Positions 1 through 32,712 of a stretch of 32,712 bases of DNA are shown here, piece after piece. The DNA lies in the IMG/VR virus record IMGVR_UViG_3300030109_003668, positions 1-32,712 of that record. One strand, written 5' to 3'. The notes below the pieces were generated by a model. The model ran no database searches, was not told where the DNA came from, and was given only the letters and a program-made list of their open reading frames with translations. The stretch comes from a virus. A program made the translations under genes and the position numbers. The first letter of the stretch is position 1. Every line of letters starts with the position of its first letter.

Positions 1-1348
1 TGGAGTAAATACAAATATTGCACCAACAAACAAAAGACAGGTTAGAATTCAATGGCAAATCACACCAGATGCAAGTTCAGCAAATACTGCTTACCAAGTT
101 ATAATCCACAATTCTTATGACAACACACAGGAGTTTAATCAAAGTGGTTATACAGGTGCAAATTCTTGGACATTAATAAAAGGAAATCAAGGTGGTGCTC
201 CTTATAATCCAACAGGAAACAATATTGTAGCAAATGTCTTTTTTGCTGACTATTATCTAGAGGTAAGAGCAGATAGTCAATTTACATTTGCATTTCAAAT
301 GCAGGTAGATTATACAGGGCCATTTTATCAGATTCAAGGTGGGTTTGATCCTTGTGATAATTTATCTGGACCGAATCAAGATTCTAGATGTGCAACATAT
401 ATTCCTGCAACACCAAATGTAAACACAGAAGTTTCAGTTATACCTACCCAACAAATGCCAGAAATGAAAGTTTTAGATTTCTTAACAGGATTATTTAAGA
501 CATTTAATTTAACTGCATATTTTGAAGATGGTGTAACGATAGTAAAAACATTAGATGATTATTATGCTACATATAATACTTATGATTTAACTGAAAGAAC
601 ACACTCAGAACAACACGAAGTGGCACAGGCATTGCCATTTAGTGATCTAGTCTTAAAGTTTCAAGAGCCAGTTGCTAAACTTGGGCAAAGGTTTGAGCAA
701 TTAAATAATAGACAATATGGCGAATTAAGGTATTTAGCAGATGCGAGTAAAAAAGGAAAATATAATGTAGAGAATCCATTTTCAACAATGATACAAGAAA
801 GATTGATAAATACTACGACAGGAAATTCTACAACAATACAATCAGGTACAATGGTTGATGATAACAACAATGCAGGGTTTGGTAAACCACTATTGTTTTA
901 TGGAATCTATAATGACAACGCAGGAAATATAAATATAAATTGGATAAATGGACTAAGACCAGATCCTGTAACTGATCAGCCACAAGTAGGAACTAGAACT
1001 CCATTTAACAAATATTGGATGGCAGGTGTGAGCAATGAATTGGCTTCTGTAAATACACCTCCTACTATTAATTTGACTTATGGATCTGAGGTAAACACTT
1101 TTTGGCTTACTGATTATGGTGGAAACAACAATTCTTTATTCCAGAATTATTATCAGAATTATATTGTAAACGCTTTTGATAGTAGAAATAGACTTTATTC
1201 ATTTAAAGTTAAACTAAGTATTGATCAATTGTTAAACTTAAAGTTAAATGACAGAATAATTATAAGCAATAGGCAGTATAAAATAAACAAGATTAAAATC
1301 AATATGACAACAGGGGAAAGTGATCTAGAACTATTAAACGAATTTTAA
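1..1348 (+). CDS. Tail/baseplate structural protein, 3' part (continues from 31808)
   Basis: This is the C-terminal part of a large virion protein whose N-terminal part is at 31808-32712. Base 1 is the third base of a codon split by the window ends (AA + T = Asn), and the frame from base 2 to the stop at 1346-1348 is open without interruption. Joined, the protein is about 750 residues. The first in-frame ATG inside the window is at 299, but translated sequence before it has normal protein character (for example RQVRIQWQITPD), so 299 is not the start. It is rich in Asn, Thr and Tyr, as many tail proteins are, and has no motif I recognise. It lies just before the tape measure gene, which suggests a tail tip or baseplate role. 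The function is inferred from context only. Confidence 0.75.
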   Translation, partial: GVNTNIAPTNKRQVRIQWQITPDASSANTAYQVIIHNSYDNTQEFNQSGYTGANSWTLIKGNQGGAPYNPTGNNIVANVFFADYYLEVRADSQFTFAFQMQVDYTGPFYQIQGGFDPCDNLSGPNQDSRCATYIPATPNVNTEVSVIPTQQMPEMKVLDFLTGLFKTFNLTAYFEDGVTIVKTLDDYYATYNTYDLTERTHSEQHEVAQALPFSDLVLKFQEPVAKLGQRFEQLNNRQYGELRYLADASKKGKYNVENPFSTMIQERLINTTTGNSTTIQSGTMVDDNNNAGFGKPLLFYGIYNDNAGNININWINGLRPDPVTDQPQVGTRTPFNKYWMAGVSNELASVNTPPTINLTYGSEVNTFWLTDYGGNNNSLFQNYYQNYIVNAFDSRNRLYSFKVKLSIDQLLNLKLNDRIIISNRQYKINKIKINMTTGESDLELLNEF

Positions 1349-1491
1349 TGATAAAGAATATAATTGAGTGTTTAAAACTAACAGACAAAGAAGATAAAAG
1401 CGAGGTAATTAGTATGGCAAAAGGCAAGTATCAATATCCAAAAGGTTGGAAAGATTTGCCTAGAGCATTTGATGTAATAAAAGAAAAATAA
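1348..1491 (+). CDS. Small hypothetical protein, 47 aa
   Basis: The ATG overlaps the stop of the upstream tail gene (TAATG), and the stop lies one base before the tape measure ATG, so it sits tightly inside the tail operon. The product is short and basic; the C-terminal half reads MAKGKYQYPKGWKDLPRAF. An internal ATG at residue 23 could be an alternative start. I see no known domain. Its place directly before the tape measure suggests a minor tail or assembly role, but this is only positional. Confidence 0.6.
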   Translation: MIKNIIECLKLTDKEDKSEVISMAKGKYQYPKGWKDLPRAFDVIKEK

Positions 1492-1492
1492 T

Positions 1493-3457
1493 ATGGCACA
1501 AGAAACTACAATAAAACTAGATGCAGATGTTAAAGATGCTATTAAGTCAGTTAAGGATCTGACTAAACAAGTAGAGGATTTACAAAAAGCACAAGAGGAG
1601 CAGTCAAAAAAACATTTGGAAGAAATCCAAAAGATTAATGATGCTCAAAAAAAACAAACAGGAATATTAGCAAAAGTAAAAGCAGGTACAAGTGCAGTTG
1701 GATTAGCAATGAAAGCCGTTCCAATTACTATTGTAGTTAAAATGTTATCAGCATTATGGAATAAGTTAAAAGAAAATCAAGAGGTTATGGACACAATCTC
1801 TGATGTTATGAATGCAGTAGGTATAGTCTTAGGCGATATAGCAACTGCTTTAAAATCGACATTTGATAGAGTTAGTGAAGCAACAGGTGGATTTGATGCT
1901 TTAGGTAAAGTATTAGGTGGAGCATTTTCTGTTGCATTAAATTCTCTAGTGTTAGTAATTCAAGGTGTTACTTGGGGTGTTAAACAATTAGAACTTGCTT
2001 GGAAAAATTGGTTTGGATCAGCAGAAGATGCCGATAAAGTAAGAGCCGAATTAGAACAATTGGAATCTGATATGGCTAAAACTACTGAAAAAATAGGGGA
2101 TAGTGCTAAACAAATTGGAGAGAATTTTATAGAAGCAGTATCGGAAGTTGGAACTGCTGCATCTGAAATGACTAAAACACTTACAGAAGAAATTGGAAAA
2201 GTAGATGCAAAAGCGGCTCTGGAAAGAGGTAAGCAATTAACTCAATTGAAAAAGAATTATGAAAGAGTTGCATTAGAGCAATCAAGATTAATTGAGCAAT
2301 ATGATAAAGAAGCAGAAACGCAAAGACAATTAAGAGATGATACTTCACTTAGTATAGATGAAAGAATAAAAGCCAATGAAGAATTAGGTAAGGTATTAGC
2401 CAAACAATTAGAAGCAGAGGAAAATGCGGCAAAAGCACAAATTGAAAACCTCAAACAACAAATGGCATTAGAGGGCGAAAGTGAGGATCTTAAAAACAGA
2501 ATATATGCTGCAAATACTGAACTTCTTGCTATCCAAGCGAAAGTTACAGGACAAGAATCTGAGCAACTTGTTAACACTAATAGTTTATTAGATGAGAAAA
2601 ATGCTTTAATCCAGACAGGTATTGATAGGGAACGAGAAAGAAATAAAGTTTTATCTGATGAAGCAATTGAAAACGAGCAATATGTTTTTGATCAAATAGA
2701 ATTAAAGAGAAAACAATTAGAGGATGAGAATAAAATAATTGAGGATGATATTGCTAGAAAACGAGAGTTATATGCAGAGGGAACACAGGCAAGAGTAGAT
2801 GCAGAACAAGATTATTTAGATCAAATTAATAATTTGGAAGTTTCACAAAGAGAATTAGATCAGCAATATGCAGATGAAATTGTTAGAATAGAAGATGAAA
2901 AACAAGCGGCAAAATACGCAACACTTGATGCAATAATTGGTATTGCAGATCAAGAATCAGCATTAGGAAAAGCGGCACTAATTGCTAAACAACTAATGGC
3001 GGCACAAGAACTATTAGTAGATATGGGAATATTGAAAAGTAAAGCAACAATGGCAATAGCAGATGCAAATCTAAAAGGTGTTAAATCGACAACCGATACT
3101 GCAAGTGGTTTAAATGCAACATTAGCACTTGGTTTTCCTGCGGCAATTCCGGGACTTATAGCATATGCAGCAAGTGCAGTAGGAATTGTAAAAGGTATAA
3201 TGACTGCTATAAAAGGAACAAAACAAGTAGCAGGATCATTAGGTGGTCAAGACAGAGGTGGTGGATCTAGTCCTGCTCCAACAACACCTGCTCCTATGAT
3301 ACCAGAAACTAATTTAATTGGGGGATCTGGAACGAATCAAATAGCAGAAGCATTAGCACAAAATCAAGAAACCCCTGTTCAAGCATATGTAGTATCAAAT
3401 AATGTTACTACTGCACAAAGTTTGGAAAGAAATATAGTAGATACAACAAGTTTGTAA
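1493..3457 (+). CDS. Tail tape measure protein
   Basis: At 654 aa this is the longest complete protein inside the window. Residues 15-55 and about 235-475 are rich in Glu, Lys, Gln and Leu with heptad spacing, predicting long coiled coils. Hydrophobic stretches occur near 60-85, 100-160 and 560-615 (the last is Ala/Gly/Ile rich). This mix of coiled coil and hydrophobic helices, in a tail operon downstream of the chaperone frameshift gene, is characteristic of tape measures, which set tail length and line the tube. Using the usual value of about 0.15 nm per residue, the tail would be near 100 nm, which fits a siphovirus. The ATG follows the preceding stop by one base. Confidence 0.85.
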   Translation: MAQETTIKLDADVKDAIKSVKDLTKQVEDLQKAQEEQSKKHLEEIQKINDAQKKQTGILAKVKAGTSAVGLAMKAVPITIVVKMLSALWNKLKENQEVMDTISDVMNAVGIVLGDIATALKSTFDRVSEATGGFDALGKVLGGAFSVALNSLVLVIQGVTWGVKQLELAWKNWFGSAEDADKVRAELEQLESDMAKTTEKIGDSAKQIGENFIEAVSEVGTAASEMTKTLTEEIGKVDAKAALERGKQLTQLKKNYERVALEQSRLIEQYDKEAETQRQLRDDTSLSIDERIKANEELGKVLAKQLEAEENAAKAQIENLKQQMALEGESEDLKNRIYAANTELLAIQAKVTGQESEQLVNTNSLLDEKNALIQTGIDRERERNKVLSDEAIENEQYVFDQIELKRKQLEDENKIIEDDIARKRELYAEGTQARVDAEQDYLDQINNLEVSQRELDQQYADEIVRIEDEKQAAKYATLDAIIGIADQESALGKAALIAKQLMAAQELLVDMGILKSKATMAIADANLKGVKSTTDTASGLNATLALGFPAAIPGLIAYAASAVGIVKGIMTAIKGTKQVAGSLGGQDRGGGSSPAPTTPAPMIPETNLIGGSGTNQIAEALAQNQETPVQAYVVSNNVTTAQSLERNIVDTTSL

Positions 3458-3464
3458 TATTAAT

Positions 3465-3474
3465 CGTTATATAA
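3465..3474 (+). promoter_or_regulatory. CGTTATAT motif, candidate late promoter element
   Basis: CGTTATATAA lies in the 30-base gap between the tape measure stop and the protease ATG. A TTTG ends ten bases upstream. The following bases up to the ATG (AATAAAGAAAGAATTATG) closely resemble those at the 28735 site (AATAAGAAACGAATTATG). Three other virion units carry the same motif. Promoter function is inferred. Confidence 0.5.
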
Positions 3475-3487
3475 TAAAGAAAGAATT

Positions 3488-4105
3488 ATGAGTTTAGATA
3501 TAGTTGAGTTATTTTTAGAAGAAGATGATATAGATACAGGCGTAGATGCCATAAGTATTGTAGAATATCCTGCCATTGAATCTGATTTTGTGGCGTTAAA
3601 AGCCAAAGAGTTTAAATTCAAGGCAATTGATGAAGAAAAAAAGATCTTAATGGGGCCATTATTAATACCAAACAAACCTATTTACAGAAAAGATGAAGAT
3701 GATAAAGAATATTACATATATTTTTCAAAAGATACTGTGAATAAAGCATCTCAAATATTTTTAAAACAAGGAAAACAAAATAATAGTACATTAGAACACC
3801 AAAAAAAGATATTTGGTCTTAGTTTAGTTGAGAGTTGGATTGTTGAAGATCCTAAAATGGATAAATCTAGAAAATATGGATTAGATGTACCAGAGGGAAC
3901 TTGGATGGGATCTGTAAAAGTTGATAATGATGATGTTTGGAACGATTTTGTAAAAACAGGTAAAGTAAAAGGTTTCAGTATAGAGGGATATTTTGCTGAC
4001 AGAGCATCAAGATCTAATTTTACTAAAATGTCAGAAGAAGAAATAGCAATGGACACTTTAAAAAAGATATACGATATGTTAAACGATAGAAAAAATGTCA
4101 AATAA
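3488..4105 (+). CDS. Prohead protease, XkdF / peptidase S78-like
   Basis: The 205-aa protein matches the XkdF-like putative phage serine protease pattern: a conserved N-terminal VEYPAIES segment (25-32), the core ILMGPLLIPNKPIYRKD (53-69), a His in TLEHQ (H104), ESWIVEDP (115-122), and a Ser in VKGFSIEGYF (S164). H104 and S164 are the likely catalytic pair. Such proteases mature the scaffold and major capsid protein during head assembly. The scaffold and capsid genes follow directly, which supports the call. The start is the only good ATG after the tape measure stop. The last 11 bases overlap the next gene. Confidence 0.85.
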   Translation: MSLDIVELFLEEDDIDTGVDAISIVEYPAIESDFVALKAKEFKFKAIDEEKKILMGPLLIPNKPIYRKDEDDKEYYIYFSKDTVNKASQIFLKQGKQNNSTLEHQKKIFGLSLVESWIVEDPKMDKSRKYGLDVPEGTWMGSVKVDNDDVWNDFVKTGKVKGFSIEGYFADRASRSNFTKMSEEEIAMDTLKKIYDMLNDRKNVK

Positions 4106-4370
4106 ATATTTTCCATTAACTAAAGGCCCGACACAGGGGTGGGGGGTTAAGAGAAGAAAACCTGCCTGTCTTTGTGTAGATGGTGAAACTTATAGCAACG
4201 AATGTTGTCAAGGTTATTTATGGAATCAAGGCATTGGAAGAACAAGAGGATCAAATCCTAGACAACAGAATTTAATAACAACTACTACTATCTCACAAGG
4301 TATGCCTAGAGTCTTCATTTTAGGAACAAATGTTGATAATAGTATTTTTCAAATAGTTTGGCAATTATGA
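4095..4370 (+). CDS. Small cysteine-cluster protein (Kazal-like signature), 91 aa
   Basis: The start overlaps the protease gene by 11 bases and the stop overlaps the next ATG (ATGA). The centre holds ACLCVDGETYSNECCQGYLW. The DGxTYSNEC part closely resembles the Kazal inhibitor signature, but only four Cys are present (CxC and CC), so a true Kazal fold is unlikely. My recollection is that similar short CLC-DG-TYS-CC proteins occur beside capsid genes in Bacteroidetes phages. The C-terminus (residues 60-91) is Thr/Ile/Val rich and may form beta strands. It may be a minor virion protein; the function is unknown. Confidence 0.6.
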   Translation: MSNKYFPLTKGPTQGWGVKRRKPACLCVDGETYSNECCQGYLWNQGIGRTRGSNPRQQNLITTTTISQGMPRVFILGTNVDNSIFQIVWQL

Positions 4371-4507
4371 GCAATAAAACAATACCGGAGTTACCATTAG
4401 TAACCTCAGCAGAATTAAGCGATAGTGATAAATTAGTCATTGTTGTAAATGGCATTACAAGTAGCGTAACCTTAGGCGAGTTAAAAATTTACATAAACAC
4501 CCCTTAA
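4367..4507 (+). CDS. Small virion-attachment-like protein, 46 aa
   Basis: The start overlaps the upstream stop (ATGA). The product, with core IPELPLV..LSDSDKLVIVVNG followed by SSVTLGEL, resembles the short N-terminal segment of many phage fibre and head-decoration proteins, in which an LP-rich piece leads into a DxLVVVxNG hairpin and a T/V-rich strand. The N-terminus of the fibre-like protein at 9916 has a comparable pattern (LPQGTDEIVGLSGGNNVRY). Here it stands alone without a fibre domain. A decoration or adaptor role is inferred. Confidence 0.55.
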   Translation: MSNKTIPELPLVTSAELSDSDKLVIVVNGITSSVTLGELKIYINTP

Positions 4508-4530
4508 ACGCCCACACCTTTTATTTTTTG

Positions 4531-4540
4531 CGTTATATAG
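4531..4540 (+). promoter_or_regulatory. CGTTATAT motif, candidate late promoter element
   Basis: CGTTATATAG lies in the 62-base gap before the scaffold gene, immediately after a run of T ending in G. It is the same octamer as at 3465, 6997 and 28735. If it is a -10-like element, the leader would be about 27 bases. Inferred. Confidence 0.45.
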
Positions 4541-4569
4541 TTAATTATTAACATTATAAAAATTATTTT

Positions 4570-5328
4570 ATGAACGCATTGGATATTTTAAAGCGATTCG
4601 ATACTTTCCTAACAAAAGCAGAAAATGAAGAAGTTAAACTTGCTTCAATGAAACTTGCAAATGGAGCAGTATTGGAAGCAGATGAATTTGCCGAAGGACA
4701 TTCAGTTTTTATAGTATCAGATGATGATCGTGTTCCATTGCCAGTTGGCGAATATGAATTGGAAGATGGCAGAATTATGGTAGTAGGCGAAGTTGGAAAA
4801 ATTGGGAAAATTGGTCTGGAATCTATACCTGAAGCAGAAGAAGAAGGGTATAAAGATGGTATTGCTGATGCCAAAGAAGACATCAAAGAAGATATTGATA
4901 AAACAAAACTTCGAGATGATGGAAAAGAAGCAGCAGTTGATGATTGGGCAGGAATGGAAAAAAGAATCAAGAATCTTGAGGATGCCATTGCTGATCTAAA
5001 AGAAGACAAAGTTTCTGTTAAGAATTCTGATGATGATTCACCACAAGATCCTGATAAATATGAGGGTGGATATGTTTCTAAGCAAGAGTTTGAAGATCAA
5101 ATCAATGAAATCAAAGATATGGTTTCTAAAGTTGAAGCGAAATTAAACGAGGGCAAAGAGGAAGATGGTGCATTTGTCGTTAAAGAAGAATTAGAAGAAA
5201 CAAAATTATTTAAGCATAACCCTAATGCAGAAAAGAAATCTAATCTCAAAATTAAATTAGGAGAGAATAGAGGACATTTATCTGTAATGGACAAAGTTAT
5301 GGAGAGAATTTCAAATATTAAAAATTAA
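4570..5328 (+). CDS. Capsid scaffolding protein
   Basis: The 252-aa protein is very acidic and helical. Residues 30-80 form a beta-like start (LANGAVLEADEF, GEYELEDGRIMVVGEVGKI) and residues 90-235 are Glu/Lys/Asp-rich with coiled-coil character (KRIKNLEDAIADLKEDK, QINEIKDMVSKVEAKLNEG). The C-terminus is basic (KSNLKIKLGENRGH). Composition and place between the protease and the major capsid gene fit an assembly scaffold that is degraded by the protease. A conserved ELEDGRIMVVGE segment is, from memory, shared with other Bacteroidetes phage scaffolds. Confidence 0.75.
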   Translation: MNALDILKRFDTFLTKAENEEVKLASMKLANGAVLEADEFAEGHSVFIVSDDDRVPLPVGEYELEDGRIMVVGEVGKIGKIGLESIPEAEEEGYKDGIADAKEDIKEDIDKTKLRDDGKEAAVDDWAGMEKRIKNLEDAIADLKEDKVSVKNSDDDSPQDPDKYEGGYVSKQEFEDQINEIKDMVSKVEAKLNEGKEEDGAFVVKEELEETKLFKHNPNAEKKSNLKIKLGENRGHLSVMDKVMERISNIKN

Positions 5329-5335
5329 AAAAAAA

Positions 5336-6301
5336 ATGAGTAAGAAAAATTATAATTTAGCACAACCTCAACCTAGCCACGCTGCAGGTACGCCAACATA
5401 TGCTGGTCAGTGGGCAGGAGAGTACATTGCTGCGGCTTTGTTCTCTGGGGTTACTTTGGATAATGGTGGAATTACTATTAAGCCAAATATTAAGTACAAG
5501 CAGGTTATATCAACATTTAGCAATGTGTCTTCTATTAGAAGTGCAGATTGTGCGTTTGATGATACTGCTGATATTACATTAGGGGAGCAGGTTTTAGAGC
5601 CACTTCCATTTCAACAGAATATGATCCTATGTAAAGAGCAATTCCAAAATGATTGGGGTGCAGTTTCTATGGGTTATTCAGCATTCGATAAATTGCCTCC
5701 GAAGTTTTCAGACTTCTTAATAGCACATTGTTCGGCAGAAGTTTCTCAATGGACTGAGGAAAAAATCTGGCAAGGTGCAGCAGGAGCGAATTCTTTTGAA
5801 GGACTTTATACTATGATTAGTGCGGCAGGATCTGGTGCAATTGATTGTGGTAACCAAGCAGCAGGTGGAGTTGATGCGGCAAATGTCGTTGATGAACTTG
5901 GTAAACTTGTAGATGCAATACCTTCAGCAATTTATGGTAAAGATGATCTTTGGTTATATATTTCACAAAATGTAGCAAGAGCATATGTAAGAGCATTAGG
6001 TGGCTTTGCAGCAGCAGGACTTGGAGCAAATGGTGTTAATAATCAAGGAACAATGTGGTACAACAATGGATCTCTTTCATTTGATGGAGTGAAGATTTTT
6101 GTTTGTAATGGACTAGCAGATAACACAATGGTTGCTGCTCAGAAGTCTAACTTGTATTTTGGTACAGGTTTACTAAATGACAAAAATGTTGTTAAAGTAA
6201 TTGATATGGCTGACATTGATGGATCTCAACAAGTTCGTGTAGTAATGAGATATACTGCAGGAGTACAAGTTGGAATCTTTGGCGATGTAGCATTTTACTA
6301 A
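5336..6301 (+). CDS. Major capsid protein (HK97-fold expected)
   Basis: The 321-aa protein follows the scaffold by seven bases, with an A-rich stretch rather than a Shine-Dalgarno before the ATG. The N-terminus is flexible (LAQPQPSHAAGTPTY), the middle is mixed alpha/beta with Ala/Gly-rich loops, and the C-terminus DGSQQVRVVMRYTAGVQVGI ends in an aromatic-rich strand as in HK97-type capsids. Size and gene order (protease, scaffold, capsid) support the call. No early cleavage site is obvious from sequence alone. The gene is more GC-rich than its neighbours, which may reflect high expression. Confidence 0.82.
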   Translation: MSKKNYNLAQPQPSHAAGTPTYAGQWAGEYIAAALFSGVTLDNGGITIKPNIKYKQVISTFSNVSSIRSADCAFDDTADITLGEQVLEPLPFQQNMILCKEQFQNDWGAVSMGYSAFDKLPPKFSDFLIAHCSAEVSQWTEEKIWQGAAGANSFEGLYTMISAAGSGAIDCGNQAAGGVDAANVVDELGKLVDAIPSAIYGKDDLWLYISQNVARAYVRALGGFAAAGLGANGVNNQGTMWYNNGSLSFDGVKIFVCNGLADNTMVAAQKSNLYFGTGLLNDKNVVKVIDMADIDGSQQVRVVMRYTAGVQVGIFGDVAFY

Positions 6302-6315
6302 TATTAATCTAATAG

Positions 6316-6354
6316 GGGTGTAAGAAAACGAAGCAGATACTTTGAATTACACCC
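6316..6354 (+). other. Hairpin between capsid and tail tube genes
   Basis: GGGTGTAA (6316-6323) and TTACACCC (6347-6354) form a perfect 8-bp stem with a 23-base loop. No clean T-tract follows (CTTATATTAAAA), so a full Rho-independent terminator is unlikely. It could be an attenuator or an mRNA-stabilising structure that keeps capsid message high. The following CTTATATTAA resembles the CGTTATATTAA element. Confidence 0.5.
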
Positions 6355-6376
6355 TTATATTAAAACCGATAAAACT

Positions 6377-6910
6377 ATGGCTTGTTTATTAACAGAGGGA
6401 AGATTAGAACCTTGTAAGGATTCAGTAGGTGGCTTGACAAAAGTTTATTTTGCTGACTTCGGATCATTGGGTGCTGTTTCCTATGTAGGTGCAGGATCTG
6501 CTCAAATTTCAAGTTTTGCTAGTGGTACTGTATATGAGTACGACTTAAAAGGAACTTCTAGTTTTGATCAGACTATTACATCTAGTAGAGATAATGGTAC
6601 TACGTTCTATGACCAGATATTAAATCTGACTTTTCACAAGTTGGATTATGAAACTAATGATCAAATTGCATTATTAGCAGTCGCAAGGCCACACGCTATT
6701 GTAGAAGATAACAACGGAAATTTATTCGTTGCAGGTCTAGAGTATGGTATGGATTGTAATGGTGGAACTATCGTTACAGGTGGTGCAATGGGAGATTTAA
6801 GTGGATATACATTAACTATGCAGGGAATGGAAAAACTTCCTGCTAACTTTTGTGCAGGAGATATTACAACTCTTGGAGTTAGTGTAAGTCCAGATCAGAT
6901 AAATCCGTAA
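6377..6910 (+). CDS. Probable major tail tube protein
   Basis: The 177-aa protein begins MACLLTEGRLEPCKDSVGG, followed by LTKVYFADF and a run of beta-strand segments (VYEYDLKGTSSFDQTITSS, FYDQILNLTFHKLDY, YTLTMQGMEKLPANF). This N-terminal pattern with two Cys and a VGGL turn is, from memory, typical of a structural protein of Bacteroidetes siphophages usually taken as the tail tube subunit. It is followed by a strong terminator. Size and all-beta character fit a tube protein; the call is by family resemblance, not proof. Confidence 0.6.
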   Translation: MACLLTEGRLEPCKDSVGGLTKVYFADFGSLGAVSYVGAGSAQISSFASGTVYEYDLKGTSSFDQTITSSRDNGTTFYDQILNLTFHKLDYETNDQIALLAVARPHAIVEDNNGNLFVAGLEYGMDCNGGTIVTGGAMGDLSGYTLTMQGMEKLPANFCAGDITTLGVSVSPDQINP

Positions 6911-6933
6911 TTGGATATTCTTTGAGTGTGTGT

Positions 6934-6968
6934 AAAAAGGCATCTATTAATTTAGATGCTTTTTTTTT
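6934..6968 (+). terminator. Rho-independent terminator after tail tube gene
   Basis: GCATCTA (6940-6946) and TAGATGC (6953-6959) pair around a six-base loop, extended by A/T pairs, and are followed by a run of nine T. It closes the protease-to-tail-tube unit. Confidence 0.85.
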
Positions 6969-6996
6969 GATATAGTGCCAACTTGCATATTTTAAG

Positions 6997-7006
6997 CGTT
7001 ATATAA
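6997..7006 (+). promoter_or_regulatory. CGTTATAT motif, candidate late promoter element
   Basis: CGTTATATAA lies 28 bases after the terminator T-run and ends two bases before the ATG at 7009. A TTG lies eleven bases upstream. Its place directly behind a terminator is the best positional argument that the motif starts a new transcript. The spacing implies a very short or absent leader. Confidence 0.5.
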
Positions 7007-7008
7007 GT

Positions 7009-7401
7009 ATGAAGATAGTTGATAATACAGGAGATACTCAAATAAAATTTATTTTCCAGAAAGATTGGGTTTCTGGCGATTCATTATATTTGAAGATTAG
7101 AAGCAGATCGACTAATAAAGTACATACTGAGGATTTGACTAATGCAGGTGTAATAGACTTAAATCAAGACAGAAATTATTATAGTTACTTAATGCCTTTG
7201 TCAGTTAAAAACGCAGCAGGGATAGTAGAAAACAATTATTATGATGTAACTTTAAGTGATGGATTTGGGATCTTATACACAAGAGAAACATTATTTTGTA
7301 CTAATCAAATTATTATACCTCAAACAAATGTGCTATACGATCCAAATGAAAACCAATATAAAGAACACACAACGAATAATGAATTTATAATTTTAGAATA
7401 A
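7009..7401 (+). CDS. Hypothetical virion-module protein, 130 aa
   Basis: First gene of the portal unit. The protein is mostly beta-like (DTQIKFIFQKDW, SLYLKIRSRS, NYYDVTLSDGFGILYTRETLFC) and ends in an acidic tail (NNEFIILE). It resembles small proteins located beside the portal in other Bacteroidetes phages, but no function is known to me. No Shine-Dalgarno precedes the ATG, and the CGTTATAT element ends two bases before it. The stop shares its last base with the portal start (TAATG). Confidence 0.7.
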   Translation: MKIVDNTGDTQIKFIFQKDWVSGDSLYLKIRSRSTNKVHTEDLTNAGVIDLNQDRNYYSYLMPLSVKNAAGIVENNYYDVTLSDGFGILYTRETLFCTNQIIIPQTNVLYDPNENQYKEHTTNNEFIILE

Positions 7402-9215
7402 TGAGTAAAATTAAATTAATTAATTTATCTAGTTATACCTCTCCTACAATTGAGGTAATTGAAAATCAAGAATATGTTACCTATGGGGAAAACAATTCAT
7501 ATTTTCAGTATTTGATAGATAGATATACAGGATCGCCAACAAACAATGCAATAGTTAATGGAGTTAGCCAAATGGTTTATGGTAAAGGTCTTGAAGCAAC
7601 TGATGGCAATGAAGATCCAGAGGGTTATGCACAAATGGTAAGTTTGTTAAACTCTGAATGCGTTAGAAAACTAGCGTATGATTTAAAACTTCTAGGGCAA
7701 TGTGCAATTCAAGTTGCTTACAATAAAGATAGATCTAGAATAGCAAAGGTTGGACATATTCCTGTTGAAACTTTGGCAATGGAAAAATGTGATGTAGAAG
7801 ATGGGGAAATTAAAGGTTTCTACTATTGTGCTGATTGGGAAGAAAAAAAGCCAAATGAAGAATTAACTAGAATCCCTGCGTGGGGAACTTCAAAAGAATC
7901 AATTGAGATCCTGTATGTTAGGCCTTATGTAGCAGGGCATTATTACTATTCGCCTGTTGATTATCAAGGTGGATTACAATACGCAGAACTTGAAGAAGAA
8001 ATTTCAAATTATCATTTGAATAATATTATGAATGGTTTAGCACCGAGTATGTTAATTAACTTTAACAATGGTGTTCCTAATGAAGAAGAAAGATCAAATA
8101 TTGAAAATGCAGTAAGACAAAAGTTTTCTGGATCTAGCAATGCAGGTAAATTTATTTTATCATTTAATGAAAATGTGGAATCAGCAAGTACAATTGATCC
8201 TGTACAATTATCTGATGCACATAATCAATACCAATTTTTAAGTGATGAATCAATGAAAAAAATTATGGTTGCACATAGAGTAGTGTCGCCAATGTTATTA
8301 GGAATTAAAGATAACACAGGATTAGGTAATAATGCAGATGAATTGAAAACTGCTAGTACCTTAATGGATAATGTAGTTATTAGGCCAATTCAAGAACTTC
8401 TATTAGATGCTTTTGATGAGATTTTGGCTTATAATGGAATTAGTCTAGACTTATACTTTACTACATTACAACCATTAGAATTTGCAGACTTACAGAATGC
8501 TCAGTCTGGGGAACAAATCGAAAAAGAGACAGGAGAGAAATCAGAAGATTCTACGATTAATGATCTAGAATTAGGAGTAAATGTCGATTTAAGTGATGAT
8601 GATTATAAGGTAGTATTGTCAAATTTACCAGAAGAAAAAATGTCGAGTGATTGGGTAGAGGTAGATCAAAGAGATTATGATGAAGATAATTTGGCAGTAG
8701 AAGATTGGGCAAATCTGTGTATTCAACCTAAAAGATCTTTACTAACAAAATTGAAAAATGAAATATATGCTAAGCCAAATGGATTTAGTTATTTAGATTC
8801 AAAAAATTACAAAGTTAGATATAGATATTTTAAAAAATCTAACAAGGCACTAAAAACAGGAAAAAGTAGAGATTTCTGTGAGAATATGATGAGATTATCT
8901 AGGAGTGGTGTAGTTTACAGACTTGAAGATATTGATAGAGCAAGTAGAAGTGGGGTTAATAAAGTGCTAGGGCATAAAGGTAAGCCATTTGACTTGTTTA
9001 AATTTAAAGGTGGTATTTATTGTCGCCACGCTTGGAAAGAAGTTTTATATAGATTAAAGAAAAATACTGAGCCAAGTGCATATTTAGATGATTACAAAAG
9101 AACAGGCGAAATTCCTAGTTCGTATAAACCTGCACCTAGAGGAGCAAAACAGGCAAAAGTAGCACCTGTTAATATGCCTAATCAAGGAGCATATCCAACA
9201 AGTAAAAAGAAGTAA
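7401..9215 (+). CDS. Portal protein with C-terminal extension
   Basis: Residues 1-380 are a portal of the PBSX/HK97 type: N-terminal YFQYLIDRYTGSPTNNAIVNG, a wing region with IAKVGHIPVETLA, and the clip/stem part SDESMKKIMVAHRVVSPMLLG followed by DELKTASTLMDN. Portal subunits form the dodecameric channel for DNA packaging at the head vertex. At 604 aa it is longer than most portals. Residues about 410-560 form an extra domain with DWANLCIQPKRSLL, RYRYFKKSNKALKTGKSRDF and GGIYCRHAWKEVLYR (Cys-Arg-His near 541-543), then a Pro/Lys-rich tail. This extra domain might be a head-morphogenesis module; its function is unknown. Confidence 0.85.
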   Translation: MSKIKLINLSSYTSPTIEVIENQEYVTYGENNSYFQYLIDRYTGSPTNNAIVNGVSQMVYGKGLEATDGNEDPEGYAQMVSLLNSECVRKLAYDLKLLGQCAIQVAYNKDRSRIAKVGHIPVETLAMEKCDVEDGEIKGFYYCADWEEKKPNEELTRIPAWGTSKESIEILYVRPYVAGHYYYSPVDYQGGLQYAELEEEISNYHLNNIMNGLAPSMLINFNNGVPNEEERSNIENAVRQKFSGSSNAGKFILSFNENVESASTIDPVQLSDAHNQYQFLSDESMKKIMVAHRVVSPMLLGIKDNTGLGNNADELKTASTLMDNVVIRPIQELLLDAFDEILAYNGISLDLYFTTLQPLEFADLQNAQSGEQIEKETGEKSEDSTINDLELGVNVDLSDDDYKVVLSNLPEEKMSSDWVEVDQRDYDEDNLAVEDWANLCIQPKRSLLTKLKNEIYAKPNGFSYLDSKNYKVRYRYFKKSNKALKTGKSRDFCENMMRLSRSGVVYRLEDIDRASRSGVNKVLGHKGKPFDLFKFKGGIYCRHAWKEVLYRLKKNTEPSAYLDDYKRTGEIPSSYKPAPRGAKQAKVAPVNMPNQGAYPTSKKK

Positions 9216-9216
9216 T

Positions 9217-9717
9217 ATGGCAACTGCATTATTTATAAGTAGAGAAGATTTAACAAGAAACACCATAATTGATGGGAATGTAGATACAAATAAGTTTATA
9301 CAATTTATTAAAATAGCACAAGAAATACATTTACAGAATTATTTAGGAACAAACCTGTACGATACTATAAGTGATAAAATTACTAACAACCAATTGACAG
9401 GCGTTTATTTACATTTAGTAAACACCTATTTAAAGTCAATGTTAATACACTATGCAATGGTAGATTATTTACCATTTTCTGCATATCAAATTGCTAATGG
9501 TGGAGTTTATAAGCATAGATCTGAAAATTCAGAAGTTGCACTTCCTGAAGAAGTGGATAAAATGATTTCTAGACACAGGCAGTTTGCTCAATTTTATACT
9601 AGAAGATTTTTAGATTATATGAGATATAATTCTAGTGATTATCCAGAATATAACAATAACAATGCAGATGGAATGTGGCCAGATTACTCGGCTGATTTCA
9701 CAGGGTGGGTTTTATAA
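9217..9717 (+). CDS. Head-tail connector / adaptor protein
   Basis: The 166-aa, largely helical protein follows the portal by one base. The pattern IKIAQEIHLQNYLGTNLYD, the long helix YLHLVNTYLKSMLIHYAMVD, and RFLDYMRYNSSDYPEYNNN at the C-terminus match a head-tail adaptor family common in Bacteroidetes phages (DUF6712-like, from memory). Such proteins bind the portal ring and provide the surface for the tail. The role is supported by family resemblance and place. Confidence 0.68.
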   Translation: MATALFISREDLTRNTIIDGNVDTNKFIQFIKIAQEIHLQNYLGTNLYDTISDKITNNQLTGVYLHLVNTYLKSMLIHYAMVDYLPFSAYQIANGGVYKHRSENSEVALPEEVDKMISRHRQFAQFYTRRFLDYMRYNSSDYPEYNNNNADGMWPDYSADFTGWVL

Positions 9718-9735
9718 ATTTAAAAAAAAGAAAAA

Positions 9736-9912
9736 ATGGCAAATGAGATATATAATGATTCTTGGTGGGGTGTAGGTGGATGTTCTAATAATATAGATTG
9801 GGGATCTATTTATTATGAAGATGCTTGTGGCACACAAGTACCAGACAATATGATAGCGCAGAATGGCGATAATCTTATTGGCGAAAATAATAACAATTTA
9901 ATATTACAATAA
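9736..9912 (+). CDS. Small hypothetical protein, 58 aa
   Basis: ATG after an A-rich run (AAAAAAAAGAAAAA), the usual translation-start context in this genome. The product is acidic and rich in Asn, Gly and Trp (MANEIYNDSWWGVGG) with two Cys and an Asn-repeat C-terminus. The stop is followed three bases later by the fibre-like gene, which has the same start context (AAAAAATGGC). It is probably a small virion protein; no function recognised. Confidence 0.6.
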   Translation: MANEIYNDSWWGVGGCSNNIDWGSIYYEDACGTQVPDNMIAQNGDNLIGENNNNLILQ

Positions 9913-9915
9913 AAA

Positions 9916-10716
9916 ATGGCAGATAAAAAATTTAGTCAATTTGGGAGTGTAGCACTTCCACAGGGAACAGATGAAATAGTAGGTTTAAGTGGTGGCAATA
10001 ATGTTCGTTATAACATAGGGAATATTGGAGTAGATGACTTAAGTGGAAAATTAAGTATAGGAAAAGGTGGAACAGGTAGTTCTGTTGCAGGAGTAAGTAA
10101 TGTAGGTGGCTTATTAGATGAAGCAAATCAAGTAATTGATGATTCTTTAATAATAGCAGATGATGGTTTAGGTAATTCTGTATTAAGCACAGGAGCATCT
10201 GTTAATATAAAACCACCACAATGTCAATTGCATTTGCCTAATTCAACAGGTTTAGCAAACACAGATAATGGAGTTGATTTTATAGTACCTTACAATGCAG
10301 TAATTGGTAGTACAGTTAATTCAGATTATTTTTCTGTTGTTGTAACAGGTGGTCAAGGTACACAAGGAACAATACAGGTTGTAAATGCAGGGTTATATTA
10401 CCTTAATGCAAGATATTCTTCATACAATTTAACTCAGTCTGGGTTACCAACAATTAATGGTAGTGTATTTTTAAGAATAACTGCAGCAGTTAATGGTGTT
10501 AAATCTTGCGTGTTAAATAATATGGTGGTTGCAACTTCTATTAATGGGGAAGCAACTGTAAATGGAGCACAGGTTATGGAATTAAATGCTAATGATATAG
10601 TGTCAATAATTGGTTTTCACACAGGTGGAACTGCAAGTGGTGGAACACAAGCATATCCTGTCGCAGGGAATTCATTTTATAATGAGCCAACAATGACATT
10701 GATTAAAATTGGATAA
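9916..10716 (+). CDS. Fibre-like protein with C1q-like C-terminal domain
   Basis: Residues 1-40 (FSQFGSVALPQGTDEIVGL, then GGNNVRYNIGNIG) look like a virion-anchoring segment. Residues 50-110 are Gly/Ser/Asp-rich. Residues 130-266 have the strand pattern of a C1q/TNF-like trimeric domain: YFSVVVTGGQGTQGTIQVV, AGLYYLNARYSSYNL, VFLRITAAVNGVKSCVLNN, VMELNANDIVSIIGFHTGG and the final EPTMTLIKIG strand. Such domains often bind carbohydrate or protein at the tip of fibres. Its place beside the connector suggests a head or neck fibre, possibly for host attachment. Confidence 0.65.
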   Translation: MADKKFSQFGSVALPQGTDEIVGLSGGNNVRYNIGNIGVDDLSGKLSIGKGGTGSSVAGVSNVGGLLDEANQVIDDSLIIADDGLGNSVLSTGASVNIKPPQCQLHLPNSTGLANTDNGVDFIVPYNAVIGSTVNSDYFSVVVTGGQGTQGTIQVVNAGLYYLNARYSSYNLTQSGLPTINGSVFLRITAAVNGVKSCVLNNMVVATSINGEATVNGAQVMELNANDIVSIIGFHTGGTASGGTQAYPVAGNSFYNEPTMTLIKIG

Positions 10717-10721
10717 TAATT

Positions 10722-10838
10722 TTGAAAAAAAGAAATAGCAAACCTAAGCAACTGAATATCAAGTTGTTAAAAGCGTTTTTAAAAGAAGTAAAAGATGAAT
10801 TGGTATCAGACAACCACAATAAGAAACATAAAAATTAA
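10722..10838 (+). CDS. Small basic protein, 38 aa (TTG start)
   Basis: An open frame fills the 122-base gap between two virion genes. It would start with TTG and end in TAA whose last base begins the next ATG (TAAATG), as for tightly coupled genes. The product is Lys-rich (KKRNSKPKQLNIKLLKAFL) with one predicted helix. The TTG start is inferred because no ATG is in frame, but TTG starts are also likely for other genes here (18419, 25696). Confidence 0.5.
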   Translation: MKKRNSKPKQLNIKLLKAFLKEVKDELVSDNHNKKHKN

Positions 10839-12569
10839 ATGGGTAAAAGCACATCAAGAAAAGCGTTAATAAAAAAAGCCAATACCTATATGGATTATGT
10901 AGAGGGTTGGAATGGATTTATGACTAGTAATACAGGATCTGGTGGAAATAGGCCACAAGGATCTTATGTGTTCCCACAAAAATTTGCTAAAGATTATACA
11001 GGAACTATTGGACAAACAAATAGAAATGTAATTCAAGCAGTTGGAGCAGTAGGTGGATTATATAGACATCCAAAAAATAATGGCACTTACGAGTATTTAA
11101 AAAACTTGTCAATTAGTGGACAAGATCAAGGTGTTAAAGTAGATTACAGAGATCAAGAGCCATTGAATATTGGATCTAAAGCAGGTATTTCATTACAAGG
11201 AACAAGTACAAATCAATTAACACAATCTGAAAGTTTAAGTGCTGTTGGAATATGGAAAGAACAACAATGGAATGGAACTTTGCAAACTCCTAGTAATTTT
11301 GGTGCTAACAATAGAGAGCCATTTATTGTAGGTAACACTCCATTTATTGATGATGGATCTTATAGTACACAAATTACGATGATGTGGACAGGTAAAGATT
11401 TGCTTAATTTTAGAGAAGTTAGGTTAGGTAATCAGTCTGCATTTTATGATATTAGAAATAGAGCAGTTTTGAGTTTTTATGTTTGGGTTGGTGGTAAAGA
11501 TATGTCTGAGGAAGAAACTAATCAATTTTGTAAAGTCGGACAACAAGATAAAAAATATTATGTACCTACAATTGCAGGAGTAATCTCACCATTAGCATCT
11601 AGTGGTGGCTTAGAAGTTGCTAAAAGCAGAACTTATTACAAAATTAATCCTTATACAAAACATTGGGAAGTGTCGTACCAAGAAATACCATTAGGCGAAG
11701 CACCTAGTAATGATAAACAACATAATTACATTTTAGATAATGTGCAATTTGAAGATTGTCCAAATAATTATGTAAGAATTAAAATGTTTCTAAGACAATT
11801 TGATGGAGCAGATATTTATGACTATGCAAATTGGTATATATACCCTACTGATAGTTATACTGCTATGTCAGAAATAAAAACTGCATTTGATGGTAATAAA
11901 GTTGCAAGAAGTGCAGGTATATATGCTAAATTAGTTTTGTTTGGACAACAAGTAGAAATTAACTCACAAAGAAACGATCCTAGCAAAGGAGTTATTGGGT
12001 ATTATCATAGTGATTACATTTTAACTTCTGGAAGTGCAGTAACTAGATTGTTTGAGCAATACAGATTATATAATAATATTATTAGTCAGAGTGAATGTGC
12101 AGGAGAGCAATTAGATGAAAGAAGTAAAACTGTATATTTTCATTTTTATTTAGGAAATTTGCAACCTTTTCCAAATGATATAAACTTTGGATCATTTAAC
12201 ACAGGAGCAGATAATTTCTTATTAGGAAATAGAACTTTGATAAACATTTTCCCAAACAATATTGAGGATGCTTATAAATTTCAATTAAGTGGAATTAATG
12301 TAAGCACACAAAGTGATGAAAAAGACTACGCTCCTCTGCCTGTGGGAACGCTTAAGATTGCTTTTAATAGCGATTCGGAGTGGATATGGATCAATGGTAC
12401 TAAATATCAAAAAGGATCGCCCACAATTACTATGGCTACTTCTGACTTTGCTCCAAGCAGAACAAACTTCTGGAAGTTACAGGCAAAAAGATATGATTAT
12501 TTATTGGAGTGGGGATTATGGTCAGAGAATTTAATAGAAAGTGAATTAAAAACCTTAACAAGTATCTAA
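10839..12569 (+). CDS. Large virion surface / receptor-binding candidate, 576 aa
   Basis: The N-terminus is basic (MGKSTSRKALIKKANTYMDY). Residues about 118-145 (STNQLTQSESLSAVGIWKEQ) resemble the TNLLTYSEDF-W motif that begins beta-sandwich modules in many phage tail spikes. The rest is Tyr/Asn-rich and beta-like, including repeated short strand-turn units and a final YDYLLEWGLWSENL. I recognise no catalytic residues for a glycosidase. Place after the C1q-like protein and before the lysis region fits a host-recognition protein, but this is inferred. Confidence 0.55.
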   Translation: MGKSTSRKALIKKANTYMDYVEGWNGFMTSNTGSGGNRPQGSYVFPQKFAKDYTGTIGQTNRNVIQAVGAVGGLYRHPKNNGTYEYLKNLSISGQDQGVKVDYRDQEPLNIGSKAGISLQGTSTNQLTQSESLSAVGIWKEQQWNGTLQTPSNFGANNREPFIVGNTPFIDDGSYSTQITMMWTGKDLLNFREVRLGNQSAFYDIRNRAVLSFYVWVGGKDMSEEETNQFCKVGQQDKKYYVPTIAGVISPLASSGGLEVAKSRTYYKINPYTKHWEVSYQEIPLGEAPSNDKQHNYILDNVQFEDCPNNYVRIKMFLRQFDGADIYDYANWYIYPTDSYTAMSEIKTAFDGNKVARSAGIYAKLVLFGQQVEINSQRNDPSKGVIGYYHSDYILTSGSAVTRLFEQYRLYNNIISQSECAGEQLDERSKTVYFHFYLGNLQPFPNDINFGSFNTGADNFLLGNRTLINIFPNNIEDAYKFQLSGINVSTQSDEKDYAPLPVGTLKIAFNSDSEWIWINGTKYQKGSPTITMATSDFAPSRTNFWKLQAKRYDYLLEWGLWSENLIESELKTLTSI

Positions 12570-12817
12570 TGGAAGAACAACAAATTTGGAAAAAATATGA
12601 ATTTGAAAGTTTAGATCAATTTTTTGACTATAAAGATGCATTAGATTTAAGTGCAGTATATAGTATTGTAATTTTGGGATCTGCTCCAGATGAAAAACAA
12701 AAGATTGATGTAATATGGCAAGGAATTGATGAGCCACCTGCAGATTGGTTAGAATTTGAGGTAAATCCTAGTGAGCCATATGATAATTATGTAATAGGAT
12801 TAACATTTAATGGATAA
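12569..12817 (+). CDS. Small acidic protein, 82 aa
   Basis: The ATG uses the last base of the preceding stop (TAATG). The product is acidic (many Glu/Asp) with a central strand (YSIVILGSAPDEKQK, IDVIWQGIDEPPADW). No domain recognised. It is probably an accessory or chaperone protein of the large surface protein upstream, as small acidic proteins after fibres often are; this is inference. Confidence 0.6.
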   Translation: MEEQQIWKKYEFESLDQFFDYKDALDLSAVYSIVILGSAPDEKQKIDVIWQGIDEPPADWLEFEVNPSEPYDNYVIGLTFNG

Positions 12818-13121
12818 AGAAATGAAAATTAGTGAAAATACAGAGGTAAAATTGGATTTAAAAACAATTGGAATTATTGTTGGGTTTACAATCTCGTTGG
12901 CAAGTATGTATTTTGCATTGAAGTCAGATATTGCTATTGCAATGGAAAAACCAGAGCCAAAAATTTCACAAGTTGAATTTGAGTACAAAGATAAATTAGT
13001 TAGAGCAACAATTGATCAGACACAGAGTGATGTGGAAAAAATAAAAGAAGATATTTCTGCAATAAAAACTCAATTAGAAAAAATGGATGAGAGATTATAT
13101 GAAATTACTAAAAATAGGTAG
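12810..13121 (+). CDS. Membrane protein with coiled coil (holin/spanin-like candidate)
   Basis: Residues about 18-38 (KTIGIIVGFTISLASMYFAL) form one transmembrane helix. Residues 60-100 form a coiled coil (VEKIKEDISAIKTQLEKMDERL). This one-TM-plus-coil layout occurs in small lysis and virion-egress proteins, and the gene lies upstream of the lysis cluster. A second start, ATG at residue 5 (12822), is possible. It overlaps the preceding gene by 8 bases and the next by up to 35. Function inferred from topology and place only. Confidence 0.6.
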   Translation: MDKEMKISENTEVKLDLKTIGIIVGFTISLASMYFALKSDIAIAMEKPEPKISQVEFEYKDKLVRATIDQTQSDVEKIKEDISAIKTQLEKMDERLYEITKNR

Positions 13122-13440
13122 TATATTATTAATGAGTTTAAGTGCTTTTGCTCAAGAGTATAAAGCAGATATTTCTATATGTCAATTTTCAGCAGAATTC
13201 ACTAAAAGTGCAGAAATTAATTTATCTGACTATAAACAACACAACACACATTTATTTTATATTGAAAAAGACAATGTAATATTTGAAAAAGAAAAAATAA
13301 TTTATTTGCCAACATTGATTTTATTTCAAAATGGAAAAGAGATTATGAGAGTTGAAAGTGGAATAAGTATGAAATATCCGGAAAACACAAAAAAAGAATT
13401 AGAGAATAAATTAGAAGAATTATTAGAAAACAAGTTTTAA
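13099..13440 (+). CDS. Secreted thioredoxin-fold protein lacking CXXC
   Basis: I prefer the ATG at 13099 over the one at 13087, because it places a clean signal peptide at the N-terminus (MKLLKIGSILLMSLSAFAQ) with cleavage expected after SAFA. The mature part has the strand-helix order of a thioredoxin fold, most clearly the C-terminal half LPTLILFQNGKEIMRVESGI, where the Pro of LPT matches the cis-Pro of thioredoxins. The CXXC active site is missing; a single Cys remains (SICQFSAEF). It would act in the periplasm, not as a normal oxidoreductase. The gene lies between two membrane proteins. Confidence 0.65.
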   Translation: MKLLKIGSILLMSLSAFAQEYKADISICQFSAEFTKSAEINLSDYKQHNTHLFYIEKDNVIFEKEKIIYLPTLILFQNGKEIMRVESGISMKYPENTKKELENKLEELLENKF

Positions 13441-13441
13441 A

Positions 13442-14623
13442 ATGAACAGAAAAAAACAAACAGAAAAATTTACTGCTAATGCGTTAGTAGTTTTGATAGT
13501 ATTTTTTATGGTTATGTTATTTAGTGCTAGTGTAACTGCACAGGTTATTGATGACAATGAAAAATTAAATAAAAAACTAGAAAGAAAATATAAGTCTAAA
13601 AAGTTTTGGAATAGCATTTTTAAATATGGTACATTTTATGGTGCTTACAACGAATCTAGTCCATTATTTATGCCAGAAGAATACTTTGTAACACAAGGTG
13701 GAGATTTAGTAAATGTAACACCAGAATTAAGCAACGATTTTATGGTAAGTTATGGCTTCAGAAAATTAGCCAGATTTGACTATGAAAATAAAGCAAAGAA
13801 ATTTTATGATGGATCAGAAAAAAATACAGGATTGCAGAGTAATATTGGAGCAGTTAAAGGTTTAGAATATGTATTTCAATATTCAAAAGGTAGGCAACAA
13901 AATAGAGAGTTTGAATCTCATAAGTATTTTTTAAGATATATTGCAAAGTATTGGAGTAGCAAATTAGAGTGGCAAGAAAATGGTTTAATTAATTTAGACT
14001 ATAAATCAGCAGATCTTAGATTTAGAATTCCATTAGGTAAAAAATTTAGTATTTCTTTGGGTGGTGTAGCGAGATCTCATAAACCTTATGGCTATAATCC
14101 GATAGATGATTATTTAGAAAACAAACCTTGGTGGGATCTGGCTTATGATTATGGGTTTCAAGATCATTATTATGGAATAGATTATGATAATGATGGACAA
14201 TTAGATAATTTTGATTGGTGGTGGAGTAATCCTGATGGCGATAGAATAGCAGACACAGATTTAGATTTTAGAAGAAATGCTTATTTTGGAATAGTAAACC
14301 ATTATAATGAAAGCGAGTTAGATAAAATTGGGGAATTAGCCACGCTTAGTGGCGTAGTTGGTGTGGATTTCTACCATTACAGAGATAAGTTCTATTTACA
14401 TAGTTGGGGAAATGTTATGCCAATACACAAACACATAAAAGGCAACGAAGAATTTAGTTATGAAAATCATTATGGATCTGATGATTGGACAGACTACAAT
14501 TATGGTGTAATGTTTGGTTGGTATATTTCTAAAAATCTAGGAGTATTTACTGAATATGAAAACACAAAAATGTGGGATAAGAACTTAAAATATATTAAAG
14601 CAGGAATAAATTTGAAATTATGA
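13442..14623 (+). CDS. Outer-membrane beta-barrel-like protein with Ca-binding loop
   Basis: The 393-aa protein has an N-terminal hydrophobic segment (NALVVLIVFFMVMLFSASVTA) fitting a signal peptide, then many alternating aromatic/polar strands (KYFLRYIAKYWSSKLEWQ, SADLRFRIPLGKKFSISLG) and a final strand KYIKAGINLKL. Residues 247-258 (DYDNDGQLDNFD) match the 12-residue EF-hand/TSP3 loop exactly, followed by NPDGDRIADTDLDF. This pattern suggests an outer-membrane or surface protein with calcium binding. Similar proteins occur in flavobacterial phages without known function. Possible roles are receptor masking or envelope disruption; both are inferences. Confidence 0.6.
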   Translation: MNRKKQTEKFTANALVVLIVFFMVMLFSASVTAQVIDDNEKLNKKLERKYKSKKFWNSIFKYGTFYGAYNESSPLFMPEEYFVTQGGDLVNVTPELSNDFMVSYGFRKLARFDYENKAKKFYDGSEKNTGLQSNIGAVKGLEYVFQYSKGRQQNREFESHKYFLRYIAKYWSSKLEWQENGLINLDYKSADLRFRIPLGKKFSISLGGVARSHKPYGYNPIDDYLENKPWWDLAYDYGFQDHYYGIDYDNDGQLDNFDWWWSNPDGDRIADTDLDFRRNAYFGIVNHYNESELDKIGELATLSGVVGVDFYHYRDKFYLHSWGNVMPIHKHIKGNEEFSYENHYGSDDWTDYNYGVMFGWYISKNLGVFTEYENTKMWDKNLKYIKAGINLKL

Positions 14624-14748
14624 TAAAAGGATTAAGATGGTTAGCAAACAAATTACAAGACTTAAAATGCTCATTGCATTTAAATTGGAATTGGTTATTA
14701 GATAAAATGAAAACAGAGTGTAAATGCGAAAGATCACAAAACTTATAG
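14620..14748 (+). CDS. Small cysteine-containing protein, 42 aa
   Basis: The start overlaps the upstream stop (ATGA) and the end overlaps the amidase gene by 25 bases. The N-terminal half is amphipathic (MIKGLRWLANKLQDLKCS), followed by LHLNWNWLLDKM and a TECKCER ending. The CKC-ER motif also appears in the small protein at 19017. It may be a membrane-associated accessory of lysis. No known family can be claimed. Confidence 0.5.
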   Translation: MIKGLRWLANKLQDLKCSLHLNWNWLLDKMKTECKCERSQNL

Positions 14749-15152
14749 TTCATTGCTCGGCTACTCCAGAGGGTAAAGATTATAGTGTAGATACTATTAG
14801 AGATTGGCATTTAAAAAGAGGTTGGAGTGATATTGGTTATCATTTTGTTATTTATAGAAATGGCGAAGTGGTAGAGGGTAGGCCAATTGAAAGAACAGGT
14901 GCTCATTGTAAAGGCGAAAATTATTGTTCGATTGGAATTTGTTATATTGGTGGAGTAGAATCAGAAAAACAAAATGGAAAATGGATTCCTAAAGATACAA
15001 GAACACCAGAGCAAAAAGATGCACTTGATGATTTATTATGTCAATTAAGTGAGTTATACCCTAAGTCAAAAGTTTATGGACATTGTGATTTTAGTAGTAA
15101 AGCGTGTCCAAGTTTTGATGCGAAAACAGAATATGAATATTTAAATATGTAA
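14724..15152 (+). CDS. N-acetylmuramoyl-L-alanine amidase (T7 lysozyme type endolysin)
   Basis: The 142-aa protein cleaves the bond between N-acetylmuramate and L-alanine in peptidoglycan. The zinc and catalytic residues of T7 lysozyme are all visible: H10 in IVHCSAT, Y39 in IGYHF, H120 in VYGHCDF, K126 and C128 in SKACPSFD. The length is close to T7 lysozyme (about 150 aa), so it is a single-domain Amidase_2 enzyme with no cell-wall-binding domain, as usual for a Gram-negative host. There is no signal peptide, so release depends on a holin, found nearby at 15420. Confidence 0.93.
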   Translation: MRKITKLIVHCSATPEGKDYSVDTIRDWHLKRGWSDIGYHFVIYRNGEVVEGRPIERTGAHCKGENYCSIGICYIGGVESEKQNGKWIPKDTRTPEQKDALDDLLCQLSELYPKSKVYGHCDFSSKACPSFDAKTEYEYLNM

Positions 15153-15154
15153 TT

Positions 15155-15289
15155 ATGCCTATACCAAAACCAAGTGGAGAAACCAAAAGTCAATTTATGA
15201 ATAAATGTATGAATAGTAAAGTAATGAAATCTGAATACTCAGCACCTCAGCGAATTGCTATTTGTTATGAGCAATGGAGTAAAAAATAG
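15155..15289 (+). CDS. Small conserved phage protein, 44 aa (MPxPxxGE family)
   Basis: The product, MPIPKPSGETKSQFMNKCM followed by an SEYSAPQRIAICYEQWSKK ending, matches a small family widespread in phages, in which MPxPxxGE-FxxRCM leads into QRxAIC-W. The function is unknown. It often occurs near virion genes. ATG follows the amidase stop by two bases. Confidence 0.65.
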   Translation: MPIPKPSGETKSQFMNKCMNSKVMKSEYSAPQRIAICYEQWSKK

Positions 15290-15423
15290 TGGCTAGAAAA
15301 CTGAACATACAAGACTATAAAACTAAGTCAAGAAAACGAAAAGGAATACACACCAAAACAAAGAGCAGTAAAGTTAAAGCAAGTAAAAATTACTTGAAAA
15401 GATATAAAGGTCAAGGAAGATGA
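15289..15423 (+). CDS. Small very basic protein, 44 aa (GTG start)
   Basis: GTG uses the last base of the preceding TAG, and the stop overlaps the holin ATG (ATGA). The product is strongly basic: KTKSRKRKGIHTKTKSSKVK, ending KNYLKRYKGQGR. I recall this KGIHxKxKxSKxKxSKNYxKxYxGQGR pattern as recurrent in phages of Bacteroidetes. The charge suggests nucleic acid or membrane-surface binding; no function known. Confidence 0.6.
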   Translation: MARKLNIQDYKTKSRKRKGIHTKTKSSKVKASKNYLKRYKGQGR

Positions 15424-15818
15424 AAAAAATTATAGAGTTTTTTGGTGGATCTGTATTTAAAGAAGTTGGTAATGTACTAGATAATTTATTTACATCCGAA
15501 GAAGAAAAAATAAATGCAAAAAATGAAGTCTTTAAAATTCTTAAACAAAAAGAATTAGAACTTCAGAAAATGCAAACAGACATAATTATTGCTGAAGCAA
15601 AAGGTAATTGGCTACAAAGATCTTGGCGACCGATATTAATGTTGGCATTTGGATTTATAATTATTTATTGTAAATTTATAGCATTGATCTTCAATTTACC
15701 TGTACCAGAACTAGAGGAAAACTTTTGGAATCTTTTAAATTTAGGTGTAGGTGGGTATGTTATTGGAAGATCTGGAGAGAAAATTATGGAATCATTTGCA
15801 AAGAATAAAAATAAATAG
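15420..15818 (+). CDS. Holin, 3TM family
   Basis: The 132-aa protein has an N-terminal helix (KIIEFFGGSVFKEVGNVLDN), a charged coiled-coil part (25-58), then AKGNWLQRSWRPILMLAF with a transmembrane segment at about 70-92 and a second one near 103-117 (FWNLLNLGVGGYVIGRSG). WLQRSWRP followed by TM helices and a GGYVIGRSGEK end is the signature of the 3TM holin family first described for gene transfer agent release. It would open the inner membrane for the amidase gene four places upstream. Confidence 0.85.
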   Translation: MKKIIEFFGGSVFKEVGNVLDNLFTSEEEKINAKNEVFKILKQKELELQKMQTDIIIAEAKGNWLQRSWRPILMLAFGFIIIYCKFIALIFNLPVPELEENFWNLLNLGVGGYVIGRSGEKIMESFAKNKNK

Positions 15819-15825
15819 TATTTTA

Positions 15826-15887
15826 TATAATATCATATATATATAATATCATATAGTTATAATATCATATATATAGTATATATACTA
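15826..15887 (+). repeat. Three 16-bp iterons plus palindrome
   Basis: TATAATATCATATA occurs at 15826, 15842 and 15858, an exact 16-base period; copies one and three match over all 16 bases. A perfect 14-base palindrome, TAGTATATATACTA, follows at 15874-15887, three bases before the next ATG. The segment is almost pure A/T and separates the lysis genes from the early genes. Candidate roles are a replication origin, an operator, or an early promoter region. Confidence 0.85.
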
Positions 15888-15890
15888 GGG

Positions 15891-16136
15891 ATGGATTATA
15901 GTAACAACAAATATAGGATAGAATCTGACAAAGTAATGGGTTATAAGTCGTATAGTAAAAAACGAAAAATTGATCAATTACTATTTTTAAATGCTGATCA
16001 GTATTGTAATTTAGGATCAGATTCAACAAAAACTGATCGATTAATAGCAGAAGCAAATAGTAGATATATTTACAAATTGATAAAAAGTCTAGATTATAAT
16101 CTGGGATTTATGCTATTAAAATATCGTGAAGAATAA
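15891..16136 (+). CDS. Hypothetical early protein, 81 aa
   Basis: First gene after the iterons. The protein is basic at the N-terminus (MGYKSYSKKRKIDQLLF) and helical, with LNADQYCNLGSDSTKTDR and a C-terminal ANSRYIYKLIKSLDYNLG. I have a recollection of similar LNADQYxNLGSDST proteins in marine flavobacterial phages, without function. Being next to the repeat array it could act there, for instance as a binding protein, but no HTH is clear. Confidence 0.65.
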   Translation: MDYSNNKYRIESDKVMGYKSYSKKRKIDQLLFLNADQYCNLGSDSTKTDRLIAEANSRYIYKLIKSLDYNLGFMLLKYREE

Positions 16137-16527
16137 AAAAAGATCAAGAAAAAGTTTAGTAAAAAAATTAGACAAGGTCTTTAGCGAATACATTAGGCGC
16201 AGACATTCAGTCGCCGATCTTTCAGAATGTGTAACTTGTGGTAAAATTGAGAAATGGCAAAAACTTCAATGTGGCCATTTTATGTCTAGGAAAAATTATT
16301 CAACGAGGTGGGATGAAAAAAATTGCCAAGTCCAATGTGCAGGTTGCAATGTCTTCCGATATGGTGAGCAATATAAATTTGGTCTTTGGTTAGATGCTGA
16401 GTTTGGCGAGGGATCAGCTGAAGAATTATTAAGAAAATCAAAAGAAATAATACATTTAGATAATTTTGATCTTATGGTGTTAATTGAAAATTATGAGAAA
16501 AAAATTATAGATTTAGATAAAGAATAA
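16126..16527 (+). CDS. NinG/Rap-like recombination nuclease
   Basis: The 133-aa protein has the zinc pattern of the lambda NinG family: CVTCG (C35, C38), LQCGHFMSR (C49, H51), the N of DEKNCQVQC (66), and QCAGCN (C71, C74). NinG/Rap is a structure-specific nuclease acting on recombination junctions. The core is preceded by a basic N-terminus (KNKKRSRKSLVKKLD). The start is GTG at 16126, overlapping the upstream stop by 11 bases. It is followed by a strong terminator. Confidence 0.82.
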   Translation: MKNKKRSRKSLVKKLDKVFSEYIRRRHSVADLSECVTCGKIEKWQKLQCGHFMSRKNYSTRWDEKNCQVQCAGCNVFRYGEQYKFGLWLDAEFGEGSAEELLRKSKEIIHLDNFDLMVLIENYEKKIIDLDKE

Positions 16528-16566
16528 TTATATTTGAGTAGTCTATTGTCCTAGACTTGTTTTTAG

Positions 16567-16601
16567 AAAAGGCAGATCTCACTTTTTGGATCTGCTTTTT
16601 T
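16567..16601 (+). terminator. Rho-independent terminator after ninG-like gene
   Basis: GCAGATC (16572-16578) pairs with GATCTGC (16589-16595), extended outward by a G-T and A-T pairs, and is followed by a run of T. It lies just before early promoter P1. Confidence 0.85.
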
Positions 16602-16618
16602 ATTTCATTTATTTTTAT

Positions 16619-16628
16619 TATCTTTATG
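16619..16628 (+). promoter_or_regulatory. Early promoter P1, -7 element TATCTTTATG
   Basis: TATCTTTATG fits the Bacteroidetes -7 consensus TAnnTTTG and is identical to the element in P2 and P3. The expected -33 position has only TTTT (16596-16599). It follows the terminator at 16567 and precedes an AAAAGGACAA leader with Shine-Dalgarno spacing for the ATG at 16653. Confidence 0.6.
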
Positions 16629-16652
16629 ATCTAAACATTAAAAGGACAATAT

Positions 16653-16904
16653 ATGAGTATTCAAGAAGAAGTATTAAAGTACCACCAAGCAGCAGTCGAA
16701 CAACTTAGAAAAAAGGTTGATGAAATTAATGAACTGCTAGATGTCAAAGATAAGATTATTAAAAATTGGGAAGATATACATCAAACCCAAACCGAAACTA
16801 TTGAATTGTTACACGCAAGAATAGCAATTTTAGAGATGGATATTGATGATCAAAAATTAAAAGAACCATTAGAGATAATTAATAAAATAACTGATAAAAA
16901 ATAA
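16653..16904 (+). CDS. Small coiled-coil protein, 83 aa
   Basis: ATG with an AAAGGA Shine-Dalgarno-like box eight bases upstream, one of the few in this genome. The product is almost entirely helical with heptad pattern: EVLKYHQAAVEQLRKKVDEI, then LLDVKDKIIKNWEDIH and ETIELLHARIAILEMDID. No domain. It is the first gene behind early promoter P1, so it is expressed early; a scaffold or regulator role can only be guessed. Confidence 0.7.
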   Translation: MSIQEEVLKYHQAAVEQLRKKVDEINELLDVKDKIIKNWEDIHQTQTETIELLHARIAILEMDIDDQKLKEPLEIINKITDKK

Positions 16905-16907
16905 ATT

Positions 16908-17198
16908 ATGGCAAAAGATAAAGAGTTTCTAAATTTTATGTTTACTAAGCATTCAGACTTAGGATTCGTACACGCAAAGCAAAGTGCAAAAGTTGATGCA
17001 ATGATACAATGGTTGCAAAGTAAAAAACAATGGGCAGATGAAAATAATAATGGATTTATTGCTTGGGATGTTTTAACTACCAAAGCAGATGAAAAAAAAT
17101 TATATTCAGTATGGAATGACTATGTCAAACCAGATGCTCAAAAATCTAGCGAGGATCATATGCCAGACAGAGATTCTGGATCAGATCTGCCTTTCTAG
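16908..17198 (+). CDS. Early protein with SSB-like C-terminal tip, 96 aa
   Basis: Residues 5-70 are compact and helical (FVHAKQSAKVDAMIQWLQSK, NNNGFIAWDVLTTKADEKKL). Residues 74-96 are polar and acidic and end in SGSDLPF, similar to the C-terminal protein-interaction tip of single-stranded DNA-binding proteins. No OB fold is visible, so it is not an obvious SSB. It lies upstream of the helicase gene, whose protein ends in a comparable DDKNVPF. A DNA replication role is inferred. Confidence 0.65.
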   Translation: MAKDKEFLNFMFTKHSDLGFVHAKQSAKVDAMIQWLQSKKQWADENNNGFIAWDVLTTKADEKKLYSVWNDYVKPDAQKSSEDHMPDRDSGSDLPF

Positions 17199-17285
17199 TT
17201 GGTTATGTAGGGGGTAAGTCTTGACGAAGCAACAGGATTATTAAATGGGTAGAATGCTTGTAGCACATCCAATACCCAGCCAATT
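17197..17285 (+). ncRNA. Candidate structured RNA
   Basis: The gap between 17198 and 17356 has no open frame of interest but shows nested pairings. AGTTGG (17197-17202) can pair with CCAATT (17280-17285); TGGGTA (17246-17251) with TACCCA (17273-17278); and inside it TGCT (17255-17258) with AGCA (17262-17265) around TGT. The segment ends two bases before a strong terminator, so a discrete transcript end is defined. It could be a small RNA or the regulated 3' end of the upstream mRNA. Not a tRNA by inspection. Confidence 0.45.
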
Positions 17286-17286
17286 A

Positions 17287-17319
17287 AAGGGGGAAAATTT
17301 TATTTCTCCCTTTTTTTTT
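17287..17319 (+). terminator. Rho-independent terminator
   Basis: AAGGGGGAAA (17287-17296) pairs with TTTCTCCCTT (10 bp, one G-T) around a six-base loop and runs into nine or more T. It separates the P1 unit from the helicase gene. Confidence 0.9.
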
Positions 17320-17355
17320 ATACCTTTTATAAATATTAATTAAATTTAGGACAAT

Positions 17356-18270
17356 ATGATAATAAAGTTTGAGGAAGTAGTGCAGTATCTAAAAGATATA
17401 CGCACAGGAAAAATTAAAGAGGGAGAGAAATTAGGAGTACCATTAATTGATCAGTATATAAGATTTAAGAAATCAAACTTTAATGTCATTCTAGGACACG
17501 CAAATGTAGGTAAGACAACTGTAATCCTGTATTTGATGTTAGCATATAGCAGAAGAAATAAAACAAGGTGGTTAATTTATTCGAGTGAAAATGAATCTCA
17601 TTCGATCCTTAGAAAACTTGTAGAGTTTATGGATCTTAATCCGATTAACAGAATTTCTGAGGTAAATTTTGATGAACATTTAGTTTTCATAAATGATCAT
17701 TTTAAGATAATTGATTCTAGTAAATTATATAATTATAGAAGTTTGTTGAGTTTAGCAAAAACAATAAAGGAAGCGTGGAATTATAATGGTATGTTAATTG
17801 ATCCATATAATTCACTAATTAAAGATCCGAAAATTATGTCAGAACTTGGTGGACACGAATATGATTATCAAGCCACGACAGAATTCAGATTGTTTTGTAA
17901 AGAACACGAAGTAAGTTTATGGCTTAACACTCACGCAAACACACAGGCACTAAGAATTAAACATCCATTAGGACACGAATATGTAGGGCATCCGATTCCA
18001 CCATTGGCATCAGATGTAGAGGGTGGTGGTAAGTTTGTAAATAGAGCAGATGATTTTCTGGTTATACATAGATATATTCAGCATCCAACCGATTGGACAC
18101 AAAGCCATATACACATTAGAAAAGTCAAAGAAGTTGAAACAGGTGGTCGACCAACACCTATTGATAATCCAATAAAAATGAAATCAATTCCTAACAATGT
18201 AGGATTTGAAGTTGAGGGTAAAAAAATTATAGATGAACCTTTGAAAGATGATAAAAACGTACCATTTTGA
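17356..18270 (+). CDS. Replicative helicase, DnaB/RecA-like core
   Basis: The 304-aa protein is a RecA-fold ATPase domain like the C-terminal half of DnaB or T7 gp4. Walker A is GHANVGKTT (47-55); a following conserved YSSENES segment (75-81) matches helicase motif H1a; Walker B is GMLIDPYNSL (145-154); LNTHANT (190-196) is motif H3. No primase or DnaB N-terminal domain is present. The C-terminus ends DDKNVPF, reminiscent of an SSB-type tip. ATG has an AGGACAAT box upstream, as at 16653. It would unwind the fork during phage replication. Confidence 0.85.
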   Translation: MIIKFEEVVQYLKDIRTGKIKEGEKLGVPLIDQYIRFKKSNFNVILGHANVGKTTVILYLMLAYSRRNKTRWLIYSSENESHSILRKLVEFMDLNPINRISEVNFDEHLVFINDHFKIIDSSKLYNYRSLLSLAKTIKEAWNYNGMLIDPYNSLIKDPKIMSELGGHEYDYQATTEFRLFCKEHEVSLWLNTHANTQALRIKHPLGHEYVGHPIPPLASDVEGGGKFVNRADDFLVIHRYIQHPTDWTQSHIHIRKVKEVETGGRPTPIDNPIKMKSIPNNVGFEVEGKKIIDEPLKDDKNVPF

Positions 18271-18422
18271 GATTTAATATTGTACCATTAGCAGGGTTAA
18301 TTTTTGGTGTATTATATTTTGATCACACGATGCAGAGCCAATATTCTCACGAAGATGAGTGGCAAGAGTTTGTTATTTGTCTTGGAATAATTGGATTAAG
18401 AATATCGTGGGAATTAGATTGA
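18267..18422 (+). CDS. Small two-TM protein, 51 aa (TTG start)
   Basis: The TTG overlaps the helicase stop (TTGA) and the stop overlaps the TTG of the sigma-like gene (TTGA), a chained layout. The product has a first hydrophobic segment (NIVPLAGLIFGVLYF), a charged centre (HEDEWQEF) and a second (VICLGIIGLRISWELD). The pattern PLAGLIFG-LYF plus LGLRISWE is one I recall from small proteins of Bacteroidetes phages. Inner membrane location expected; function unknown. Confidence 0.6.
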   Translation: MRFNIVPLAGLIFGVLYFDHTMQSQYSHEDEWQEFVICLGIIGLRISWELD

Positions 18423-18886
18423 TTGACTTATTAGCGAAAAAACATAATGATTGGATAAGGGTTGCGAGATCCTTAGGAGCAAACGACCACATTGCTAAAG
18501 ATATTGTACAGAATATGTATTTAAAAATTCACGATTGGGCAGAAAGAAATCAGAAATCTATTCTTTACACAGACAAAGAAGTTAATTACTATTTTGTGTT
18601 TAAAGTGCTAAACACTTTGTATATGGATTATTTGAGGAAGAATAAAAAGTATATTCCTACCATAAACACTAGAACTTTTGAAAAATCTAATGAAGATGCA
18701 CTTCAGCAGATTGAATTTACTGAGGATCTTAAAAGTAAATTGACTAACTTGCATTGGTACGATCAAAGAATTTTTAACATAGTAGTTATACAAGGTATGA
18801 GTATGTTACAACTTTCTGAATTAACAGGAATTAGTTATTACTCAATAAAAAGAACAATTAAAAAAGTAAAAAAACATTTAAAATGA
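18419..18886 (+). CDS. Sigma-70/ECF-like RNA polymerase sigma factor
   Basis: I take TTG at 18419 as start, because the upstream gene overlaps there (TTGA) and the conserved part begins with LIDLLAKKHNDWIRVARSLG; a GTG at 18359 would add 20 residues. Sigma region 2 is seen in AKDIVQNMYLKIHDWAE and the following LNTLYMDYLRKNKK. Region 4 is a helix-turn-helix at the C-terminus: GMSMLQLSELTGISYYSIKR, then TIKKVKKHLK. Length (155 aa) fits a minimal sigma. It probably directs late transcription, perhaps from the CGTTATAT elements; that link is inferred. Confidence 0.72.
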   Translation: MIDLLAKKHNDWIRVARSLGANDHIAKDIVQNMYLKIHDWAERNQKSILYTDKEVNYYFVFKVLNTLYMDYLRKNKKYIPTINTRTFEKSNEDALQQIEFTEDLKSKLTNLHWYDQRIFNIVVIQGMSMLQLSELTGISYYSIKRTIKKVKKHLK

Positions 18887-19020
18887 ATGATAAAAACCAT
18901 AACCACCCTTTTGAAAATCAAATATTTCACGCATATAGAAAGAAGCAAAAGAAGATAAAAAAAGCCATTAAGTTTTTACATAAAAATGGTTACAAAGTTT
19001 ATGAAGAAATACAAAAATGA
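18883..19020 (+). CDS. Small basic protein, 45 aa
   Basis: Overlaps the upstream stop (ATGA) and the next start (ATGA). The N-terminus is His/Asn-rich (MNDKNHNHPFENQIFHAYRK), followed by a Lys-rich helix (KQKKIKKAIKFLHKNGYKVY). The final helix plus GYKVYEE is a common ending of small phage proteins of unknown role, possibly a degenerate DNA-binding helix pair. Not otherwise recognised. Confidence 0.55.
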   Translation: MNDKNHNHPFENQIFHAYRKKQKKIKKAIKFLHKNGYKVYEEIQK

Positions 19021-19151
19021 GACTAGGAGATTTAGTTTATTATTTCACTAAGTACACAGGCATTAGATGGATCTGGAAAAAATTATATCCAGACTGCAAA
19101 TGTGATGAACGCAGAGAAAAATGGAACAATATTAATATTAGGCGTAAATGA
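19017..19151 (+). CDS. Small CxCDERR-motif protein, 44 aa
   Basis: MRLGDLVYYFTKYTGIRWIW followed by KKLYPDCKCDERREKWNNIN. The CxCDxRRxxxN ending recurs in small Bacteroidetes phage proteins as I recall them. The aromatic N-terminal helix may touch a membrane and the two Cys may bind metal. ATGA overlaps bind it to both neighbours. Function unknown. Confidence 0.6.
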   Translation: MRLGDLVYYFTKYTGIRWIWKKLYPDCKCDERREKWNNINIRRK

Positions 19152-19432
19152 ATAAATATTTGCATTACCTTAATAAAGAGTATTTTAAAGAAATAGGTTA
19201 TGTGAAAATTGAAAGCAAAGTAAATAATTATGCAATGGATGAATTAGATAAAAAAGATTGGGAAATTTTTAGAGCAGGTGTTGAGAATAAAATCAGCAGA
19301 GAAGAAGTTAAAATGATTTCTAAACTTCACGCAAAGTATTTTAATCATAAATATAAAGTGCCTTGTTCTTGTTCACCCAAATTAATACAAGGTTGGATTG
19401 AACAATTAAACGACTTGTATGTCAAAAATTAG
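19148..19432 (+). CDS. Hypothetical early protein, 94 aa
   Basis: Mainly helical, with an acidic-basic middle (DELDKKDWEIFRAGVENKIS) and a C-terminal half that contains YKVPCSCSPKLIQGWIEQLN. The VPCxCSP-xxxxWIxxLN pattern is conserved in small proteins of related phages, in my memory, and may bind metal. Overlaps the start by four bases and the next gene by 14. No function assigned. Confidence 0.65.
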   Translation: MNKYLHYLNKEYFKEIGYVKIESKVNNYAMDELDKKDWEIFRAGVENKISREEVKMISKLHAKYFNHKYKVPCSCSPKLIQGWIEQLNDLYVKN

Positions 19433-19841
19433 TGTTACAAAAAAATTAGAAAGAGCAGTAATTTTAATTCTAAATGGATTTGATGAGTGGGATCTTAAAC
19501 CTACCGAAGATGAATTTTCTTGTTATGATGCAATAGGCATTACTCCCAAAGGCAGAAAATGTGTAGTCGAATTTAAATTTCGGAAAAAGTATTATGAAAC
19601 TAAAATGTTAGAAGTCAAGAAATATAATTGCATAATGAAGATGCCAGATGATTATGTTAAATTGTATTTTGTTGCAGATCCAGAGGGAACTTATATATTT
19701 TGGTTAGATGGAATTAAAGAGTTTAAAAGCATAAAAAAGTATTGTCCTAAAACTACCTATTGGAATGATAAGAAACAAGAAAAAGATGTCTATCTATTGC
19801 CAGAAGAACTTGCTAGTTATAAATTTAAAATAGATAATTAA
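19419..19841 (+). CDS. PD-(D/E)XK nuclease-like protein, 140 aa
   Basis: The core reads YDAIGITPKGRKCVVEFKFR, with D37, E51 and K53 in the spacing of the PD-(D/E)XK nuclease motif (D-x13-E-x-K), followed by a helix and strand (YVKLYFVADPEGTYIFWL). Such proteins cleave DNA or resolve branched structures; Holliday junction resolvase-like and restriction-like members are known. It closes the helicase/sigma unit and is followed by promoter P2. Substrate unknown. Confidence 0.6.
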   Translation: MSKISVTKKLERAVILILNGFDEWDLKPTEDEFSCYDAIGITPKGRKCVVEFKFRKKYYETKMLEVKKYNCIMKMPDDYVKLYFVADPEGTYIFWLDGIKEFKSIKKYCPKTTYWNDKKQEKDVYLLPEELASYKFKIDN

Positions 19842-19845
19842 CAAT

Positions 19846-19878
19846 TTTGTGGATTAATAAAAATTCATTATCTTTATG
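19846..19878 (+). promoter_or_regulatory. Early promoter P2 (TTTG-N19-TATCTTTATG)
   Basis: TTTG (19846-19849) and TATCTTTATG (19869-19878) are separated by exactly 19 bases, as in the Bacteroidetes sigma consensus. The stretch AACAATTTTGTGGATT around the -33 element is identical to P3. It begins right after the stop of the nuclease-like gene and drives the structured leader at 19912. Confidence 0.75.
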
Positions 19879-19911
19879 GTATTGATAATAATAGGTAAAG
19901 GACAAAGTGTA

Positions 19912-19960
19912 GACAAAGGGTGAAATCCTTAGTCAATTGGGGTGCAAGTCCCCACCTTTG
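19912..19960 (+). ncRNA. Candidate structured 5' leader with alternative pairings
   Basis: This lies in the roughly 100-base untranslated leader of the P2 operon. Hairpin A: GAC-A-AAGG (19912-19919) with CCTT-A-GTC (19927-19934), loop GTGAAAT. Hairpin B: GGGG (19939-19942) with CCCC (19950-19953), loop TGCAAGT. A competing helix is possible: CAAAGGGTG (19914-19922) with CACCTTTG (19953-19960), one G bulged. Two mutually exclusive folds are typical of riboswitch or protein-responsive leaders. No known riboswitch consensus recognised. Confidence 0.5.
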
Positions 19961-19983
19961 CTGATTAATTAAAAACAAAAATT

Positions 19984-20115
19984 ATGACAATAGAAAAAAT
20001 ATATTATTGGAACAAAACTCTTAACACTTATATGCCTTGCGAATGGAATGAAACATTCAAATGTTACACCCCAAGTTTTACGAAGAAATTAGAGTTACCA
20101 AATGAAAAGAACTAA
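19984..20115 (+). CDS. Small hypothetical protein, 43 aa
   Basis: First gene after the structured leader. MTIEKIYYWNKTLNTYMPCE followed by WNETFKCYTPSFTKKLELPN. Two Cys, aromatic-rich, no domain. ATG has an A-rich but no Shine-Dalgarno context. It overlaps the next gene by 14 bases. Its place means that the leader most directly controls this gene. Confidence 0.55.
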   Translation: MTIEKIYYWNKTLNTYMPCEWNETFKCYTPSFTKKLELPNEKN

Positions 20116-20413
20116 GATCCAAAATCTTAAAGACCTGCAGTTTTATAGTGATATAGAATTAGCAGGTTCTTTATTAATTAAGTGGTTAAAATTAAAACCG
20201 AAAAATGATGAGTTGAACTCATTTAGCAATGCCATATCTGGCATTTTTTTGTGGGCAAACACAATGGAACAAGAAAGATCACTAAAAGATGAAATAATTT
20301 CTGAATATAGACTAGATAAAAACAGAGCATTGGAACGAGCCAGAAGATGTGAAAAAAAAGTAGAGGAATTAGAATTAGAAATAGAAAGATTAAAAAAAAT
20401 TAGTAACTTATGA
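20102..20413 (+). CDS. Hypothetical protein with C-terminal coiled coil, 103 aa
   Basis: Residues 10-60 are helical (IELAGSLLIKWLKLKPKNDE, FSNAISGIFLWANTMEQE). Residues 62-100 are a charged coiled coil (RALERARRCEKKVEELELEI). No known family. The last four bases overlap the next start (ATGA), showing translational coupling with the nuclease-like gene behind it. Function not assignable. Confidence 0.65.
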   Translation: MKRTKIQNLKDLQFYSDIELAGSLLIKWLKLKPKNDELNSFSNAISGIFLWANTMEQERSLKDEIISEYRLDKNRALERARRCEKKVEELELEIERLKKISNL

Positions 20414-20898
20414 AAACGACAGGAGTATTTTATTATCCACCCTTAATAAACGAACAAGCACTTTATGTAGGTGGAATGCGTGATATTACAAATGCGTATA
20501 TTTGTGCAGTAAATCCAGAATTTGCTCGACCAAATTTACAAGTAGATCAATTGGGTTGTAAATGTGAATTAATTGCACAATATTTTTTCTGGAGTCATAA
20601 GTATAAATATAATGCAGGACAAATGTTAGGGGGTAGGCCTATGCAAGATTATGATATACAGGTAAATGCAATGAAGATTGATGTCAAAGGAATATGGAGT
20701 TATGGTTTCAATGCTAGAGTAAATTATAAGGCACACAATAAAGATAAAAATGTTACTCATTATATGTTTATTAGGCCAGATAGTGAGGATCTTATGTGTG
20801 ATGTAGCACAATGGTGGTTGTATTCACACGAAGAAGTAGATCAATGGGAAGTAAAAGAATTAAAATACACTAAAGCATATCAAAAAGAATTATTATGA
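20410..20898 (+). CDS. PD-(D/E)XK nuclease-like protein, 162 aa
   Basis: After an N-terminal part (YYPPLINEQALYVGGMRDIT) there is a helix with GCKCELIAQYFF (E53), then QDYDIQVNAMKIDVKGIW, where D91 and K93 form the D-x-K of the PD-(D/E)XK motif and D80 or D82 may be the first Asp. The following RVNYKAHNKDKNVTHYMFIR resembles the substrate strand of restriction-like folds. Likely an endonuclease in phage replication or recombination. It is directly upstream of the RecE-like gene (ATGA overlap). Confidence 0.6.
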   Translation: MKTTGVFYYPPLINEQALYVGGMRDITNAYICAVNPEFARPNLQVDQLGCKCELIAQYFFWSHKYKYNAGQMLGGRPMQDYDIQVNAMKIDVKGIWSYGFNARVNYKAHNKDKNVTHYMFIRPDSEDLMCDVAQWWLYSHEEVDQWEVKELKYTKAYQKELL

Positions 20899-21707
20899 AG
20901 ATTAAATTATTTGACAATAGAGAACACTTGGTTGATCCACTTGTAAAGAGAATGTACAATGACACCTTTTATTATGGGGAATTGAGTAAATTAGCATTAT
21001 CCTCTAGCAGTATTAAATTGCTATTAGAATCGCCAAAAAAATTTTATTATGTGCAAAGATATGGACAGACAACAGAAACACAGGCAATGCGTGATGGCAG
21101 ATTATTGCATACATTAATTTTAGAGCCAGACAAATTTGATAACTTACATTTTGTTGATGTGGCTAGTAAAAATTCAAAAGCATATAAAGAAGCCAAAAAA
21201 AATTATGGCGAAGTTTATACTAGAGTAGAGAAATTTACTGCTGAAAGATTAGCCGATGCGTTTCTAAGAAACGAAAAAGCAATAAGTTATTTAAAAGGTT
21301 GTGAATTTGAAGTGCCTATTATTGACAATGTTCTTGGCTATCCATTTAGAGGGAAAGCAGATGTTATTGGACAGAATAAAATTGCTGACATAAAAACAAC
21401 AACAGACATTAAAGGATTTAAATATAGTGCATTGAAATATGGATATGATGTACAAGCATATTTATATTGTCAATTATTTGGAATGCACTTTTTAGACTTC
21501 ACTTTTATTGTCTTAGATAAAGGATCACTAGATATTGGGATCTTTGAAATTACTGAGGAATTTTATGACTTAGGAAAAGAAAAAGTGGTAAAAGCATTAG
21601 AGGTTTATGAGGAATATTTTGCAGGTAAAGATATTATGAATGATGATTTTTCTGATAAACTTGATAATTATTATATTGAACAAAAATTAGATTATGAGAA
21701 AAATTGA
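20895..21707 (+). CDS. RecE/exonuclease VIII-like 5'-3' exonuclease
   Basis: The 270-aa protein has LALSSSSIKLLLESPKKFYY (34-53) and GRLLHTLILEPDKF (68-81) with H72, as in RecE/YqaJ-type nucleases, then PFRGKADVIG (D156), KIADIKTTTD (D165, K167) and YGYDVQAYLYCQLFG (Q187), the full PD-(D/E)XK active site plus the QxxxY motif. It would resect double-stranded DNA to give 3' overhangs for the ERF annealing protein encoded at 27595. The two genes are separated by about 6 kb, unlike the adjacent pairs usual in phages. Confidence 0.82.
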   Translation: MKIKLFDNREHLVDPLVKRMYNDTFYYGELSKLALSSSSIKLLLESPKKFYYVQRYGQTTETQAMRDGRLLHTLILEPDKFDNLHFVDVASKNSKAYKEAKKNYGEVYTRVEKFTAERLADAFLRNEKAISYLKGCEFEVPIIDNVLGYPFRGKADVIGQNKIADIKTTTDIKGFKYSALKYGYDVQAYLYCQLFGMHFLDFTFIVLDKGSLDIGIFEITEEFYDLGKEKVVKALEVYEEYFAGKDIMNDDFSDKLDNYYIEQKLDYEKN

Positions 21708-22098
21708 GAGGAAATTAGCAGAACAAGTTATGAGATTGTCTGGAGTAAATTTATTTTTAAAGAACAGATCTCGTGAATATGTCGAAGCGAGAGCGTTATA
21801 TTGTTATATACTAAGACATTATCTTAAATTAAGTTTAAGACAAATTCAGAGTATATTTAAATTTTATGGGAAAAGTATTCATCATTCAACAATTTTGCAC
21901 CTGTTAAATAATTGGGGTGTGTACACTATGTATAATAAAGACTTGCAAAGATTTGCAGAGCAAATTATGGATAATGGAGATTGGGAAAACCAAGATGTAA
22001 AAAAAGCGTATATTATAGACAGAATTAAAATTCTACCAGAAGACACAATAAGTGAAATATATAATTTGGTAAAAGAAGATTTTGAATTAGTAACTTAA
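21694..22098 (+). CDS. DnaA domain IV-like DNA-binding protein
   Basis: The 134-aa protein contains the DnaA C-terminal helix-turn-helix: REYVEARALYCYILRHYLKL (27-46), SLRQIQSIFKFYGKSIHHST (47-66), ILHLLNN. The signature helix of DnaA (R-HSTV) corresponds to SIHHSTI. The AAA+ ATPase domain is absent. It could bind DnaA boxes at a phage or host origin and steer replication, or act as a regulator. The start overlaps recE by 14 bases. A CGTTATAT octamer inside it is probably chance. Confidence 0.78.
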   Translation: MRKIERKLAEQVMRLSGVNLFLKNRSREYVEARALYCYILRHYLKLSLRQIQSIFKFYGKSIHHSTILHLLNNWGVYTMYNKDLQRFAEQIMDNGDWENQDVKKAYIIDRIKILPEDTISEIYNLVKEDFELVT

Positions 22099-22108
22099 AT
22101 AAATAAAA

Positions 22109-22357
22109 ATGGGATATAATAATTTTGACAAAATCCACCGAGTTTTAAAAGAGTGGTACAACGATGATCAGATCAAAGAAATTTGGAAACGAATAAAAGC
22201 ATTTGATCACGAAGAACTAGAAAAAAGAAAACTATTTAAACAAATACAAAATGAGCAAGAAGAAAGTAAAAATATCAAGCGTAAAAGCAAATCCAAAAAA
22301 TCCAAGAGTAATAAAGGATCTGATGTATCAGAAACTTCTGCACTCGATAAAGAGTAA
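22109..22357 (+). CDS. Hypothetical protein, 82 aa, Lys/Ser-rich tail
   Basis: Residues 1-48 are helical and charged (KIHRVLKEWYNDDQIKEIWK). From residue 49 the protein is an unstructured KNIKRKSKSKKSKSNK tail, and here it overlaps the ParB-like gene by 107 bases in another frame. The tail may be just what the A-rich overlap encodes. The first half looks like a true gene, with A-rich start context after the DnaA-like stop. Role unknown. Confidence 0.55.
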   Translation: MGYNNFDKIHRVLKEWYNDDQIKEIWKRIKAFDHEELEKRKLFKQIQNEQEESKNIKRKSKSKKSKSNKGSDVSETSALDKE

Positions 22358-22874
22358 AACTTATATGCACGAAGCCAGACCATTAATTGTTGATGAAAAC
22401 AATGTGGTTTTAGGTGGAAATATGAGATTAAAAGCATTTACTGAATTGGGTTATAAAGAAGTTTGGGTAGATGATATGAAAGATTGGTCAGAGGAACAGA
22501 AACAAGAATTTGTAATTGCAGACAATGTGAACTTTGGGGAGTGGGATTATGATTTATTGGCTAACCAATATGATGTAGTAGATCTTGATACTATGGGTGT
22601 TGAACTTGATCCGAATATGTTTGGGGTAGATGATGATGATTCAGTCAAGGATGCAGAAAATGTTAAGTTTAATGATTACACTATTTATTTTGCTAATGAA
22701 GAACAAATGGATATTTGGTATGGCTTTATGAAAAAGTTAAAAAATAAATTTAAGGATCACGAGAATATTTCTAGCAGAATATTAATGTATATTGCAGAAG
22801 TTTATGATGAAAACAAAATGAGTGAATCTGAATTAGTATTAAAGTTTGTAGAACAAGAAGTAGATGGCGAGTAA
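22251..22874 (+). CDS. ParB-like (ParB/Srx N-terminal domain) protein
   Basis: Residues 5-100 match the ParB-like nuclease domain: KISSVKANPKNPRVIKDLMY, HEARPLIVDENNVVLGGNMR (GGNMRLKA is the conserved GE/GxxR motif) and EVWVDDMKDWSEEQKQEFVI, ADNVNFGEWDYDLLA. The C-terminal half is acidic (DDDDSVKD) with a helical end. Such phage proteins often lie beside PAPS-reductase-like genes, as here; E. coli IbrB is a related example. It may hydrolyse ATP/CTP or bind DNA; the role is unknown. Confidence 0.78.
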   Translation: MSKKKVKISSVKANPKNPRVIKDLMYQKLLHSIKSKTYMHEARPLIVDENNVVLGGNMRLKAFTELGYKEVWVDDMKDWSEEQKQEFVIADNVNFGEWDYDLLANQYDVVDLDTMGVELDPNMFGVDDDDSVKDAENVKFNDYTIYFANEEQMDIWYGFMKKLKNKFKDHENISSRILMYIAEVYDENKMSESELVLKFVEQEVDGE

Positions 22875-23982
22875 ATCAGATTTAATTTGGTTAGAAACAA
22901 ATGTATATCAAGAAGCATTAAAAAGAATTGATCAGATCTATAACTCACACGATGAAGTTTGGTTAAGTTTTAGTGGTGGTAAAGATAGTTTGGTTTGTCT
23001 TCATTTAATCTTGGAATATTTTGATCAAGAAAAAATTACAGATAAATTAAATGTGTTATTTAGGGATGAAGAAATTATTAATGGAAGCATCAGAAGATTT
23101 GTCCTTAGTTATATTGATCACCCTAGACTAAATTTTAGGTACTATGCCACACAATTAGATTCCGAAATATATATATTAGGCGAAAAGAAAACTTTAATTC
23201 AATGGGATGAAAATCGCAAATGGATTGTAGATAAGCCAGAATGTGCTATTACGCTAGATGGCGTACATAGTCAATTCACTTTTGATAAACACTTATTTGG
23301 TAAGTCTCAGAAAAGATGTTGTACGATTGTTGGACTTAGAGCCGATGAATCATTAATGAGATTTGCAGGAATAACTATGAGCAAGGTTTGTCATATGACT
23401 AGAAACCCAGATGTTAAAAATGTAACAATGGGAAAACCGATATATGATTGGAGTGAAAAAGATATATTTAAATATCTGCACGATAAAAAGATCGACTATT
23501 GTGAAATTTATGATCATCAAGTCTTCAATAAAGATCCATTAAGAGTTGCCTCAGCAGTACACGCAGAAGCGGCAAAGAGATTGTATAAAATTAAGACAAT
23601 AGATCCTGTGTTATATAATCAGATTATGGATGTTTTTCCAGAAGTTGATGTTCAAGCCAGATACTATAAAGATATGACTAAGGGCAATGCTAATAAAATT
23701 GCCTATTCTTATAGGGAAAAAGCAAATGGAGATCCTTGGAGTGCTATATATATGTATATAGATCAAGAAATAAAAGATCTTAAACAAAATAAAATGGCTA
23801 AAAGAAAAGTAGCCAGAACACAAATAACTAGAAGAAATGGAAAACGAGGTGCATTTGGTGGTTTTCCTGCGTTATATGTATTCAAGAAGATAATTGGTGG
23901 TGGTTATAAACGAAATATAATTCCGACACCAGATTTAAATGATGAGTATTTTGAATTTGAAAATAGAAGCAATAGAGCATAG
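22864..23982 (+). CDS. PAPS reductase-family (IbrA-like) protein
   Basis: The PP-loop SFSGGKDS (35-42) for ATP/PAPS binding lies in WLSFSGGKDSLVCLHLILEY. Further typical elements are LFRDEE (65-70), RCCTIVGLRADES (residues about 151-163), with a Cys pair, and KPIYDWSEKDIFKYLHDKKI. These match the phosphoadenosine phosphosulfate reductase superfamily, which includes IbrA and DndC. Length (372 aa) and lone occurrence with ParB-like genes on both sides fit the phage/IbrA subgroup. Biochemical role is not settled; nucleic acid modification is one possibility. Confidence 0.82.
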   Translation: MASKSDLIWLETNVYQEALKRIDQIYNSHDEVWLSFSGGKDSLVCLHLILEYFDQEKITDKLNVLFRDEEIINGSIRRFVLSYIDHPRLNFRYYATQLDSEIYILGEKKTLIQWDENRKWIVDKPECAITLDGVHSQFTFDKHLFGKSQKRCCTIVGLRADESLMRFAGITMSKVCHMTRNPDVKNVTMGKPIYDWSEKDIFKYLHDKKIDYCEIYDHQVFNKDPLRVASAVHAEAAKRLYKIKTIDPVLYNQIMDVFPEVDVQARYYKDMTKGNANKIAYSYREKANGDPWSAIYMYIDQEIKDLKQNKMAKRKVARTQITRRNGKRGAFGGFPALYVFKKIIGGGYKRNIIPTPDLNDEYFEFENRSNRA

Positions 23983-24340
23983 TCTAGTTTATAAGCATTT
24001 TGGATCTAAGATGCGTAAAGAACAAGTAGCAATAAAGAAGTTTGATGATAAGACTAAATACTTAGGTGCATTTGTTGATGATTATTTGGTTGGTTGTGTA
24101 GGTTGGCAAGAAATTAGTAAAGATCACATTAGATACAAAACAGACTATGTCGTTAATAACTTTAGAGGTAGAAAGATATACACAAATTTGTGGAAGTCTA
24201 GGGATTTAATTAACTTTAAGGAAAAAATAAGTGTTATATCTGCTTATTGTACTCCTCTATCTATTAGTATGTATATGAAATATGATTTCAAAATACAAAG
24301 TGTAAAAGGAAATATTAAATATCTAAAAAAAATTATATGA
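23939..24340 (+). CDS. GNAT-like acetyltransferase
   Basis: The 133-aa protein has the order of a GNAT fold: YLGAFVDDYLVGCVGWQEIS (strands 2-4), HIRYKTDYVVNNFRGRKIYT, where V-x-x-x-x-R-G-R/K corresponds to the acetyl-CoA pyrophosphate loop, and a late strand/helix ISAYCTPLSISMYMKYDF. It overlaps the PAPS-reductase-like gene by 44 bases in another frame, the sign of close coupling. The target is unknown; it could modify a protein, a small molecule or a base. Confidence 0.65.
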   Translation: MMSILNLKIEAIEHSLVYKHFGSKMRKEQVAIKKFDDKTKYLGAFVDDYLVGCVGWQEISKDHIRYKTDYVVNNFRGRKIYTNLWKSRDLINFKEKISVISAYCTPLSISMYMKYDFKIQSVKGNIKYLKKII

Positions 24341-24738
24341 GGGATTATAAGGGGTGGACAGGCAAACAAAGAAAAGAATCTCTCAAACTAACAAACAAAG
24401 CAAAAGAACTTGGTTGGATCAAATTGCCTACTTGTTGTAACAGGTGTGGACAAACTAAGGGAATATTGCAATTACACAATGAAGATTACTCAGTAACTTA
24501 TAATGTATTAAGGGATGCGTTAGATCGGTTTCCTGCACAGATTAAAAAGTCGGAAATGAAAAAAGTTGCTGAAGTTTTGGAAGAACTATGTTGGCGATGT
24601 CATATGATCCACCACTCTACGCATAGAAATCCACAGGCGTGTGAAAATTACTTTAACGAAATAAAAGCAGGTAAACAATATCCACCTGTTTATAGACATA
24701 ACTTTGATATATTAAAATATGAACACAACATTTGGTAA
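24337..24738 (+). CDS. HNH-type zinc endonuclease-like protein
   Basis: The protein has a zinc pair CCNRCG (C34, C37), LQLHNEDYS (H47), then LCWRCHMIHHS (C85, C88, H89, H92, H93), followed by CENYFNEI. The C-x2-C / LHxxDY / CxxCHxxxH order is that of HNH nucleases, in which the His of LH is catalytic. It overlaps the GNAT-like stop by four bases (ATGA) and the second ParB-like gene by 20. It could act in packaging or in the ParB/PAPS cassette. Confidence 0.7.
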   Translation: MRDYKGWTGKQRKESLKLTNKAKELGWIKLPTCCNRCGQTKGILQLHNEDYSVTYNVLRDALDRFPAQIKKSEMKKVAEVLEELCWRCHMIHHSTHRNPQACENYFNEIKAGKQYPPVYRHNFDILKYEHNIW

Positions 24739-25240
24739 TGATCCAATTAGTAAAGTTACTTGGATCAATGTAGATAATTTAAAGAGTAACAATTATAATC
24801 CTAATGTAGTATTGAATCAAGAACTTAAACTTCTAGAATTCAGTATTTTAAAGAATGGTTGGATTCAGCCAATTCTAGTAGGTAAAGACAATACGATAAT
24901 TGATGGTTATCACAGACATTTTTTGTCTAAACAAAGTAAGAAACTAAGAGAAAAATATAATGGACTTGTGCCTTGTGTTATTATGGACTTAGACACTCCA
25001 GAAAGAATGTTACTTACTATTAGGATCAATAGAGCCAAAGGAAATCACGTGGCAGTTTTAATGCACGAAATTGTAACAGAATTAATTAACGACTACGATT
25101 ATACAATAGAACAAATACGAGAGGGAATTGGATGTACAAAACAAGAAGTTGATCTTCTGTATAAAAAAGGCGTGTTTGATGCGTTAAATATAAAAGAGCA
25201 TAAATATAGTAAGGCGTGGAAGTCGCCTAAGTCAGTATGA
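24719..25240 (+). CDS. Second ParB-like (IbrB-like) protein
   Basis: Residues 13-115 match a ParB-like nuclease domain: KVTWINVDNLKSNNYNPNVV, LLEFSILKNGWIQPILVG, NTIIDGYHRHFLSKQ (the GYHR corresponds to the GERR motif) and VIMDLDTPERMLLTIRINRA. The C-terminal part has a helical element with IEQIREGIGCTKQEVDLLYK, an HTH. It resembles E. coli IbrB, which occurs with IbrA. It differs from the first ParB-like protein (22251), so they are not simple duplicates. Confidence 0.78.
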   Translation: MNTTFGNDPISKVTWINVDNLKSNNYNPNVVLNQELKLLEFSILKNGWIQPILVGKDNTIIDGYHRHFLSKQSKKLREKYNGLVPCVIMDLDTPERMLLTIRINRAKGNHVAVLMHEIVTELINDYDYTIEQIREGIGCTKQEVDLLYKKGVFDALNIKEHKYSKAWKSPKSV

Positions 25241-25410
25241 TAGAATTATTAAGACATATTACAGGTTTTTGTGGAGAGCATTGGCATCCAAATTTATGGA
25301 CTGCATTAGCATCATTGCCAATTATTGCACCGACTTGTAATTTAATTTATTACAAAATATGGGGAAAGAAAAAACAACAAAAACAACACTTAAAAAAGAG
25401 CAATTCTTAG
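25237..25410 (+). CDS. Small membrane protein, 57 aa
   Basis: Overlaps the upstream stop (ATGA) and the terminase small subunit by 52 bases. The product begins MIELLRHITGFCGEHWHPNL, followed by a hydrophobic span (WTALASLPIIAPTCNLIYYK) and a Lys/Gln tail. The LTGFCGExHP motif recurs, as I recall, in small membrane proteins of Bacteroidetes phages. Single TM expected. The tail may come from overlap coding. Confidence 0.55.
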   Translation: MIELLRHITGFCGEHWHPNLWTALASLPIIAPTCNLIYYKIWGKKKQQKQHLKKSNS

Positions 25411-25724
25411 AAGCGTTAGAAAAATCTATGGGAATAGTGAGTCAAGCAACAAAAAAAGTTGGCATTGATAGAACGACACCATATAGATGGGCAAGAGAAG
25501 ATAAAGAATTCAAGCAGAAAGTAGAAGAAATACAAAATGTAGTATTAGACTTTGCTGAAACAAAATTATATAATTTAGTAGATAGTGGTAATCCAAGTGC
25601 CACTATTTTTCTGTTAAAGACTAAAGGTAAGCACAGAGGTTATGTGGAACGACAAGAAATAGTTGGAGCAGATGGAAAAGACATAGACATAAATATTGAA
25701 GTTATCCATACAAATAAAGACTAA
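25359..25724 (+). CDS. Terminase small subunit
   Basis: The 121-aa protein has an HTH in SQATKKVGIDRTTPYRWARE (residues 28-47), then a long helix (EFKQKVEEIQNVVLDFAETK), and NPSATIFLLKTKGKHRGYVE, the usual terminal motif of this TerS family. It recognises phage DNA and regulates the large subunit. It is directly upstream of, and overlapping, the large subunit gene by 29 bases, as expected. Confidence 0.85.
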   Translation: MGKEKTTKTTLKKEQFLEALEKSMGIVSQATKKVGIDRTTPYRWAREDKEFKQKVEEIQNVVLDFAETKLYNLVDSGNPSATIFLLKTKGKHRGYVERQEIVGADGKDIDINIEVIHTNKD

Positions 25725-26859
25725 TGTAGTTTTTGATCACTTAGAGCAAAGCGATAAAAGAATTATTATTGAGCAAGGTGGTACGAGATCTGGTAAAACA
25801 TATAATATTTTGCAATGGATCTTATTTAGATATTGTATGGAAAACAATAAAAAGATCATTACAATAACTAGAAAAAATGGTCCGGCATTAAGGGGATCTG
25901 CAATGAGAGATTTCTTTGAGATCTTGAACACTAAAGGACTTTATTCAGAAGACAACCATTTTAAAAGTATTAACGAGTATTTTTTTATGGGGAATATCAT
26001 TGAGTTTGTTAGTCTTGATGAGCCACAGAAAATTAGAGGTAGGAAACGAGATGTGCTTTTTATTAACGAGGGTAACGAATTAAATTGGGAAGATTTTTTT
26101 CAGTTAAACATAAGAACAAATGAAAGAATAATTTTAGACTTCAACCCCTCTGATGAATTTCATTGGATATATGACAAAGTTATACCTAGAGAAGATTCAG
26201 ACTTTTTCCAGACTACATATTTAGATAATCCATTTTTAGAAGAATCCTTAGTTAAAGAGATTGAAAGACTAAAGGGAACAGATGAGAACTATTGGCGTAT
26301 ATATGGCTTAGGCGAAAGAGGACAAAGCAGATCACTTGTATTTTCTTTTGGATTAGTAGATTCTATTCCAGAAACTGCTAAAAGAATTGGAATGGGTTTA
26401 GACTTTGGGTATAGCAATGATCCTACTGCTTTAGTAGAAACTTATATTGAGGGGGAAAATATGTACATAAACGAATTGTTATATAGAACAGAAATGACAA
26501 ACCAAGATATAGGCAGAACATTTGAATTGTTAAATTTAGATCGTAGAGATGAGATCTGGGCAGATTCCTCTGAGCCAAAATCAATTGCAGAAATACATAA
26601 AATGGGTTGGAATATTAAACCAACATTTAAAGGAGCAATTAACCTCAGCATTGATATGATGCGAAGATATAAGATCTTACTGACTAAAACTTCTGCAAAC
26701 TTAATTAAGGAATTTAAGAACTATAAATATATAGAAGATAAAAATGGAAATATTACTAACAGGCCATTTGATGCTTTTAATCACTCAATAGATGCCACAA
26801 GGTATAGTATTGTAAACAGACTATCTCGCCCCAATTATGGAACTTACGCAATTAGGTAA
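25696..26859 (+). CDS. Terminase large subunit
   Basis: The 387-aa packaging ATPase/nuclease. Walker A is GGTRSGKT (28-35), Walker B is VLFINE (120-125), and the RNase H-like nuclease Asp residues are D236 in MGLDFGYSNDPT, D290 in IWADSSEP and D366 in HSIDATRY. Start is TTG at 25696, upstream of the conserved QTKTNVVF-like opening; no ATG lies nearer in frame. The shortness agrees with PBSX-like terminases of Bacteroidetes phages. It is followed by promoter P3. Confidence 0.93.
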   Translation: MKLSIQIKTNVVFDHLEQSDKRIIIEQGGTRSGKTYNILQWILFRYCMENNKKIITITRKNGPALRGSAMRDFFEILNTKGLYSEDNHFKSINEYFFMGNIIEFVSLDEPQKIRGRKRDVLFINEGNELNWEDFFQLNIRTNERIILDFNPSDEFHWIYDKVIPREDSDFFQTTYLDNPFLEESLVKEIERLKGTDENYWRIYGLGERGQSRSLVFSFGLVDSIPETAKRIGMGLDFGYSNDPTALVETYIEGENMYINELLYRTEMTNQDIGRTFELLNLDRRDEIWADSSEPKSIAEIHKMGWNIKPTFKGAINLSIDMMRRYKILLTKTSANLIKEFKNYKYIEDKNGNITNRPFDAFNHSIDATRYSIVNRLSRPNYGTYAIR

Positions 26860-26867
26860 TTAACAAT

Positions 26868-26898
26868 TTTGTGGATTCATTTATTTTTCTTATCTTTA
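26868..26898 (+). promoter_or_regulatory. Early promoter P3 (TTTG-N19-TATCTTTA)
   Basis: TTTG (26868-26871), 19-base spacer, TATCTTTATG (26891-26900). The upstream AACAATTTTGTGGATT is the same as at P2. The ATG at 26903 sits where the transcript should start, so the message may be leaderless. Confidence 0.75.
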
Positions 26899-26902
26899 TG
26901 AT

Positions 26903-27166
26903 ATGAAAAACAAAAGGACAAAAAAACAGACAATTGCATTTAACAAGTTAAAGCAACTTGGTATTCCTGTAAAAAGTTCAGATGATTACGATGATGATCG
27001 TGGTGTATTTTGGATTGATTGTGAGGAATATGGTGCAGAACTTCATTTAGATTATTGGAGTACACAATTAATGTGTGGATCTGATAAATTAAACAAGATT
27101 CTTAACGAAGCAGGATTATACTTTGAATGGTACAATTCAGCATATGCTTGTGTATATGAGCAGTAG
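26903..27166 (+). CDS. Hypothetical early protein, 87 aa
   Basis: Basic N-terminus (MKNKRTKKQTIAFNKLKQLG), then DDYDDDRGVFWIDCEEYGAE, LHLDYWSTQLMCGSDKLNKI, and NEAGLYFEWYNSAYACVYEQ. The pattern of GVFWIDxE, LDYW and EWxNxxxxxVY is one I recall from a phage family without function. First gene behind P3, start without leader space. Overlaps the zinc protein gene by 11 bases. Confidence 0.65.
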   Translation: MKNKRTKKQTIAFNKLKQLGIPVKSSDDYDDDRGVFWIDCEEYGAELHLDYWSTQLMCGSDKLNKILNEAGLYFEWYNSAYACVYEQ

Positions 27167-27347
27167 AACAAAATGTGTTATTTGTGGCGACACTATAATT
27201 GGATATGGCCACAACCCAGAACCTGTCAAATCTGAGGGGATCTGTTGCGACAAGTGTAATAACGATGTCGTATTAAGATTCAGACTTTTTAATCTTGGTC
27301 TTAGTTATACAGGAATTAGATCAGCAACAAATAAAGAAGATGTATAA
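27156..27347 (+). CDS. Small zinc-ribbon protein, 63 aa
   Basis: Start taken at 27156, because the conserved part begins MSSRTKCVICGDTIIGYGHN; the upstream ATG at 27123 would add 11 residues inside the previous gene. CVICG and GICCDKCNNDVVL form a four-Cys zinc ribbon. The CCDxCNxxVV motif is widespread in small phage proteins of Bacteroidetes, as I recall. Possible regulator or adaptor; function unknown. Confidence 0.65.
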   Translation: MSSRTKCVICGDTIIGYGHNPEPVKSEGICCDKCNNDVVLRFRLFNLGLSYTGIRSATNKEDV

Positions 27348-27555
27348 ATTTGAAAAATACAAACAGAACTTAACTTTACGAGGTAATCAAGTATGGAGTT
27401 ATAACACTCACGTGGCTACTATCTTAGGCGAAAATTTATTTCAATTAGGTTATTGGTCTCAGACTACTCAGAAGCATATTAACTATGTGGCTAAAGAGTT
27501 GAATTTAAATCTTAGAAAAGACACCGATGAAATTTTGGTAGGTGTAGATTTGTAA
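27340..27555 (+). CDS. Conserved small phage protein, DUF8033-like, 71 aa
   Basis: Start chosen at ATG 27340, because the conserved part begins MYKFEKYKQNLTLRGNQVWS; the ATG at 27295 lies inside the zinc protein gene. The motif VWSYNTHVATILGENLFQLG followed by YWSQTTQKHINYVAKELNL is the recurring S-HVA-I...TTSKHINYVA pattern of a small domain common in phages. Function unknown. Confidence 0.65.
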   Translation: MYKFEKYKQNLTLRGNQVWSYNTHVATILGENLFQLGYWSQTTQKHINYVAKELNLNLRKDTDEILVGVDL

Positions 27556-27580
27556 GACACTTGATTATTTATTATCTTAA
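27549..27580 (+). promoter_or_regulatory. Possible early promoter before the ERF gene
   Basis: TTTG (27549-27552) and TATCTTAA (27573-27580) are 20 bases apart, one more than in P2/P3, and the -7 match is weaker. It would start an extra transcript for the ERF gene at 27595, whose A-rich leader follows. Confidence 0.35.
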
Positions 27581-27594
27581 AAAGAAAAACAATT

Positions 27595-28182
27595 ATGAAA
27601 AACACACTCAAAATTGCAGATAAACTTCTTGCAATACAAACTAAATTAAAAGCAGATAAATCTAGAACTAATAAATTTGCAGGTTATAAATATAGATCAG
27701 CAGAAGATGTACTAGAAGCATTAAAACCTTATTTGATCGAGTATAATTGCTCAGTCATTATTAACGAGGAATTAATTAGCACAGATCCTATTCCAATTAT
27801 GAAGTCTATTGCGACAATAATGGATGTTAAAAATATTAAAGACACTATTTCAGCAGTAGCATTAGTAGGTGTGGATCTTACGACTAAAGGACAACAACAC
27901 CCTCAACGATTTGGAGCGGCATCTAGTTATGGAAAAAAATATGCCTTAGGTAATTTATTTCTGATAGATGAAACACAGGATGCAGATGCAACCAACACAC
28001 ACGATAAAAAACCAAAGTTTACAAAATCACACCCTAAGTTTCAAGAAACAATAACTTGGCTTACGAAAGGCGATATGAAAACTAATGGAAATAATTTGAG
28101 TAAATTAGGTTTGAAATATGAAATTCACAAAGATCTATTTGAGGAGTTAAATATTTTGATCAGCAATAAGGATTATGAATGA
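27595..28182 (+). CDS. ERF-family single-strand annealing protein
   Basis: The 195-aa protein anneals complementary single strands in recombination. The ERF signature is visible as AGYKYRSAEDVLEALKPYL (29-47), the central VGVDLTTKGQQHPQRFGAAS, and GAASSYGKKYALGNLFLIDE (107-126) followed by TQDAD. A short variable C-terminal region follows (TITWLTKGDMKTNGNN). The RecE-like exonuclease at 20895 is its natural partner. ATG in an A-rich context. Confidence 0.88.
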   Translation: MKNTLKIADKLLAIQTKLKADKSRTNKFAGYKYRSAEDVLEALKPYLIEYNCSVIINEELISTDPIPIMKSIATIMDVKNIKDTISAVALVGVDLTTKGQQHPQRFGAASSYGKKYALGNLFLIDETQDADATNTHDKKPKFTKSHPKFQETITWLTKGDMKTNGNNLSKLGLKYEIHKDLFEELNILISNKDYE

Positions 28183-28291
28183 AAAAGATCGTAGAAAGTA
28201 TAGAGCAAGTATGATATGTTTCTGCATTGCAGTTACAGGAATTATTGCTATATTATTAATTGAACTAATAAAACAAGTATGGATGTTATAA
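28175..28291 (+). CDS. Small single-TM protein, 38 aa
   Basis: Overlaps the ERF stop by eight bases and the next start by 13. Basic N-terminus (MNEKDRRKYRAS) and a hydrophobic span (MICFCIAVTGIIAILLIELI): a positive-inside type inner-membrane peptide. No known role. Confidence 0.5.
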   Translation: MNEKDRRKYRASMICFCIAVTGIIAILLIELIKQVWML

Positions 28292-28515
28292 TAGATAAGA
28301 CTATAAGTTTATGGAAAACAAGTGGAGTAGTGCATATAGAATTTACAGGACTAGCAATGGAATCAAGCAAGTATGAGCAAAGTCATTATATGGAAGTTGA
28401 TGCTGAGCAGTTACTTGATGATATACCTCATCTGCATAGATTATGTGTTGAAGCGATTGAAGAAAAAAGAAAAGATCGGATCAAGAAATATAAAGAATTC
28501 AAAAAGTCATTGTAA
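28279..28515 (+). CDS. Hypothetical early protein, 78 aa
   Basis: MDVIIDKTISLWKTSGVVHI begins with strand-like segments, followed by a helix with DAEQLLDDIPHLHRLCVEAI and a very charged C-terminal helix (EEKRKDRIKKYKEFKKSL). No domain recognised. Stop overlaps the next ATG (TAATG). Confidence 0.6.
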   Translation: MDVIIDKTISLWKTSGVVHIEFTGLAMESSKYEQSHYMEVDAEQLLDDIPHLHRLCVEAIEEKRKDRIKKYKEFKKSL

Positions 28516-28646
28516 TGGAAAATCATTGGATATATAGCACACCCCCTTGGGATCAACCAGAAAATTCGTGTAGGCATTGTGAAAAACCGATGCACTCGGA
28601 TAAAGAGTATTGCAGTCATAACTGCTTTGAAGCCGATATGCTGTAA
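28515..28646 (+). CDS. Small zinc-finger-like protein, 43 aa
   Basis: MENHWIYSTPPWDQPENSCR followed by HCEKPMHSDKEYCSHNCFEA. C-x2-C and C-x3-C (CRHC, CSHNC) can bind one zinc. It is the last gene before a strong terminator. Function unknown. Confidence 0.6.
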   Translation: MENHWIYSTPPWDQPENSCRHCEKPMHSDKEYCSHNCFEADML

Positions 28647-28673
28647 TTATTGATTGTTTAGTTTTTTGTGATT

Positions 28674-28705
28674 AAAGAGTAAGAGAAATCTTGCTCTTTT
28701 TTTTT
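28674..28705 (+). terminator. Rho-independent terminator closing the early region
   Basis: AAAGAGTAAG (28674-28683) pairs with CTTGCTCTTT (28690-28699), 10 bp with one G-T, loop six bases, followed by a run of T. It separates early genes from the tail unit. Confidence 0.88.
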
Positions 28706-28734
28706 GATCTGATTTAGAATTGTTATAATTTCAG

Positions 28735-28744
28735 CGTTATATTA
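28735..28744 (+). promoter_or_regulatory. CGTTATAT motif, candidate late promoter element
   Basis: CGTTATATTA, with a TTG 12 bases upstream, lies 29 bases after the terminator T-run and before the tail chaperone ATG (28759). Together with the 3465 site it shows an extended common pattern up to the ATG. Confidence 0.5.
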
Positions 28745-28758
28745 ATAAGAAACGAATT

Positions 28759-29430
28759 ATGGCAGAAATAAAAATTATAGTTCCTACAAGTCTAGCAGAC
28801 ATAACATTAGATCAATATCAAAGATATTTAAGGATCATTGAAAACATAGAAGATGGAGAGATGAAAGAGAGTTTTATCTCAATGAAAATTCTAGAAGTAT
28901 TTTGTAATGTGCCTTATAGTGTTGCTAGTAAGTTTAAAGTAACTGACATTAACGAAATAGTGGCTAAGGTTACTCAGATACTAAATACGACAGAAGATCT
29001 CGTAAAACGCTTTAAAATAGGCGATACTGAATTTGGTTTCATTCCTAAACTTGATGATATGACTTTTGGGGAGTATATTGATTTAGATCAATTTCTAGGA
29101 GATTGGCAAAAAATGGAAAAAGCAATGGCAGTTTTATACAGGCCTATTGTTAAAAGTCAAGGTAAACTTTATGACATAAAAGAGTATGAGGGGGATTTGT
29201 ATCATAGTGCTATGAAAGGTATGCCACTAGATGCAGTATTTTCTAGCATTGTTTTTTTTTATCGTTTAGGGATCGACTTGTCGAAAACTATGATGAGATA
29301 TTTGGAAATGGATCAAGTGAAGGGGGATTCGGACTTAGAGAGGGTTTTAACAAAAAATGGGGATGGTATCACTCAGTTTACCACCTCACTCAAGGAGATA
29401 TTAGACGACTTAAACATATCACGACTATGA
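28759..29430 (+). CDS. Tail assembly chaperone (zero-frame product)
   Basis: The 223-aa, mostly helical protein (ITLDQYQRYLRIIENIEDGE at the N-terminus, MTFGEYIDLDQFLGDWQKME in the centre, VLYRP, FFYRLG) fits the G-type tail assembly chaperone of siphophages, which coats the tape measure before tube assembly. A slippery heptamer at 29352 would send some ribosomes into the -1 frame near residue 200, giving a 257-aa G-T product. The zero-frame C-terminus after the site is short (GDGITQFTTSLKEILDDLN). First gene behind the 28735 motif. Confidence 0.75.
   Translation: MAEIKIIVPTSLADITLDQYQRYLRIIENIEDGEMKESFISMKILEVFCNVPYSVASKFKVTDINEIVAKVTQILNTTEDLVKRFKIGDTEFGFIPKLDDMTFGEYIDLDQFLGDWQKMEKAMAVLYRPIVKSQGKLYDIKEYEGDLYHSAMKGMPLDAVFSSIVFFYRLGIDLSKTMMRYLEMDQVKGDSDLERVLTKNGDGITQFTTSLKEILDDLNISRL
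29352..29383 (+). promoter_or_regulatory. Programmed -1 ribosomal frameshift signal
   Basis: The slippery heptamer A AAA AAT (29352-29358) is in the right phase for the zero frame. TGGTA (29364-29368) and TACCA (29379-29383) can form a stem starting five bases downstream, extendable by GGGG with CCTC over a bulged A. The -1 frame is open to 29531. Confidence 0.7.
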
Positions 29431-29531
29431 ATTTACACACTTGTTTATTAGCATTAAGTTATGAAACTGAAAAGAATAAAGTAGAAAATCAAGAGCATAA
29501 AAATAGAATGAATAAAAACAGAATTAAATGA
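29358..29531 (+). CDS. Tail assembly chaperone frameshift extension (T-like)
   Basis: After a -1 slip at 29352-29358, translation continues from TGG at 29358 for 57 codons to TGA at 29529-29531. The extension reads WGWYHSVYHLTQGDIRRLKH, then ITTMNLHTCLLALSYETEKN and a polar end. The start WxWYxxVYxLxxGD, with MNLHTCLLALSYE behind it, is the pattern of the frameshift domain of tail chaperones, which recruits the tube protein. The ATG at 29427 lies in the same frame with an ATGA overlap; I regard it as internal. Confidence 0.7.
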   Translation, partial: WGWYHSVYHLTQGDIRRLKHITTMNLHTCLLALSYETEKNKVENQEHKNRMNKNRIK

Positions 29532-30019
29532 GCAATCAAGGATCAAGAGCATTTTACAATTTGATAAATAAGATACAGGAATTTCTGCAACAAAGTCCTG
29601 ATGTAAACACTATAACTTATGGCGACATTACGCAGATAGATTTAAATAAACAAGAAATGTACCCTTTGGCACATATTATGGTTAATAATGCGATACTTCA
29701 AGCAGGTGTAATTCAGTTTAGTTGTACAATTTTATGTATGGATGGTGTATGGAACAACAAGATAAATCCTGCAGATCAGACTTGGAATGAAACATTATAT
29801 GGAATAACAAATGAAATTGATGTTTTAAACACTCAGTTAAAAGTTGTGAACTTATTGAATCAAAGTATGTTAAGATATAATTTAAGATCAGATTTATTTG
29901 AGTTGGTTGGGGATGGATCTTGTGAGCCATTTCACGAAAGATTTGAAAATGATCTTGCAGGTTGGGCGTATAACTTTGATGTCTTTGTACAAAACGATAT
30001 TAATGTATGTCAAACTTAG
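29528..30019 (+). CDS. Probable tail terminator / neck protein, 163 aa
   Basis: Residues 1-40 are helical (AFYNLINKIQEFLQQSPDVN), then a strand layout (ITYGDITQIDLNKQEMYPLA, IQFSCTILCMDGVW) and a final NDLAGWAYNFDVFVQNDINV. The order, with ADQTWNETLY and FDVFVQND at the end, resembles tail terminator proteins of Bacteroidetes phages. Place between chaperone and HK97 gp10-like protein supports it. Overlaps the frameshift extension by four bases and the next gene by 13. Confidence 0.55.
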   Translation: MSNQGSRAFYNLINKIQEFLQQSPDVNTITYGDITQIDLNKQEMYPLAHIMVNNAILQAGVIQFSCTILCMDGVWNNKINPADQTWNETLYGITNEIDVLNTQLKVVNLLNQSMLRYNLRSDLFELVGDGSCEPFHERFENDLAGWAYNFDVFVQNDINVCQT

Positions 30020-30525
30020 ATTTTAAACATACTATTGCAGCAGTTGAAAAGGTTAGAGATCTTATTATTAAGGCATCTAAAACTAATCTGCAAAAACAGA
30101 AGAAAGATGTAAGTGGCACACTATCTGAATCTATACAACCAATTGAAACCCAAGTTGTCGATGGAGTTGTAGAAACAGGAATTAAGATGCTTCAATATGG
30201 GGAGTATGTAGATAAAGGAGTTTCTGGTATTAAGAAAAAATATAAAACACCTTATAAATACACAAATAAAATGCCACCTAGTCGAGCATTAGACAAGTGG
30301 GTAGTGCGTAAAGGAATAGCACCAAGAGATGAAAAAGGTAGATTTCTAAAAAGAAAATCTGTATTGTTTTTAATTGCTAGAGGAATATACAGAAATGGAA
30401 TGAAGCCAAGTTTATTTTTAACAAAACCATTTGAAAAATATAAGAAGTTACTAGCAGATGAAATTAATGAAGCATTTAATAAAGATGCACAAGAATATAT
30501 TGAAACAGAATTAAACAAAAAATAA
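30007..30525 (+). CDS. HK97 gp10-like tail completion protein
   Basis: The 172-aa protein has an N-terminal helix (TIAAVEKVRDLIIKASKTNL), SGTLSESIQPIETQVVDGVV, then MLQYGEYVDKGVSGIKKKYK, where YGEYVDKG is the conserved motif of the gp10 family, and a basic RALDKWVVRKGIAPRDEKGR. A helical C-terminus follows (FEKYKKLLADEINEAF). This family completes the head-tail joint. Gene order fits. Confidence 0.72.
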   Translation: MSNLDFKHTIAAVEKVRDLIIKASKTNLQKQKKDVSGTLSESIQPIETQVVDGVVETGIKMLQYGEYVDKGVSGIKKKYKTPYKYTNKMPPSRALDKWVVRKGIAPRDEKGRFLKRKSVLFLIARGIYRNGMKPSLFLTKPFEKYKKLLADEINEAFNKDAQEYIETELNKK

Positions 30526-31808
30526 TGGCAACACAAATACAATTAAGTAGATCTCCATATTATGTAAAACTTGTACCTACTACAACACCACAAGATATGG
30601 TTAGAAGTACGACAGAAGTTAGACTATGGCAAGGAGCAGAAACAATTCCAACAGGAACTGCTGATTTTACTATTAGCAAAACCCCTGTCGGTGGGGATCA
30701 GTTTATTACCTTAGAATTTAGTCAGTTGATAAACGATAAGTTTAACCAACAATATAATGGTTTGATATATACTGATGATGTATGGTTTTTGTATTATGAA
30801 TGTGAGTTTTTTGATAGTGTAGGTACACAAATAGGCACGAGTATCACACCCCCAGAACCATTAGTCTTTACACAGGGTTATGGAAATTTTAATCAAGGAG
30901 TAAATCCTTACTATGACACAGGCAATATTGTTACAGGAAATTCAATTAGTATGATGTCTAGTCAATTGTCTTTAAGACTTCCAGAGCCAGAAATTATGAC
31001 TATTCCTGTCTTAATTTGTAAAAATGAAACTGCAACTGTGGTTTGGTATAATGGAACTTTGGCAGAAGCAAAGGCAAATGTAGCATCAACAAAAACAAAA
31101 ATTGAAACTTATACAAATGGTGGACTTAGTGAGGAGTATATACATTATTTTAATAACCAGAATCCAAATTTAAATGTTCCTGCAGGACATAACACAAATG
31201 CTACTGATTATCAAATTTATGTAGAAATGGATCAAGCAGGTGTATATGAAGATAATTCAGTTTTTTGGTGTCCAGAAAATGATAATCCAAATACTGTGGT
31301 TAAGATCTCGTATAGTGGGGATCAAGCAAACTTAGGAACATACTATGAAATTAACTATCTAACGAAAGATAAATATGATCCTTATAAAATAACCTTTGTG
31401 AATAAATATGGTGCATTAGAAAGCATCTGGATGATGGGAGCATTTAAGGAATCATTAGCAGTTAAGAACGATCAATTTAAAAGAAATTTATTAGACAGAT
31501 CTGTACCGAGTTATAACACAGAAGCACACCAATATGTTACATTTGGGGATCAAGGAACGAAAAGTATTTCATTAAACACAGGGTGGATTCCAGAATCAAT
31601 GAATGTAACTTTACAAGAATTATTTTTAAGTCAAAAAATATGGCTTACTAATTATAACCCAGAGCCAAGTATATCAGCAAATGTTATAAATGAGCCAGTA
31701 ATTATTAAGAGTAAAAATTTAGAATTTAAAAGACACATTAATGATCGTATGATTAATTACAATTTACAATTCCAATATGCTTTTGATATGATAAACCAAG
31801 TAAGATAA
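30525..31808 (+). CDS. Tail structural protein, 427 aa
   Basis: ATG uses the last base of the previous stop (TAATG). N-terminus TQIQLSRSPYYVKLVPTTTP, then VWFLYYECEFFDSVGTQIGT. A Lys/Tyr-rich second half contains YYEINYLTKDKYDPYKITFV, NKYGALESIWMMGAFKES and NEPVIIKSKNLEFKRHINDR. NKYGALESI-x-x-G and NLQFQYAFD are, from memory, conserved in a Bacteroidetes phage tail protein of unknown exact place. All-beta. Next to the 750-aa protein, so a distal tail or tube-associated role is inferred. Confidence 0.65.
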   Translation: MATQIQLSRSPYYVKLVPTTTPQDMVRSTTEVRLWQGAETIPTGTADFTISKTPVGGDQFITLEFSQLINDKFNQQYNGLIYTDDVWFLYYECEFFDSVGTQIGTSITPPEPLVFTQGYGNFNQGVNPYYDTGNIVTGNSISMMSSQLSLRLPEPEIMTIPVLICKNETATVVWYNGTLAEAKANVASTKTKIETYTNGGLSEEYIHYFNNQNPNLNVPAGHNTNATDYQIYVEMDQAGVYEDNSVFWCPENDNPNTVVKISYSGDQANLGTYYEINYLTKDKYDPYKITFVNKYGALESIWMMGAFKESLAVKNDQFKRNLLDRSVPSYNTEAHQYVTFGDQGTKSISLNTGWIPESMNVTLQELFLSQKIWLTNYNPEPSISANVINEPVIIKSKNLEFKRHINDRMINYNLQFQYAFDMINQVR

Positions 31809-32712
31809 TGGCGTTAAATTTAGTTTTATATATTCAGTCTAATAGAAATGTAAGTCAGACAATGACTAAAGTGGATCTATACAAAGATGAGCAAATCTCT
31901 TTGACTAGAACGATACAAGATATTAGAGATATTGAAAAAGTTAGAACTGATTTTTCTCAACCTTTTACACTCCCTGCCTCAGCAGTAAATAATGGAGTTT
32001 TTGGAAGTTGGTATAATCCAGACATAAACCAATTTGATAGTAATTATAGAGCACCTGCATTATTAGAGTTAAATTACTTACCATTTAAAAAAGGATTTAT
32101 TACTCTGAATAAAGTTAAAATGAAGAATAATGAGCCAGAATTCTATAATGTTACATTTTTAGGGGAAACCGTAGATTTAAAAAATGTTATATCTGAGGAT
32201 CAATTAGAACAATTGAGTTGGTTAGCAAGTCCAGAATTTCAATTTATAAACAACAACAATAATGCGAAAAATGGATTAAATAATGGAATTACTCTTGATG
32301 ATCCACAAGGTAATACTTGGGATAATGCTTTTATATACCCATTGATAGGGCATTCAGTTGATTTTTATTATAAGAGTGCTATTGCACAAACTTCGCCTTG
32401 GACTAATTTATGGACAAGTCAATCTCACACGCAAGATGGAGTATTTTATAATGACTTGAAACCTGCAATTAGAGTTGATTTAATTTTAAAAGCAATAGAG
32501 CAACAATATAATTTGACATTTAGCAATGATTTCTTTTATACCTCTGCAACAGAAAATCTTTATTTATGGATGAGTAGAAATAAAGGACAAATGACAGGTG
32601 GTGGTACTTTGGAAATGAGAAGTCAAACAGGAGTGCAATGTACAGGTTGTGGTAGTTTTAGTGATTGTAATTATTTTAGTGGAAACGAATTAGCGGGACC
32701 GGACTTCTGTAA
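31808..32712 (+). CDS. Tail/baseplate structural protein, 5' part (continues at base 1)
   Basis: ATG overlaps the previous stop (TAATG). The frame stays open to the window end and continues without a stop into bases 1-1348, giving about 750 aa in all. The N-terminal part reads VDLYKDEQISLTRTIQDIRD, FSQPFTLPASAVNNGVFG, FKKGFITLNKVKMKNNEPEF and YNVTFLGETVDLKN, the pattern of a large tail protein common in Bacteroidetes phages. A Cys-rich stretch (VQCTGCGSFSDC) ends just before the junction. Likely tail tip or baseplate; not proven. Confidence 0.72.
   Translation, partial: MALNLVLYIQSNRNVSQTMTKVDLYKDEQISLTRTIQDIRDIEKVRTDFSQPFTLPASAVNNGVFGSWYNPDINQFDSNYRAPALLELNYLPFKKGFITLNKVKMKNNEPEFYNVTFLGETVDLKNVISEDQLEQLSWLASPEFQFINNNNNAKNGLNNGITLDDPQGNTWDNAFIYPLIGHSVDFYYKSAIAQTSPWTNLWTSQSHTQDGVFYNDLKPAIRVDLILKAIEQQYNLTFSNDFFYTSATENLYLWMSRNKGQMTGGGTLEMRSQTGVQCTGCGSFSDCNYFSGNELAGPDFC

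Follow-up and report, generated by a model that had tools for sequence, protein, structure and literature searches.

Elimination of CATG and AGCT from an uncultured phage genome and the recurrent avoidance of short words among its relatives: a probable footprint of host restriction

The window analysed here is the whole stretch of 32,712 nucleotides of the virus record IMGVR_UViG_3300030109_003668 (positions 1 to 32,712; GC content 31.3%), and a DNA similarity search of it against phage records returned no match. Four genes on its forward strand matter for what follows. A gene for a NinG-like (HNH) junction endonuclease lies at 16126..16527 (Pfam PF05766 NinG, E 8e-14; phrog_5034, E 8e-30), and a shared replication/recombination block includes an Exonuclease VIII-like gene at 20895..21707 (phrog_412, E 1e-36) and a gene at 19419..19841 for a small, family-conserved protein in which a D...E-x-K (PD-(D/E)XK-like) pattern was seen by eye. 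The large terminase subunit is encoded at 25696..26859, assigned by tblastn to annotated terminases, and served as the family marker and the basis of the tree. A cassette at 22251-25240 contains ParB-like, PAPS-reductase/DndC-like, small-protein, HNH-like and second ParB-like genes; its PAPS-reductase gene was found in only two of 19 other family genomes. Searches for D12, N6/N4 and C5 DNA methyltransferases (PF02086, PF01555, PF00145) found none in the window, which speaks against protection of the phage DNA by its own methyltransferase of these three families, and such genes are rare in the phage family as well.

The sequence-only reading had claimed that CATG is absent from the window and that AGCT occurs once, in the ninG-like gene, and exact counting bore this out: CATG is found nowhere across 1..32712 and AGCT only at 16416-16419. 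A zero-order model expects 87.5 occurrences of each word. The Markov-corrected count that the same reading had suggested gives second-order expectations of 76.8 for CATG and 57.0 for AGCT, with z values of -10.5 and -10.2, the two lowest among all 256 tetramers. A codon-shuffle null, in which synonymous codons are permuted within the genome while the proteins and codon usage are preserved, expects 45.6 CATG (z -9.5) and 60-63 AGCT (z -9.4 at 60.1). GATC, TGCA, CTAG and GTAC, which had also been called common, are indeed plentiful (190, 173, 94 and 64). Both words (CATG 0/46-77, AGCT 1/57-63) count as eliminated under the definition of PMC6286503, an observed/expected ratio <0.1 at an expectation >15, the expectations being taken here from the Markov and codon-shuffle models and not from the Burge method of that study. 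The genome is AT-rich and strand-biased, and one could blame the absences on skewed base, codon or dinucleotide usage, on chance or on a faulty assembly. We give this explanation practically no chance, as had been argued for base content on the strength of equally composed words that are common; both nulls, with their 46-77 expected CATG and 57-63 expected AGCT, reject base and codon bias. A contig 99.5% identical to the window and deposited under another IMG record (L003) has the same word absences, as do many contigs from other metagenome records, and a library cut at CATG could not have yielded a 32-kb contig.

The codon-context tables show how the words are avoided. Histidine before G is encoded by CAC 25 times and never by CAT, whereas before any other base CAT (87) prevails over CAC (36). 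None of the 201 ATG codons is preceded by a codon ending in C, compared with 7.8% elsewhere. Alanine after an A-ending codon is GCT in one of 192 cases, against 110 of 337 elsewhere, and serine before T is AGT 44 times and AGC never. Each of the three codon phases of CATG is expected 15-16 times and observed zero times. Synonymous codons are thus picked across codon borders so as to avoid the words, and the codon shuffle together with these tables shows that the depletion lies in the DNA itself and owes nothing to the proteins or to codon usage. Other depleted words for which each strand offers a sufficient expectation are scarce whichever way they are read (GAACC 5/21 and GGTTC 1/11; CCTGA 5/19 and TCAGG 1/21; GTCAC 0/8 and GTGAC 0/7). 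Taken with the context-dependent codon choice, this means that selection works on duplex DNA and not on protein or mRNA.

CATG and AGCT are the extremes of a broader pattern, since ACGT (4 vs 31-34 expected) and many non-palindromic words are also depleted in the window. Under the codon-shuffle null the depleted words include ACTGG (3/40), GTCAC (0/16), AGCCT (0/18), CASTG (1/24), CCTGA (6/40), CGTC/GACG (2/40) and ACGG/CCGT (4/39). Some of the depleted words coincide with known type II specificities (ACTGG, CASTG, GTSAC).

A terminase search found 494 relatives in viral contigs and, with further seeds, led to a fetched set of 152 distinct loci. CATG is eliminated in 103 of the 134 relatives that could be rated; the corresponding figures are 23/123 for AGCT, 45/133 for GATC, 41/138 for CTAG and 28/129 for CCAG. 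Parsimony on the terminase tree requires at least 8 changes for CATG, 12 for AGCT, 14 for CTAG, 15 for CCAG and 16 for GATC (10 for GGCC, on 57 rows), so avoidance of AGCT, GATC, CTAG and CCAG, like that of GGTGA, has been gained or lost more often than that of CATG. Several lineages that sit amid CATG-free relatives on the tree have CATG at or near its normal frequency (L130/L133, L182, L028/L032/L041, and partly L040); these are clear reversals, in which the word was regained. In the window's own group (the window, L003, L002 and L004) CATG is absent from all members, while AGCT is avoided in the window, L003 and L002 and not in L004 (27 vs 25 expected), ACGT is avoided in the window and L003 and not in L002 or L004, and GATC, in excess in the window, is absent from L002 and L004. 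As separate observations, in L063 and L013 a dozen or more words of 4-5 bp are eliminated together, including CCGC, GGTGA, GAATC, CCATC and CATCC, and the non-palindromic CCAG/CTGG is gone or nearly so from L018 (0/50), L038 (0/99) and L068 (1/133). To our knowledge, CCAG/CTGG matches no known enzyme with a 4-bp site.

Close pairs show the same turnover in single words. L040 and L048, which align over 26 kb at 83% identity, share no CATG, with 27 sites found only in L040 and none only in L048, and for GATC the figures are 0, 31 and 0, while the control word GTAC is shared at 29 sites and occurs at 27 only in L040 and at 33 only in L048. This is the pattern that word-specific purging, or release from it, would leave. 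The comparison of the window with L002, given in the same order, yields 0/27/0 for GATC and 1/0/11 for ACGT. The tree and the close pairs together show that single words come under avoidance or escape it from one near relative to the next, while other words stay unaffected.

The small gene at 19419-19841 raises the possibility that host DNA is destroyed by a nuclease of CATG specificity encoded by the phage, whose own genome is kept free of the site as self-protection. The comparison took in 14 CATG-free genomes, of which 13 have the gene and the other is a fragment, and the replication/recombination block to which it belongs is present in CATG-free genomes and missing from the CATG-normal L038, L064 and L068. 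However, this correlation comes down in essence to a single ancient division of the tree. The gene is not limited to phages lacking CATG: it is present in the CATG-normal L133 (46 vs 37 expected; 60% identity) and L182 (41 vs 38; 40% identity), and L040 has the entire block together with 33 CATG. Graded states (7/19 in L045, 17/24 in L040) do not fit an all-or-none self-cutter, and in other members AGCT, GATC, CTAG and further words behave like CATG. Because CATG-normal relatives share the gene and several lineages regained the word, 19419-19841 was rejected as a phage-borne CATG nuclease, and the explanation as a whole appears highly improbable.

That a phage devoid of a recognisable methyltransferase has come to avoid the sites of orthodox type II restriction enzymes is, with considerable confidence, the best explanation of the pattern. 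Host enzymes that recognise CATG and AGCT would cut unmodified phage DNA on its entry; as the window phage has no recognisable DNA methyltransferase, every unmodified site would be a liability at each entry, and genomes that lose sites, mostly by synonymous point mutation, would survive, leading to no CATG and one AGCT. The selection by restriction proposed in the sequence-only reading is supported by a depletion that is complete and word-specific, runs through synonymous codons on both strands and in every codon phase, and shifts one word at a time among near relatives, with reversals. We infer the restriction enzyme as the agent and CATG and AGCT as its specificities. The lack of CATG would be accounted for by a specificity such as that of NlaIII or of the Ureaplasma parvum system UpaP162 (PMC6191088); these enzymes are proposed here by specificity alone.

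The second proposal of the sequence-only reading, that the absences can predict a host, stands only in part. The signature predicts a restriction repertoire and not a host, because CATG avoidance is common to most of a diverse family, AGCT avoidance being narrower; CATG avoidance is seen in two Flavobacterium psychrophilum phages as well. The host of the window phage would belong to the Bacteroidota, probably to the Flavobacteriia. Two of five terminase matches in genome contigs were in Flavobacteriaceae MAG contigs, which is weak evidence on the host because phage contigs are often mis-binned. Elimination of sites is commoner in non-temperate phages, and a terminase of high identity was found in one of 301 Flavobacteriaceae genomes, on a MAG contig. 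The relative L085, which lies in a MAG, has CATG 0, GATC 0 and CCAG 0. The other contigs of that MAG show no such avoidance, so that it was not retained as a host with matching avoidance; the MAG need not avoid the words, as it may methylate them, and the link is neither supported nor excluded. The search of candidate hosts for CATG and AGCT methyltransferases that had also been suggested identified no restriction enzyme or methyltransferase of either specificity in the Flavobacteriaceae searched. Several of their D12 methyltransferase loci, judged by eye and by NCBIfam, resemble GATC (Dam/DpnII-type) systems, and none could be assigned to CATG.

Among 20 Flavobacteriaceae chromosome samples, one had a CATG ratio of 0.03 in the first stretch taken. 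This chromosome (G057, contig C1; 2.61 Mb, ~40% GC; loci L276, L306-L310 and L327-L366) contains, over 914 kb, 34 CATG vs 1,660 expected. GATC (285/2,178), GGCC (160/1,381) and CTAG (337/1,401) are depleted too, whereas AGCT, GTAC and TGCA are normal, and the depleted words are among those turning over in the phage family; this chromosome-level depletion counts in favour of the restriction reading. A Dam-family methyltransferase gene of G057 stands beside a PD-(D/E)XK nuclease-like gene and a second methyltransferase gene, an arrangement that fits a putative GATC system; no CATG enzyme is evident among the methyltransferases found with the three families.

The last result bears on the idea that a host defence other than classical restriction-modification acts on short motifs. 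Examples would be phosphorothioate-dependent and BREX-like systems, pressure from CRISPR PAMs, and orphan nucleases that have no methyltransferase. A chromosome nearly free of CATG whose methyltransferases are not evidently CATG enzymes is in favour of such a defence, and several avoided words are non-palindromic, with no enzyme known to us that matches them (e.g., CCAG, absent from L018, L038 and L068). A CRISPR-linked depletion of motifs has been reported (PMC4246573). Nevertheless, both CATG and AGCT are palindromes of 4 bp for which type II prototypes are known, and complete elimination has been described for the sites of orthodox type II systems and almost never for those of types I, IIG and III (PMC6286503); we regard a non-classical defence as quite improbable. 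It is also unlikely, though worth naming, that the hosts of the family share a conserved CATG-directed defence instead of ordinary, rapidly exchanged restriction-modification, with the result that CATG avoidance is nearly fixed; a nuclease without a methyltransferase, which a CATG-free chromosome such as G057 might tolerate, would be an example.

Under the favoured reading, avoidance of type II sites, the window resembles the prokaryotic dsDNA viruses of PMC6286503, about a tenth of whose genomes show complete or almost complete site elimination: it belongs to a dsDNA phage that has lost 4-bp type II palindromes (observed/expected 0 and 0.02) by sequence change rather than by methylation. Its family, diverse and uncultured, differs from those cases in that most members have eliminated CATG and that in some (L063, L013) more than a dozen words of 4-5 bp are gone. 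Another parallel is offered by marine pelagiphages, half of which are depleted in GANTC, a depletion that likewise tracks phage phylogeny (PMC9516812); there, in other phages, one methylated motif is depleted, whereas here several words are completely eliminated. Our literature search found no paper on CATG elimination in phages. Escape by loss of restriction sites is already known; the constancy of CATG avoidance across a family and the CATG-poor chromosome are unusual. Such avoidance is usually seen phage by phage, and here its footprints extend across a whole uncultured family in which many restriction specificities can be read, CATG hardly varying and others coming and going along short branches. 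Restriction history thereby becomes a trait that can be measured and tested, for host inference and for the timing of host shifts. That a chromosome from the likely host family has almost no CATG suggests an unusually strong and long-lasting CATG-specific pressure there.

Isolate phages of Flavobacterium psychrophilum provide a comparison. FPSV-S2 and Fpv8 are like the window in having almost no CATG (2 vs 65 and 1 vs 65), and they avoid CGCG (0 vs 33-34), CTAG (0) and GGTGA (2 vs 39-40) as well; unlike it, they are 42.7 kb long, are annotated with methyltransferase genes and have a terminase only ~36% identical. A strain of this species typically has ~10 methyltransferases, and the systems known from the species recognise words of 4-5 bp, CGCG among them (PMC11837570); the loss of CGCG from its phages is in favour of the restriction reading. 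Against that reading, CATG has not been eliminated from six of the seven flavobacterial phage isolates examined. Apart from the F. psychrophilum phages, strong avoidance of CATG is missing from five of six flavobacterial phages, and mumin9-3 has a reduced count (10/32).

The excess of GATC in the window (190 vs 106-119 expected) runs through all codon phases, is strongest in the GGATC and AGATC contexts, and recurs in L013, L039 and L063, whereas other relatives show none. Very-short-patch repair is not supported as its source, as GATA is as depleted as GATT; the excess is possibly a compensation for the forbidden words. Enrichment is also seen in the F. psychrophilum phages (L265, L274, L275; FPSV-S2, Fpv8), where CCGG and GCSGC are about two-fold enriched even though both are sites of known systems of this host species, and avoidance is therefore not automatic.

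Follow-up and report, generated by a model that had tools for sequence, protein, structure and literature searches.

The question

What is the function of a run of five phage genes that sets two different ParB-like proteins, a PP-loop protein, a GNAT-like protein and an HNH-like protein directly ahead of the terminase genes? The run lies in IMG/VR record IMGVR_UViG_3300030109_003668, a metagenomic contig analysed here over its whole length of 32,712 nucleotides (hereafter referred to as the window). An original prediction, made from the letters of the window, had proposed a system that marks and processes DNA or one that counters host defence.

Layout of the cassette

As predicted, five open reading frames (ORFs) on the plus strand occupy positions 22251–25240 in the order ParB1, PP-loop, GNAT, HNH-like and ParB2, with overlapping ends. 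They and their downstream neighbours are as follows.

22251–22874, plus strand: ParB1, 207 amino acids, ParB/Srx-like with a C-terminal extension; core gene
22864–23982, plus strand: PP-loop ATP-pyrophosphatase of the PAPS_reduct fold, 372 amino acids, phrog_2302, C213 clade; core gene
23942–24340 (alternative start 23939), plus strand: predicted GNAT-fold acyltransferase; exchangeable finishing enzyme
24337–24738, plus strand: HNH-like zinc protein; companion of the finishing enzyme
24719–25240, plus strand: ParB2, 173 amino acids, ParB/Srx-like, IbrB-like; core gene
25237–25410, plus strand: 57-amino-acid ORF between ParB2 and TerS, no family match in Pfam or PHROGs
25359–25724, plus strand: terminase small subunit TerS (phrog_4044, E=2.2e-8); flanking landmark
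25696–26859, plus strand: terminase large subunit TerL (PF04466, E=2.3e-24; PF17288, E=3e-15); flanking landmark

The coupling by short overlaps was borne out, successive cassette ORFs sharing 11, 41–44, 4 and 20 bp from 5′ to 3′. The cassette does precede the terminase genes, TerS and then TerL following beyond the 57-amino-acid ORF, which is found within the gene run of the near-identical relative L001 only. TerS is 69–78% identical to its counterparts in relatives.

The PP-loop protein and its ParB-like partners

The PP-loop protein carries the motif SFSGGKDS and matches PF01507 (E=1.2e-13) and phrog_2302 (E=2e-83). SGGKDS, DEE, QWD, GxRAxES and KPxxDW are invariant in alignments of the family, and C213 is its single near-invariant cysteine, kept in 93–97%. 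A sister clade has proline at this position, and a sodium:solute symporter is present in 31 of the 33 loci of that clade.

Several familiar assignments were tried and rejected. The model of CysH, the assimilatory PAPS reductase, gave 18.7 bits against a cut-off of 165.1 (TIGR00434), and the C-terminal catalytic cysteine motif is absent from the alignment. The hint of a DndC identity was not upheld: TIGR03183 scored 28.1 bits against a cut-off of 290.4, C213 is the only conserved cysteine, and the protein lacks a cysteine dyad and Fe-S cysteines. Neither dndD, dndE nor a desulfurase gene was found beside the window cassette or among the annotations of the named phages examined, and PADLOC returned weak matches only, to DndC, BrxP and MTase_II. 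The hint of an IbrA identity also failed, as no match to DUF3440, which marks canonical IbrA, was obtained with E up to 1, and the protein belongs to phrog_2302 (2e-83) rather than phrog_424 (3e-17). PHROGs places the Lachnospiraceae-type PP-loop proteins in phrog_2302 too, where they form a second clade, and not among the IbrA-like proteins.

ParB1 matches phrog_620 (E=4.5e-23) and phrog_498 (E=4.8e-26), and ParB2 matches phrog_2159 (E=6e-63). The family profile of ParB2 covers the ParB N-domain and the start of its helix-turn-helix (7o0n, 1.2e-6), with an invariant RINRAKG where the CTP motif ENxxR of ParB would stand. We rejected an identity as partition CTPases because of this replacement in ParB2 and because ParB_N fell below the Pfam cut-off for both proteins (16.4 and 23.4 bits against 26.3). 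ParB-like partners of this general kind are found in DNA-base modification, where DpdB is one example (PMC12839542) and the neighbourhoods of CmoX genes provide others (PMC12783734).

Recurrence of the module and exchange of its finishing enzymes

The cassette keeps its order, together with TerS and TerL, in those close relatives whose sequence spans this part and in a far diverged one (L016), which is more than chance would give; gene order is conserved among relatives, and in this respect the original prediction stands. A core of ParB1, the PP-loop protein and ParB2 defines a module that we observed in 92 PP-loop clusters of diverged phages, from marine, gut and soil sources as well as actinophages and Bacillus phages, and the TerL genes downstream of it belong to several unrelated Pfam families. 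ParB1 adjoins the PP-loop gene in 91 of the 92 clusters. ParB2 is paired with it in nearly all, the organism tallies of the two genes being identical. Cultured phages are known for the core form (Mycobacterium phages Akoma and Kamiyu) and for the form with a methyltransferase (Bacillus phage 035JT001 and Arthrobacter phage Salgado), whereas Pegunavirus Kahve lacks the cassette.

For the GNAT-like protein the single-sequence match was weak (PF13673, E=0.0018). The call was secured by a match of its family profile to GNATs in the PDB (E=3.6e-8) and by an AlphaFold2 model (pLDDT 94.3) that superposes on 3lod with Z 16.1 over 126 residues at 2.1 Å. Profile and model confirmed the GNAT fold; acyl-CoA-dependent transfer is the putative activity. 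The structural neighbours of this protein and of the methyltransferase are too broad a set to indicate a substrate. Finishing enzymes with these folds can also act on proteins, tRNA or small molecules, which counts against the hypermodification reading proposed below.

Among the 92 clusters, 44 have a GNAT, 31 a small SAM-methyltransferase (three Nocardia-type loci carry the latter) and none has both. This exclusion is strong when kinship is ignored (Fisher, 1.4e-12), and in independent pairs on the tree none went the same way and about seven went opposite ways (median p 0.016). The PP-loop tree shows at least 17 switches between the two enzymes. A third kind of finisher, a HalD/2OG-Fe(II)-like protein, occupies the finisher slot of one locus (L154). 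Searched alone, the methyltransferase was found at 49 loci, 45 of which have the PP-loop gene; three of the others are cut by contig ends and one is a real exception. The corresponding search for the GNAT covered the window-type subgroup, because the whole family is too diverse for a scan of the collection, and 37 of its 38 loci have the PP-loop gene.

The HNH-like protein gave a weak match to phrog_2255 (E=0.001), no match to Pfam families, HNH included, and no useful relative in the PDB. Its family keeps a zinc-type pattern, CxxC...HxxDY...CxxCHxxxH. For this protein 'HNH-like' is therefore the safe term. The gene is present in 69 of the 76 clusters with a finishing enzyme as compared with 3 of the 16 without one (p 1.5e-8), and independent pairs gave about 9:0 (p 0.004).

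One slot shared with known DNA-modification pathways

The terminases of Bclasvirinae and of Gordonia phage Wooper are homologous (66–71% DNA identity) and are preceded by homologues of a ParB-like protein, gp1. The gp1 of mycobacteriophage Akoma, which is the ParB1 of its cassette, is related to ParB1 of the window (E about 1e-8) and 48–52% identical to gp1 of Calamitous, Reprobate, Bane2 and Wooper (E 1e-39 to 6e-47). The slot between gp1 and terminase contains DpdA-QueC-QueD-QueE-FolE, Tet_JBP-ADDT, Tet_JBP-ADDT-5hmU DNA kinase or the pair of PP-loop and ParB2 genes. Thus, in a ParB-X-terminase arrangement, the cassette core occupies the place of known DNA-modification enzymes in relatives, a comparison that rests on actinophages carrying the core only, without GNAT or HNH. 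The DpdA/Que pathway of phage Rosebush yields dPreQ0 at about 28% of G (PMC6884629). A point against the comparison is that the mycobacteriophages could have gp1 in common as a mere packaging-region gene.

The cassette as a probable DNA-hypermodification module

Since the slot holds known modification pathways in relatives, the finishing enzymes are mutually exclusive, the methyltransferase and window-type GNAT families occur almost exclusively in the cassette and its place before unrelated terminases is fixed, we infer that the five genes form a module for hypermodification of the phage's own DNA, with a probability of roughly 0.7. The same neighbourhood evidence strongly supports the DNA-marking part of the original prediction. 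What follows on substrate, sequence of steps, chemistry and protection is put forward on this basis.

The core would place a primary modification onto phage DNA. The PP-loop enzyme may adenylate a base, or a small molecule later joined to a base, in the manner of TilS, QueC or the thiouridylases, and the two ParB/Srx proteins may be its DNA- and nucleotide-binding partners, like the ParB-like ATPase DpdB in the Dpd system. The GNAT would acylate the newly added group, a methyltransferase or 2OG-Fe(II) enzyme finishing it in other phages, and the HNH-like protein, tied to finishing, might open access to the DNA or cut unmarked DNA. As the operon runs directly into the terminase genes, marking probably takes place no later than packaging and would shield the DNA against host nucleases; countering host defence is a plausible benefit, as in other hypermodified phages. 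More tentatively, the PP-loop protein and the two ParBs might join a small molecule, perhaps amino-acid-like, to bases, for capping by an interchangeable acyl- or methyltransferase or a 2OG oxygenase/halogenase, such that one intermediate leads to different final bases in related phages; the symporter of the sister clade might supply the small molecule.

Among other readings, the cassette could be a restriction-modification weapon: the phage's DNA would again receive its mark from the core and finisher, and the HNH-like protein and ParB nucleases would destroy unmarked DNA of the host or of rivals, for attack rather than camouflage. The co-occurrence of HNH and finishing enzyme fits it, and ParB-like proteins with nuclease activity have been described (PMC5512222). 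However, 13 of the 92 clusters have neither HNH nor finisher, several HNH genes lie on the opposite strand or elsewhere, and the nuclease is only putative, lacking a close Pfam family; we consider this reading unlikely, if still worth keeping in view. DNA phosphorothioation or base thiolation, with a DndC- or thiouridylase-like PP-loop protein putting sulphur into the mark, would suit the fold, related at low score to the DndC and BrxP models, and the retention of C213. It appears distinctly unlikely in view of the proline in the sister clade, the low DndC score and the absence of a cysteine dyad, Fe-S cysteines, DndD/DndE and an adjoining desulfurase.

The IbrA/IbrB pair of E. coli has been reported as co-activators, and the cassette might similarly regulate phage or prophage transcription. 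In kin phages ParB2 is annotated as IbrB and the PP-loop gene as IbrA, and the fixed place ahead of late genes, next to terminase, is compatible with late regulation. Such a role leaves unexplained both the exclusive GNAT/methyltransferase/2OG slot and the swap for known modification pathways in Bclasvirinae, and canonical IbrA (DUF3440, phrog_424) is a different family, so that we find it very improbable. Hardly credible is a role of the PP-loop protein in sulphur metabolism, as a genuine PAPS reductase raising sulphate assimilation by the host: the Pfam name PAPS_reduct speaks for it, and phage genes of this fold are often classified as auxiliary metabolic ones (e.g. PMC10434257), but the CysH score and missing cysteine motif speak against it, as does the constant linkage of the PP-loop gene to two ParB genes.

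Relation to known systems and significance

The hypermodification reading is best placed beside the Rosebushvirus 7-deazaguanine operon (ParB-DpdA-QueC-QueD-QueE-FolE-terminase), which fills the corresponding slot between homologous ParB and terminase genes and combines a ParB partner with an ATP-using PP-loop enzyme, QueC. The cassette differs in lacking a transglycosylase and the preQ0 pathway, in having a PP-loop protein of another family and in adding an exchangeable GNAT/methyltransferase and the HNH-like gene. The thymidine hypermodification sets of Gordonia, Rhodococcus and Mycobacterium phages (ParB-Tet/JBP-amino acid:DNA transferase-5hmU DNA kinase) have the slot and ParB partner in common with it, whereas the Tet/JBP, ADDT and kinase families are absent from the cassette; modular finishing enzymes are known in thymidine-type pathways. 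IbrA/IbrB resembles it in that a ParB-like protein comes after one of the PAPS_reduct fold, ParB2 being IbrB-like, but has no counterpart of the extra ParB, the GNAT/methyltransferase and the HNH-like gene, besides the family difference given above. DndC/SspD and BrxP share the PP-loop fold and a ParB-like partner (DndB) in the system, and are set apart by the cysteines, companion genes and score already described. Mu Mom is likewise a GNAT-fold enzyme in a DNA-modifying phage, but the GNAT family showed no detectable sequence link to the single Mom sequence compared (hhalign probability 0.7%). In the CmoA-CmoX-CmoY carboxymethylcytosine pathway, too, a core mark is followed by an ATP-dependent addition with a ParB gene often near, although the enzymes are unrelated.

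Our search of the open-access literature retrieved no account of this cassette, and an earlier prediction may exist elsewhere. Judged from sequence comparisons, it is very probably a previously undescribed DNA-modification machine with interchangeable finishing enzymes. If so, a DNA-modification machine would lie behind a whole class of phage genes that at present go by the names 'PAPS reductase', 'ParB-like nuclease', 'IbrA/B' or sulphur auxiliary gene, and phages with the core only, with the methyltransferase and with the GNAT would offer an intermediate and two capped forms of the same base. An arms race with host defences that sense modifications would favour such swapping of the last step.

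The cassette and its conservation

The original prediction of a ParB/PP-loop/GNAT/HNH-like/ParB cassette, coupled by overlaps and lying before the terminase, was borne out by the open reading frames of the window, the whole of a metagenome-derived virus record of 32.7 kb.

22251-25240, + strand: five consecutive genes encoding ParB1, a PP-loop protein (PAPS_reduct fold), a GNAT, an HNH-like protein and ParB2

Successive genes overlap by 11, 41-44, 4 and 20 bp, and ParB2 is followed by a 57-aa ORF and then by TerS and TerL. We also checked the conservation of gene order: ParB1-PP-loop-GNAT-HNH-ParB2-TerS-TerL is retained in the near-identical contig L001 and the more distant L002-L014 and L018, as far as each contig extends. 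An 82-aa ORF (22109-22357) shares 107 bp with ParB1 and, among the searched relatives, occurs only in L001. The related locus L015 carries a homing-endonuclease-like ORF (4773-5201), apparently inserted between the PP-loop and HNH-like genes. Away from the cassette, the window encodes another HNH-like or NinG-like protein (16126-16527).

The PP-loop protein has an intact SGGKDS motif and matches PF01507 (1.2e-13) and phrog_2302 (2e-83); as a candidate CysH or DndC, it scored far under the cut-offs of both families. Its sole conserved cysteine, C213, is present in 97% of 77 diverse relatives and in 93% of another set. The window GNAT gave a weak match from its single sequence alone; the family profile matched PDB GNATs at 3.6e-8, and the AlphaFold2 model (pLDDT 94) superposed on GNATs with Z up to 16.1. 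Judged by profile and predicted structure, the assignment is firm at the family level. The ParB2 profile matches the ParB N-domain and the beginning of the helix-turn-helix, with an invariant RINRAKG in place of the ENxxR of ParB CTPases. The HNH-like family, a putative nuclease, retains CxxC...HxxDY...CxxCHxxxH.

Exchange of finishing enzymes

Module copies were gathered from viral contigs, using profiles of the PP-loop protein and of ParB2 as queries. Alongside the core (ParB1, PP-loop and ParB2) stand an HNH-like gene and a single finishing enzyme, with the core either split (PP-loop-finisher-HNH-ParB2) or together (PP-loop-ParB2-finisher-HNH). The finisher is a GNAT or else a small SAM-methyltransferase whose family shares the motifs GxxPxIHD, DLxxxTGLL and ARRxxPE; the model of this methyltransferase (pLDDT 95) superposes on SAM methyltransferases with Z up to 17. 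Among 92 clusters defined at 80% PP-loop identity, 44 had the GNAT, 31 the methyltransferase and none both (Fisher p 1.4e-12, kinship ignored). In a kinship-aware test on independent tree pairs, about 7 of 14 were opposite and none went the same way (median p 0.016). The label changed between GNAT and methyltransferase at least 17 times on the PP-loop tree; an earlier 74-row tree had 27 changes versus 29.5 when shuffled, that is, nearly no clustering of labels. The HNH-like gene tracks the finisher, occurring in 69 of 76 clusters with one and 3 of 16 without.

Searches with each finisher profile alone led back to the module. The methyltransferase profile found 49 loci, 45 with a PP-loop gene, three ending at a contig edge and one exception; the window-type GNAT profile found 38, 37 with a PP-loop gene and one cut. 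Neither search yielded a locus with both finishers. The methyltransferase locus without a PP-loop gene (L322:3100-3627) is a real exception. Its single ParB resembles a fusion of the ParB1 start with the ParB2 end; the intervening PP-loop gene may have been lost by deletion, or the contig may be misassembled.

In another related locus, L154, the finishing slot is filled by a HalD/2OG-Fe(II)-like protein (L154:4379-4993; PF23169, 6e-9). Enzymes related to HalD use free amino acids as substrates, which may hint at the nature of the module's substrate.

Genomic position and a second clade

For 41 module copies, the large ORFs lying downstream matched Terminase_6N (27), Terminase_3 (19), GpA (4), TerL_ATPase (2) and others, where one protein may match more than one family; the module thus precedes terminases of several unrelated families. 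It also lies before the terminase in Arthrobacter phage Salgado, Mycobacterium phage Akoma and the M. abscessus prophage prophi79-1. Bacillus phages have it at the genome end, and a Rhizobium phage copy adjoins no annotated terminase.

A second clade of phrog_2302 PP-loop proteins, which lack C213 and have different conserved cysteines, was found in 33 loci (L174-L206) of Lachnospiraceae, Treponema and similar genomes. ParB1-PP-loop-ParB2 is present there, with TerS/TerL-like genes downstream in the four loci inspected gene by gene (L176, L184, L193 and L200); GNAT, methyltransferase and HNH genes occurred in none of the 33. Many of these loci encode a second small PP-loop (PAPS_reduct) protein, and 31 of 33 carry a sodium:solute symporter (PF00474; phrog_20720, 'unknown function') that is found in no first-clade locus.

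L176:3018-4472: sodium:solute symporter, adjoining ParB1-PP-loop-ParB2-terminase

A phage symporter is here linked to a putative DNA-modification core, and a transporter in this position would fit the consumption of a small molecule. The canonical IbrA-IbrB pair of Streptococcus phage CHPC1062 (L370:4995-6765) differs in having neither a second ParB nor a finisher and in lying away from the terminase region.

Positional replacement in actinophages

Relatives of Akoma (Pipefishvirus) were found by searching with its terminase gene. In Akoma, gp1 ParB is followed by two small genes and then by PP-loop, ParB2 and terminase. Where it has PP-loop/ParB2, Calamitous (Rosebushvirus) has a 7-deazaguanine operon (ParB-DpdA-QueC-QueD-QueE-FolE-terminase), and Bane2 (Coopervirus; ParB-Tet_JBP-ADDT-TerS-TerL) and Wooper (Gordonia; ParB-Tet_JBP-ADDT-5hmU DNA kinase-unknown-terminase) have thymidine-type sets. 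Reprobate (Acadianvirus) has ParB-Tet_JBP-like-two unknown-TerS-TerL; its gp2 (L374:807-1667) is annotated as queuine tRNA-ribosyltransferase, probably a misannotation, the only Pfam match being a weak one to Tet_JBP. Kahve (Pegunavirus) showed no such modification genes in the same comparison.

In Rosebush DNA, about 28% of G is dPreQ0 by LC-MS/MS (PMC6884629), and the ParB gene of the Rosebush-type operon has been proposed as DpdB-like (PMC6392294); a ParB-Tet-aGPT-PPlase-5hmU kinase set has been reported as thymidine hypermodification (PMC11955845). Since the gp1 ParBs are homologous (48-52% identity between Akoma gp1 and those of Calamitous, Reprobate, Bane2 and Wooper) and the relatives carry known modification pathways, the PP-loop/ParB2 pair sits in their DNA-modification slot. 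This positional replacement, read from gene order and homology, is the strongest clue to function.

A proposed two-stage modification

Two-stage DNA hypermodification is the best supported reading: the PP-loop enzyme with its ParB partners would lay a core mark, which the finisher would then acylate, methylate or oxidise. DNA is taken as the probable substrate on three grounds: the slot comparison, the association with ParB proteins and the location ahead of the terminase. The installed group could be nitrogen, sulphur or amino-acid-like. The PP-loop protein lacks DndC-type cysteines, which argues against phosphorothioation; its single conserved cysteine would still allow a sulphur route. Within the two-stage scheme, the HNH-like protein could give access to DNA or destroy DNA without the mark. 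None of the open-access papers searched describes the cassette; a paper outside that set could. Hypermodification of phage DNA is already known, and the cassette is predicted to be a new variant of it.
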